The notes under the pieces are model-generated. The model did not search any database and was not told the origin of the DNA. It saw only the letters and a list, made by a program, of their open reading frames with translations. From Forficula auricularia (taxonomy: Eukaryota; Arthropoda; Insecta; Dermaptera; Forficulidae): a stretch of DNA of 64,000 nucleotides. This document shows positions 1 through 64,000 of this stretch, piece by piece. The DNA lies in NCBI GenBank assembly GCA_024734495.1, contig JALMQS010000828.1:3149101-3213100 (forward strand), given 5' to 3'. The translations under genes were made by a program, and so were the position numbers. Each line of letters opens with the position of its first letter. Position 1 is the first letter of the stretch.

Positions 1-2264
1 TCCACAGATGAAAGCTATAGGATGAGGGACTTTTAGAGGAGTGCAAGTGTTGTAATGCCAGAGAGTTGAGTGCGTCAAACCAGACTTAGGATTGTATACT
101 CGATGATGATCATAACATTTCATATTTTTATTATGTATAAAAAACAATGAATAAAAAATATTGTTATTTATTTGATTTTAAGCTCCAATTTTTGTCATTT
201 TAATATTCCCAAAAATCGGAGAATGTCTTAGACTTCAAATATTATTCCAGAAGAATATTATTCCATTACATTGTAAGATGACGAAGTTTTACCTAAAAGA
301 TGATTACACGCAGCTTATTATGGAATTAAGGTAGTTCTTTCACAAATGCAAAAATTCAAGAAGTTTTTGAAACTTGGAATATAAGTCATTAAAAGCATAA
401 TACACATACTGTTAAAATTTGAAGACGATTTACCACACCAAACATGAAATAATTGCAATTAAAAATAACATTTTTTACATAGGGTAGATAGGGAAAGGGT
501 GGGTATATGATGATTATTTTTTTTTTCATTGAAGGACTTTCACCATCTTGATGAAAAACTAATATTTGTTAGAATAATATATTGGGAGTATCTTAAAAAA
601 AATTGAAATTATTTACCACGTAGTTTTGATAAAAAACAAACATATTTGGGCGACTATTTTTAGTGGAGGGGATATAAGCACAATGGCTTGGAAACGAGCG
701 GCAAGTATGTATGTATCTATATAGAGATTTTGTAGTGTGACTGGACAGCCCGAGTAAAAATGAATTTGGCCGCACTGGCGCTGCAACAACTTGACTAGTC
801 AAGTAAAAAAAAATACCCTAAAATTTTAGTTCCGTTCATATTTATAGAGTGGTTAAAGAGGCTAAAACTTTTGGCGTTGATTGTCGCGAACCTCCTTAAT
901 AACACTGGTCGATAAAAATATGTAACCTAACAATGGATTTCAGTAGAGTTATAGACGCTGAGATATTATCGGTCAAAACGACGAAAAAGGCCATTTTGTC
1001 CTATTTTCTAATCCCATTAGTCAGTGGTTCCCAAAGTGGTCCACATGGACCCCTAAGGGTCTACGATGACCTGCAAGGGGTCCATGCCAATGAAAAAACA
1101 AATTGGGGCCCACTGAGAGGTAAATGGGGGTTCACGATAGTGAATCTCATTTAAGCAGGTCGTGACTTTAATTTTAGCATTCTATGAATGGAATAATTCA
1201 CATACACAGATAGATTTGGTGCTTAGTTTTTACGTGAAAACATAACCAACAGACTGACAGAACACTGCGGTTTTGTATACAAATTTATTTCCGCAATTAT
1301 AATATTAGTAGCAAAGTGGGAATTTTATAGTGTACTATTTTATTCTATTTACTATAGCCAATTACATATTATTTAAATTTAAAATTAATTGAATAGTAAT
1401 TGAATTTTAGTATAAATCATAAAATTGACCTAGAGGTATGTGGGCTATTCGCTTCGTGGTCGCAATACACTTTGAACTTGTAGAAACTTGGACATAATGA
1501 TACCAATATCTTCATGTTAACCGCATACGCGCACTAGAAATTGTTGTCCAATCTTTTCTCAGAGCTTCGAAAAGACAGGGCAGGAAGAAGTTACGAACTT
1601 GCTCTGATGATTTGTTCAATCCATCAAACAATAAATACGAATGTGAGAGACAAACACATTCATTTGTTTCCAGAGTTTTGAAAAGGAAAGTATTAAGAAA
1701 ATATTTTCAAAAATACAAACTGGTAGTTAGGCACATACAAATTAAAAACTGAAATATAAGGAATTGAATATAAATGAGTTTTGTATACATATTAGGCTCA
1801 AAGACCGAAAACGACCACTGAGCGCAAAAACGGTCACAACGCGTTGTGGTTATTATGAAATGCCTCAACGCGTTCTCAACGTTATCGCACGATGGACCTG
1901 GGCTAAGCGTTTGACTTCAGATCGAGTTTACTCGGGATCGAATCTTGGCTTAAGGAGCTGCACTGTTCTATTAGCCAAGGTTCCATTTCAATCCATTCAA
2001 CAACATAAAGAAAAACTTAAGAAATTACACCTTACGTTCAGACAACTGCCAATCCATTAGATGGAGCTATTAATTGTACATATTCATATTAGGACAACAA
2101 TAGTATTTTTTAATATTTAATAGAAAAATCTTCCAAGATCCTTGGTGAGATTACAATAAATATCACAATTTCCTTGCGTTATCCACTTGGTTTCGATTCC
2201 TAATTCTAAAGCCAAAAACAATAACTGTTGTTATAGCAAGCTAAAGCTCGTTTCTTATGTGGCT
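1..2264. other. Intergenic, no gene recognised
   Basis: AT-rich sequence with only short, unrecognised open frames. A stretch near 1880-1965 carries a degenerate RNA polymerase III box-B-like sequence (GGGATCGAATC), which may be a decayed tRNA-derived SINE. I see no exon-like run with matching splice sites and protein similarity. Confidence 0.5.
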
Positions 2265-2985
2265 AAGGATTTTTGGGGTGGTTCATAAAATAATTTAATT
2301 TTTAGGAGAGATATAAAAATAAATATAATATTAGAGCTTTGGATATAATATGCTATTAGAATAAATTAAAATTTTTTGAAAAGTAAAACTAAATTTTCTT
2401 AAAAAAATCCGAAAATGAGAGATAAGAGGGTACGCTTTGTATCACTTCAGGATTTTTGGGGTGGTTCATAAATTCAATTTTTAGGAGAAAACTTTTTTTT
2501 GTACCCTTGAATTTTAAGAGAAAATTGATAAGGATCCCCCCTGATCATCAGTTTTCCAATTATTCTAGAAAATAAATATTTTAATTTCCAAGGAATTATA
2601 CTTATTTCTAGTAGAGTATTTTATAAAGATATAGTAAATCATAATTTCGTCAAAAAAAAAACTCAAAAAAGTTTCTTTTTGTACCCTTGAATTTTTAGAG
2701 AATGTTAATAATATTTATCATCAGTTTTCCAATTTTTTTAGATAACTAATATTTGAATTTCCAAGGTTTTATACTTATTTATAGTAGAGTATTTTAGTAA
2801 ATCATAATTTCGTCAAAAAAAAACTCAAAAAAAATTTCTTTTTCTACCCTTGAATTTTAAGAGAATGTTGATAAGGGTCCCCCCTTATCATCAGTTTTCC
2901 ACTTTTTTTAGAAAATAAATATTTGGATTTCCAAGGGATTATACTTATTTATAGTAGAGTATTTTAATAAAGATATAGTACATCA
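2265..2985. repeat. Tandem repeat, period ~165-185 bp
   Basis: A unit containing 'gtacccttgaatttt', an A/T-rich block, 'catcagttttcca' and 'tatagtagagtatttta' recurs with starts near 2501, 2681 and 2843. The flanking phrase 'tttttggggtggttcata' occurs near 2270 and 2453. The copies differ by small indels, so this is an ageing local tandem array of about four units. Confidence 0.75.
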
Positions 2986-2994
2986 TGCAAAGGT

Positions 2995-3905
2995 CCTTAA
3001 ACGTGCCGTTACTTTGAGGACCAGGGAAGTTCAACCAGGAGTACGACGGGCTAGCCCTCGGACACATCATCAGGTCCTTACCGTCGGCTCTGTCATACAA
3101 CCGGGGGGCCTAGTATTCCTCGATTCCCTCTACGCCGGAAAATTTTCGGATCGGTGGCCCTATTAATCCTCCTGATCACATGATGCCTCTCAAATGCTGC
3201 TCTCGCTGCATCAAAGTTCGAAGTTGCCATTCTGCTTATACGACCATGTGTCAGGAGTGTGACGTGGAAACTAAAGGAAGGAACCCCCAAACCTCCGTCC
3301 CTTATCCTGACGTGGAAGAAACCTTCTGGAGTGTCGCGAGGCTAATTAAGGGTTGTTCTAATGAATGCCCGCACCCGGCGATCGATGGCGATGCGGTCGC
3401 CCACCGTAACTCCGCCTAACACCAGGGGATTTATTCCTGTGGGAATGACATGAAGCCTCAAGATCTCCATTTTTTACGAGGCCTTCAGGGGAGCGGCCCC
3501 CACCCACTCAAACATCTCAGCCAGCAGCCACTCCGAGGATACCAGTCCCGAGGTGCCCAAACGGACTACAAGTTAGGAAATGGACCGACCAACTGAAGTC
3601 ATAGTCAGTGCACACCCGTATCTTTCTCTCCTCACTGGAGCGAACCAGCGAGAGATTCACAGACTTGGCCCCATTAACCTTCATTCCGAACATGTCAGCC
3701 CAGACCTCAAAGTCCCGTATCCGAGCCCTAAGGCCCACGGCCGTCGATGCCACAAGGACAACGTCGTCCGCAAAAGCAAAAGAGCCGACACGTACGCCTC
3801 GTAGGTCATAATCGACATGACGGGACTATTGGTCTAAGATGTATTTAGCGACCAAGTTGAAAAGAAATGGGGACAAAGGGTTCCAAAAGCTTGCTGTACT
3901 CGTAG
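2995..3905 (-). mobile_element. R2-like non-LTR retrotransposon fragment (reverse transcriptase)
   Basis: Read on the minus strand, positions ~3800-3517 give an open stretch containing FAFADDVVLVAS followed by a segment with GMKVNGAKS. This matches the catalytic FADD box and following region of R2/R1-type reverse transcriptases. Further downstream in the element (3290-3093) another frame gives an Arg-rich segment that may be the C-terminal part. Frames change and stops interrupt, so the copy is dead. The region is clearly more GC-rich than its surroundings. The clade call (R2 rather than R1) is tentative. Confidence 0.6.
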
Positions 3906-6202
3906 CCTATATCGAGCTTAAGTTTAGAATTTCGTAGCTCTGAGACTTATGGTGGCGAAACGCTAGGGGGTACATACGTACGCACTGACCAATGGATTTT
4001 TGGGTTTTTGGGACCACGATTTCCTGTTTTATGTCCTAAATCAGATTTTCAACTATTAAGGGCATCGATTCCTTCCACCTAGAAGTTACAAAATTAAATG
4101 AACTTTTTTCATCTCTGAGATACAAGCTCTCAAAGAGTCAGAACCCAGACTGGCCATCGCAATAATTGCTCATTATATTCTATGAATATAAATGTGAAAG
4201 TAAAAATAAAATTTGTATTAAGAATGAATTGTATTTGCTATTATATTCAAATCAATAAGGTTCTTTGTATTAATATTCTAGAAATAGTAAATAACTAAGA
4301 CGTGACGCTCAAATTAATTCAAAATGAATGAATAAATAAATAGTCTTGTAATGGACAAATTTCTCCCATAATTTGAATTTATCTCTGGCGTCAGTTCGTA
4401 GTCTTAAAAATAAACTCAAGGACTATAAATTTATTTTAAATTAAGTTTAAAATTTTAATTTTGATAAATTGATTTCTTATTGAGCTTAAAAGCAAGCGGG
4501 AAAATGGAAATAATAGATTAAATATTTTATTTCTTTTAATTAATAAAAGTAATCTGCTAGCTGTTCAGAGTTAATACACCTGACTCATAGACAAAAATTC
4601 CATTTTTTCGGAGATTTGAACAAAATTACGTCATAAACTAGAGCTGATAAAGATAAATCAGTGAATTTTCGGAAGCAGCCTGTCACATATAACCAGAAAC
4701 AGGTCTAACATTCCAGGCTCTAAATCTTTGTAGATAATGTAATAAAAATTGTTACCATGATCATGGTATCAGTGCAGGGTAAAACTTAATTTAATAATAG
4801 TTAAATTAAATACAGGCAAGGTGAGCTTAAAAACAATAACACTAATAATAAAAAATAATTAGGAAAAGAAAGTGAGTAAACAAAACTGATCGTCCTGGCT
4901 AATAAAGATGGAGGCATACTAAATTTTCTATTAATAGTTTCTTAGGTACTACAGACTAGCTGTACAAAATTTGGTTGGGATAGGTGTAAGGGCCTAAAAT
5001 TTTTCTTTTTTGAACCCCTGCTCCATTTTGGGTAGTTGTTTTTTGTATTAATAGTTTCATAGTTATTACAGACTAGTGCACGAGATTTGGTTTGGATCAG
5101 GGCCGTACCTAGGATTTTTCGGGGGGGGGGGGTTAATATCTGATAAGAATCTGCCGCCCCTTATTGGCATTCCCTAGGGAAAAAAATTAAAAGGTGCCCC
5201 GCCTATTTTCACCCAAAAAATAGTTAAAAAAAAAAACAAAATGGTGAGAAAAATGTTTTAATAAAAGTATTTATCTGACCAAAAACATAAATGTGAAAAA
5301 GGGGCTAAGTTCGGTACAAACGGCTTCGCAGACAAAAGGGTTGAGATCTTATCGGGTACCAAGTTCCATAGCAGTTGCTTAAATCATAGCTATAGGAATG
5401 TACAACGTTCTTCAATTGATTTAAAAGAAAATTTGTTACGTTCTTTGATATTAAATTTATAACTTGGCAAGTTATAATACTCAATAACTTAAGTTTAACC
5501 TGATTATATTTAATACAAGCTTAAAATTTAACTACTGAACTTGGCCCCTTTTTCACATTTATGTTTTTGGTCAGATATCATTAATTTTTGAAAAGTTTTA
5601 TCCTTTAATTTATTTAAATTTTAACATTTATATTAATAATAATTAAATATTTCTCATAAAATATTAGTTAAAAACCCTGTCCGTTTTTCATAAATTTCAC
5701 TACTTCATTTTAGGTCCTGAAAAATGGAAAGTTTCACTTTTTCGATTTGTTCCTTTAATTGTAGCCCAAACTCTACCAGTATTCCAAATTTCACCCCTTC
5801 ATTTCAGACCCCGAAGAAGGAAAAGTTTCGGTTTTTCAATTTCCTTATTTATTAATGTTCCAAGCTTTACCAGTATGCCAAATTTCAAAATTCTAGCTTG
5901 ATTGTATTTTCACTATATGTTAATTAAGCCTATAATAAATTTCACCCCTTCATTTTAGTAGCTGAAAAAGGGAAAGTTTCACTTTTTCGATTTTTCCCTT
6001 TAATTGTAGCCCAAACTCTACCAGTATGCCAAATTTCAGCATTCTAGGATCAGCGGAAGTACTTTAGGTTTTTGATATGTCGGTCAGTGAGTCAGTGTTA
6101 AAAATGGCACTTTTCAGAGCTTAATAACTCAAGAACTATATTAGATTTATTAATTTATTAAATTTCTTCCAGAACTTAAGTGACTTGATTTAAATTTTTC
6201 TT
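3906..6202. other. Intergenic repeats, no gene
   Basis: AT-rich intergenic DNA. A phrase ending in 'gggtagttgttttttgta' near 4930-5060 belongs to a family also seen at 12170-12310, 15240-15560, 21590-21790 and 56570-56700. A G-run marks a possible MITE end at 5099-5140. Sequence with 'gtagcccaaactctaccagtat' occurs twice, at 5761-5880 and 6005-6060, as a diverged direct repeat. No coding region was recognised. Confidence 0.5.
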
Positions 6203-6371
6203 TAAATTGAAGGTTTGGTTTTGTCACGAATATAATAAAACAATAATTTTAATAACTATTTGTATTATTTAATTGATAACTAATTATCAACTAGTTATCA
6301 ATTAAATAATACAAATAGTTATTAAAATTATTGTTTTATTATATTTGTGACAAAACCAACCCTTCAATTTA
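6203..6371. repeat. Near-perfect hairpin repeat
   Basis: Two ~78 bp arms are inverted copies. The left arm runs from 'aaattgaaggtttggttttgtcac' and the right arm ends in the reverse complement, with the centre near 6287. It is inserted just upstream of the Tc1-like element. This is a foldback or MITE-like structure with no coding content. Confidence 0.8.
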
Positions 6372-6465
6372 ACGAAAAAAATAGATTTATTAATTAAATT
6401 TGGAATTCTAGGTGTTCTAGTGAGTCTTATTAGGCATGCAAAATTTCAAGTATGTAAGTCTTATA

Positions 6466-8111
6466 CACTCGGGAGCAGCTAAATCGACTCAACCTCTAAG
6501 CGCGCATACAAAGTCGTTTTTCTTTTAAATGGCCAAGCCGATATTTATAAAATAAATATATCTTTAAAGCTTATTTATTTAGCTTTATATTGATATCAAT
6601 TTCAAGCAAATCGGCTCATTACTTTTTAAATTATGTGATCTGAATGACAATGAATGGAAAAAAGGGTGTAAAGGAAAGGAAAAGTAGGGATGTTCAAAAT
6701 TAAAATAAAATTGACATTTTAAACATAACAAAGAAAATTTATTTTCTTAATAATTTGTGTTGCCCCTCTAGCTTTTATAACAGCCCGCATGCGATCCTGC
6801 ATCGACCTGATGAGTTTTTTTATAAAATCTTGAGGGATGCCTTCCCATTCATCTAACAAAGCTGTCTTAAGCTCATCAATGGTCGAAGGTACCGAATTTC
6901 TGGCTCGAACCCTTTGTTTGAGGTGGTCCCACATATGTTCGATGGGATTCATGTCTGGGTTGAGCGCTGGCCACTCTATGGTGTGGATAGCGACTTCGGT
7001 CATGTATTGCCGAGTGACCATCGCAGTGTGGCACCGGGCATTATCATGCATCAGTAAAAATTTTCCCCAATAAATCCTTTATAAGGAACAACATGATGCA
7101 GAAGAATGTCAGCAATGTAACGGTCAGCTGTTAGACCCCCTCCCCGGCCTCCACCAGGCACAAAAACAATATCTGTTTTTCCCTCCAGAGAAATGCCACC
7201 CCAAATCATGCAGGAACCACCACCATGTGACACTGTTTGAGAGAAACAGCATTGAGAAAATCGCTCTCCCTGACGCCTGTAGACCCGACTTCTCCTGTCA
7301 CTTCCATGAATGCACACTCTACACTCATCTGTGAAAAGGACAGCCCGCCATTGGTCGATACTCCAATTGAGATGCTCTCGAGCAAATTGAAGTCGAGCTT
7401 GACGGTGACGTGAGGTTAATTTTGGTCCAGAGGCAGGTCTTCTGCAAGTGAGGTTGGCTTCCTTCAAGCGTCTTCTGACTGTCCACCGACTGACAGCCAG
7501 ACCTCGAACTTCTCTCAGCTGCTGCTGGACATCGACACCAGTGAGGTGGCGGTTTCGGAGAGACGTCGTGACGATAAAACGGTCATCCCTCTCAGACGTG
7601 CACCGGCGGCGGCGGGTATTCGGTCTCCGAGTGAAGGCACCAGTCTCCTGAAACCTTCTGTAGACCCTTGAGACAGTAGACTGACTTAAGTTCAATTGAC
7701 GAGCGACTTCTCTTTGGCTAAGGCTCTGTTCCAACAGAGCAACAACTTGAGCGGCAACTTCTGGCTTAGTATCCATGATTTTCTAAAAACAATTGTGTCA
7801 ATTTGCGTAGATGTGTTCAGGTCAATTGCTGAAAATCGATTAATAAGAATAATTGGTTACATTGGTTTTTATAAGGAAATTGTAACTAACAAGTAGCGGC
7901 AGCTAGGAACAGCAATTTTTCCAGTTCAGCCATTCGGATCACATAATTTAAAAAGTAATGAGCCGATTGGCTTGAAATTGATATCAATATAAAGATAAAT
8001 AAATAAGCTTTAAAGATATATTTATTTTATAAATATCGGCTTGGCCATTTAAAAGAAAAACAACTTTGTATGCGCGCTTAGAGGTTGAGTCGATTTAGCT
8101 GCTCCCGAGTG
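6466..8111 (-). mobile_element. Tc1/mariner-superfamily element with long TIRs
   Basis: The ends are CACTCGGGAGCAG at 6466 and its reverse complement ending at 8111, each flanked by the TA target duplication (6464-6465 and 8112-8113). The terminal inverted repeats extend ~180 bp (6466-6648 and 7931-8111) and are nearly identical. The interior codes for a transposase on the minus strand. Total length is ~1.65 kb, usual for Tc1-like elements. Everything needed in cis is present, but the transposase has a frameshift, so this copy is probably non-autonomous. Confidence 0.92.
6719..7776 (-). pseudogene. Tc1-like transposase, DD34E, one frameshift
   Basis: The N-terminal part (7776-7051) has a homeodomain-like paired helix-turn-helix (SQREVARQLNLSQSTVSRVYR), a second HTH region, and the first catalytic Asp in FTDECRV. 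The C-terminal part (7051-6719) holds the second Asp in MHDNARCHTA and the Glu in NPDMNPIEHMW. There are 34 residues between the second Asp and the Glu, so the triad is DD34E as in Tc1 elements. The two parts are in different frames, separated by a 1-nt deletion in a T run at about 7051-7062. Apart from that single break the frame is open over ~350 codons, so the copy is young. A GGGRGGG insertion precedes LTADRYI. Confidence 0.9.
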
Positions 8112-8113
8112 TA

Positions 8114-9000
8114 GTTTTTGAGTTATGGTGGGGTCGAAAGTAGATTGAAATGGTTCGTGTAAATATACACATAGCCAGTGCTTCGCCCGTTTTTCCGAAC
8201 TTGAATGACACACTGCCGTGTGTCTAGTTTAAGTATTAAGCATATTATAAGTACACATAGAAATTTTACAAAACAAAATCCAATCTTCTTTTCACTTTAT
8301 CCAATGCGAAGCATGGGTAAAGGTATTGTAATCGGTCGCGCGCCAAGCGGGACTTCAAAGGGTCCTCAGGTAAATACTACGGAACCCATGGACTCAATTA
8401 AGGTCACAAATTGTAGTATTCAATTAGGTTGAATTTTAGCACGTGGCGATTTTGCCAAAAATTACCTGGGGTCGCGTCGAGAGGCCAAAAAGTACCATTT
8501 TTTTGGAAGTGCGTGGGGATGGATGGATGGATGTATGTATGTATGTATGTTATCGTTTTTTTCGTCCACGAATTGTTCCACACCGTTGCACCGATTGAAA
8601 TGAAATTTAAAACCTACCATTCTTTTAACAAAATGAAGCGCTGATTAGTTTTTGGTACATATCGGCCGACAAACATTAGTACTTTATTTGGGTACTTTTT
8701 TAGTTTTTTTTAAATATCTTGAAAATGAATTAACGAATTTTGATGAAATTTAATATCCTAATTAAGTATCTTGGGGACAACAAAAAAGGTTAAATAAAGT
8801 TTTTAGTAAAAGTATATTTTAAAGTATTTTACTCTAGAGTAAAATAGTACTTTTTTAAATTCCTTATTTTACCAAAAATTTAAAAAAAACTTTAAAATTT
8901 ATTAATTTGATCCGTAATATAGCTCATTTAAACTTGCTTAAGTAAGAATGGTTAGGCTTCTCGCTGTGAAATGATAAACATTTGGGAGGAAATTTTATAA
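8114..9000. other. Intergenic repeats with short microsatellite
   Basis: A repeat-like block (8300-8640) contains a GGAT/ATGT microsatellite at about 8516-8552, followed by a sequence that looks like a transposon terminal region. Very AT-rich DNA follows. No gene was recognised. Confidence 0.45.
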
Positions 9001-10040
9001 GTAACCATAGCAACTTTAAAATCAAAAATAGTGATTGATTCTGATTTAGTACTTGAGGAATAACCATTCTATATTGAATTTTTGACGTTTCGGTTTTTAT
9101 TGGTAACCATTGCTGAAGACATGGAGGGATCGAGTTAAAATCAAAAATAACGATTGATTCTCATCTAGTACTTGAGGAATAACCATTCTATATTGGATTT
9201 TTGACGTTTCGGTTTTTATTGGTAACCATTGCTGAAGACATAGAGGAATCGAGTTAAAATCAAAAATAGCGATTGATTCTCATCTAGTACTTGAGGAATA
9301 ACCATTCTATATTGAATTTTTGACGTTTCGGTTTTTATTGGTAACCATTGCTGAAGACATGGAGGAATCGAGCTTAAAATCAAAAATAACGATTGATTCT
9401 CATCTAGTACTTGAGGAATAACCATTCTATATTGAATTTTGACGTTTCGGTTTTTATTGGTAACCATTGCTGAAGACATGGAGGAATCGGCTTAAAATCG
9501 AAAATAACGATCGATTCTTATCTAATACTAGAGGAATAACCTTATTGCATTCCATTTTTGATGTTTTGACTATTAATGGCAACTCTCTACTGAAAACCGG
9601 GAAGAATCGACTTAAAATCAAAAAGACTAAATTCTTTTATGGCAAAAAACTCAAGCTTGAGTTGTTTGCCATAAAAGAATTTAGTCTTTTTGATTTTAAG
9701 TCGATTCTTCCCGGTTTTCAGTAGAGGTTGCCATTAATAGTCAAAACATCAAAAATGGAATGCAATAAGGTTATTCCTCTAGTATTAGATAAGAATCGAT
9801 CGTTATTTTTGATTTTAAGTCGATTCCTCCATGTCTTCAGCAATGATTACCAATAATAATCGAAGGGTCAAAAATCTAATGTAGAATTGTTATTCCTCAA
9901 GTATTAGATGAGAATCGATTGCTATTTTTGATTTTAAGACGATTCCTCTATGTCTTCACCAATGGTTACCAATAATAACCGAACTGTCAAAAATTGAATG
10001 TAGAATGGTTATTCCTCGACTTTTAAATAAGAATCGATCA
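9001..10040. repeat. ~1 kb hairpin whose arms are tandem ~123 bp repeats
   Basis: The left arm holds about four direct copies of a ~123 bp unit (near 9010, 9130, 9253 and 9377) containing 'ttgacgtttcggtttttattggtaaccattgctgaagacat'-type sequence, here quoted only in part. The palindrome centre is CTCAAGCTTGAG around 9655/9656. The right arm carries the unit in inverted orientation two to three times, to about 10040. The innermost ~175 bp of each arm is almost perfectly complementary. The minus-strand open frame across the left arm is just the repeat read through. Confidence 0.85.
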
Positions 10041-10324
10041 ATATTTTTGAATTAAAGTCAACATGAACTGCAAATAGCAAGTGAAATCTGATTAATAATA
10101 AAGGAATAAACATATTAATATTTCAAATGAATTTGGATAAAGTTTAGCAACGATCCGTTGCAGTTTATTTTATTTACAAACATATTTAAAATTTTGTCGG
10201 TGGAAATGTCAATGTCTCCATGAATAGACATAAGAGCTAATCCGGTAAGTCGATCTTGGCCACAGAAGTTCCTTAGATACGATTTAAGCCTCCTCAAAGT
10301 AGAAAATGTTCTCTCTGGAGTCAT
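10041..10324. other. Unassigned spacer with short minus-strand frame
   Basis: On the minus strand, 10324-10115 encodes a short segment (around TPERTFSTLRRLKSYLRNF). This resembles the C-terminal hAT-dimerisation region of transposases and zinc-finger MYM-like proteins. It is too short and isolated to call as a gene and is probably a transposon remnant interrupted by the element at 10325. Confidence 0.35.
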
Positions 10325-10772
10325 GCGCGGATCCAGGGGTGGGGGGCGATGGGGGCGACCCCCCTCCTAAAGCATTGGAGATCAACATTTTTTATGCTTA
10401 TTAAAATTTTTTTTAATAACATTAAATTTTAAAATTGAAAATAAAGTTCCATGTGGGTGGGGGGGGGGGGGCGTCTCTGCCCCCTCGCTTGGACAATTCG
10501 ATCGCGACACACTTTCGAGATAAAAAGCAGATCTTATATACATCGGCCACCCCTGAACTATATAGTTCAATTGAACTAGTTCCATATAATGAACGAACTA
10601 TAAAAGAACGATTTTTCCCATCTCTATTAAAAATGTTGACAAAGGAAATGAATTTAAAAATATAATGGTCTTTTTATTTAGTTTGAGATAGGATCCATTT
10701 TTCATTAAGGGGGGGGGGGTAAAACTCAGTGGCTGTCGACCCCCCCCCAAATCAGGAGGTCTGGATCCGCGC
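10325..10772. mobile_element. MITE with TIR GCGCGGATCCAG
   Basis: The left end GCGCGGATCCAG (10325-10336) is matched by CTGGATCCGCGC (10761-10772). Both ends are followed inward by G or C runs. The 448 bp interior is AT-rich with no transposase. It sits directly after the possible hAT C-terminal remnant, so it may have inserted into or derive from it. Confidence 0.7.
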
Positions 10773-10979
10773 CTGTCTGAAGTGCATGTTGTCACCGGCA
10801 AAGCTGCAAAAATGTTTATTATTTTAAATATTTAAATTAATATTTATATAAAAAAACTAATTACCCGGGCTGTTACAAATGTTTTTAAATTGTTTAAGAA
10901 AAGCAAATGACCTCTTTATATATTTTCAATTTAAAGAAAAAAGAAAAAGAAAATAGATAGATATATTTTTTGGGGGTGG

Positions 10980-12180
10980 GGGGGTTCGACCCCTCTAGCC
11001 AGATCCCCTGGGTAAGGCCTTGGTTTGGGTAGATACAAAGGTCTATAATTTTTATTTTTAACCGATTTCAAAAAAAGAGGAGGTTCTCAATTCGACTGAA
11101 TTTTTTTTTTTTTTTTTTTTTTGTGTCTGTTACCTGATTTCTTCGCCAATTGTGAACCGATTTTGATGATTTTTTTTGCATTGGGTTCACTATAGTTTCC
11201 GATTGGTACCATTTAAATTTCATTGGTATTGGACCTTTTTTCCATGTAGGTATAATATGTCCATTGTTCACGCATAACTTTGTTTATAAACCGATTTTAA
11301 AGATTCTTTCTGCGTTTAGATCAGTATAGCTCCAAGGTAGTCAAGATACCTAACTATTTATTTAATTATTTATTTTACGTATGTTCAGCGATAACTTTTT
11401 GCCACGTGGACCGAATTCGATGATTCTTTTTTATCGGAAAGGTGGTACCTTAGGGGTGGTCCCATATTAATTTGGTCAAGTTCTGATGATAATATCAATG
11501 ACGAAATAAAGTAAATTTCCAATTCTTATGAGCAAATAATCGAAATTATAATTAATAAAATCTTAAAAAAAAAACATTATTAGAACTTTCATTTAAAACC
11601 CGCTAACGTTTCGAGATAATTTCTCTATTTATGAATTGAATTGTATTATCAATTTCTGATTCGTTCGCCCGACGCCTTCTTTTACGAGATGCATGCATGT
11701 TAAGTCACTATTAATAACATCACTAAAAAGAAAAAAGAAAAATAATTTTTATAAAAAAAAATAAATAAAACCGACTTCAAAAAAAATTATATGCAACAAA
11801 TAAAATAATAAGAAATCAAATATCAAATAAAATCCACTAAAAGGTATAAAATAATTATCTATTTTATTTACAACTAAACGAAGAAATATTGACATGAAAT
11901 CACTTTTTGAAGTCGGTGCTAAACAAACTAAAGTAAATAAGCAAGCGGGCTAGCCAATCGTACTAAGTAAGATCCGTCGAGTTTGATTCATAAAATATAT
12001 ATGTTTGGCACCGACTTCAAAAAGTAATTTCATGTTAATATTTTGTCGTTTAGTTGTAAATAAATTAGATAATTATTTTATACCTTTTAGGAGATTTTAT
12101 TTGATTTTTGAGTTCTTATTATTTTATTTGTTGCATTTAATTTTTTTGAAGTTTATTTTATAAAAATTATTTGAACCTCT
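10980..12180. repeat. Foldback repeat with 'accgacttcaaaaa' arms
   Basis: Segments around 11767-11930 and 12005-12160 are inverted copies that share 'accgacttcaaaaa', 'tgcaacaaataaaat' and 'acaactaaacgaagaaatatt'. The same family occurs at 61310-61600. The outer part (11060-11110, 11420-11500) matches sequence at 61200-61260 and 63745-63800. Poly-T near 11100-11121 and G-runs near 10970 mark junctions. No coding sequence was seen. Confidence 0.7.
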
Positions 12181-12640
12181 GCTTCATTTTGGGTAGTTGA
12201 AATTTGTATTAATATTATTAAATGAATTTAACTTTATTCATTAACTTGTATTAATATGTTCTTAGTGCCTTACAGACTAGCTGTACAATATTTAGTTGAA
12301 TTTGGTTAATGCTAAGACTGTTTAGACTTAAACAATCAAATGCTTAGATAGAAAAAGAATATTGGAAGAAGGATCCATGAAATTAGAAAATGTTAAGTAA
12401 TAAAAACAAAATTATTTGATGACACACCAAAAGACTGAATGTCAGGAAAAGAATTATGGTTGGAAATTATATTTCCATATTTTTAGCCACGACGATTTTT
12501 TTTTTGAGTGAATATAAAACTAGGACCGCCTGGTAGGCAGGCTTACATGCTTACATATTAATTTTGATGAATAAAAGTAAAAAGTAGAGAATATTATTCG
12601 TTGATTTTCTTTTTTTTTTATAATGATATTGATGAGAGAA
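12181..12640. other. Intergenic spacer, no gene seen
   Basis: AT-rich sequence that begins with another copy of the 'ttttgggtagttga' repeat phrase. No coding region, RNA gene or clear terminal repeats were recognised. Confidence 0.4.
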
Positions 12641-13605
12641 GGAGATAGATCAAAAAGGTGCATCCCCTAAAGAAGTACTAGAAGTAGAAGAGGGGATTTT
12701 ATGGGCTGGACGGGGGTCGAAGGTATCTGTGGATGCGGGTCTTAAACAGCTGAAGTTTATAATTCGAGAGTAAGAGAGTTCCAGTCTCTTGAGGTCCTAG
12801 GGATAAAAGAGTTGGCGAAAGCGTTGGTTCAGCTTTTATCTAATTTGACAGGGAAGGGGTGCTGAGCGTTCGAAAACCACGTGTTTCTAGCAAAGAGGGC
12901 TTTAGGGGGGATAATTGATTTCAGCTCTACTGAACAGACACCATGATAGTATCTGTAGTACAGGGAAAGGGCATAAAGGGTTCTTAGGTGAGCCAGGGAG
13001 TCGAGTGGGTTTGTTAGGGCCGGGTCTCCTATTAGTTTAATTGCTCGTTTCTGAATTGCATCCAGTGTGGCAAGAGAATGCTTGGAGGCCCCTCTCCACA
13101 GATGAGAGCCATATTCGAGACAGGGACGAATTTGAGCCTTATACAGTGTAAGAAGTTGACTGGGAGTATAATAGCGTCTAGACCTAAATAGGAGACCAAG
13201 CTTGCGCGCTGCTGATTTAGCAGTGGTTGAGATATGGTCATTCCAAGAAAGGTCAGACCCTAGAGTGACGCCTAGCATTGAAATTTTATCACTGAATTCT
13301 AGTGAGTTTGAATCGAATGATATGTTTGGGGGGCTTCTATCGACGAGTCTAGAGATAAGGCAACACTGAGTTTTCACTGAATTGAAGTTAACTAAGTTTT
13401 GGGATCCCCAGTTTTTAAGTCTGCATAAGTCTAAATTAATTGAGGAGGCAATGCCTGCACGGTTTTTATGCGATGCAGGGGGGTTATGTAGGGTCCTGTC
13501 ATCTGCGTAACAATGTATCGGGTTGGAGGGCAAGTTTAGAAGGTCGTTGATATAGATAAGAAAGAGCGTAGGGGAGATATCATGGATTGCTAATCTTTTT
13601 ACAAC
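12640..13605 (-). mobile_element. Jockey/CR1-like non-LTR retrotransposon 3' part (subfamily A)
   Basis: On the minus strand the frame runs from about 13605 through ISPTLFLIYINDLL and the catalytic CYADD box (about 13525), then SMLGVTLGSDLSWNDHI, RPCLEYGSHLWRGAS, the IQKRAIKLI region and onward. These are the finger/palm end and C-terminal region of a jockey/CR1-type reverse transcriptase. The 5' end of the element is truncated. The main frame is open for 234 codons (13533-12829) and then ends within the 3' part. A second copy of the same subfamily lies at 18965-19600. Confidence 0.85.
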
Positions 13606-14590
13606 AGATCTGAGTTTTGAGATAGTTTAGGCCAGAACACATAAAACAGTGGCGTCGCGAGGGAGGGAGGGGACAAGGGGGTCCATCATACCCCAGGCGC
13701 CACTCGCAGAGGGGCGCGCCAAATGGTCTCCAAGACAAACAAGATTTTCCGGAAATTTTCAATTGTTATTTTGATCGATTTCTGGGAAATATATTTTAAA
13801 TTAATAATCATTGTAACATGATTAATTATTTCGTTTCTTGATTTGTCAGATAAATTATGTTATAAATATAATATTTGGAGTAAATCAATCAAAAATCTTC
13901 ATAAACTGTATGTTTTTAGAACAATTATACAAATATGTAAAATAAATATTATCTTTTTAGTTATTATTAGATTATAGTATGTCCAATTTTGTCACTGACA
14001 CAGATACATTTCCGAATCCAATCCTATACTTCATTTTTTAACTAGATTTTTTGTCTCAAATTTAAAGCCTATACTGAGCCAGTGTCCATATTTATCCCGA
14101 AAAACAGAACAATATTTTGTAGAACAGGCTTCCCAAACTTTTTCATACGGCGCCCCCCTTTTTGATATCATGAATTGCTCACGCCCCCCCCCCCCATGAT
14201 AAAAAAAATAATGTGATTATATTTTTATTTAACAAGTAAACCAAAATATAAAATAAAATAAAAAAATATTAATTTGACTCTGAATGTTTTCCAGTGATTC
14301 TTAATTCACATGAGTGCAGGTAGTGTATATTACGACATACTTACCTTGAATAGATATCCGAATTCTTTCAATAATTTCTCGTCAACTAATTTTCTTATTT
14401 CCGTTTCCAATTAGATTAACATAAGTTGTACATCATGTTCAAATTAATTATTAAATATACATTCATTAAAATTTTTTACATTGTTTAAAGTTAGAATATA
14501 TATATAGAATTGTTTTTTATTTAGGCGTAATTTTCTTTAAGTAAATAACCCTGTGTGTTTGTGAGAGAGTGCCTGTGAAATTACTGAACT
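13606..14590. other. Intergenic, MITE ends, no gene
   Basis: Contains GC-rich transposon-end-like sequences (CAGTGGCGTCGCGAGGG near 13651; a C-run near 14170-14195) in otherwise AT-rich DNA. No exon was recognised. The final 100 bases lead into a possible transcription start for the FAS-like gene. Confidence 0.4.
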
Positions 14591-14607
14591 AGTGAATAGT
14601 GGTCGTC

Positions 14608-14691
14608 AGTCCGCCACTTGAGTTTCAAGTGTATATTGTAAGTGGAGTGTTTGGTGCAAAGGGATTCCTATTCTTCGACTCCTTCCCTGAA
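14608..14691 (+). promoter_or_regulatory. Candidate first (5' UTR) exon and initiator of the FAS-like gene
   Basis: The sequence GTCGTCAGTCCGCC contains the arthropod initiator TCAGT (A at 14608). About 84 bp later a consensus splice donor occurs (CTGAA|GTAAGT, 14691/14692). Composition is less AT-rich than its surroundings and there is no long frame, as expected for an untranslated leader. It is the only promoter-like block I see in the right place and strand ahead of the 30-exon gene. It rests on motifs alone. Confidence 0.3.
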
Positions 14692-14893
14692 GTAAGTTGC
14701 ATTCATCTCTTTTCTTCACATAAGAATCCAAAATAAGAAAAAACTATAAATAAATGAAAAAAGACAATAATGCAGATTGTCTTGGAGATGAAATTATCTT
14801 GAATAAAAATAAAAAAATATAAATATTTACGAAAAATTTTTGATGATTGAATTTGTATTGTTTAAAATTTTGATCATTTCTAAAAATAATATT

Positions 14894-14993
14894 NNNNNNN
14901 NNNNNNNNNNNNNNNNNNNNNNNNNNNNNNNNNNNNNNNNNNNNNNNNNNNNNNNNNNNNNNNNNNNNNNNNNNNNNNNNNNNNNNNNNNNNN
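14894..14993. other. Assembly gap (100 N)
   Basis: Exactly 100 N, the usual placeholder for a gap of unknown length. It lies just upstream of the first visible coding exon of the FAS-like gene and is the likely home of the missing N-terminal ketosynthase exons. Confidence 0.98.
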
Positions 14994-16675
14994 TTCGATA
15001 GGCTCTCTATTTGATATTTTTCTGATTTTATTAAGCTAAAATGTCCAAAATTTAATCAGTCCTTCATTTTGAAAAATAATAATAATAAAAATACTTTCAA
15101 CATATTAATACCACAACGAACTTTATACGACTTTCTGTTCTGAAAAGAGCTTGTTGTGGTTCGGCTGCAATCAAAAAGATATCCTCATTGATTTCACTTT
15201 AAAAAATTTTAAGTTTAAAAAAAATGTATATTTAATAAAATTATTTAAAATCATGTAGGGGGGTTAGTTTTTGCATTTTTAGACTACTGAGGGCCCAATG
15301 ATTATGTATACAAAATTTGGTTGAGTTTCTTATAAGAGGCTAGAATTTCATCCCTCCTCATTTTGGGCGGTTAGTTTTTGGATTTTTAGACTTCTGGGGG
15401 CCTACTGATTATGTATTCAAAATTTAGTTAAATTTGGTTCAAGGGCATAGATTTTCATGTTTTGACCCTTCACTCCCCTCCCCATTTTGGGCGGTTAGTT
15501 TTTGCATTTTGCAAAATTTGGTTGAATTTGCTCAAATGGCCTAGATTTTTATTTTTTGACCCCCCCCCCCGTAATTTGGGGCCCAGAAAAAATATATTAT
15601 ATGGCTGATTCTGAAGAAAAATCGAAATTTATGTCCTTGCTGATTTCTGTGAAATGGGACTCTAAGTTGTCGTAACAAAGAATTTTTTATGAAACTACAT
15701 CTCTAGGCGTACCAAATTATAAAACAGATTTATCTTTTGTATCATAAATAAAAATATATGTTCAAATAAATACCCTAAAAATAATTGCCTCACTGTGAGC
15801 CAACCGCCAAATTCACATAGATTCAAAGATCTAATTAGAAAAGATTCTTATAACTGTCTGCTATCTTATTATTTATTCATATATGTATAATAGTACTGGC
15901 TGTACATAAATGTGTATATAGTTTAAACACCCAAACGGAAAAGTCAAAAAATATATTTTTAAATTCGTCCTTAAAAACGAATCATTCCCTCACCGTTGTG
16001 TAAAGTAGGATTAAAACATAATTGCAAATTATATAGTGAACGCTGTCTTAGAGTTTTTAGAAGTTAGCAATATTGATATTCTAAAAATATACCAGACTCT
16101 GCTACGAGTGATAAGATTTAGTGTTAAAAATATTAAAAATAATTTTTAATAAGTTTACATTTGGGGACGTCATTCCCTCACACCGAGTTGTAAAAAGTTA
16201 AGCGCTTATTTATGTATCATATATCATATACTCGTATTTGTATGTGTTCCTAGAATTAATACAGTATCGCATATTCACATGAGAAATTATAAGGTTATTT
16301 TTTCCACTTTTGTGCAATAATGTTACGTTTTCCCATTCCCTCATTTTCCTCATGCAAATTGTCGGTGTTCTAAACGACGGTCCAGTAAACCAATGCAAGA
16401 ACAAGTTTATGTTCCATTTTGTCTCTCACCCTATTTATCATATTTTTTTCCGGGTATAACATATTTTTCTTGGAACTATTCAGAACCCAGAACTATATAG
16501 ACCTCCTCACCCCACTTTAAACTCAAAAAACTTTAAAATCTTTAAACGTCTCTATCTCCGTAAATTATAGTCTGAGAGCCCTTGAACAATCAAATTTATC
16601 AGATTTTTTAAAAATGTCTGAAATTTTTTTGTCTTTAAAATCTTTAAACGACATAAATTTGGCTTATTTGAACAG
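14994..16675. other. Non-coding sequence between gap and first visible exon
   Basis: I looked for the ketosynthase active-site cysteine box (DTACSSSL type) and the EAHGTGT box and found neither. The region holds dispersed repeat phrases ('gggcggttagtttttgcattttt', three copies around 15260-15510) and AT-rich filler. It is most likely intronic. Confidence 0.5.
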
Positions 16676-16912
16676 ATTCGGGATGCTGACGAGTTGAACG
16701 CTATCGAAGAATTCTTCGTCAAGACCAATAGAAGAACTCGGCCTCTGCATGTGGGTGCAGTGAACTCAATCATTGGTCATACAGGGCCTTCCAGCAACTT
16801 CTGCAGCCTTGCCAAGGTGTTGATCGCAATGCAGGCGGGCAAAATACCGCCCAATATGTATTTTGAGGAGCCCTCACCTCTCATTGGAGGCTTTCAAAAC
16901 GGTTCCCTCAAG
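16676..16912 (+). CDS. Exon 1 visible: ketosynthase C-terminal part
   Basis: 79 codons, phase 0 at both ends. It begins DADELNAI, equal to the FAS 'DPEEANGI' region that follows the EAHGTGT box, then GAVNSIIGHTGPSSN. In active KS domains this box reads G(S/T)VKSNxGHxEPAS. The catalytic His is kept but the Lys four residues into the box is Asn. The following AKVLIAM and IPPNMYFEEPSP match the family well. Confidence 0.9.
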
Positions 16913-19900
16913 GTAAATTGCTTTGCTCTATTAAAGTTAGAAGTAAAAATTTCCGGAAAAACCAGGATTTATTAACTAGCTTTAACTCTAAATATTAAAT
17001 TTCCATTGTTTTTTTGTTTTGTTTTTTTAATACCATTTTAAGTTGTCTTTTCTAAAGTCAATTGGAGAAAATCACGATATATAAGGAATCTATAAAGTGG
17101 TTGACCTCTGCTTGAAGCAAATAAACATATTTTAAAATACGACGAAAATAAATATGTACCATATATATAAATTTTGTTTTGTTAGAGACTATGTATAGTT
17201 TCGAAGGTTTGAGCTTCATCATTATTTATTAGAAATGTTTCATCTATTATTTCACTTGGGTTCAAATACCCGATTGGATATATAGTAAGTAAATTCATTT
17301 TTTTTTATTATAGCAAGATAGTCAATTAAAAAAAAATATTTCTATTTAAAAAGACTGACGATTAAGGTCAAACTTTCGAAACTATAGTCTTCAACAATAA
17401 ATTAAATTGAAAAGTTTTTGTTTTGCCGAGAGTAGCAGAGTTGTTGATTCACAAAGAGAAACAAAGCGGTTGTCCTCTGCTTGATGCAGATAAATATACA
17501 CACATATATATTGAAATTATATATCTGTATATATATTATTTATTTGTTTGAGACTATAGTTACGAGACTTGGTCTTCATCATCAGTCTTTTTTAATTCTA
17601 AATATTATTTTTCATGGGGTCAATACCGTATGGATATTGAAATTTTTCGATCTTTACTTAGTTGGGAGACAGTTAAAATTAAAAAAAAATTAATTTTAAC
17701 TGGCTCCCAGCTAAGTAAAGATCGAAAATTTTCAATATCCATACGGTATTGATCCCATGAAAAATAATATTTATAATTAAAAAAGACTGATGATGAAGAC
17801 CAAGTCTTCGAAACTATATTCTCAAACAAATAAATAATATATATACAGAAATATAATTTCGATATATATGTGTTTATGTTTATTTGAATCAAGCAGATCA
17901 TCATCATCATCACCTCTTTGTTTCTCTTTATAAATAAATTAAATATAATATACAAATTAAATATATATAGTATGTGCTTTGACCAAGCAAAAGAGAACCT
18001 CATTGATTTCTTTTTATAAATCAACAACTCTGATAGTCTCGGCAATACAAAATATTTTCAAAAGATAGAATTAATAATGACATGTAATGTAATAGTGAAT
18101 TCATCCCCCCTGACATATATCATATATATATAGCAGAAAGTTATCTAGAAAACAAACTCTATTCTCCCATAAGAATAATACATTTATTTAAATATTGGAG
18201 AAAATCATAGGTGCTAGAACACGAGGAAGGAAAACATACTAATAATGGGTTTGTTTACCCTTTTCTCCCCAAGCAGTTGCTAAAAGAAATTAGCGGATTA
18301 TTTTACACGTAATTATTAATTCTATATTTTTCCAAGAGATGTCACACCTATCGTGATTTTCGTCAATAACTGTTGATTATCTAATTTTTTAAATAATTTT
18401 AAAGACACTTATAGATCGACCAAGGAACTACTTCTAGACTGAAACTAACAAGGATTCTTGTATTTGAAACTTGCAATTATATTTACTTAGTCATAATGTA
18501 ATTTTGAACAATTTAATAAAAAGATCCAATAATAAAAGCAAGTTGCCCGGAAATAGATGCTTGCCTTAAATATTTGCTTTTATGTCATATTTATAAATTA
18601 ATAATTTAAAAATGATCAATATTTCAGGTGGTTACAGAGACCATGGATTGGAAGGGCGGAATTGTAGCAATTAACGGAGTGGGTCTAGGAAGTGAATATT
18701 CACACATTATTGTGAAATCGCACGGAATGGGAGGTCCTAAAGAAGTCCTTCCGCCAGCTGACGGACTACCAAGATTGATGCTTGTTTCTGGACGATCAGA
18801 AGAGGGACTGCAAAAGCTAGTAGCAAAGGTACAAAATACTTACCTAGATTGCTTATTCATTTTGTTCTCGTCCATAATTTTATATAGGTATATTCGTAAT
18901 TCGCTTTATACTTATAAGATAAATTCAAGGAAAGTCGGCTGCAAAATACTGTATAGTTTTTTTTAACGAAAATGATGAGAGAAGGAGTTACACCAAAAAG
19001 GTGTATCCCCTAAAAGCCTGGGTTGACCCCTCCACCGTGAAAAGAAGAAGAAGAGGGAATTTTATGCCCTGGACAGGGGTCGAAGGTATCTGTGTATACG
19101 GGTCTTAAAGAGCTGAAGGTTATAAGCCGCGGGAAAGATGGTGGCAGGAGCGAGTTCCAGTCTCTGGAGGTCATAGGGATAAACGATTTAGCGAAAGCGC
19201 TTGTTCGATTTTTATCCAATTTGACAGCGAAGGGGTGCTTAGCGTGTTTCGCGTGTTTCTCGTAAAGAGAGCTTTAGGGGGGATAAATGATTTCAGCTCG
19301 ACTGAACAGACACTATCATCTGTAGTACAGAAAGAGAATGCTTGTAGGCACCCCTCCACAGATGAGAGCCATATTCGAGACAGGGACGAATTTGAGCCTT
19401 ATACAGTGTAAGAAGTTGACTGGGAGTATAATAGCGTTTAGACCTAAATAGGAGACCAAGCTTGCGCGCTGCAGCATTAGCCCTGGTTGAGATATGGTCA
19501 TTCCATGAAAGGTCAGTCCCTAGAATTACGCCTAGCATTGAAATTTTATCCCTAAATTCCAGTGAGTTTGAATCGAATGATATGTTTGTGAGGTTTCTGC
19601 GACGTCAGAAATATTTATTGGACAGCCTGCCTAGAAATCATGACAAAAGACATTTACTGGGGATTTCCTGACTTTTTGGCCGTGTCGCAAAAAATATTAT
19701 ATGAATATTAGCTATAAGTGTACAAAGCAGTTATAACGAAAAGTTGTATAAATAGAGAGGTATTAGTGTTTATTATAGTGTTCTTTTGAATACTCTCATA
19801 TATAGTTTTGACGATTAAAGTCAATAATCTCCCCTAGAAACACGCTCAACATCCCTGCTTTAATATTGGTTTAGTTTTTTATAGCAATGGTATAACAATG

Positions 19901-22900
19901 GTAAGAAGAATTTCTTTAATTATAATTAAAAATGTATGTAAAATTTTTGATATTTGCAATGTATAAGTGTCTTAAAAACTCTATCTTTGGAATTTAATAT
20001 CTCCGTTCATAAATTTCGTTTTGCCCCCAATTGATGCAGGAGTATTTAAATAATAATCTGTATAAATTTCAAAAATATCCTAAGAAATCACATATGGTGA
20101 AACAACTACCTTAATATCATTTATGACACTTCATCAGGTCTCTTAGAATCAATACAACTGTATGTAAATTTGCTTTTAAAGATTTTGATAAAATAAATTA
20201 AAATATTTTTTTATAAATTTCTTCATTCTTTTCTTAAATTTTTTAGAACAAAAGAAAAGACACGAAGATAAATTAAGGAGGAAAGAATGGTGATATTTAT
20301 GAAAAATTTATTAATTTAATTTTTCAAAAACTTTTTTAACAACACTAATTAAATTATACATACAGTTGTTTTAATTCTAGACTTGATAAAGTGTGGATGA
20401 AGATATGAAACGTCACCATGTTATAAATTAATACGTTGTTATTATCCGAATTTCCAGAAATATTATACTAATATTTTTTTGCAACGAAATTTTCTCTGGA
20501 GAGAGACGGACTGGTAGAAATTTTAATTGAATGTAATGGAAGGCAGCCCAGAGGTAGTGAGGAAAGAAAAAATTAACACATATAAAATAAGGTGTAATTT
20601 ATTGGAATCCTTCCTCCTTTCCTTCTAATTAAGAAAAGGAGGAAAAAAATTTGTTTTTCTATGCCTTTGTTTAAAATGAAGAAAGCTTTTGAACACTACT
20701 GTGGAGAGAAGATGGAAACATTTTATTTGTTTCATTCATTGACCCTTTGAAACCCTGAAGAAGGAGGGAAAAATCCTCCGAAACGTCGGTTTGAAAGGAA
20801 AGGAGGAAGGATTCCAATAAATTACACCTTATTTTATATGTGTTAATTTTTTCTTTCCTCACTACCTCTGGGCTGCCTTCCATTACATTCAATTAAAATT
20901 ATACTAATATATTTAAGTAACGATATGAATGATTGCGCAATCGGTCACTTAAATAAATCGTTTATTCAGAATAAGCAACATTTGGTCCTTTAATTTTTGT
21001 ACCGCATCAAGCTCAACAATTATAAACTATTTTTGTGATTAGAGATATACCTTGTACCTACATTATATTATAATTGTTTAATATGAATTTTCTAATTTGA
21101 GTCAGAACAGTAATTATTAGTGGCTACTTTAATATAATTTAATAGATTAAATTCGTATTAGTATTCAGGGGATAAAGAACCAAAAATTAATTGATTTTTT
21201 TTTACTTTTATTTTCAAATTACAACGTATCATCCACAATTCGTCTAATAATTTATTTAGGCACAGACCTTGTAAACAAACCAGTAGCTTAAATCAGTAAA
21301 AATACATCAACATTAATACAAGGTGCGGCATAAAGATCTACCACATTTTGAAGAGATATAAAAAAATGAAAAAATTTAGCTAAAAAAAAACTGAATATAT
21401 TTTTGAAAAGAACATAAAGTAAATTTTTTTCAAATGTGTTTTAAACATTATCAGACAAAAAAAGGGGAGGGAGGGGGTCAAAAATGAAAATTCTTGACCA
21501 AACTCAATCAAATTTTGTATACATATTCTGGTGAACCCCAGAAGGCTAGAAATTCAAAAACTAACCAACTTTTGTATACATAGTTTGGTTGAAAGCGTAG
21601 AATTTTCATTCTCCACCCTGCCCCCTTCCCATTTTGGTGGTTAGTTTTTGCATTTTTAGCCTTCTGGGGGTCAACAGAATATGTATACAAAATTTGATTG
21701 AGTTTGGTCAAAGGGGGGTCAACAGAATATGTAAACACAATTTGGTGGAGTTTGGTCTAAAGGGCTAGAATTTTCATTTTTAACGCCCTCACCCTTTTTT
21801 TCGTCTGATTTAATGCTTAAAACACATTAAAAAATCAATTTCTTTTCAAAAATATATTCAGTTTTTTTCTAGCTAAATTTTTTCATTTTTTATACCTCTT
21901 CAAAATGTGGTAGATCTTTATGCCCTACCATGTATATAAAGCCAAGTTTTTTCCTTTTCAATCACAGATTCAATCAGCTGATATAGAAGAATTGCAGGAG
22001 GGAAAGTTTCTTTGTGTGATTGAAAAGAAAAAGAAACTTGGCTTTATATGTGTAGTAATGTTGATGCATTTTTACTTATTTAAAGTACTGGTGGGTTTAC
22101 AAGGTCTGTCCTTAAATAAATTAATAGAAGGCATTTAATGTTGCCAATGCATTTTATATCTAACGATGAATTTTTTGCCAAAAAATAAAAGTATGGACCT
22201 GATTCAGAACAATTTAATATAATTTATTTCAATCTAACTAATCTAATCTAATTAAATAACCATAATATGTGAATGTATAATGTATACATATTATATATCA
22301 TAACAAAAATGTTAATGATTTATTGTTGACCCTGATAAATTCCAAAATTAAATTTGAAAGTTTATAAGTGGAAAATAAGGACAAGTTTTTATGTGTGACT
22401 TTTTTATTTATCAGCCAACGTTTCGTCGACTTTGCCGACTTCTTCGGGGCTTCAAATAGTCATGCTACACATTCGTCTAAATTTTGTATAAGTGTTCTAT
22501 TAGCCAAAAACACTGCTCAACAAAAAGTAGACAAAATTTTTCCCCGTAAACCTAAGAATGGATTGGGTGTTTCTAGAATAACGGAATTTCAGAATAACTT
22601 TTATTGGACTGAACTTGTATGGACTTGTCTTTTGGTCCTCGCACGTTCCTACAGGCAAAAGATGATTCATAATTAGTAGAGATTGTGGTGTTGGTGCAAA
22701 GTGAAACATCCTTATAAAAGATGATTCCTCTATCCGTGGACTTTTCAGAAAATAAATGCCCATAAATAAAACGTGGTCTCATAAAGACAAATAAAATTAA
22801 AAATTTTCCAGTGAATACACCATAAATTGAGCTATTATAAATATTTCTGCATTTGTATATGGAGCATTCCACGCCAAATCGGACGGTTTGAAAATTTTAA

Positions 22901-25900
22901 TTTTCGATTTTCTTCATTTTTTGTCATTTTTTAGTATCCATCAAAAAACTCTTCCGGTAAATTTTGAAATTTTTTGATCTCCTTTTTAAAAGATATCGAA
23001 TTTTGAAGGAAAAAAACGCTCTTTTTTCGGTTTTTTCTCTCAAAACATCTTCAGAAAAGGTCCAAAAAAATGAAGGAAAAAACGCTCTTTTTTCGGTATT
23101 TTGCTCAAAAAACTTCTTCAGAAAAGGTCCAAAAAATGAAGGAAATCAAAAATTAAAATTTTTCAAGCCGTCCGATTTGGCGTGGAATGCCCACATATTT
23201 AGTATTCGGACAAGTGCAATTGATTGTAGCTTGTAAACTAAAAAAGATACAAACTTGAAATTTACAAGTTACGTGTATATAGTTTCCACAAAATCAAAAA
23301 TCCAATCAAGTAGTACTATCAAATAGGATTAATATTTTGGGATGAGGTTGAATTTCCTTGAATGTAGAGAAAATTTTTATTGAACATCGTTTCTACTTTT
23401 TCAGAATATAAAAAGATAAATCAAATATAGAATGATATTTTATAATAATAATTACGTTACTTTCAAATTGAAATAACAGTTTAAGATTTATTGTTTTGGT
23501 CAACATTTGTTCATAGATAGATAAGATACCAGTAGTGGATGCCGAGTTTGTTCGACTCTTTCACGATGTGTACAATGTCAAAATCCCGAACCATCTCTAC
23601 CGCTCCTACACCATTATTGGGACGAAGAAAGGCGATACAGATCCACCTGCTAGAGAAGTTGAGGTAACCACTACTTGTAGCTATGTCTACCTCCATTATT
23701 TCTCTACCTGGTCTCTTTTTTCTTTCTCTGTTTAGCGTTGCGATGGTCTACAGAGACCCATTTGGTTCGTCTTCTCCGGAATGGGCAGCCAATGGCCCAC
23801 CATGGCTTCCCATTTAATGCAGTTACCCATTTTTGCAGAGACAATAGAAATATGCCATAATATTCTTCTACCAAAAGGAGTTGATTTAAAACATATTATC
23901 ACTACCGATGATGCTACCATTTTTGATAACATTCTTCATTCTTTTGTCGGAATAGCAGCAATTCAGGTAAATACAAATATTTTATTTAAATTTGAGTTAA
24001 ATTAATAAGGGGAATCAATGAGGTTGTCCTCTACTTGATGGAAATAAACATGTTTACTTGCATCAAGTAGAAGACAACTTCATTGATTTCCATTTATGAA
24101 CCAAACTCTGCTACTCTGGGCAAAACAAAAACTTTTCAATTAAATTAATAAGTATTAATAATAATAAGATCTTGAATAAACATAAATAATGGGGGGTCGG
24201 GTAGGCTAGGGGTTAGCGTGTCAGCCTGCTAACCAAGTGGACCCGGGTAGGAATCTGACTCGAGCCATCCGGCTAAAACCTGACCCGGGGTAGAGACATA
24301 TTAAAAAAAAATAATAATTAGTATCGTAAATTCGGCTTATGGCTAGAGAGGCCGAGAAGCTAAAAAAAATAATATAAATAAAGATGAATATTAGAAAAAA
24401 CAGTCGATTTCTGATTTTTTGTTAATTGAATTTTGTTGTTTAAAATTTCGATTTTTCTTGATTGGACCCTTGATGTAAAATAAATATAAGGGCCACACAA
24501 AAGGAACAATGGACCAAACTAGACCGCGGGTTGAACATAACTGCTTTATATTTTTGTGACATTTGACCCTGAAATATTTTGACTCGCTGTCACGAGATTC
24601 TATGGGACTTTTGAGCTAACATACAAAATGTAAAAACAAAGAATTACACAAGTTTATAGCTCATTCCGAGGTTTAGCTCTTTTTTCACCTTATTTGACTC
24701 GACTATTAATCAATTCATAAAAATATAATGTTGTTTTTAACCGCCGGATAAAATTTTTCAACCTACTTAATTGGGAATCTTATATTTTCTAAATAAAACA
24801 TTAATTATTTTTTCAGATGGCCTTGGTTGATGTACTCCGAGCTTTGGAAATTGTTCCCGACGGCATAATCGGTCACTCTGTCGGTGAACTCGGCTGTGCT
24901 TATGCTGATGGCTGCTTTACCAGAGAGCAGATGATTTTGTCTGCCTACAGCCGAGGAAAAGCCTCAATTGAGGTTGAGCTAATCCAGGGAATGATGGCTG
25001 CCATCGGTAAAGTCACTTAATTCATTAATATTTTAAAATTAAAAGATATTTTATATAAGTTCAAAAATAATAATTAAATATATCCAGTGGATTTTAATAT
25101 AATTTCACTTATGATAAGATTTAAAATAAGTTCACACTTTAAAGTAGAAGTAAATTCAATTTTCGGTAAAATTTAACTAAATAAAGCTTAGTCTCCATAA
25201 TAAATAAATAAATAAAAGTAGAGATAATCAAACTTTTTTTAAATAAACGCGTTATTGGCTTTAGGCTACGTTTTGTCTTAACTTTATTGAGATTTCTTCA
25301 GGTTGCATAGACATACGAGGGGAATTCAAATATAAACGAGCCTTTTAATTCTGAGGATTAGAAATTGTTTCGGAGATAGGCGGAGCATCTGGAAGGGTTG
25401 GAGGGATCCCCTCTAGACCGACTGATTTCTTTAGTTGTCTTCACAAGACCGATCAGTTGCGCAACGCATCATAATAAAGTTTTTAACGAACGAAGGCTTT
25501 AAAACCAGACTAAATTCAGGACCGAATGCGGGCACAGTTCGGGGGGAATGCACACTACATCCTGAGTCGAAAAGAGTCAGTATGGAGTGGAGAGCAAAAG
25601 GGGGGGCCAGGACCATCAAAAGTCAAAACTCGCTTGTCAGCCGGGAAGGTGATGTCAACGGTTTTTTGGGACTCTCAAGGATACTCCTTGATTTTCTCCA
25701 TTATCGTCAATAAATTATCACAATAAACGCTGCCTACTACTGTGACCTTCTTGACCCGGTTCCAGCTGCATATCGGTCAAAAAGGCGCCGTCAGCCCATC
25801 CGAGACGTCCTACTCCTGGATAACAATGGATGACCCCACACTGCAACCCTAACAACCCAAAAATTGGCTGAAATGCATTGGTCTACACTTGACCACCTTC

Positions 25901-28900
25901 CCTAGGGCCCTGACCTTTCACCATCCGATTTCCATATGTTTGTACCTCTCAAAGAAGCACTTGGAGGGGAGTGTTTTGCGAACGATCAAGAGGTTGAACA
26001 GTTTTGGTTGGACGACATGAAAAAACTATCTGTTCGATGGGAAAAATGCATTACTAAGAAGGGCAAATATGTAGAAAAATAACTATATTATAAAGTTAGT
26101 TTTCTTCTTAAATGTAAAATAATTTTTTTTTGCAAAAGGCTCGTTTTGAATTACCCTCGTATTTAATTCTTCATTTTCATATATTATATTATTTTCCTCT
26201 ATATAAATTACATTAACGTAATTAATGATCTGAAGAAGTCCCAATAAGTAGCCTAAGCCAAATCACCTCTGTTATTTAAAAAATCGGGGGAAAAAATCAG
26301 GGAATCGGATTAGCCGAGAGCTTAAGACACCTTCTAAGCAGGAGTCCCGGGTTCGAGTCCGAGTCCCTGCATTGATATTTGACCGGCTATAATCTGATTC
26401 CTAGTCACCAATCCGTCTGGCAAGCGTGGTGACTTAATGCCAACCCCCTTCCATTTGATGGAAGAGGCCTATATTCAGGAGTGGATTGTCGCTATCGACA
26501 GGCTAATGATGATGATTTAAAAATAAATTTAAATTTTCCACTGCATTTATTTATTTATATATTTAGTAATCAATAATTAATAAATCTTTACTTTTAATAA
26601 ATAAATAATAAATATATATAAAAGTTGTTTAATTATTAAAAATTGATTTTGGTTCGAATGGGAACGCCTGAAAGATATGCATTCTAATCGCCACACTTGA
26701 GTTTTGTATATCAATATTAAGGGATCATTTTTTTTTAAATTTGACATTTTTTAGAAGTTTTCTTTTCAACATAACTATTTTTATCAAATGAACTTTAACG
26801 TATTAAATAAAAATATTTAAAAAAAAACTTTGGAATAACATGCTTTTATTTCAAATAAAAGATAAAATAAAAATTTTTCTTCTCTACCCAAAAAATGTTT
26901 ATTCACTCACGATTAATAACTGAAAATTAATTGAAATAATCGCCCACGAATTCATTTTCAGTAGGTGCTTTTGTCTGAAAATTAATGGAAAAAATCCCCC
27001 ATGATTTTATTTTCAGTCATGGATCTATGAAAATTTTTTAAATTCTAGAAAACAACTCATTTTCCACTTTTTAGTGTAATTTGTAATTAAAAAAATTTTT
27101 GTTAATTTTTTGAAAATATATTTTTGTATTAATTATATTGGTATTCAAAAATTTTCGAATCATTTTTTTTTTGTTCATTTTTCTACACACACACACATGA
27201 ACACTTTATTGCCAAAATGGGCTATAGTTCCCGAAGGGCGTTAAAAAAAATAAAGAAATAAATAATTAACAAATGATCTCAAAAATAATTAAAATTTGAT
27301 TGTAATTCTGAATAATTTACGTTTATAAGTGTCCTCCTGTTTTATTTATTCTTTTTTTCATTCTTACTTGGTATTTGGCACGAAATGTGCAATATTTGAC
27401 AAAAAATCCTTAAAATATACAATTTTATGCAATATTACTTAAATATGCAAAAATATGCAGTATAAAATTTAAACCACAGTATCCTAGATGCATGATTCGG
27501 ATAGATAATTGATCCCCTGGGTCGTATGTGGCAGCAAACAAAATATGCAATTGGATAGGCATCCGGTCTCTACTTATAATGAATTTGATTTTTTTTTCTA
27601 TAAGGTTTGAGCTATAGTAAAATTCTGCCCATGCTTCCGGAGGATGTTGAGGTGGCTTGTCGCAACAGCGACTCCTCATGTACCATCAGTGGTCCCACTC
27701 AGAGTGTTGACAAATTTGTAGAAGAATTGAAAGCCAAAGGAATCTTTGCCAGGACTGTGAACGTATCCAACATCGCTTATCATAGTAGATACATAAAGCC
27801 TGCTGCTCCTGCACTACTTAAATATCTCAAAGAGGTATGTATAAAGAGAACGTTCTTAGGCTTCAAACACAGACACCTGCTTCTCCACTCTCTAGATTGA
27901 TCACTTTTTCTTCCTAATGCATAATCTATAAATCTATATAATACTGAATATTCTTAGGTGGATTCAATGGTAAGGGAACCCAAAAAATAGGAAAAAAAGA
28001 AGAAATTTCTAATTTCCACACTTAATTATCTTTGAGTGAAATATTTAGTGTGATACATATGAACATATGGCCAAATAAGCCCACCTCACAGGCGGGGGGG
28101 GCGAGCCCTTGGCTTTTTGCCAATGGGGTTAATTTTCTAGCGGGTGAATACAGTATGACGTTTAATTAAAATTATCCACAACATCCTCAAATTTAGTAGA
28201 CGACGATCTCTTATAATTGTTTTAGAACAATAATTATTGAAAATATACTATGTGAAATAATTTTTTGTTTAAAATATATTTGAATAATCTAAGTTTTTCT
28301 AGATAAGTGTGAAAAATATTTTTTTCCAAGATACTTTGAATTCATATTATATTATTATTATTATTATTATTATTATTTTAATTTAATAATACTTAAATTA
28401 ATAATATTTAATTAATAAATATTTTAAAAATAATCATCTGAAATAAAATTCAAGTACAAAAATAATTTTTAGAATTAAATAAAAAAAAAAATTATAAGGT
28501 TTGACGATTGACAGTAGGTTGATTTAGAGATGTTTGAGATATTGTATTAGGGGGAACAGACTAGAATTTAATTCTTCCTTTTCCAATATAGTTTCATAAA
28601 GGTCTAAGAACCAATCTGTCAAAATGGCAGATCTTGTAAAATGATTTGAAATTATACCTAAATCTTACATAGTAACAGGGGGATCTGTCCCTCCTCAGCG
28701 ACTGGGCTATCATTCTATCTTTCGTAAAAAATAGTAAGTATTGACATTGGGAATGTCCTGAAATTTTAGTTTTGACAACTTCAGGGGTTGATTATGAAAA
28801 CGACTATATTTGGCGAGTAAGAATTTCACTTTCGGGGTGTGTGCTGATCACACTACACTATGGGATATGTTATTTGCATACTGAAATATTCGCTCAAAAT

Positions 28901-31900
28901 GTCCATTAGCTCTCGCTCTAAAACTTTTTTGCATGCTTGAGGGATATGTTATTTGCATACTGAAATATTTGCTCAAAATGTCCATTAGCTCTCGCTCTGA
29001 AACTTTTTTTGCATGCTTGAATATTTTTAGTTAGGTACTTGAATATTTTGACTATCCTATACAAAAGTCTAAAACCTTCGTTCTTGAAAATAATCTTGTT
29101 CTACTCTAAATTGCATTACACATTTTTCGGGTTTAGGTTATTCCAACGCCGGTGAAACGCTCGTCGAAATGGATCTCGACCTCCGTACCTAAGGATCAAT
29201 GGGACAGCGAGTTGGCTCAATACAGTTCAGCTGAATACCACACCAACAATCTGCTCTCTTCAGTCCTCTTCGAAGACGGAAGCACTCACATTCCATCCAA
29301 TGCAATTTGTATAGAAATTGCCCCTCACGGGCTGCTTCAGGCGATTCTTCGTAGATCGTTGGGCGCTGATGTCACTAATATTCCAATGACCCAAAGGGGC
29401 AATCCAGACGGATTGAATTTCCTTTTGACCAGCATTGCCAAGTGAGTCTTTATAATCTATATCCATTTTTCAAAAAAAAATCTTGGAGCATAGTGATATT
29501 TAAATTATTTAGAATTCTTTTATTCCTTTAGTTAGTCTCGCTGGCTCATCGAAGAAATGTCTCTGTCCTTTCCCTTTTCTATAGATACTATCACGGCAGG
29601 TACTCTGATGAGATAAAATCAATAATTCCCCCCAAAGCATGCTTTGCACGTAGCACGCGTTTTGCCGACTCTCAACACTCTTTCGCGGTCAAATTGGAAA
29701 AGTGCCGGACCACTTCATTCGCCAATACATATATCCCCATGACTTCAAGGAACTGGAACTCTCTCCCAGCCTCCATCTTTCCCAGCACCTATAATCTTCA
29801 AACCTTCAAAACCGGGGTGCATAGACACCTACGTCTACACTCCTCTCACTTAATCAACTTTCCCTTCTCTTCGGTAATGCAAGGGTCTTTCGAGATCCAT
29901 AGGAGCTGCATCTTTACAAAAAAAAAAAAAAAGTTAAAAAAAGCGAGGTACGAGAAAGCTAGTAAAAAAAAAATAATAATTTAAAACACTATGAGATTCT
30001 CTGTTTATCATCATCATCATTGAGTATACAGTCCTAAGACTGGTTTGACGCAACCACCCGTCTCCACTCGGCTCTGTCCCCCGCCAGCTGTTTGACCTCT
30101 CTAAATGTCTCGCATCCCATATCCCCAATTATTTGGTCGAAATATTTTAATCTAGGCCTTCCCCTCCCTTTTCTTCCCACCTCCCCTCCAAGATATCCCT
30201 AAGCAGTCCCCCATGTCTCAGTGTGTGCCCCATCATCTGACCTCCTCTCTTCCTCAGATGCAATTTTTCGACCGAAAGTTCTGAATATAGAAAACCCAAA
30301 AAATTAATTTACTTCTTCGTTCTGACAATACAATTTTGGTACTCAAATGTACATTCTAAGAGAATCTTTTTTTGTGTTATTCAAGATTAGCGAACTCACA
30401 CAGACATTACTGACAGAAAAAATGACTATAAATTCTTTCCTCGTTCAAAATATACATAAACGCGAGAAAAATATGAGAGTCAATTCAAAACATGGTTCGC
30501 CCACCAGAGGAAGCGTATTAAAAATTCCATTAGAAAATCTCATAATAGTCTCAAAATATTATATACTTTTCCTTTAGTTATTATTAATAACTTCTTCAAA
30601 TATGTAATACCAAATATTATTTTAATTTCAAGAATGTTGAAAACTGTTGAATAATTTACCATGTTTTGTTTTCAGAATGTATATGTCGGGATTGAATCCG
30701 AAAATTGAAAATCTCTACCCACCGGTCAACTATCCGGTATCGAAAGGAACCGCATCGCTTTCCCCATACGTCGATTGGGATTATACAGAGGAATGGCAAG
30801 TCCTCTATTCCTACCTCAAAGTAAACTCAAATTCTATCACTTCATGATCTATTGCTATTATTGAATAATAAATATCCTCTCTTTTTAGTCAACAACTATG
30901 CCATGTGAAAAGTCTTTGACCGTCTCGTTCAATAATCCTGAAGATACTATCTACAAAGGAACTACTTACCAAGGAGCTATTGTTTATCCACTTGCAAGCT
31001 ATTTGGTAAATTCATTTTTTATCGAAAACCCACCAGAATATTATATATGTTGGGCAATCTGGAAAAAAATTACGTAGTATGGGAAGAGGAAAAATTATAT
31101 TAAATCTAAAATTGCTGAAACTAAATTCGAAACAAAAATGATTAAATTGAAAGTTTCTTTTGCCCAGAGTAGCAGCTGGAAAAATAGCAGAAGACACACT
31201 GTTTTATTGTCTCCTAAATAATTCTAACTTTTTGAGTATTTTACAATTTTATTTTTATGAAATGGATGGAATTTTTCTAAATTTATGCCTTTAGCGAAAA
31301 GTCATGCTAACCGGAAATCAGGGTTAGCACTCATGTCCAAATCCTGAGAAGGCTTAAAACTTTTAACGTGAAAAAATAAACTGACGCGTGCCACAAAAAT
31401 TTGGTATCCCACAGACTAACTAACAGAAATTTTGACAAAACAATTATTATCTCAAAAAATATATTTTTTTCGATGTTCACTTATTAGGGCTTTTTTGTAG
31501 ACCGAAATGCCATGGTTGCGGTCAATTTTTTTAATCAAAATAGTTTTAGTCGTTTTTGAGATATTTCCAAAAAAAGAAGGAAAAAACTACTTTTTTCATG
31601 CACGATTACAATACCCTGTATGGTAAAGTAAAAAAAAAAAAAAACATCCACGTAGCTTTACCAAACACTCTGACCCCTCACTTAAAATTAATATTTTAGT
31701 CCCCTAAAGAAATAATGACTGTCTTTTTTTATTATAAAACTCTTTCAAAGCCAATTTCAGCTAGCTTGGTTTTTTAGATTTAAAAAGATAGAATTCAATT
31801 TTATAAGAGAATCTTCCCTCACCCCTCATTTTAGGCCTATTAGTAATTAATAATATTTCTTTTTAAATATGACACTTTTCTATTGTAAATATCAACTTTC

Positions 31901-34900
31901 TTTAAAAATTTTATTTTCTTAAAATATTTTTGAACCTCTCCTCCTCTTTTAGCTCACACTATCGATTTCACATAGTGAGTCATTTTCATAGCGTCGTAAT
32001 TAACTTACTAACAGACATTTTGACAAAATAATTAATATAGATATATTATACATTTTTCACTGTCACTCTAAAAGGCTCTCCTGTAGACCAAAAACGCCAT
32101 AATTTTTCAAAAATAGATTAAGCCGTTTTTGAGATGTATTTTGAAAAAACTAAGCAAAAAAAATCATTTTTCCATGAATGATTACATACCCTGTATGGTA
32201 AAGTGAAAACACTATTTGACCTTTTGAGAAAAAATTCACTCGATTTCAGGTGTTCTTTGATATTACTACGCATGGGGTTCCTTCCGCTCATCAGGACTGT
32301 CTATAATAGCTACATTTAAATTGTATAAAAAATGTTTTTAATTGTATACGCGATTATTTCACTTAACATAAACAATTTTATCCAAAACTCAAAGATATTA
32401 GATTCAAAAGAAATGTGACAGATTCCTAACAACATACTTAGATCTTATATTTACAGCATTGTATTATTAAATAATATTTTTTTGTATACCTCTTCTAGTA
32501 TATAGTCTGGGATCTGTTAGCTGTATTGAATGATTTCAACATTAATGATATGCCGGTTGTCTTTGAAAATGTTAAAATGCATGAGGTCTTGAACATTCCT
32601 TCAAAAGGTAAGTGGATCATTTCAAGAGGATTTCCTGAAATTTGGATTCTTTTTTATTAGAATGGTTGTTTTTAGGCGCGGTGGGTCTGCAGTGTTTCTA
32701 CCAGCGAGGAACCGGCTGGTTCGAAATCTCTCTTTGCGACGAGGAGCGGATTGTCGCCAACGGGACCGCGCGGGTTGCAGATTTCGATGCCTCAACTGAC
32801 CAATGGATTAATGCTGAGATTCGTGAATCAATGCTAAATAATTTAGACAAATCAATGGAGAGAATCGAATCCAGTTTCCAGCTCGAAGCTCAGGATATCT
32901 ACTCTTTGTTTGAACGACGCGGAAACACGTTCGCGAGTTCTTTCCGCGCGCTGGAAAATCTCACCCTCTGCGAGCGAGGTAAGCTCTACGAATTATGAAT
33001 TTGCTCAGATCAATACGTGCGTACAGGGTGTAGAAACATAGTGTATCTGCTTATATGTATTTCTAGATGTTAAGTTTAAAAATTAACAATACTTCAAGGG
33101 TTACCACTATTCATATCTTAGGTTGTTTCAAAAGTTTTGTCCGTTTTTATGAGACGAAGGCCGTTTTTGTCTGGTCCTGATTCGCAAACCAACGTCGAAC
33201 AGTGCGTTCATTAACACTATCATTGCCAAATCAATCCCTGGTTAATTTTTTGGGCTGTTTCAGCAGCGCTTTGGTTCAATTTGAATTCGTAGAGAAAAAC
33301 TGGCCGAAAATCGCTTAACCACATCATATAGTAACAACCTGAAAAGAGGCAAAAAAATTAAAATTTGGAAACAAATAAACAGCATCAATGTATAGAGTAC
33401 AAAATTCTCTATCGATCAGTATATACCACGACAGAGTAGAATAAATATTTATTGAGATATGGAGCTACAAAAACACATGACATTAAAACGGACAAAACTT
33501 TTAAAACAACCTAATACTATTCATTGGAAATTTGTATATATGAAAAATTAGAAAATACTGCCCTCATTGTTTATAGCCTTGAAGATGATCAGATAAAAGA
33601 TCAACAGTTCGGAGAAATAAACAATTAAGGTGTTATTTTTGACCAACAACTTGATACTTTCACAACATCTAAAAAAAATTACCTTTCGTTCTCTTTTCTG
33701 TTATGTTAGTAGCAAACTATAACACTAGTCAAGCATAAACACTGTTTTGCACCCCGTATAAACGTCGAAGATTAAGAAAGAAAGACTGAGGAAGATTTTA
33801 AATTAATTACCCAAAATTAAGAAAATTTGTCTTGAACTAATAGAACAACTTCGAGAAATGTTCTACTTAGTGTTCATGAATATTGTATAGAATAAGAACT
33901 TAGACTTTTGAGTGTAACTTTATTTAAAGCACAGAAAGGGATAATCATGTAAATATTCCAATCCGGAGTTGGCTCGGGCTTATCAATCAATCAATTGCTG
34001 CTTGCATAGGGAGAAAAATGGAAAAGTTCAATCAAAAGAGGAAAAAAACAATGAAACAAAAGTTGTTCTTTAAATAGCTGGAAAGTTGCAAGATAAATTG
34101 TTATAAAAACTGAATATCAATTCAAAGAAAAAGTCCAATAAAAAAAAATAAAAAAAAAAATAATAAAATGGACAAAAAGTTAAAGGAAGAACGATAAAAG
34201 TTCGTTATTTAAATTTAGTTCTGATAGGAATAAATTATTCTCAATAAGTCCATTTGTAGATTACGATTCTAAGGTGCTACACATTATATAGTATTTAACT
34301 AAATCGATTAACTTGTGTTTGGGAGTTTGGATTCAGTTACCCATGATAACTCAGGAACGAAAAGTCGTAGAAAGTTCGATCTGGAGGCAAAAAGTTGGTA
34401 TTTCCAAAAAGAACACTGATTAGGTTTTAGGCCCCCTTCCTTCATAAAGATAAAGAAAATTTTAAAAAAATAAATGATTTGATAAATGGGTTATCTAGTT
34501 ACAAGTCATGGCTAGAAGTTGGTAATCTAGATTGATTTTGGGACCAATACAACCATGCATTTTATTAAAAAATAATAATACAAGAAGTTGTTCTGTCAAG
34601 AAGGTGCAACTCCTAATAGGTAATAAGTATAAGTCAATATTAGTACTAGTAAAATGTTCGTTCAAAATTACCTTAACTTGATCATCATCATTGAGTATAG
34701 AGTCCTAAGACTGGTTTGATGCAACCACCCGTCTCCGCTCGGCTCTGTCCCCCGGTAGCTGTTTGACCTCTGTCTCACATCCCATATCCCCAATTATTTG
34801 GTCGAAATATTTTAATCTGAGCCTTCCCCTTCCTTTTTTCTTTCCCGCCTTCCCCTCCAAGATATCCCTATGCAGTCCCCCATGTCTCAGTGTGTGCCCC

Positions 34901-37900
34901 ATCATCTGATCTCTTCTCTTCCTCAGACTCCTCCACAAAGTTCTTTCTCCGATTCTTCCAAGAACTTCTTCATTTGTAATTCTATCCATCCATTTGATAT
35001 TCATTATTCTTCTGTAGCACCACATTTCGAAAGCCTCTAATCTCTTTCTCTCCGCTTTTCCAATTGTCCAGGTTTCACACCCGTACATGGATATGCTCCA
35101 TACATATATTGATATTATAAAAAAGTCCAGAAATTCTCTTATTTTCTCGGATCATTATCAACGGTAAATAAGAATGAATTTAACGATACGGTCGTCAGAC
35201 TTGCACTTGCCCAGCTTATTTCTCTTCATCTCCTTCACTATAGACTCATCGAGGTTTTTGTATATTGAGTTTAAGATACATATTATCTTGAAAATGAAAC
35301 CATTTAAATTATTTTATTTATTCATTATGTGAAACCCAGCGAGAATCTTAATTTTGGATTAACATTACATATAGTAATTCTGTGTGATGATTATGACTTT
35401 ACTCCTCTGTTGTGCAGGTGCAATTGGCAAAGTGAACTGGAATTCCAACTGGATCTCAAACATGGATGCATGGATGCAGGTGCCTCTCTTCCTTGCGGGC
35501 GAAGCATCCCATGGCTGTCGGCTCAACACATCCCTCAAAAAGCTCATCATTGACCCCCGAATGATCAACAAAGAAAAGGACGTTAAATATAATCTCTCGT
35601 AAGCAAATGCATTAATTCTAGTACTTACTAGTGGAATAACAGCAATACAAAAATAATACATTTTTTTTTAGAATTTGAAAAAATTGCATTGTCAAATCAG
35701 AAGTTCGTTTTAGTATTATTTTATTTATTTATTTTTATAACATATTTATCTATATTTTTGCATTATCGAATTATTATTAGCGAAGTCATATTTAATTTTT
35801 ACGCAACTTGGTGTCGGCTCTAGATGAAACATTTTAAATAAGAGTTTAATTAAAATACTAGGTAGGTTTCACATAAATAAAACAAATATATTTTATTTGT
35901 ACCTGCACTTTATTGAAATAAACTGAAAAATTCTACCAGTATTTACATATAAACTTAAACATCGGAGTGACTAAGACAGATACTTCTTGTATCTCCTGAA
36001 GATGGGAAGTTGATTACCCGAAAAATATATAGAGATAAAACTCATAAAATATATTTGTAACTTTTAAGGAGATAGGTGTTGGTTCAAATTGAAACATTTT
36101 TTAATAATAATAAAATTAGGTAAAGTTACGAGATTGAGTTTCACATAAAATAAAAACAAAAGCGAGTTTTGATTTCGATATATTTCGGGTTGTCAGCTCA
36201 TCGTCAGGAGCTAGAAAACTGGGCTGACAACCCGAAATATATCGAAATCAAAACTCACTTTTGTTTTATTTTATGTGAAACTCATCTCGTAATTTTACCT
36301 AATTTTTTATTATTAAATATATTTGTTTTATTTATGTGAAACCTAGGTAATAGTATTTTATTTAAACTCTTAAGTCATATTTAGTCCAATTCATATTATA
36401 TTCTTATTGATTTTGGATGGAGAAACTATTTATTCCCCTTAATACTTCTGCTTGGTCACTTTCCAATTTATTAAGTCTAGTTTTGGAAGCAATGGATAGA
36501 CAGGATATCCTATGATCGGTCTAAAAATTAGATTAAGGCCAGTTGTATGTCGGATGGTAAACTCTTTTTAAACGTTGGCAAAGGGTAAAACCTTAGAATT
36601 CACCTTGTGCCCAGTGGGATGGCCAATCAGATGAAAGTGCCTGTCATCTGATTGGTCATCCCACCGGGCACAAGGTGAATTCTAAGATTTTACCCGAGGA
36701 GTGATCCGCGATTGGAAGTAGGTGTACACTCTCTTGAGAAGTATTTTGGAAGTACTTGGAAATATTTGGAAGTACTTGGAAATATTTGGAAGTACTTGGA
36801 AATATTTGGAAGTACTTGGAAATATTTGGAATTACTTGGAAATATTTGGAATTGCTTGGAAATATTTGGAAGTACAAGTGGAAGTAGGTGTACAGCATAT
36901 TAGGTCGCGGTTCGCCCTCTGTTTTACCCTTTGTCAACGTTTAAAAAGAGTTTACCAACCGATATACAAATGCCCTTAAAATAATTATACAGACATACGG
37001 GAACAGTGTATATTATTTCAAGAAAATCCCCTCGGTAGAAGTAGATCAGAATTCGATTAAAAAAATTCTACTGAGACAGACAGACAGAGGAACCAAGTTA
37101 AATGAAAACTTGTAAAAACTGTTGTACTTTTTTTCAGTTACGTCAACACAATGAATATGGTCTTTGGGAATGGAGTTGAGCTGCGTGGTCTTGAGTCCGT
37201 GCCTCTGATCGTGGCACCGAAACATCTCCCACAATTCCATATTGACGACGATGTGTACCTGCCGAGAAACGAGCCTCCTGTGAAGGTAAGACCTTCATTT
37301 TTAATCCTCTCCCATTAGTATTGCGCCTTTTTGTGTGTTTACCACTTCATGAAGGAAATAAATTTTTCTTCATTTAAAGAGCAAAGCCATCCTTAAAGAT
37401 TTAATTAATTTTAATAGTATATTTCTTGAATTTTCAGGATTACCAACCCATGCTTGAGATGTACTTAAACATTGTGCTGGCCAATTGTACAAAGCCCCGA
37501 TTGACCGTTATATCTTTCAATCAGGAGACTAATGAGAATCTGGTTGAAAATGTTAATAATATTCTGCCTACCCTTGAATTTACATCAAATATTGAAGTAA
37601 GTTCTTATTTATTTTTTAAAATTAAAAAAAAGTTGATATTTAGTTGAAAAGGAAATCAATTAATGCGACAAATTTTTATTATGAAGACGTTATCATCAAC
37701 TGGTTACATAAAACAATTCTAAAACTGAATTTACCATGCTAAAATCTTCCTCCTTAAAATTATTTATTAGTAAACACAAAATTAAATGAGAACAAATATT
37801 CATTAGCTTGTAGATAGCCCGAGCTTTGCCTGTAATTTTTTGGGCTAGTTGAAAGAATATAAATAAATTTTAAATTCAAGAGTAAATCACGATTTCTATT

Positions 37901-40900
37901 TGCAGTCAGGATTAAATAAAATTGAAATAATAATAGTTTATTTATTTATTTTACCAACGTTCCGACCCGCCTCGGTTGGATACTTTGTGTCTAGCAAAGT
38001 ACTCATCATATAATGGCCGGACTGGGACAAAACGCTGGAAACAAATAAATGAACTTTTATTTCAATTTTATTTAATCCTGACTATAAATAGAAATCTTTT
38101 CCTCTTAATAATTAGTTTAATTAATAAAAAAAAAACACCAAAATTATTTTTTTCTTAATATTGAGATCTAGCTAGATAATTTTTTATTCTTGAAAATGGA
38201 TCATAGATTTTGTTGCATCAAAATCGTTTGAGTCGTTTTCGAAAAGTAGAAGTGAGAAATGCACCACTGAAGCTTCAAAATAAAATATACAATGTATCAT
38301 GTTTAGTAAGATATAGAATAGTTAGTATTTTTGTAAAAAATAAAAATAAAAAATCCAGTGTCCGTTTATTTTTATTTTTCTCTGTGAGTGTGTAAGAAAT
38401 AAAGTACCAGTGGTATATTTTTAATATAATTTATTTTAAACTATGAAGACCTCTGAAATTTATTCTACCAAATTTCTAGACTTTAACTAAGAGAATAAAT
38501 TCACTGAATGAATATTAAAAAAGATTTTCCTATACTGAACCCGAAACGGGGAAACCCTGTAGAAAATCAACCGAGATGGTCAACTAAGTGATCCTAGATG
38601 TTATGGATTACTATTTCAATTATGTCAGAAGAATTGTTTCATCACTTCGGGAATTGAACCTGAATGTCCTGAATACCAAAAAATGCAATCCGGAACATGA
38701 TGATCTTTATCATTAAAAAGTGCCCGGATTACATTTTTGGCATTCAAGTTCAATTCGCGAAGGGTTGAAACAACTCCCTTCGGACATAATTATTATGAAA
38801 TAATCTATAACATCTTGTAGTTGACCATTTCTTTTGATTTTCTATAGTAATTTTAAAGCTACTAATATCGGAGTTTCTATATTATATGAAAGCTCTGTAC
38901 ATAGATGGAAAATTAATAAGAGGATGTTTCGGTTTCAGTATCACCACCGCAAACTTGATTCAAATGCAAAATCTTTTGAATCGAATTCAGCACTTCAAAC
39001 TCGAGGATCCAACATCTTGATCGTATCCGGTGAATGCAAAGAGGCTTATGATTTATTAGCCACTTTCCCACCAGAGACTTTTCTTCTGGTTCGGACGACT
39101 GCTGGCCAACCGGAACCACCCAAACAATACAAAATCATCTGCAGAAAATCCTTCCCGAACGAATGCTACTATCTAATCAAACAAGTAAATTCGATCAATA
39201 CCCATTTTTTTACTTTTTTATTATTTATCCTTCACTCTCTTCGATAATTTTTCATTTCTTTTTTCGAAATAGAATATCAAAGTAAATGACAATTCTTTGA
39301 TTTACCACCTCACTGGAGACTCTTCAGAATGGAAAAATCAAATTACACCTTTAATTAGCTCACATAGTGGGAAAATCTATGTGGTAGCAAAATCGCTACC
39401 ATCTCAAGGTATCATCGCTTTCATCAAGCTGCTTATTACTGAAAAAGTAAACGAACAAATCCGGTAAGATATATATTTATTTTTTATTTTAATACATTTG
39501 GTAGTCCATTTTTGAAAATTGTTTTTGGTTCCTACTATGCATAGTATAAATCAGTGGCAGAGGGATGTAAACGCTTAGGATACTCAAACCCCCTATCTGT
39601 TCTGTTTTAATGGTTCCGTGAAAATATAAAATTGGATCCAATTATTAGATTATCTTAAAGGCAACTTCATTAAAAGATTTTTACAACATAAGATGTTTCT
39701 TTTTTTCTTTTTTTATTTATTTATTTATTGTCACCTGGAACAAAGCCCATTTAGACAGCACATAAATAAAGTGTTAGTAGGGTTAGTGAGGGTGCCGAGT
39801 TTTTAGCCGGTAAAAATTTTTATTTGCCACCCAGGATCGAACCCTGGCCCTCCGCTCCAACATCGTCATAATCGATCGATGCCGAAGCGAGGTCAGCGCG
39901 TTAGCCGGCCAAGATGTTTCTGTATTACCATCAAATTTTAATGTTATCCCTGTGAGGTGAATTAGTTTGATTTTTATTCTCAAGATTTAGTTTATTCTTT
40001 GTCTCTGTACTTTCCAAGGTTAATTGGAACGGTTGTTAGAAAATATGAAGCTTCATAAACAGCAGAATATTTTTCTGTGTGTCTGATTGGAGTCTAATAC
40101 CCACAAAGTCGTGAAAACTTAGTCCTTCTATTAGTTCTAAAATGTTGTACCTATTTCTAAACCGAACAAGTGATTAGATTTTGGACTTTATAGCTTCAGA
40201 ACTTATAAAACTAAAGATTTGAGCATCTTTTTTTTGAAAATAGTTCGAATGTTTTTCAAGAAATCAGCTCAGGAATCCCCTCTGATATCGCAATATAAAA
40301 AATATTTCTACTAAAATCCTAGAATTTGTCCTAAAAATTAAATTCTTTCTTTCAGAACTTATGTTTGAAAAATGCGAAAAATCAGAAAAAAATCGAATTG
40401 TCATATTCTCATAACCTATCAAACGGTTATAACAAAAGAGCTGAAATTTGGTGTACTTGTTTATACCTTTGAGCCAAGTTTCAACTTTCTAGCTTAAACC
40501 ATACGCTAACGTAAAATTGCCAAATTTGCAAGCCCGATATTGAAAGTTTTCACTTTTTCATTTATTTGAATTTTCTTTTTGTTTCTTAGTCTGTTCCTGC
40601 TTCTTGATTCCCGCTCGCCGGCCTTTTCTTTGAAAGACAAATTTTATCAGGAGCATATCTCGTCGGATTTATTTGTAAATATTTTTTACAAAAACGACTG
40701 GGGATCTTTCTGCCGTCTTTCCCTCGATAGAGTGTTGCCGATTCAAGCAAATAATTTGAATTTATGTCTCTTGTCAACTGCTGAGTAAGTTTCTTACAAA
40801 CTTTTAATAATATTAATTGTATCAATTATTAGTGTAAGTATCATAACAATGATTTCAATTTCAGATATCGCAACATTGAATTTAAATATGTTGGTTTAAA

Positions 40901-43900
40901 TCCCGATGATATCACATATGTGATGGACCAAGATACGGAAGAAAAGCGAAAATTTAAAATAGTACGTTCATTTTATTAGACTTATTAAAAAAATACAGTT
41001 TTCCTTCAAGGAGGCTTGAATATGTACCCAGTTATTTTTTGACGACGGCTAATTTCAGATCAGCACAAAACTTTATTCTGACAATGATTTCTGTTTACAT
41101 TTATTTTAGTATACTAGAGATATCGAAACGAGTCATTTGGAATGGAGTGGTCTCGTCGACTGTCGGCAGCGATCCATAGGCTTGGCGGCTTTAAATTCCA
41201 CAGGGAAAATCGACATTGATAAGAACTTTACTTGGACCATCCCTACAAAATGGAGTTTTGAGGAAGCAGCGACCGTACCACTAGCCTATGCATTTGTAAG
41301 TTCTTTTATAGATTTTAATTATAATTAATTCTCGACATTGCTCCTGCTGTTTGTGAGATCACTTTCCATCACGGCGAAAAGTTAAGTCACCTTGTTCCGT
41401 GGGATAACGATCTACTTATTCGTTTCTTAATTGCGGGCTAAGAAGTAGTTTGGAATTGGAGAAAATCAAGATGGCTAGTTAACGGGGAAGTAAGTTAAGT
41501 CACCTTGTTCCGTTGGATAGCGATCTACTTATTCGCTGCTTAATTACAGTAGTTTGGAATTGGTGAAAATCAATATGGCCAGTTAACGGGGAAGTAAATG
41601 TATTGCTATTATAGGAGAATGGAAATTGTTATCCCGATAATCAGATGTCAGGAGAGGTGAATACCTATTCCATTACATGTAATTATCAATTCTAAATATT
41701 GAAAATAGATGTCACCTCTTAGTGTGATGTTCACCATTTAATAATGCTGTGGCCTACTAGATTAGAGAGAAGTCTTTGGTAGGATTTCAAGTTCCTTTTG
41801 ACCACCTTCTACCTACATAACAAATGAACTTAGCTTGGTTTCATATTTCTTTGGATAAATTATTGTTTATATATATATATATATATTCTTTATTTGATGT
41901 CAAAATTTTAAATATTTTTCGATATATATTTTCACAAGGATTTGCATTCAGTGACTACGTAGTGTAATAACATATAAGAACTCTATATTCTAGGCCTATC
42001 ACTGTCTATATAATTTGGGTGAAATACTAAGCAAGTTCAAGTTGCTCATCCACTGTGCTGCCAACATCTTCAGCCAAGCAGCAATCCGAATCGCCCTCGC
42101 CAACGGAAATACGATCTATGTAACAGTCAACGATGAAACAGAGAAACAAAATATACTCCAAATTTTCCCTCAGGTAGGTGGATTGAATGTTTCTGAAAAC
42201 AATTCACTTAATCTAGTTCGCATGCGCGGTAGATCTCAGTATCAATTTTGTTTTACTTTATTTTCTTAGTTGACGGCTGACCAGGTTTTCCTGTTCGATA
42301 CCTTCGAGCAGGATGTTCTGACCATTACCGATGGTAAAGGAGTGAATATTATTTTTAGTCCGGTGTCCGATCAACAATTAAGAGCCACGTTCAGGTGCTT
42401 GGGCTACATGGGCACCTACATCCATGTCGGTGTCATGGATCTGGAACAGAACACACAAATTGGTGAGCAAAGAATTCCAAATTTTTTATTAATTGAGTTA
42501 CGAGTACATATAAATATCTGGGAGGTATTATCCAGGACCTTCCTTTTGAAATCATTTAGCTTCTAAAGGTCCCTGTACAGTGTATGGTGGTACACTGTAG
42601 AGAAAAACCTACCTAGTCTTGACTTCGGTTAATTTTATATACATATTATTTAAAAAATTATTTTACACAAAACAACTTAAAATCATCTGTTTTATTAATC
42701 TAAATGTAATTTCTTTGCTCTGATAACTCATTTCTACCAATTACATAAAGAACAAAATCAAATGAACCAGATTTTTGTTCTAGTTGCTCTATTCAGCTGG
42801 TTTGTAGATTTTGGGGTTGCCTAGCTAGGCCGCTTTTAGTTATTCTATGTCTATGCTTACACTTATTATGTGTTATGTTATGTTTCCTGTTTTTTTTGCT
42901 ACCTAGAGCAGCTCGAGCAAGTCTACAGTTGTGTACAGGCCCCTTAATAAATATAAATGTAAATCTACGGAAAGCTAATATGAAATTTGTTATTTTTTTA
43001 TGCAAAACGGATTAATTTAAAAACGTTCTTGCTTATAAAAATGTGCATGTGTAACGTCTATCTGTTTCGAACAGCATAATAAAAAAATTAAACATTTTCA
43101 ACTTTATTCAATACTATACGATACAATAGTATAAATAATTATAATAAATAGCAAATAAATTCTAATTAAAAGCCTTTGAAATGTGGATATACATGTTGAC
43201 CACCTGTTGATTTCATCCATGGAACGTGACTGGGGATTTGCAAAAACTATTTGTTTAAAGCCTACTGAACTATTATTTGAAGACATTTTTGTTTCCTAAG
43301 GCCTATTACGCACTGTCGAGTGGTCGCCGGCGACTGTGACTTTCCATAGTTAACTTTCAGTGCCTGTCATCTGATTGGCCATCTCAGCCCCTCCATTTAC
43401 CATCTACCTTTGGTTAGTGGTAAAAAGCATTAACTTTGCGACATACAACCGGCCCTAAGTGTTTACTCACGACGCGACCGGCAACCAAGTGCGTAAACAC
43501 CTATTTAAACTATAGAAAGTCACAGTCGCCGGCGACCAGTCGACAGTGCGTAATACTTCTAAGCAAACTATGAAAACATCTTCAATTTTTCAAATGGAAA
43601 CTTAGATCGAGTGGGATATCTTAGATAGATCTTAAGAAATGACTTTTATTAGAAAAAAATTGATTGTACTTAAAGTTTTTAGTAAAAAATTAGCATTATA
43701 AAAAATAATATTACTTAAATGAATTAATGCAATAATCATTTTTTTTTAAATAATTTTATTATTATTATTATTTGTTTGTTTGGTTTTGGATACATATTCC
43801 ATTTAGCCACTGGGGACGTAGTATGATTCTTTTTATCACGGGTTTTAGTAGTGTTAGTGAGGGAGCACGGTTTTCGCCGGACAAATTTTTATTCTGCTAT

Positions 43901-46900
43901 GAGCAAGGCCTCCCGCTCCAACATTGTCATTAAGATGATGCAGAAGCGGTAGCTCCGAGGATTGGAATTAGGTGTACACCGTCTTTGGAATTATTTGGAA
44001 TTACTTTGGAATTCATTAGATAATCTATTGTCATCTATTGTCTTCTATTTGGAAATGAAAGTGGAAGTAGAAGTAGATGTACACGATTTTAGGTCGCGGT
44101 TCACCCCTCCGGTAGCTCTAACGGACGCGCCTACTCGACTCCCCAATTTTTTTATTAATCTTTTGATAATTTTTTTGTTGAGGCCTTGATGGTCAGATTG
44201 ATGATCTAGAAAACTTTTAGGCCACCCTTTGTGAAACTGCTTGACAATACGTGCAAAACATTATATTTCTAAATTGTAGTAAAGTGGTTAAAAATCCATT
44301 ACTGAATGAACTAACAGAAGAGATTAGTTGAATCAAGATTTTTAAAAAGATAATGGTGTAGTTTCATAAACAAGTTACTAATTCATTTACTATTTTTCTA
44401 CTACCTACCTTCTTCATTTTGTTGAGAGTTTTCTTATATGTAAACTCGTTTACTTCATTTTAATTCTCTTTATTTTAGGTACAATGAGATTCCTGGAAAG
44501 TTGCTCGTTTTATACCGCTAACTTCGAAACTTTGATAAACGCACGACAGTATGATCGGGAGCACGTTCGTCAACTCATGGAGCACGGTCTTCGGACTGGA
44601 GTAGTACAACCTCTCACTAAAAAAGTATTTCCCTTTGAAAATCTGGAATCAGCCATTACGTAAGTATCATTTATAGACTAGTTCAGACCAATCGGATTTC
44701 GTGCGGCTTTTGCAAGGTTTTAACTAGAGTTGTCGGTAAATGAAACATTTAACTCCAATTACTGATACATATTTATAGTAGGCCTGCATCTACCCAAACT
44801 TCGCTAAAATTAAATACTTAGACATTTTATTAGTATATGCAATAAAAAAGAGAAAAAATATACCTATATAATGAAATTATTCAAAATTGGAGTGAAAATT
44901 AATGTAGGGTGCGTGGTTTCACCCCCTTGGCTCATAGGGGTGAAATAACACACCTATTTATTCTTTAATATATATTTATTTACAAAAAGGGGGTTATACA
45001 TTTTCCTGTCTAGGGGGTCATCGTGAAAACATCGTAATACACATCATCTTATAACTATCGTCGTACAACTGCTATCAAATCGACAAACTAACACATCGAC
45101 AAGCATGTCATCTTAAGCGCCGTTGGCTTTCAACTAACAGCCGTTGTCAACTTACCCTCGGCAGCAACACACACACATACACACATGCATATGAGTGTCA
45201 GCCGACACAAGTTGTCATAATATTATTTATTACAGAATGCTTTTAGCCGGGCCCGGAACCCAGAAGACGGCCTTTAGAATGGACAACGGGCCGCAATCTC
45301 CTGAACGGGCACGTGCCAACCATATGCTCTTAATAAAACAGAAATTAAGAAAACCAATTTAAATAATCTCCACATTAATTATTTCTATAGAATTTAAACA
45401 TGCTCGGAATCGGTACACTACCGTAATCAGGACAGTCCTGATTACTAAAGAACGCACTTGGACAATTTTTTTCACTTTTCATATTACAATTTTGATTCAC
45501 TATTATTCTGGGAACTAATATTATATTTCACTATTTGAATTACCTATATTTATTTGTATAGATTATTTAAATCGGCAAAATATTTTTTAGAAATATTTAA
45601 ATATTGTTTTTCGAATTCTTTTAACATGGGATTTATATTGATAAATTAGTGATGTACGCAATTTGTTTTCGAAAATAAAATAAAACAAATACTTTTTTTA
45701 CAACTCCTCTAAATGTTTTATATAGGTCGGTGAAGGATTCGCCGGCTCCGTCAGTGAAGACCCTAGTGAAAATGCCAGCGAAGCCTCTTCTGGGTCCTGT
45801 CAGCAAGAGCCAGAAACAACTCTTGAGGAAACATTTCTATGGCGACGTGTCCAATCTGATTGTCTGTAAGTGGCTTGGTCTTTTTAACTCTGCTTTCCTC
45901 GACAACTTGTTTTTCCAATCACTTCCTGGTCAATTGAAATCGATCCCACTCTATTTGTTTGTCCTCTTGTTTTGGAAAGACATCCGACTTAGTTCAACTT
46001 AATGCAATTTATTTCGGTGCCAATTCAACTTCTCTGAGGTTTTCTAATTCAATTCAATAGCTTACTTTGAGATTAGTCTTTGTTCATCATTTGAAGTTTT
46101 AGTAAGTCCTTTATCAATTAACGTCTCTAGTTTGGAGATTCTTGTTTTATTTGAGTCTAGGTGAACGCACCATCCTTCGCCCGGGCTGTTCTTATGTAAA
46201 TAATTATTGTTGTTTTGTTTTCTAAAATAAATACTCCTAGAATTCTTTTCAGAATGTAATGCGCGGAGATAATTGAGTTGTTATACGGGTCAAAATAAAG
46301 AAAAAGTTCATACAAAGATATGTCTCCAAATGCTTCTTTTACCAGATTTTGTTTTTGTTATTAAATAATTTATATCAAGTAACAAGTAGGTAAGTAAATA
46401 GTAATATCTGTGGAACAGCTAGACCGATTGAGGTGGAATTTTGCATTGAACTCATCAATATAAAGACCTAGTTTGGGAAACAAATCATTTTGATCTAATT
46501 ATCCTTTTTAAATTAATTAGCGGTCATTTAAATTTTTAAAATGGCGGCTAAAGTTTTAAAACGACGGCCATTTAATGTTTTAAAATTAATTTTTTAAATG
46601 AAAATAACTCAATATTTATAAATTTTTATTATAGATCTTTGCATTGATGAGTTCCAAGTCAAGGGCGGTCCCAGGGGGGTAGATCATGAGGTTCATGACC
46701 CCCTCCCCCACAAATGGTTTCCAAAACAAAAAAAAGATCTTAATTTTGTAAGAAAGTTATATCAAACATAACGTCCCCGGTACATGACCCCCCCCCCCAA
46801 CAAAAAAAATGAAAGTCTGGGACCACCCCTGTTCCACGTAAAATTTTAACACAATCAGTCAAGCTCTTCCAGAAATATACATTATTTAGTAATAAAACAA

Positions 46901-49900
46901 AATAAAATGGTGGATAGATGGTAAAATAAATGTTTCCGGACATGTTTACTTATATGAACTGTTTTCTTTATTTTGACCCATATAATCACCCCCTGAATTA
47001 TATTCCACTCATTACAGATACGGCCTGTATAAAAAACTAATTATAATAATAAACTTTTTGTGATTGTTTTTTATAAAGAAGTGTATTAATTTTATAAAAA
47101 TTAATATACCTACCCTTATGTTTCAAATCAAGACATTTGATCAAAAATGTATTTTTCAAAATTATATGTCTTAAATTCTCATAAAAAATCCCCAATATTT
47201 TTGTTTCAACATTTTAATTTTGCAATTTAATAATTTTAATCTTTTAAACGATATTTTTTGGCTTCGTAAACTATAATTCATTTAGGTATATCTAGTGTGA
47301 TAATATCTTAAGTGTTAGTAGTATTACTGCAGGTCGGATTATAGCCGGTCAAATATTATTCTACCTCTTGAACTTGCCTCCCGCTTTAACACACTCATCA
47401 AGATTTCAGTGTTATAAGTTTATAACAGTAACGCTACGTGCTCAGCTAATCCGACTTTCCTTCTATTATAGAATTTTGTATTCGAATTTCCACTTAGTTC
47501 TACCGAGTAGATATTCTGAAAAATTTGTACGCATTTCATTTTTTTAGCTCTTGAAAAATGTTCATCCTCCTTGAAAATTTAATCAAAATAGATCGTATTT
47601 TTTTTAATTCAAAAGTAAAAAATATATATTATTTCTAAAGCGAGAGAAAATATTAATATCGAATATGAAATTAAAAAAAAAAAAAAATAAAATTAAATTA
47701 TAATCATACATTTAAAAATGAATACAAATTAAATAAAATTTTAAGTGAAATCTTGTCACGGCCGAATAAATGAACTTGCCTTTGCACAGGCAGCCCAGTT
47801 TGAGTACCGCTCCCGGTATGGGATCGTAAAAAAAAGTTTTTTACGATTTCATTATTATTTCGTATTTATATTAGTAGATAAATTTATTTAGAAACATACC
47901 TGATGTAAATAAATTTAGTTTGGCCACTTTATAGATCAACGACCGGTTATGAATGTTTAATTTATTTGCCAGCCACTGATTGACTCTATATATGGCAAAA
48001 TTATCGTTTGTGTTTTGGAATTCTCGCGATAATTCCTTTGATGTTTGTCTGCTGTTTAGCTTCCCGGATGGATTACGCACTTGATCTCGCTGAATGGCTC
48101 AATGAGAGAGGAGTTCGCTATCTCTTCATTGCAGCATATGACAACAACCACTCAGCCTCGCTCACCTCTAACCTTCAATACCGACTGGCCGCCTTGACTC
48201 GCAAATACGGCTCGCAAATTGTTTTAATTCCATCGAAATCGAGAACCGGATGGACCACAGCTCAAGAGATGGTTAATCTATGTCAAACAACCGCGCCATT
48301 TGCTAATATTTTCCTAGTACAATTAGTAAGTAATCCGTAATCTCAAATTGGCCGCTCCTCGTTTGTACATGTTCATCATCTGTTTTTCTGTTCCAGGATG
48401 GAGCGAGTGATTTAGTGCAATCCCTTGATTCACTCACCCGAAATAAGAACAAAGTAGATACTTTTGCAGCACTTCAATGTTGGAACGTTCAGAATCTTTG
48501 TTTAGAGAGGCAACAATTGAGTCTTTCGGCTGTTTCGGTTACCCTTCGAGATAGCATTAAAAGCGAGGTAAATTAAGGGCCTCATTTAATGCTTCTATTA
48601 ATCCCTGATAAAAAATAGTGGGCATTTTTTTAATTTGCCATATAATAACAACTTTACAAACTGACAGGCTGATTGCATTTAAGTTTTTTTTCGGATTGAA
48701 CAGACTCTATTACCTATAGTTTATTCTATTTCTTCTCGATTTAAGTTTTAATGGCTTGTCTTGTTCTAGCTGTAAATTTCTTTTGAACCTTTCTGCTCCA
48801 TGTTGGATTTTAATTTCCAACTCCTTTCATAATGTGAAAGATCATGGGTCACACTAGATTTATGGTTGAATAATCCATAATAGGTGACTCAATTGAAGAA
48901 GCAAACGAAAATTATTTTCCTTTTAGTTCATAGTCTCAGATGTTTGTGGTTCTCTTGGGCTGATAAATGATTCATAGGTATTCAAAAATTCAACATTTAT
49001 AGAACAAGATACTTTTTCTTTAATTAGGCAAAATAAAACATTAAAAAGACGAGGTTTCAAGATTTGCCGCCTCAAAAAAGCTATTGGACGATATGGTCGT
49101 CGCGCCGCCGCGCCGTTCAGAAGGATACTAATTTGTGGGTCCCATCCTCATAGCTCTCGCAAGGGGTCCAAGTTCACCTCAGGGTCATATTTTTTAAGGG
49201 GGTTTGTTAGAAAAAAATGCGTAGGGTGACTAACTTTTTCCACTTCATAAAAAACACATACTTATTTCATAATAAGGGGCCCGCTTCAGATTTTGGACCT
49301 CGGGACCGAAATTTCGTATGGGGGCTTTGCCCATCCTCCCTCTTATTATTCTATTTCTTTATGAGGTATTATTTAAATACATGTATGGTTCCAGTTAGAG
49401 ACTGAGTCTGTTTTGAAAAATTTTCTTCCGGAAATGTTAAGCCCAGTAACAAGTAATCAACCTGTCGAAATACGAAAGTATACATTTTCATTATTTTATT
49501 TGTTTCTTTTTTGTTTTTTAATAAATTTTGAGCAAATACGAAGTTTAGCACTGCAACTATGTTTAAATCTCATTCCTAATGTGTGCATGTCTTCATTCTA
49601 GTTCTGGCATGTTCTGGGCTCCCTCGATCGGATCCTTTCCTTTGAGTCGGCAGCAATGCTTTCGGTCACCCGGTTCAAAGTCACCAGAATCAAAGGCAAT
49701 TCTGCTGCGATGGCAGAACAACGTCTTCAACTATTCTTGCCGAATATGGAAAAGCTGGAAGCCCTTGGAAAAGAAGTTTCAACGGTATTAAAATTACGCG
49801 GTATGTATCAGATCCTATATCAAAAATCATTATTTAATTCTACAAACATTTATACCTCAAACTTGGCTCAGCAAATACCAATTCAACCTGAGTTTACTGT

Positions 49901-52900
49901 TCTCGTTGCTTTCCCTTGTAGTATATGGTTCTAGAATTTTTTCAGAGGTAAACATTTTTCTAACTGAAACGCTAATAAAAATTGATCTCTCTAGCCTTTA
50001 CACCTAAAGCGCCTCTATATCAAGAGGAAATCGTTATTAATAAAATAAATTATTACTAAAATAATTAACCCGAAGATTTGAGTATCTATTTTTTTAAAAA
50101 TAGATGGATTTTTTTCAAAAATACAACTCATAGTATAAACAAAATATATCAATAAAGAATTTAAATTTTAAGGTAAAAAATCTAAGATTTTAATAGAAAT
50201 ATTTTTACAGTGCATATTAGAGGCGTTTTTCCTTTGATATACAATGTAAAAATATTTCTACTAAAATCTTAGATTTTTGAACTTAAAATTTAAATTCTTT
50301 CTTGACAAATTATTAATATGTACATTGATAGAGATTTTCTTTAGGAGACGGACTGGTATAAATATGCAATTGGATGTTGATGAAAGCAGTCCACGGTGGT
50401 TGTAAAAAAATAAGACTATAGAGGTTTTATTATTTTACATTTATTTGTTAAACCGACGTTTCGGTGATTTATTCTCTCCTTCTTCAGGGTAACAAAAAGT
50501 CAATGAAAGTAGTTCAAAACATAATTACTTTCTGTCTCCTTTGACAATGCCAAAAAAACATTATAAAATTTTTTTCATCTCGAATAGAAAATAAAGCAAC
50601 AAGCCATTAATATGTACATATTATTATTTATATTTAAAGATTCAATTTCCATTTTCTGTACTTATTTTCACATTTTATCGTAAATTATTCGATTGCTACA
50701 ATAAATAATTATTAGAATAAATAAAACGAGTTCGAATATAGTTCCGAGATAGCGACTGATGGTTGGTGAATAATAAACGAAGTTAAGGTCTCAGAGAGGG
50801 GGCTAGTCGGTAGCGTGACAGCGAGCTAACCAGGAGACCCGGGTTCGAATCCGACTCGAGGCAGCCAGCCAAAATCTGACCCCCGGGGGTAGAGACAAAT
50901 TTTAAAAAATATATCTAGTATCGTAATTAGGCTTATGGCTAGAAGGGCCGAAAAGCCAAAAAAAAAAAAAAAAAAAAAAAGGTCTCAGAGAACAATTGAT
51001 GATAGCTAGCTACCCCACTTCAACGCTTAATGGATTATATGTATTTATACTTTGTTAAATATTTTCCGCCTGGAAGAGGAGCATATCTGAATTAAATATG
51101 AATGTACAACAATACTTATGAAATTTAGTTAACTCTCCACGAAGATATAAAGACAAATTTAGTTAAAGGCTATATTATTATCTATATTAAAATTTTAGTG
51201 TTCAAATAGAAACAGCATCAACAACGTAGTGGAATTGACGATACATTTGAAACTTGTTGAAATAAAACAACAAACATACCATAAAATCACTAAAATTTGC
51301 TGAAAGCTATGCCGAGTCTTGATAAAGTTTTCAATTTTTCCTCCAATATATATTTTAAAAATTGTTTTCTTTTTTTTACTTATTTAATAAATTATTTTTA
51401 TATTAAATTGTAAGATATATCATCCTGTTTTCACCTCTTGGTGTAATAACAGCGCTTTTTTCTCCAATACTAATCTTCAATTCTTCGAAGCTCAAGTCTA
51501 TACTCGATTAAACTTCATGAATATTCTCTCCTTTTTCAGGAATCCAAAATAGCTGTTACAACTTTTACAAGATGATACATTGAAATTTACTTGTTTTATT
51601 ACGACAAATAAATAATAATTATTATTTTAATTTCGATCTTTTTGTTTCAGGTGATACACCCAAGAGTGCCGATCTCATTGAAGTCGCGACGCGAAGCATA
51701 GGTATTGGCTATGCCAGAGAAGTCCCTGCAATATTCATGGTCCCAGGCCTGAATGGATCATCGGCTGACACAGTGCGATCGATAGCCAAGATGCTTCTCT
51801 ACCCAATCATGGTTCTGCAGATGCCCATCCATCCTGGAACTCTGGAAGAAATTGCTGATAATTTAGTTCAAGTGAGTTGATCTATATCAATGCTTATTTT
51901 ATCCGTAAATCACTATTCAAATGTTATTTTATCTTCATTGTAGCAAATCCTCAACGTTCAAGATGTAGGACCTTATAATTTATGCGGTGTGGCGTGGGGA
52001 GGTCCCCTTGCTCTCGAAACAACTCGACGCCTCGAACTTCTCGGACACAAAGTGAAAGTGTTCCTCTATGACGGAACTCCAGATACCGTCCTGGAAAATA
52101 TCAATCTCCTTGGCGATTCGACAAAGAGGGAAGTCAATGTTATTTGCCGATGTCTAGAAATATCATCTCTCCGAGTGCGTTTTTGCTTTCTTTATTATTT
52201 GTGATTAGTATTTCTCTCCTCTATCTTTCAATTCTAATCGAATTTTCTTATTCTGATCAGGTTCGGGAAGAGTTATCAGCGTTGGGCGATTGGTCCTCGA
52301 GGGTGAAACGAGCTCTTGAAGAGATACCAGTGGCCCAAGATAAACGAGATTTACTCCAATACGGCCTCGAAACGTTGCGCTGTCGTCTAGAGCTTATGAG
52401 CAAATTCCCGTCCGAATATGATCCTCTTTTAAATTGTTTTATCCATCTTGTGAGACCATTTTACTTCGAAGACGACGAGTACTCCGGTTTGGAAAGAGTA
52501 CGTAGATCTGCCTTATTAAATTTTCACATGGGAAAATATAGCTATACCTACAAAATACTTATATTAAAAGCATGTGATGAAACTAAAATTAAAGCCATGA
52601 TTGAATTAAGATTCTAGTAGCGTCACGCGACATTCACTTCCCACCTGGGTTTTTGATTCAAATAAGTCAATGAATATTGTTAAAAATCCTTAGAGGTGTG
52701 ACATCTTCTCGAGATATATAAAATTAATAGCTATATATACAATTATGAGAATTCACCCCTCCCGACTTCTATTGGCATCTTTTCTCTCATAAGAATAAAA
52801 ATTTCACTTTCTCGTTAATAAGCTTCTCTAGAGGAAGCTCGAGACGACTGCAGGCTAGTATTCAGCCGCTGGCCTGAAGTACGCTGGTTCTAGACTGAGT

Positions 52901-53840
52901 CTCGGGAGATATTTGCAGCTGCCTCCTCTTGGAAAGCAATGGCAACCTACCAAGATTATAATTGAAGGAGACAATAAAGAGTGTGTCTTCTGCAGGATTT
53001 TATAAATTTTATTTATTTATAACAAGTCTTTGCCCTCGAAACTATAGTCTCGTTATAAATAAATAAAATTTATAATTCCAGCAGAAGACACAATCTTTTA
53101 TTGCCTCCTTCAATATATAAAAATTCTGCTACCCTCGGGAAAAAACTTTCAATTTAAGATTATAATTCCCTAGTAACTTCTCTAAACTAGCCGTTCGGAA
53201 CCGGCGCGGCGTTAAAAAGTAGGTCCCGTATATCTGTGTAAAAGCAGCTAAACACACTCAGCACAGGTATATGTGGACAGGAGCCGAAACTTCAGGGAGA
53301 CCAAATATGGCACTTAAAGTAGCTCATTTTCGCCAATAAAGCTATTAATGAATATCTATATATAAAAAATCGCAAATTTTCAATTTCTAAAGATTTTCAA
53401 AGAACCCTAAACAACTCTTCGTTCGGATTAAAATTCTAAATATTTGATAAGCACACTTAGATTTAAAAAATCGATTTTGTGGAAATTGCAAAAAAACAAA
53501 AAACTGTCTTATCTTTCGCAGATTTAAAGCAAATTCTAACTTTATTTAAATTTAATTGAATATTAATTTCTGCTGCTTAACGTTGTCGAAATTCGCAGCT
53601 AGTATATATATGTACCTATAGGTATAGGTATGGTTATTTTCATCTTATAACTTCATCGATTTCTCTTTATAATCTCATTCTAATATTTAATTTTTTTTTC
53701 AGCATACGGATACAAGTGTGGACATTCAACCGGAGAGCTCACCGAACACTTTATCTGAATTAATTAATGTAGAGGCGACAGTCGAAATGGGTCAGCCCAA
53801 ATATAGAATCCCACTAGTAAAGAAATATCTTAAAGTTTAG
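16676..53840 (+). CDS. Fatty acid synthase-like multidomain protein, mostly non-catalytic (30 exons, 5'-incomplete)
   Basis: Exons are 16676-16912, 18628-18828, 23517-23663, 23736-23966, 24817-25006, 27605-27834, 29137-29441, 30676-30820, 30889-31005, 32499-32607, 32676-32978, 35418-35598, 37138-37285, 37438-37596, 38939-39184, 39273-39463, 40590-40784, 40865-40961, 41110-41295, 41994-42173, 42270-42462, 44479-44659, 45726-45865, 48060-48325, 48397-48567, 49602-49800, 51651-51871, 51944-52174, 52261-52497 and 53703-53840. All junctions are GT-AG, phases agree throughout, and the sum is 5,775 nt (1,924 codons plus TAG). Domain order is that of animal cytosolic FAS: KS (C-terminal part), MAT, DH, pseudo-ME region, ER, KR, TE. 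Normal FAS is ~2,400 residues. Here the KR is short and the ACP is absent. Seen residues argue against fatty-acid synthesis: KS Lys to Asn, DH His to Thr, ER and KR glycine loops lost, TE Ser to Ala. MAT Ser, His and Arg remain. I infer a pseudoenzyme or scaffold paralogue. The alternative is an early-stage pseudogene that has not yet gained stops. Confidence 0.88.
16913..18627 (+). repeat. Intron holding a long palindrome (17410-18045)
   Basis: Arms of ~230 bp are inverted around 17689-17692, sharing 'cagctaagtaaagatcga' type sequence. Both arms contain CTGATGA plus a GAAGAC/GTCTTC stem. A diverged relative lies at 17090-17400. Related shorter foldbacks occur at 24005-24150 and 52960-53160. 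Confidence 0.8.
18628..18828 (+). CDS. Exon 2: end of ketosynthase and linker
   Basis: 67 codons, phase 0. Follows the family sequence 'WxGGxVGINSFGFGGxNAHVIL', but the glycine-rich turn reads AINGVGLGSEYSHIIV, so GFGGTN is replaced. It ends with the RLMLVSGRSEEGLQKLVAK linker typical of the KS-MAT junction. Confidence 0.88.
18965..19600 (-). mobile_element. Jockey/CR1-like retrotransposon fragment (subfamily A)
   Basis: On the minus strand 19538-19293 gives MLGVILGTDLSWNDHIS and RPCLEYGSHLWRGA. A later part (19219-19010) gives SFIPMTSRDWNSLLP. These match the copy at 12640-13605 in order. The 3' end near 18975 shares the 'agagaaggag...aggtgtatcccctaaa' tail. It is internally deleted and frameshifted, inside the intron of the FAS-like gene and antisense to it. 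Confidence 0.85.
20497..20900. repeat. Inverted-repeat element carrying a hammerhead-like motif
   Basis: Arms of ~110 bp (20519-20633 and 20785-20900) are complementary and contain 'ggcagcccagaggtagtgag'. The interior carries the folded motif listed at 20744-20798. The left border 'gacggactggtagaaattt' recurs near 50346 in a related element. No protein is encoded. Confidence 0.75.
20744..20798 (+). ncRNA. Hammerhead-ribozyme-like motif
   Basis: Order is: stem I 5' strand CCTTTGAAACC (20744-20754), CTGAAGA, one extra A, stem II GGAGG/CCTCC, GAAAC, GTC, stem I 3' strand GGTTTGAAAGG (20788-20798). Stem I pairs over 11 positions with one mismatch. This is the type I hammerhead order with the CUGANGA and GAAA boxes. 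Weak points are an unpaired A after CUGANGA and a stem III with no loop (AC/GU), which could only form between two molecules. Activity is unproven. Confidence 0.4.
21240..22130. repeat. Nested inverted-repeat elements
   Basis: An outer inverted pair ('aggcacagaccttgtaaac' near 21258; reverse complement near 22097) encloses an inner pair (21324-21475 and 21785-21930, with 'aagatctaccacattttgaa') and a short 'ataaagccaagttt' hairpin (21938-22050). The core repeats the 'ggttagtttttgcattttt' phrase. This suggests one MITE inserted into another within a FAS intron. Confidence 0.75.
22131..22860. other. Intronic sequence, hammerhead-like degenerate motif, no exon
   Basis: AT-rich. Near 22407-22450 the minus strand carries CCGAAGA, a GTCG/CGAC stem, GAAAC, GTT and short flanking complements, a decayed relative of the motif at 20744. 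A 100-codon frame at 22500-22676 is not recognisable as protein. Confidence 0.4.
22861..23190. mobile_element. MITE with TIR around GCATTCCACGCCAAATCGGA
   Basis: The left end holds GCATTCCACGCCAAATCGGA and the right end its reverse complement (about 23165-23189). The interior has two direct copies of 'aacgctcttttttcggt'. No transposase is present. It lies in the second FAS intron. Confidence 0.8.
23517..23663 (+). CDS. Exon 3: KS-MAT linker domain
   Basis: 49 codons, phase 0, acceptor TTCATAG|ATAGAT. Contains VVDAEFVRLFHDVY and IPNHLYRSYTIIG, matching the FAS linker sequence 'EFxxLLxDIxxxxIxGHxYRGYxIL'. No catalytic role is known for this segment. Confidence 0.88.
23736..23966 (+). CDS. Exon 4: acyltransferase N-terminal part
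   Basis: 77 codons, phase 0, separated from exon 3 by only 72 bp. RPIWFVFSGMGSQWPTMA is the hallmark start of the FAS malonyl/acyltransferase domain (family: RPVWFVFSGMGSQW). It continues to FVGIAAIQ, which leads into the nucleophile exon. It is among the best-conserved parts of the protein. Confidence 0.93.
24005..24150. repeat. Short foldback
   Basis: The sequence 'tcaatgaggttgtcctctac' and its inverted copy meet at 'aaacatgttt' (about 24046-24055). It belongs to the same family as the palindrome at 17410-18045. Confidence 0.7.
24186..24375 (+). mobile_element. tRNA-derived SINE (family 1)
   Basis: The head has box A-like GGTTAGCGTGTCAGCCTGC and box B-like GGGTAGGAATC. The body contains 'tagtatcgtaaattcggctt' and ends in an A-rich tail. 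A better preserved copy is at 50785-50982. Confidence 0.75.
24817..25006 (+). CDS. Exon 5: acyltransferase nucleophile
   Basis: 63 codons plus 1 nt, phase 0 in and 1 out. VPDGIIGHSVGELGCAYADG carries the GHSxGE nucleophile serine intact. AYSRGKA keeps the Arg that binds the malonyl carboxylate in animal FAS. This is the only catalytic centre of the protein that I can see complete. Confidence 0.93.
25316..26159 (+). mobile_element. Mariner element, internally deleted (DD34D family)
   Basis: Ends CGAGGG...AACGAGCC and GGCTCG...CCCTCG are flanked by TA (25314-25315 and 26160-26161). The decayed coding remnant on + gives SAGKVMSTVFWD, then fragments equivalent to the LLDN..PHTA box (here with stops and frame changes), a segment close to LDHPPYSPDLAPSDFHLF, and SVRWEKCITKKGKYVEK at the end. 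The N-terminal DNA-binding half is missing, so ~845 bp remain of the usual ~1.3 kb. The copy is dead. It sits in the intron between exons 5 and 6. Confidence 0.88.
26301..26520 (+). mobile_element. tRNA-Leu/Ser-like SINE (family 2)
   Basis: Positions 26306-26378 can fold as a degenerate tRNA: the acceptor strands GGGAATC and GAGTCCC pair with one mismatch, the D arm resembles GCCGAGAGCTTAAGAC, a CCT/AGG anticodon stem encloses TCTAAGC, and the T loop is GGTTCGAGTCC. A ~140 bp body follows, ending in ATGATGATGAT. The body and repeat tail show it is a SINE, not a functional tRNA gene. Confidence 0.75.
26521..27604. other. Intronic AT-rich sequence
   Basis: Very AT-rich with a short CA repeat near 27186-27199 followed by 'ccaaaatgggctatagttcc', similar to the tail region of SINE family 3 (39720-39760). 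No exon or RNA gene was recognised. Confidence 0.4.
27605..27834 (+). CDS. Exon 6: acyltransferase C-terminal part
   Basis: 2 nt plus 76 codons. Contains VEVACRNSDSSCTISGP, then VNVSNIAYHSRYI, the equivalent of GMAFHS in FAS, with the catalytic His kept. It completes a MAT domain with Ser, His and Arg all present. Confidence 0.92.
27835..29136. other. Intron: ATT microsatellite and an 81-bp tandem duplication
   Basis: An (ATT)n tract lies at about 28348-28378. A ~81 bp unit containing 'gggatatgttatttgcatac' is repeated head to tail (28861-28941 and 28942-29021) with few differences, so it is recent. No exon was seen. Confidence 0.65.
29137..29441 (+). CDS. Exon 7: MAT-to-DH linker
   Basis: 101 codons plus 2 nt. 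KRSSKWISTSVPKDQWDSE matches the FAS 'RSxRWISTSIPExxW' stretch. AEYHTNNLLSSVLFED matches the 'SAEYHVNNLVSPVLF' segment, and the IEIAPHGLLQAILRR region follows. Well conserved. Confidence 0.92.
29530..29935 (+). mobile_element. Jockey/CR1-like retrotransposon 3' fragment (subfamily B)
   Basis: The + strand carries YYHGRYSDEIKSIIPPKACF (with a small frame change) then SFANTYIPMTSRNWNSLPAS and a 3' UTR ending in poly-A (29919-29933). It is nearly identical in protein to the minus-strand copy at 57640-58390, so both belong to one young subfamily. Confidence 0.88.
30000..30265 (-). mobile_element. RTE-like retrotransposon 3' fragment
   Basis: The minus strand matches the C-terminal end of the longer copy at 34690-35090 ('agactggtttgacgcaacca', 'ttggtcgaaatattttaatc'). 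It is shorter and frameshifted. Confidence 0.75.
30676..30820 (+). CDS. Exon 8: entry to dehydratase
   Basis: 1 nt plus 48 codons. LNPKIENLYPPVNYPVSKGT and LSPYVDWDYTEEW match 'xxNLYPPVxFPVSRGTPMISPLIKWDHSxxW' of FAS. The intron to exon 9 is only 68 bp. Confidence 0.9.
30889..31005 (+). CDS. Exon 9: dehydratase active-site exon, His missing
   Basis: 39 codons, phase 0. In active domains this part reads DHxxDGRxLFPAxGYL with catalytic His in HxxxGxxxxP. Here it is YKGTTYQGAIVYPLASYL: the Gly and Pro of the motif align, but the His position is Thr. No other His lies in the loop. I infer loss of dehydratase activity. Confidence 0.88.
31400..31640. repeat. Dispersed repeat family D, copies 1 and 2
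   Basis: Contains 'ttgacaaaacaattattatc', 'gatgttcacttattagggct' and 'gattacaataccctgtatgg'. A diverged second copy follows at 31985-32215 and a third is at 56820-57085. No coding content. Confidence 0.75.
32499..32607 (+). CDS. Exon 10: dehydratase
   Basis: 36 codons plus 1 nt. YIVWDLLAVLN and MPVVFENVKMHE match 'YLxLVWKTLAxxxxxxxxxxPVVFEDVxFHRAT' of the first hotdog fold. Confidence 0.88.
32676..32978 (+). CDS. Exon 11: dehydratase
   Basis: 2 nt, 100 codons and 1 nt. GWFEISLCDEERIVANGTAR matches the 'GxFEVxExxxLVVSGKI' strand. DIYSLFERRGNTFASSFRAL matches the 'DIYKELRLRGYxYGxxFxGI' region at the start of the second hotdog fold. Confidence 0.9.
32979..33117. other. Intron start, nothing seen
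   Basis: Begins with a consensus GTAAGC donor. No feature recognised before the MITE. Confidence 0.3.
33118..33514. mobile_element. Mariner-type MITE, ~397 bp
   Basis: Terminal inverted repeats TTAGGTTGTTTCAAAAGTTT and its complement AAACTTTTAAAACAACCTAA (one or two mismatches). The internal part contains decayed GC-richer segments reminiscent of a transposase DNA-binding region on the minus strand. It is non-autonomous. Confidence 0.8.
33515..34689. other. Intronic AT-rich sequence
   Basis: No coding exon, RNA gene or clear repeat boundary was recognised. A-rich stretch near 34137-34170. Confidence 0.35.
34690..35098 (-). mobile_element. RTE-like retrotransposon C-terminal fragment
   Basis: Minus strand 35088-34705 gives MYGCETWTIGKAERKRLEAF and MWCYRRIMNIKWMDRITNEE, then RTLWRSLRKRRDQMMGHTLR. 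This is the hallmark C-terminal region of RTE-type reverse transcriptases. Open over 127 codons, 5'-truncated. It lies antisense in the intron between exons 11 and 12. Confidence 0.88.
35418..35598 (+). CDS. Exon 12: second hotdog fold of dehydratase
   Basis: 2 nt, 59 codons and 2 nt. GKVNWNSNWISNMDAWMQV matches 'GxLxWxxNWVxFMDNMLQM'. The catalytic Asp of the DxxxQ motif is present (DAWMQ). Thus the DH has kept its Asp and lost its His. Confidence 0.9.
35805..36375. repeat. Nested foldback elements
   Basis: An outer pair ('gtaggtttcacataaataaa', about 35861; inverted near 36323-36348) encloses an inner pair (36140-36215 and 36222-36300) joined at a short loop. A partial copy of the outer unit also occurs at 63618-63705. 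Stems with GAAATATATC follow a GGG/CCC pairing. Confidence 0.75.
36540..36965. repeat. MITE carrying a 20-bp minisatellite
   Basis: An outer inverted pair ('aaactctttttaaacgttgg', about 36560; reverse complement near 36931-36951) contains an inner hairpin (about 36590-36640 against 36645-36696) and then a tandem array of AAGTACTTGGAAATATTTGG, five to six units with small changes at 36750-36872. Border phrases 'ggaagtaggtgtaca' and 'taggtcgcggttc' recur at 43955-44105 around a shorter, scrambled version. Confidence 0.85.
37138..37285 (+). CDS. Exon 13: end of dehydratase
   Basis: 1 nt plus 49 codons. GNGVELRGLESVPLIVAPK matches 'GGVEIRGLxAxxxxRR' which closes the DH domain in FAS. The ~100-residue helical linker normally following is mostly missing. 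Confidence 0.88.
37438..37596 (+). CDS. Exon 14: pseudo-methyltransferase region, first part
   Basis: 53 codons, phase 0. MLEMYLNIVLANCTKPRLTV matches 'LETALNIVLENxPSLKVKVVE' at the start of the non-catalytic methyltransferase-like domain of animal FAS. This domain is inactive in ordinary FAS too. Confidence 0.85.
37597..38938. other. Intron, no exon seen
   Basis: AT-rich with a possible inverted pair ('atgccaaaaa...' type sequence near 38640-38760 around 'aaaaatgcaatccgg') and a motif at 37960-38030 distantly like the hammerhead-like family. No coding exon was recognised. Confidence 0.4.
38939..39184 (+). CDS. Exon 15: pseudo-methyltransferase/pseudo-ketoreductase region
   Basis: 82 codons, phase 0. 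NILIVSGECKEAYDLLATFP and ETFLLVRTTAG align with 'ADLIVAxNVLxxLxDPxxxLKNLxxxLKPGGFLLLxE'. Conservation is weak, and the call rests on position, phase and the FLLVR strand. Confidence 0.8.
39273..39463 (+). CDS. Exon 16: structural region before ER
   Basis: 63 codons plus 2 nt. Contains GKIYVVAKSLPSQGIIAFIK, like the 'IWLVSEGExxSGIxGLVNCLRxE' stretch of FAS. The 88 bp intron before it and phase matching support it. Confidence 0.82.
39464..40589. mobile_element. Intron with SINE (family 3) at 39715-39915, minus strand
   Basis: On the minus strand a tRNA-like head (GGCTAACGCGCTGAC; box B GGGTTCGATCCTGG, about 39830-39910) is followed by a body and a (TAAA)n tail. Decayed relatives occur at 43775-43965 and 47290-47460. 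The rest of the intron is AT-rich; 40230-40360 shares sequence with 50080-50300. Confidence 0.75.
40590..40784 (+). CDS. Exon 17: structural region into ER
   Basis: 1 nt, 64 codons and 2 nt. LFVNIFYKNDWGSFCRLSLD matches the FAS sequence 'DLVxNVYKDGxWGSYRHLxL'. It is the signature that precedes the enoylreductase. Confidence 0.9.
40865..40961 (+). CDS. Exon 18: ER N-terminal part, altered
   Basis: 1 nt plus 32 codons. FKYVGLNPDDITYVMDQDTE lies where FAS has 'VYYAxLNFRDIMLATGKL'. LN and a D are kept but the RD and the lysine of ATGK are replaced, so the substrate/proton-donor end of the reductase is changed. Confidence 0.85.
41110..41295 (+). CDS. Exon 19: ER
   Basis: 62 codons, phase 0. LEWSGLVDCRQRSIGLAALN and WTIPTKWSFEEAATVPLAYA match 'GxEFSGRxxxGxRVMGxxxxxxLATxxxxxxxxxWxVPxxWTLEEAATVPVVYxTAYYAL'. 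The fold appears kept. Confidence 0.9.
41296..41993. repeat. Intron with ~110 bp tandem duplication
   Basis: A unit starting 'gttaagtcaccttgttccgt' occurs at 41382-41490 and again at 41492-41597 with an internal deletion. A (TA)n run lies at 41872-41885. Confidence 0.7.
41994..42173 (+). CDS. Exon 20: ER nucleotide-binding exon, glycine loop lost
   Basis: 60 codons, phase 0. In ER this exon reads 'GExxLIHSGxGGVGQAAIxIAL'. Here it is KFKLLIHCAANIFSQAAIRI with ALANGNTIYVTV after it. LIH and QAAI still align without gaps, so the replaced S-G-x-G-G-V-G is unambiguous: the NADPH diphosphate loop is gone. Confidence 0.92.
42270..42462 (+). CDS. Exon 21: ER
   Basis: 64 codons plus 1 nt. FDTFEQDVLTITDGKGVNII and LRATFRCLGYMGTYIHVGVM match 'DTSFEQHILxxTxGKGVDLVLNSLxEEKLQASVRCLxxxGRFLEIGKxDL'. 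The NSL is SPV. Otherwise it is well conserved. Confidence 0.92.
42463..44478. repeat. Intron with MITE (43308-43556) and decayed SINE
   Basis: 43308-43556 has ends TTACGCACTGTCGAGTGGTC and the complement GACCAGTCGACAGTGCGTAA with GTCGCCGGCGAC inside each arm. 43775-43965 is a decayed SINE family 3 copy on the minus strand. 43950-44110 is the short relative of the 36.7 kb minisatellite unit. The remainder (42600-43300) is unrecognised. Confidence 0.75.
44479..44659 (+). CDS. Exon 22: ER C-terminal part
   Basis: 2 nt, 59 codons and 2 nt. VRQLMEHGLRTGVVQPLTKK and VFPFENLESAI match 'VxxLVxEGIxSGAVxPLxxTVFxxxxVExAFRYM'. Good match. Confidence 0.9.
44660..45725 (-). mobile_element. Intron with possible solo LTR (44903-45234, minus)
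   Basis: Read on the minus strand, 45234-44903 starts TGTAATAAATAA and ends CACCCTACA, i.e. TG...CA borders, with an AATAAA-containing segment near the 3' end, an overall LTR look of ~332 bp. I see no clear 5-bp target duplication and no internal retroviral-type region, so the call is tentative. The surrounding intron is AT-rich. Confidence 0.35.
45726..45865 (+). CDS. Exon 23: ER-KR junction
   Basis: 1 nt, 46 codons and 1 nt. VKTLVKMPAKPLLGPVSKSQ matches the 'GKVVIKIRxE' end of ER, and then the sequence runs into the KR Rossmann entry (GDVSNLIV for 'xxKSYIITGG'). Confidence 0.82.
45866..48059. other. Long intron; MITE at 46661-46831, decayed SINE at 47290-47460
   Basis: 46661-46831 has ends GGGCGGTCCCAGG and CTGGGACCACCCC with G and C runs. 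47290-47460 is a faint SINE family 3 copy (minus). No exon was seen in the remainder. Confidence 0.55.
48060..48325 (+). CDS. Exon 24: KR N-terminal half, glycine loop lost
   Basis: 2 nt plus 88 codons. Family: 'YIITGGLGGFGLELAxWLIxRGVxKLVLTSRSG'. Here LIVSSRMDYALDLAEWLNER then GVRYLFIAAYDNN. LAEWL and RGVRYL fix the alignment, so TGGLGGFG has become SSRMDYA without indels. The NADPH site is lost. Confidence 0.9.
48397..48567 (+). CDS. Exon 25: KR catalytic region, Ser/Tyr/Asn lost
   Basis: 57 codons, phase 0, 71 bp intron before it. DTFAALQCWNVQNLCLERQQ and LSLSAVSVTLRD align ungapped with '[31 protein letters not shown]'. The Ser positions read Q-C-W-N, the catalytic Tyr is Leu and the Asn is Ala. 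Confidence 0.82.
48568..49601. other. Intron, no exon seen
   Basis: AT-rich. Short GC-richer patch near 49095-49180. No coding or terminal-repeat structure was recognised. Confidence 0.35.
49602..49800 (+). CDS. Exon 26: KR end and remnant where ACP should be
   Basis: 66 codons plus 1 nt. VLGSLDRILSFESAAMLSVT matches 'CLEVLDxFLxQPHPVVSSMVL', which ends the KR. About 45 residues of the KR substrate loop ('GLPGLAxQWGAIGDVG') are missing just before it. After it, only ~35 residues (EKLEALGKEVSTVLKLR and on) precede the TE. There is no DSL phosphopantetheine motif, so no functional ACP. Confidence 0.85.
49801..51650. repeat. Intron with hairpin, hammerhead-like motif and SINE
   Basis: 50152-50310 is a hairpin with arms sharing 'atctaagattttaatagaaa'. 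The element from about 50346 shares its border with 20497. 50785-50982 is SINE family 1: box A GGTAGCGTGACAGCGAGCT, box B GGGTTCGAATCC, body 'tagtatcgtaattaggctta' and an A24 tail. Confidence 0.75.
50445..50495 (-). ncRNA. Hammerhead-ribozyme-like motif, second copy
   Basis: On the minus strand: TTGTTACC, CTGAAGA, extra A, stem GGAGA/TCACC (one mismatch), GAAAC, GTC, then GGTTTAACAA, which pairs with the first strand allowing a two-base gap. It has the same architecture and the same extra A as at 20744. Confidence 0.35.
51651..51871 (+). CDS. Exon 27: thioesterase start
   Basis: 2 nt plus 73 codons. VPAIFMVPGLNGSSADTVRS matches 'xPxFLIHPIEGxxxxFxxLAxxL' of FAS thioesterase, followed by YPIMVLQMPIHPGTLEEIAD for 'xPxYGLQxxxxxPxxSIxxLA'. 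Confidence 0.9.
51944..52174 (+). CDS. Exon 28: thioesterase nucleophile exon, Ser to Ala
   Basis: 77 codons, phase 0. Family: 'GPYRLAGYSFGGxVAFEMAxQLExQ'. Here GPYNLCGVAWGGPLALETTR, so the GxSxG serine is Ala. FLYDGTPD keeps the Asp of 'LFLFDGSPD'. Without the serine the enzyme cannot release acyl chains by the usual mechanism. Confidence 0.93.
52261..52497 (+). CDS. Exon 29: thioesterase lid/helical region
   Basis: 79 codons, phase 0, 86 bp intron before it. Helical sequence with LSALGDWSSRVKRALEEIP and CRLELMSKFPSEYDPLLNCF, in the place of 'ARSFYxKLxAAxxYxPxxKYxGxVxLLRA'. Confidence 0.82.
52498..53702. repeat. Last intron: foldback (52960-53160) and possible SINE
   Basis: 52841-52950 has box-B-like GCTGGTTCTAGACTGAG and may be a tRNA-derived piece. 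52960-53160 is a foldback with 'ttataaataaataaaattta' arms and CGAAACTATAGTC between. No exon. Confidence 0.55.
53703..53840 (+). CDS. Exon 30: C-terminus and stop
   Basis: 45 codons plus TAG. SVDIQPESSPNTLSELINVE lies where active TEs have 'KVxVHxIEGDHRTLLEGxG'; the catalytic His aligns with Pro. It ends with a Lys-rich tail (LVKKYLKV). Confidence 0.82.
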   Translation, partial: HTDTSVDIQPESSPNTLSELINVEATVEMGQPKYRIPLVKKYLKV

Positions 53841-53917
53841 ACTAAAATGAAATCGATCTCATTTTCTTTATAGACAAATAAATAAATAATTAAAAAAAAA
53901 ACTACCACACCCACAAA

Positions 53918-54143
53918 TAAAATATTTAAAATAATTATACATATTATTTATTTATTATAGAGCGTTCTCTATAATTTCTTTTTCTTACTATTTTTGACTA
54001 AGAAAATTATATGTATGTAAAATCAAATGTTAGTACTATTGATTTCCGATAAAAAATCTTTTTTACCGTTAATAATATTGTAAATATTATATATCACTAT
54101 CATTAGTTGATGGTCTGTCTTTTTTCAGTCTTTCTCAATAAAG
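53918..54143 (+). terminator. Poly(A) signals of the FAS-like gene
   Basis: AATAAA hexamers occur close to the stop (53918 region) and at 54138-54143 (CTCAATAAAGC). The latter lies after a T-rich tract as expected for a metazoan 3' end. Which one is used cannot be told from sequence. Confidence 0.5.
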
Positions 54144-56560
54144 CTATTTCTTTAAAAAATTTTAAATATCTATTTCTTATTTTTAATAATTAATACCTAC
54201 TTGGCTAACTGAGCGTTGCTAAGTAATTTTGAGCTTTAGTTAAGAGATATATTAAAATTATATTTCTGTTCCTTCGTTTTCCCTTTTAAATCCTGAACAA
54301 GGGAGCGTCCTACGAATCGCCGGGTTTTTTAAGAAGATGAAAATGTTCTTATAATAAATTATTTCATTCTGAATTTGTGGTTTTCATTATCCTTGGGCTG
54401 CCTTTGCTTCAATTCGGCATTGAGTTTTACCACTCTATCTCCAATAGAAAATTCTAATTATTAAAACCAATTATTTTACATGAATTAATGTATACATTGA
54501 ATTTGAGCTTCGACCTCGGAGATTACTTCTCTACCATCGACTGTCCTTGATCATCTTTTTAGTCCTTGGATAAACGCGGGGTTTACATTTACTTTAAACT
54601 TTTTTATATGCTTTCTCCAAATTTGAGAAAGATATAGAGAAAAACGAAGGACCGGGTTTATATCTATTGTTTAGCTTAACAACGAGGTTGTAAGGCTCGC
54701 AGCGAATAGGTTGTAAATCTATTCCACTAAACAATCGATATCAAATATATCTTCGATAGGACGCTAGTTCTTACTATATATATAACTGTTCGAAATCCTA
54801 AATTAGTATCTCTAAAGGATGGATGTCTAGGAAAGAAATGAAAGATAAATTTCTCTTTAACAAAAACTATATTTTTTAATGTAAAATAATGAATGTGTTG
54901 ATAAAACCAAAAGATAAAATGAAAACAAAGAAAATTAACTTAGATTGTATATATACGTAGATATATATACACTTTATAACTAAATACTTAAACTTTTAGA
55001 CATATAATATATTTTATTATATGTCTAATTACAAATGAATGGTTTCAGTGGTGGTAAAGGGCAGCCTCTGAATTATCTTGGAGAGATGAATAGGTGTTCT
55101 TTTTGTCTCAGAACCAATGATGAATGCTTTTTGATGTAGGCACCTTGGGTGTGCCAAAACTTGCAGCAGTGTATAAACCTGCAGTATTTTATTTTAGGAA
55201 CCTTTCAGAGAATTGATTGTACCTTCAATAATAATAAGAAACAAATACAAGTAGATTATTATTAATTAGAGACCTTTTAATATATATTAGCACAATAAAG
55301 AGAAAACGGGTTTACTAACCTTCAAGTCACTTTTAATGATATGCTTGCTTATTTCAACAAACTAACTTTTATTTAGTTATTAAACTAAATATTTATTGAC
55401 TATGACGAAAAATATAGTCGAATGAATATACCAGCGTAAAATGTGGTGCGATATTTATTGAGATGTTGACTCGAAGAAATTTGAAATAAGAAGGGTGTCA
55501 AAATGCGATATCAAAAGGAGGTGGGGTTCGAAAAAGGATGCATATTAGGGTGTTTCTAGGGCACATAAATCCCTAGCGCCGAGAAACCGAATTGGCGTGG
55601 ATTTTGAATTCTCTATATGATTACTTATATTTAACCAGTCCTTGTTTTTAATAAGAGGAAAAAACTAATTAAATAAAAAAAAACCCTCTTTTCCGATAAT
55701 ATTTATTTCCCATTCACCTCTATTCCTTCATCACCATCTCTAATTATTCAAAAAAAAAAAAAAAATATTAAATATAATTTTATTAAACCAATTATTTTAC
55801 ATGAATTAATGTATACATTGTATTTTAGCTTCGACTCCGGAGATTACTTCTCCACCATCGAGTGTGCTCGATCATCTTTTTAGTCCTTGTTTTTAATAAG
55901 AGGAAAAAACTAATTAAATAAAAAAAACCTCTTTTCTGATAATTATTCCGATTCCATATTCATTCTCCATCCCTTCTCTCTAATTATTCAAATTTCGTAA
56001 TTTTAAAATATAATAATATTTATAATGAACTATTTCTGGGTCTTAAAATTAAAAAACAAATTAATTAATAAAAGGAAATTGAAAAAATTTAATTATAAAT
56101 ATTTATTGACACATAACTTCTCCCTTATGCCTTAACTACGAATGTGTACTAAATACCTTGTTTCAACTAATTACAATGTGGAAATTTTCTATAATACTCC
56201 ATTTATAGAGTTTGACGTTTATAGAATTATTCTATTCCATTTGTGTCTCTGGCTTAAAAAGTTTGGATTAATTGAAAAATTGGAAAATTTATGGTACACG
56301 TGGTAGTTTTGCCAAAGGGTGACGATATGTTAACTAGCTAACAAAAAACTCTCAAAACAATCCATTCGCTCAAGTGGTGTAACTAATTGAATGGGTAAAT
56401 GGTGGAAAAAGTTTAAACTTATTTAAGACTTGGTACGATCGCCAGTTGTAGCTGCTCAAACAAAAACATAAAAATAAACTGACACGTTCTGATGTGGCCA
56501 TCCACTTGACTTTACTATACACACTGGGGGGTCCGTCACTTGTATTTAATATTTAATAAA
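54144..56560. repeat. Intergenic with local duplications
   Basis: 54470-54560 and 55790-55885 are copies ('acatgaattaatgtatacat', 'tagtccttg'). 55636-55730 and 55883-55975 are copies ('taataagaggaaaaaactaa'). Tandem plus dispersed duplication of one unit. No gene was recognised. Confidence 0.65.
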
Positions 56561-57640
56561 ATTATTTATAATCATGTAGGGGGTTAGTTTTTGTATTTTT
56601 AGTCTTCTGGGCCCACGGATTATGCATACATAATTTGGTTGAGTTTGCTCAAATGGCCTAGATTTTTAATTATTAACCCACCGTCCAACCCCCCTTAATT
56701 TTGGGTCAATATGCACCAAAATCTAATCAGTTCTTAATCTCAATTCACCAAAACTACGTGTGAAATTTGCTTTTGATATTCCCACTAGTTTTTGAGCTAG
56801 CTTATCCACAAAATTTGGTAACGTACAGACTAACTAACTAACAGACAGACTAACAGACTAGCTAACAGACATTTTGACAAAACAATTATTATCTCGAAAA
56901 ATATAATATTTTCGATGTTCACTTATTAGGGCTTTTTTGTAGAGCAGAATGCCATGGTTTCGCTCAATTTTTTAAATCAAAATAGTTTCAGCCGTTTTTG
57001 TGAAAGAAGGAAAAAAAACACTTTTTTAATGCACGATTACAATACCTTGACCATACCATGTAAGGTAAAGTAAAATGAATGAATTTTCAATTATTCATCA
57101 AATATTAAAAACTTTCAGATGTTTTGAGCGTAAATTATGGCTAACAATCCTTGAGAAATCCATTTTTGTGTCTTTTCTAAGCAAAACTACAAATATTTGA
57201 AGAATTTTGAAGAGGGGGGGGGGGGTCCAGGAAAATAGGAATAGTAACAGAAATACAGGTATTCAATGAAAAAAATACAAAAAATATCAAAATAAATACA
57301 TGTTTATTTAAAATAACAAATTAATTGTCAACTTTGACTATAGCTAGAAATAACAAAGATTTGTAAATGTTTTTATCAACTAGATACAAAACTGACTCAT
57401 AAAATGCCAAAATATAATATAATATAATATTAAATAATATAATAATATTAATATAATATTAAAATAAAATACGTTTCATTATTAATTGGAATGGATGGAA
57501 ATTGTTTTTTGACAAAGATTAATTAAATGAGCCACTGAGCAAGTCAAAATAAATTGACGAAACGTCTGGCCCATTTACTAAAAATTCTGTGTTTTTAATT
57601 TTTTTTTTTTTTTTTAATGCAATCGAATGCAAGAAGGGGT
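56561..57640. repeat. Intergenic dispersed repeats
   Basis: 56570-56700 is a copy of the 'ggttagtttttgtattttta' repeat. 56820-57085 is family D. Near 57523-57578 the + strand carries TAAATGAGCCA, CTGAGCA, GTCA/TGAC stem, GAAAC, GTC and TGGCCCATTTA, a degenerate hammerhead-like motif with an 11-position stem I (one mismatch). Confidence 0.6.
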
Positions 57641-58390
57641 GCACCAGTAAAGATGTAGCCCCTATGGATCTCGAAAGACCCTTGCATTACCGAAGAGAAG
57701 GGAAAGTTGATTAAGAGAGAGGATGTAGACGCAGGTGTCTATGCACCCTGGTTTTGAAGGTTTGAAGATCATAGGTGCTGGGAAAGATAGAGGCTGGGAG
57801 AGAGTTCCAGTTCCTTGAAGTCATGGGGATATATGTATTCGCGAATGAAGTGGTCCGGCACTTTTCCAATTTGACAGCGAAAGAGTGTTGGGAGTCGGCA
57901 AAACGTGTGCTGCGTGCAAAGCATGCTTTGGGGGGAATTATTGATTTTATCTCGTCAGAGCACCTGCCGTGATAGTATCTATAGAAGAGGGAAAGGGCAG
58001 AGACATCTCTTCGATGAGCTAGCGAGTCGAGGGAGTCGGTGAGGGTAGAATCGTCAATTAGCCTGACGGCTCGTTTCTGAATTGCATCAAGGGTAGCAAG
58101 AGAATATTTTGAGGCTCCTCTCCATAGATGAGAGCCGTATTCGAGACAGGGGGCGGATTTGGGCCTTGTAGATGGTGAGAAGTTGTGGGGGTTTGTAAAA
58201 TCGCTTGGACCTGAATAAGAAGCCAATCTTCCTTGCTGCAGATTTCGCCACAGAGGAGATGTGTTCATTCCAAGACAGGTCAGATGCGACAGAGACGCCC
58301 AACATGGATAGGCTGTCACACATTTTCAGGGTATTCGAATCGAAGTGAATATCAGGGAAATCTCTATTTACGCGCCTAGAATAGATAATT
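57640..58390 (-). mobile_element. Jockey/CR1-like retrotransposon fragment (subfamily B)
   Basis: Minus strand: MLGVSVASDLSWNEHIS (58303 region), then after a frameshift CLEYGSHLWRGASKYSLATL and AIQKRAVRLIDDSTLTDSLD, and the SFANTYIPMTSRNWNSLPAS part shared with 29530-29935. The 3' tail is poly-A (T run 57601-57616 on +). 5'-truncated with at least one frameshift. Confidence 0.88.
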
Positions 58391-58630
58391 TTTGTCCAAT
58401 TCCCTGCTATTCATGTTATAAATTTATTATATGGATCCGAATAATACAACATTTATAAAAAGGGTTTGTTAATATTTCTGAAGCTTTAGTTGGGATGGCG
58501 ATTATTAATTGAAAATTATTTTAATAAATACACGATGTTTAGCACTATTGGGTCTATATCATATTTCTTTAGAATTGGAAACCTAAACGTTGCGAAAAAT
58601 TATTATTTAATTTTAAAATTGTACAATGAT
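58391..58630. other. Short AT-rich spacer
   Basis: Nothing recognised. Confidence 0.3.
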
Positions 58631-58631
58631 A

Positions 58632-58661
58632 GTGTGTGTGTGTGTGTGTGAGTGTGTGTTT
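58632..58661. repeat. (TG)n microsatellite
   Basis: About 14 TG units with one interruption. It abuts the 3' end of the R1-clade fragment. A shorter TG tract lies at the other end (59286-59296). Confidence 0.9.
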
Positions 58662-59285
58662 CGCGGATGGAGGGAATCTTCTAAAGACTCCCTGCGGCCC
58701 GTACCACGGAATAATGTGGGATTCTTACCCATTAAACCTTTCTACCCTCTCTTCAGCCTCGTCTTCCTACGGGACCGCCTCCCGGCATTAGATTGTGAGA
58801 AGAGGCCTGAGATTGTAGCTCTTGCTTCAGTTTTTCCGGTCATTAGACCTCTTCGTCCACAGATAATTCAAGTTGAATCGGGTCTTGATTTCTGAGCCTT
58901 TCTATTCGCCGAAGTTCTTTCATGGTCTGCGCCGCAAAAGTTGCGACGGCAGACCATTTAACCTAGAGTCCAACATATGGAACACTATGGTTTCTGGGAT
59001 GGGCTCCTCGCCCAGCACTTCCCACACCTCATTGCGCTCTTGTACGAAGCGCGGGCAGCGGAAGAAAACGTGCTCCGCGTCTTCATTAGCATACCTGCAA
59101 CAGGGGCATTCGGTAATGTCTTCGTGACCGAACCTGTGCAGGTATACCCGGAAGCAATCATGTCCACTTAGGAACTGCGTCAAATAGACCGTTCCGTGAC
59201 TTCTGCCCATCCATCTATCAATTTGTGGTATGAGCCTATGTGTCCACCTTCCCTTTTCGGAAATGGTCCACCGGCTTTGCCATGT
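58662..59285 (-). mobile_element. R1-clade retrotransposon 3' fragment inserted in TG/AC repeat
   Basis: Minus strand from ~59280: WQSRWTISEKGRWTHRLIPQ, VYLTQFLSGHDCFRVYLHRF, CPCC...EDAEHVFFRCPRF, the C-terminal region with the Cys/His knuckle of R1-clade polymerases. Open from 59280 to 58920, then 3' UTR. Flanked on both sides by TG repeats, as expected for site-specific insertion into (AC)n. Confidence 0.85.
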
Positions 59286-59319
59286 CTGTGTGTGTCAATA
59301 TGGTAATTTCATTTAATTA

Positions 59320-59325
59320 TTTATT
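59320..59325 (-). terminator. Poly(A) signal of the ankyrin gene
   Basis: AATAAA on the minus strand 33 bp after the TAA stop, in an AT-rich context, just before the R1-clade fragment. Confidence 0.5.
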
Positions 59326-59357
59326 TAATTAAATAAGGAGGATTATTTGTCAGGATG

Positions 59358-60619
59358 TTAAAGGGACGACAAATAATCCACAATAGATTTATTTCTTCTC
59401 TCTCTAGCCAAATCTAATGGAGTTCTATTCTCTTCATCTCTTAAACTTCTATCCGCCCCCTTCTCTATTAATAATTTCACTATTTCCAATTTATCATAAT
59501 CAACTGCCCAATGTAGTGGTGTGTTTTTGCCATTATTTTGATGGTTGATGTTCGCCCCCTTGTCCAGCAACGCTTTGACTACATGGACATTACCATTGTA
59601 GGAGGCATACATTAAGGGTGTTGCATTAGAAGAACTCTTTGCATCCACATCCACTCCTTTGGACAACAAGAATTCAACAATGTCTAATTGTCCTTTGGCC
59701 GATGCATAATGCAGAGGAGTCAAATTAGGATAATTTTCATTCTTTGCATGAATAGCGGAGGGGTTTTTGCAATGCCAATATTTCACCCCATTAAGGGACC
59801 CTTTCTCTGATGCTTGGAAAATATTTTCACTTCCATCTTGATCAAATATTTGTTCACAAAATTCTTGAATCTAAAATTAAATAAAATAAATAAACTTAAA
59901 TTACATCATAATCAAAACTCATCGAAATGTTGACATTTTCATATTATTAAAAAATTATTAATATTATTTGTTAGAAAAATTTCAATCGTAAAGTAGTAAA
60001 AATAAATAAATAAATCAACTCACCCTTTTTTCAATTCAGAATTTTCTTTTTCCAATATAGATTTGCCATTCTTTTCTTCATTGACCTAAATAAATAAATA
60101 AATACTTAAATATATAATAACTTATTTACAAATAAATAAATAAATAAATAAACTCACTCTTTTTTTCAATTCAGAATTTTCTTTTTCCAATATAGATTTG
60201 CCATTCTTTTCTTCATTGACCTAAATAAATAAATAAATTTAAATAATAACTTAAATATATAACTTATATATTAATAAATAAATAAATAAATAAACTTACA
60301 GATTGATTCAATTCCACAATTGTTGATTTTAATTTAATTAATTCGTTTTCATCTTCAATGATCTAAGCAAATAAATAAATCAATAAATATATTTATAATA
60401 AATAATTTACCAATATAATAAATAAATAAATAAACTCACCCTTTGGTTTAATTCTTTTTGTAATTCAGTTTTACTATTTTTTTCTTCAATGATCTGAACA
60501 AATAAATAAATTATGACTTAAATATATAACTTTTTTACCAATAATAAATAAATAAATAAACTTACAAGCTTATAAAAATGTTCAATTTTTTCATCCATTA
60601 ATTTGATCTGATTCATCAT
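59358..60619 (-). CDS. Coiled-coil plus ankyrin-repeat protein with mini-exon array
   Basis: Exons in transcript order: 60619-60566 (54 nt), 60493-60440 (54), 60362-60300 (63), 60220-60158 (63), [60085-60024, 62 nt, probably skipped], 59870-59358. All use consensus AG acceptors and GTAAGT/GTGAGT donors in phase 0. Without the 62-nt exon the product is 248 residues. The first exon starts ATGATG directly after an acceptor-like TTTAG, so it may be the start or an internal exon. The N-terminus is Glu/Lys/Leu/Asn-rich and likely coiled coil. The last exon has about four ankyrin repeats (TPLHYASAKGQLDIVEFLLS; TPLMYASYNGNVHVVKALLD; TPLHWAVDYDKLEIVKLLIE; TPLDLARERRNKSIVDYLSS). Ankyrin repeats bind proteins, and the partner is unknown. 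Introns are almost pure (TTTA)n. An upstream promoter or leader is not identified. Confidence 0.8.
60024..60085 (-). pseudogene. Duplicated mini-exon with 1-nt deletion
   Basis: Identical over the first 60 nt to the exon at 60158-60220, but its A run is one base shorter, giving 62 nt instead of 63 before the GTGAGT donor. Splicing it in would shift the frame and stop early in the ankyrin exon; skipping it keeps the frame. Confidence 0.75.
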
Positions 60620-61100
60620 CTAAATAAATAAATTTGGGAATGGATTAACAATTCAATATATTATAATAAATAAATAAATAAATTTGAATATAAATATTTT
60701 ATAATTTTTATTTCTAATATATATAAATATAGTATGGGTCAAATATTGGTTAGACATTTTTGAATTCTTCAAATTCCAATAAATAAAATATTAATTTTGA
60801 TTTTTCTAAACAAGATTTTGGCTAAAATCGACCAACCGGAAGTAACTGTGTAACAATTCATAGCCAGATTTATCAAGTTTCTCCTCATTTTCAGATAAAA
60901 TGCATCTATTTTTTACATTTAATTTCTTATTTAATTTGAATTTCCAATCTGTTTTTCTGGGTAGAATCGAGTAATCAAATTTTGGCCAAATCTCAAGACA
61001 TCTCACCATGGGGAGAGTCGAAAAATCTCCAAAATTGCTTCACGTATTTTAGAGACCCCCTAAGGTTCATTTTGTATTTCGTTAATTTTTTAAAGGTGGA
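60620..61100. other. Possible upstream sequence of ankyrin gene
   Basis: A minus-strand frame at 61009-60806 (67 codons, starting MVRCLEIWPKFDYS) has no recognisable domain. It could be a 5' exon or chance; I see no convincing donor joining it to 60619. Confidence 0.25.

Positions 61101-61105
<5 letters not shown>

Positions 61106-61170
<65 letters not shown>
61106..61170. repeat. (TA)n microsatellite
   Basis: About 32 TA units, immediately next to the MITE at 61170. Open frames through it on both strands are artefacts. Confidence 0.95.
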
Positions 61171-61171
<1 letters not shown>

Positions 61172-61776
61172 TGCCCCGCAAAAAAAGTGGCCCACTTGAA
61201 AATCTTAGGGATGGTGTCATATTAATTTGGTCAAGTTCTGATGATATGATCACTATTAATAACATCACTAAAAAGAGAAGAAATAAAAATAATTTTTAAG
61301 AAAAAATAAAACCGACTTCAAAAATTAAATGCAACAAATAAAATACACTAAAAGGTAAAATAATTATTAACTTATTTAGTTACAACTAAACTACGAAATA
61401 TTAACATGAAATTACTTTTTTAAGTCGGTGCCAAACATATACCTTTTATGAATCGCATTGGCACCGAGTACAAAAAGTAATTTCATGTTAATATTTCGTA
61501 GTTTAGTTGTAACTAAATAAGTTAATAATTATTTTATAACTTTTAGTGTATTTTATTTGTTGCATTTAATTTTTTTGAAGTCGGTTTTATTTTTTTCTTA
61601 AAAATTATTTATTCATAAATTTGTTTTTTAGATTTAATATTGTTTTTTTTTTATTAAACTATTACAAATTATCAGTATTTAGATACATTTGAATATAAAT
61701 AATTTTTAAAGAAAAAAAACCATATGAAAGGAAAAAATTGAAATTTTTCAAGTGGGCCACTTTTTTGCGGGGCAGT
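61170..61776. mobile_element. Foldback MITE with TIR ACTGCCCCGC
   Basis: Ends ACTGCCCCGCAAAAAAAGTG and its complement CACTTTTTTGCGGGGCAGT (TIR at least 33 bp). It contains an inner inverted pair (about 61310-61430 and 61463-61600) of the 'accgacttcaaaaa' family also at 11767-12160. It is inserted into the TA repeat. Confidence 0.85.
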
Positions 61777-61799
61777 GTATATAAATTTGAAGTGCAATT

Positions 61800-62115
61800 T
61801 TCTTAGTTTCTGGTTAGAGAATGGAGGGGCGGGGGTGGGGGCGTGGGGATTGCGTAGCGTAGTGCTACGCAGCGTCGGGTGGCTTCGGTCGGGTTCGGCT
61901 ACGACCGCTGCGGTGCTGGGGGCGGCGGCGACGTCGACGTCGACTTCGCTGCAGACGCTCAGTGTTTTGTTTGTCCGGCTGCTGGCCGCCCACCGCCTAC
62001 ACAGCGCCGATCATCCCCTAGCCAGTAGGCCAACCCTCTAACCGAGTTAATTCTCTGTCACTTTTACCACACGCGAGTGAACTTTACAGTGAATCCGATG
62101 AACAATCCAATCGAG
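61800..62115. promoter_or_regulatory. GC/CpG-rich island, possible promoter
   Basis: The composition changes abruptly to GC-rich with many CpG (e.g. GGGCGGCGGCGACGTCGACG) in DNA otherwise ~70% AT. Contains CTCAGTG near 61959. It is followed by conserved-looking non-repetitive sequence and a donor-like ACAG|GTGCGT at 62258/62259 on +. It may be the promoter and leader exon of a gene extending right of the window. The 88-codon frame here has no recognisable domain. Confidence 0.4.
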
Positions 62116-63600
62116 TGAATCCCTCCTTATACACTTTCATTTTTTTTTTTTGTTATTATTTATTTTTATTTATTTTTTAATTTTAAAGTGAAAATAACTG
62201 CGAGTGCCAGTGGGACATAAATGATGCGACATTTCCGCGTGATTGGATGACGAGACAGGTGCGTAGCGATCTTTTTTTAAAGGAGACATTAACGCCTGAC
62301 CCACCTTCCGTCCCAAGAGAGAGGGCGGCCAGCCATCCACCCTCACACAATCTCTTTAAAACCCTCGACATTTACGGGTGATAATTGGATCGAATTACAA
62401 TCGAGAGAGCGGACGTTTGGCAAAGAGCTCGATTCGGTTAGCCAGAGAGGAATTTAGCTGGCAAAATGGCTAAATTTATGGTGCTCACCCGATCTCCCGG
62501 TACTCGAGCCACGATTTTTTTTATAATCCACTCGACGTGAATTTAAATAAGCTAATGAATGAATTAGCCGGGCAAAAAACGAACGTATCCTAAATCGAAA
62601 TACTTCATCCTTATCGAAGCAATCACGAAAAAATCATTTCAAAACTTTGTTCCCAATTTATTTATTCATGGGAATTGTTCACATTTTAACTCATACGACT
62701 TTAAAACTGAATAAATAAAATATTAGACCATATCAAGAATGTTCATTTTTTTAATAATCTTGTATTTAGCACTCCACTACAAAATTTCAAGCATCCATCC
62801 CCTATTATTTAAAAAAAGCAATAAAATTAAAAAAAAATCACATCAAATAATGCGTCAAATTTTTATTAACTATGACTTCTAGTGAATGAAACTCAGTTAA
62901 TGTTTTAATCTTTCCCAAATTCTGCAAGATTCAACTTCATCAATATCTGGACTTAAACTCAACCCTTGAATATTTTTTTATTGGCGCATTGACTTTTGCG
63001 GTCATTAGCGCCTTCACCCTTGAATACTTCTCTTTATAATGATTGTGGAAACTCTAATAAACTAGAGAATTCTTTTGAGAAATCAAAATATTTCTAGTTT
63101 ATTCATTAAGTATCGGCTTCTAATTCTGAACCCATTATCAAGTGATAATTAAGGGTAAAAGTAAAAACTTTTTCCAAGACTCCATACCATTCTCGCAATT
63201 TTTAATTTTTTTTATCAATTGTATTGCCAGCAAACGGCTAGAGCTAGAAAATTAAAACTTTCAAAAATAGGTCCAGTTTATTATATAAACTTATGTGTTA
63301 AATTTAAACTCATTAACTATTGTATTTGACACTATGATTGAATATTTTCTGATTTTGTGCATTTTTGTCACTGGAACCTTACATTTTTTGAGTTATCATG
63401 AGTATAGGAATCCTTATACACAAAGAGACAGAAAAAATGTTAATACTTCACAGTTTTTTTGACATTCATAAATATCAACAAAAAAAAAATGGGAATTAGT
63501 AAACTCACTATTCCGAGAAATTGGATATAGATCGAATCAACAATGAATCTGATCTGTTAAAATTCTGTTAAAACTCACTTTGGATTAGATGACTCGATAT
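62116..63600. other. No gene recognised
   Basis: 62200-62520 is moderately GC-rich and unique-looking; the rest is AT-rich. No coding exon with known similarity was found on either strand. Confidence 0.4.
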
Positions 63601-64000
63601 CAATTTCACAACATCATTCATTGTATTTATTTATGTGAAACCTACCTAGTAGTTTAATCAACTCTTATCTAAAATGTTTCACCTAGAACCGACACCAAGT
63701 TCTTTAAAAATTATCATTCATTATAGGCTGAGTTGACACTTGAAAAAAAATTCAATCGAATAGAGAACCTCCGCCTTTTTTCAAGTCGGTTAAAAATAGC
63801 TGGAGAATTGAAGACCTTAGTGGATAAACATGTTAAGTTACAAATAAACAAAACTTAGGGAAAATAGTCTTAAAGTTCACCTGTTACCTTTATGTTATAC
63901 TTAACTATAATTCTATAACCATGAACATGGCATTTTTTGGAACTTTTTGAATTAAAACACATTATACAGTAAAGTAACTAAGTAAACTAAAAAAATCTTT
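63601..64000. repeat. Dispersed repeat pieces
   Basis: 63618-63705 is an inverted copy of the unit at 35805-35895. 63745-63800 matches 11055-11110 ('cctccgccttttttcaagtc' type). The end of the window is AT-rich. Confidence 0.65.

What the first reader, a model, noticed from the sequence alone, without database searches (positions are those of the whole stretch)
16676..53840. A complete-looking FAS gene that has lost nearly every catalytic centre but stays open
Thirty exons with matching phases and GT-AG borders give one 1,924-codon frame with animal FAS domain order. Key residues are gone in KS, DH, ER, KR and TE, and the ACP is absent, while MAT keeps Ser, His and Arg. Scattered neutral decay of a ~6 kb coding sequence would be expected to bring stops, frameshifts and broken splice sites, and I find none. 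That pattern fits a retained pseudo-synthase: a scaffold, regulator or dominant partner of the true FAS, or a malonyl-transfer protein. To my knowledge such a globally inactive FAS paralogue is not a described system.
Basis: partly seen in the sequence, partly recalled or inferred. Interest (0 to 1): 0.92.

Follow-up and report, generated by a model that had tools for sequence, protein, structure and literature searches.

The report
Fatty acid synthase keeping only malonyl-transferase
A gene in what looks like an insect genome resembles a worn-out fatty acid synthase that has lost nearly all its working parts except the one that loads the building block, malonate; sister synthases in the same genome have lost just that part, so the two kinds may work together.

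Summary
Confirmed, with corrections. The window (from a 1.06-Gb, insect-like genome) holds an intron-rich FAS paralogue at 16676-53840: 31 exons in my model, 1,971 codons, no stop, 30 of 30 GT-AG introns, 14 at the same place and phase as in the intact FAS on C469. KS Cys/His are not mutated: the KS N-half is absent from the assembly, which has a 100-N gap at 14894-14993. DH, ER, KR, ACP and TE centres are lost. Against C469, the gene keeps 9 of 10 tabulated MAT sites but 6 of 25 others; three sister FAS genes (C25a, C25b, C163) keep 1-2 of 10 MAT sites but 24-25 of 25 others. MAT is 54% identical to C469 (human 48%), KR 20% (human 59%). In a genome-wide Pfam search only C469, this gene and a mitochondrial MCAT show a sound MAT. 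Likeliest role: malonyl transferase, possibly in trans for MAT-less synthases. Both odd types were described in 2016 (Finck et al., PMC5039406: cluster III keeps KS and MAT; cluster II can lack MAT); the pairing is my hypothesis. No transcripts or sister-species dN/dS were available.

The parts
14894..14993 (.). 100-N assembly gap upstream of exon 1; could hide the KS N-half exons
16676..16912 (+). exon 1: KS C-terminal part (second His kept, Lys to Asn)
   Evidence: its start matches a C469 exon border
18628..18828 (+). exon 2: KS C-terminal end and linker; has a 93% identical relative P0001
23517..23663 (+). exon 3: linker domain
23736..23966 (+). exon 4: MAT, SGMGSQ
24817..25006 (+). exon 5: MAT, GHSVGE Ser and Arg
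27605..27834 (+). exon 6: MAT, catalytic His (AYHS)
29137..29441 (+). exon 7: MAT, PHGLLQ
30676..30820 (+). exon 8: post-MAT linker
30913..31005 (+). exon 9: DH start, catalytic His to Thr (border uncertain)
32499..32607 (+). exon 10: DH
32676..32978 (+). exon 11: DH
35418..35598 (+). exon 12: DH second half, Asp and Gln kept
37138..37285 (+). exon 13: end of DH / pseudo-ME
37438..37596 (+). exon 14: pseudo-ME
38939..39184 (+). exon 15: pseudo-ME/pseudo-KR
39273..39463 (+). exon 16: pseudo-KR (Pfam FAS_pseudo-KR match begins here)
40590..40784 (+). exon 17: pseudo-KR end / ER start
40865..40961 (+). exon 18: ER substrate half, added by hand
41110..41295 (+). exon 19: ER (start moved by hand)
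41994..42173 (+). exon 20: ER, nucleotide-loop Gly residues lost
42270..42462 (+). exon 21: ER, Lys lost
44479..44659 (+). exon 22: ER end
45726..45865 (+). exon 23: ER-KR linker, chosen by hand over 47319-47437
48060..48325 (+). exon 24: KR, Gly-rich loop lost
48397..48567 (+). exon 25: KR, Ser/Tyr/Asn lost
49401..49445 (+). exon 26: KR end (uncertain)
49602..49920 (+). exon 27: KR end and degenerate ACP region without the Ser (borders uncertain)
51651..51871 (+). exon 28: TE
51944..52174 (+). exon 29: TE, Ser to Ala, Asp kept
52261..52497 (+). exon 30: TE (end moved by hand)
53703..53840 (+). exon 31: TE C-terminal end and stop, added by hand; intron position shared with C469

Best explanation
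An old duplicate of the animal FAS that is kept as a malonyl(acyl)-CoA transferase in a degenerate FAS body. Shown by sequence: every catalytic centre except MAT is lost or absent, MAT is complete and slow-evolving, and the dead domains have still changed conservatively. Inferred: the protein folds, its MAT loads malonyl onto an ACP that is not its own (its own has lost the Ser), and the likeliest takers are the FAS paralogues of the same genome (C25 cluster, C163) whose own MAT is degenerate while the other motifs are intact. It would then be half of a two-part synthase, a trans-MAT.
For: Sites equal to C469 (counted from its table): window 9 of 10 MAT and 6 of 25 others; C25a 2 and 24; C25b 2 and 25; C163 1 and 24. 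MAT identity to C469: window 54%, human 48%, C25a/C25b/C163 23-25%; KR: 20%, 59%, 54-57%. On a fixed tree the window branch is 1.5 times C469's in MAT (5-95% of 40 bootstraps: 1.1-2.3) but 4-17 times in KS-C, DH, ER, KR and TE; the C25+C163 stem is 1.30 in MAT against 0.31-0.52 in KS-C, DH, ER, KR, but 1.21 in TE. Pfam Acyl_transf_1: 235.9 bits for the window protein, 259.1 for the C469 MAT, 35.4 for the C25a MAT region. PF00698 over the genome gives 11 matches: C469 2, window 4, C46 1 (mitochondrial MCAT, my reading), C25 4 at 35 bits (only best candidates are scored).
Against: No transcript, protein or assay. C469's own MAT could serve the C25-type enzymes through mixed dimers. C25a, C25b and C163 keep the MAT Ser, and C25a/C25b the His683 equivalent, so a changed activity is not excluded. 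The KS N-half, and with it much of the known dimer face (recalled), is missing, so docking is unclear. Of the five C25/C163 genes read, only C25a is free of frame breaks; C25b has 2, C25c 1, C25d 1, C163 5. The window MAT has Phe682 changed to Tyr.
Confidence: 0.45

Rival explanations
1. A cluster III insect FAS in the sense of Finck et al. 2016 with its own KS-MAT chemistry: the KS N-half sits in the assembly gap, and KS plus MAT do something other than fatty acid synthesis.
For: Cluster III members keep KS and MAT and lose PP (PMC5039406); a 100-N gap lies 1.7 kb upstream of exon 1.
Against: No KS N-half on C736 in a genome-wide PF00109 search (0 of 16 matches) nor in 46 kb upstream (apart from the gap); the KS remnant has lost its Lys and has a branch 6.5 times C469's.
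Confidence: 0.25
2. A non-catalytic scaffold or regulator that pairs with a true FAS; MAT is kept for its fold only.
For: In DH, ER, KR and TE the replacements are more conservative than in each of 60 simulations that forbid only stops.
Against: MAT keeps the catalytic residues themselves, which a fold-only role does not need; the KS N-half is absent.
Confidence: 0.15
3. A pseudogene that lost its promoter and KS exons only recently.
For: 5-prime truncation as assembled; protein start not found; no transcript evidence was available; two alternative alignments placed one frameshift each.
Against: Decay must be very recent: under an assumed neutral model 0.5% substitutions leave 25% of copies stop-free and 1% leaves 0 of 40; a relative's exon 2 differs at 4 of 67 residues without a frame change while the adjoining intron differs at 8 of 36 with two frame changes (the second count is mine).
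Confidence: 0.12

Closest known systems
Insect FAS cluster III (Finck et al. 2016, Sci Rep 6:33695, PMC5039406; Chorthippus cluster III, and Tribolium TC000238 of similar structure)
   Same: MAT kept; PP/ACP lost; DH, ER, KR, TE modified or lost; a FAS duplicate
   Different: those keep KS; here the KS N-half is absent from the assembly. That paper derives cluster III from cluster II, whereas this gene's MAT groups with C469. Its main text holds no 'in trans', 'heterodimer' or 'complement'.
Insect FAS cluster II without MAT (same paper; Tribolium TC15337)
   Same: the C25 and C163 genes resemble this: nearly all motifs but MAT
   Different: the window gene is the mirror image; the C25 MAT is degenerate rather than deleted (C163's is also shortened)
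Arthropod animal FAS-like PKS, AFPK (Lin et al. 2024, PMC10764717)
   Same: FAS-related paralogues tied to hydrocarbons and pheromones
   Different: surveyed on full-length KS domains only, so this gene as assembled would not enter that survey
trans-AT polyketide synthases of bacteria (recalled)
   Same: working logic: a free acyltransferase loads synthases that lack one
   Different: no sequence membership; bacterial, with a discrete AT

Membership tests
Animal type I FAS | KS-MAT-DH-ER-KR-ACP-TE order with homologous sequence | tested here: inconclusive
   order kept, 14 of the 19 C469 introns in the shared part at the same place and phase; KS N-half missing; no Pfam match for DH, KR or ACP
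Animal type I FAS | all catalytic centres present | tested here: not met
   6 of 25 non-MAT sites as in C469
Insect FAS cluster III | MAT kept, PP lost, DH/ER/KR/TE modified | tested here: met
   against the description
Insect FAS cluster III | KS kept | tested here: inconclusive
   N-half not found; assembly gap
AFPK | full-length KS placed in an AFPK clade | not testable with these tools
   KS N-half absent; the paper's reference set was not at hand
trans-acting malonyl transferase | complete MAT active site without a working ACP of its own | tested here: met
trans-acting malonyl transferase | transfer to another protein's ACP | not testable with these tools
   needs biochemistry

The most novel reading that the evidence does not exclude
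Insects run a split fatty acid synthase: MAT-less synthases (cluster II type) are charged in trans by a degenerate synthase that keeps only its MAT (cluster III type), an animal counterpart of trans-AT assembly lines. It would explain why both aberrant types are kept side by side.
Probability: 0.28. Interest if true: 0.85.

Novelty: new variant of a known kind. Interest (0 to 1): 0.56.

Why it matters
[quoted passage not shown] A genome in which MAT-dead synthases and a MAT-only synthase show mirror-image losses turns that into a testable two-part enzyme, relevant to insect hydrocarbons and pheromones.

Tried and rejected
KS N-half elsewhere: PF00109 gave 16 matches in the genome, none on C736; the weak C32 match lies in a thiolase gene (my reading); C763 is OXSM-like (my reading). 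A second functional copy: the protein search showed on C137 only a piece of exon 7, and DNA comparison with 30 kb there a 220-bp copy of exon 7's 3' part and intron, beside repeats shared with the window. Selection against stops alone (a nonsense-mediated-decay argument): not enough, because a null that forbids only stops gives less conservative replacements (0 of 60 reach the observed mean in MAT, DH, ER, KR, TE) and lower first- and third-position G+C in all five, second-position G+C being equal in ER; but in KR and TE the total alignment score is below all 60 simulations, the null having no gaps, and identity was matched only roughly (KR 0.25 observed, 0.29 null). Phylogeny: with topology free the window gene joins C469 in MAT and ER, C25/C163 in KS-C, DH and TE, human in KR, so its origin is open; C25/C163 have few introns, so shared introns do not settle it. 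Trees held six sequences; Drosophila, C25c and C25d were left out. In the KR bootstrap the upper bound of the ratio is meaningless because C469's branch reached zero in some replicates.

Not obtained: second-half protein search of the genome and KS N-half protein search, machine busy. Sister-species homologues: not sent, database off. I submitted no structure job, since the joined protein is not read letter for letter from the DNA.

Full report
What was checked. The window is C736:3149101-3213100 of an unnamed 1.06-Gb genome; I take it for an insect from C469's closeness to Drosophila FAS (59% in DH, human 40%), the organism is not given. The intact FAS of the same genome is C469:9947084-9933079, minus strand, 23 exons, 2,381 residues in my model, all catalytic motifs present. 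Aligned to the window with a spliced aligner that may pay for stops and frameshifts, it gives a 29-exon forward chain with no lesion, score 1856; five controls score 62-75. Two other settings gave one frameshift each: at 48332 with a stiffer intron penalty, and at 41108 in a lax run over 104 kb with 55 exons, many spurious. After adding exons 18 and 31, exchanging exon 23 and moving three borders by hand, the model has 31 exons, 1,971 codons and a stop, matching phases, 30/30 GT donors and 31/31 AG acceptors; mean donor and acceptor scores (4.24, 2.25) are close to those of C469 (4.13, 2.16) and exceed the average GT or AG (-1.63, -0.76); the same scores steered the choice of sites in both genes. 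Of 19 C469 introns in the shared part, 14 coincide in place and phase.

What is lost. tabulates 35 sites (names and numbers recalled from mammalian FAS). KS Cys and first His are not there at all, because the N-half of KS was not found in the window or 30 kb upstream; KS Lys is Asn, second His kept; DH His is Thr, with Gly, Pro, Asp and Gln kept; ER Gly loop and Lys lost; KR Gly loop, Ser, Tyr, Asn lost; ACP Ser lost; TE Ser and His lost, Asp kept. Pfam at E up to 0.1 finds 7 families: Acyl_transf_1 (235.9 bits), two KS C-terminal models, FAS_pseudo-KR, part of Thioesterase, and two ADH models (one under, one over its cut-off); none for KS N-terminal, DH, KR or ACP. The 100-N gap at 14894-14993 leaves open whether KS exons exist in the animal.

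What is kept. Of 10 MAT sites, 9 equal C469 and 8 equal human FAS; Phe682 is Tyr and position 582 is Val as in C469. Identity to C469 is 54% in MAT over 314 columns, human 48%; in KR 20% (77% of columns aligned) against 59%. Fixed-tree branch lengths, window/C469: MAT 0.50/0.32, KS-C 0.98/0.15, DH 1.76/0.39, ER 2.16/0.24, KR 2.73/0.17, TE 2.35/0.59. In 40 column bootstraps per domain the 5-95% range of the ratio is 1.10-2.31 for MAT, and the lower bounds elsewhere are 2.66 or more.

Is it decaying? Under an assumed neutral model (AT-biased, started from C469's 2,063 codons) 1% substitutions bring 3.25 stops on average and 0 of 40 copies are clean; 0.5% bring 1.40 and 25% are clean. A null that forbids only stops, at roughly matched identity, does not reach the observed conservativeness of replacements in MAT, DH, ER, KR or TE (0 of 60 each), and its first- and third-position G+C lie below the observed. 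Against this, total alignment scores in KR and TE lie below the null, which has no gaps. So the dead domains behaved as protein-coding, folded sequence for most of their history (inference). For the recent past there is only P0001, a 111-residue ENA protein: exon 2 differs at 4 of 67 residues without a frame change, the adjoining intron at 8 of 36 with two (the second count is mine from the printed alignment). That is small and without synonymous sites.

The mirror image. C25a, C25b and C163 equal C469 at 24, 25 and 24 of 25 non-MAT sites (the exceptions are a TE Asp to Glu in C25a and a DH Gly to Gln in C163) but at 2, 2 and 1 of 10 MAT sites: Arg is Val, Leu, Ile; Gln, the His before the Ser and PHxLLQ are gone; the Ser stays. 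C25c (read from the linker on) and C25d (read from KS to DH) have the same kind of MAT. C25a reads through without lesion; C25b has 2, C25c 1, C25d 1 and C163 5 frame breaks. The shared stem of C25 and C163 is long in MAT (1.30) and TE (1.21), short in KS-C, DH, ER and KR (0.31-0.52). Without the Arg that holds the malonyl carboxylate (recalled), such synthases should need malonyl from elsewhere. Genome-wide, PF00698 gives 11 matches: C469 2, the window 4, C46 1, C25 4 at 35 bits (best candidates only, so a lower bound). C46 has a leader-like N-terminus and reads as mitochondrial MCAT (my reading). That leaves two cytosolic-type MATs in sight, C469 and the window gene.

Literature. Finck et al. 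2016 (PMC5039406; section 8, part 1 of the Discussion and passages read) define clusters I to III of insect FAS. Loss of MAT in cluster II arose in at least three orders; cluster III lacks PP and is modified in DH, ER, KR, TE but not in KS and MAT; the Tribolium gene of similar structure (TC000238) is lethal on RNAi, and MAT-less TC15337 gives 60% and 40% mortality. They leave open whether MAT-less forms work, and derive cluster III from cluster II. Lin et al. 2024 (PMC10764717; abstract, passages and part 4 of section 3 read) analysed KS domains only. Two further papers were seen as passages (PMC8027674; PMC9235097). My four answered searches (one search found nothing, eight others timed out) listed no paper that visibly joins the two aberrant types; I opened four papers in all, so this is a weak negative.

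Conclusion. It is a MAT-keeping aberrant FAS of a known insect kind, with a missing or hidden KS N-half. The new part is the mirror-image degeneration within one genome, which makes trans-loading by this protein a concrete, testable idea that I put at about 0.28.

Noticed in passing
16676-53840: Third-position G+C of this gene is 0.45 overall (0.39-0.51 by domain), against 0.26-0.30 in C469, C25a, C25b and C163 and 0.33 in the stretch that holds its introns. Unexplained.
   Followed up: partly
29287-29505 and L026:5771-5987 (C137:22005771-22005987): A 220-bp stretch of exon 7 and its intron recurs at 89% identity on another contig, a few kb from repeat DNA that also matches the window.
   Followed up: partly
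L032-L035, L039, L040, L042, L043 (C25:8370000-8650000): A cluster of at least four MAT-degenerate FAS genes, C25a with about 1,900 codons in one exon.
   Followed up: yes
L036-L038 (C163:1020001-1050000): A related FAS gene with five frame breaks in its long last exon; pseudogene or assembly errors.
   Followed up: no
59358-59870, minus: Open frame of 170 residues with ankyrin repeats.
   Followed up: partly
6719-7782, minus: Tc1/mariner-like transposase in two overlapping frames; the larger one matches PF01498.
   Followed up: partly
12829-13626 minus; 29532-29984 plus; 57711-58410 minus: Open frames that look like pieces of a non-LTR reverse-transcriptase element (my reading); the first matches RVT_1 below its cut-off, the others recur on C137 at 93-94%; one lies in the intron just after exon 7.
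   Followed up: partly
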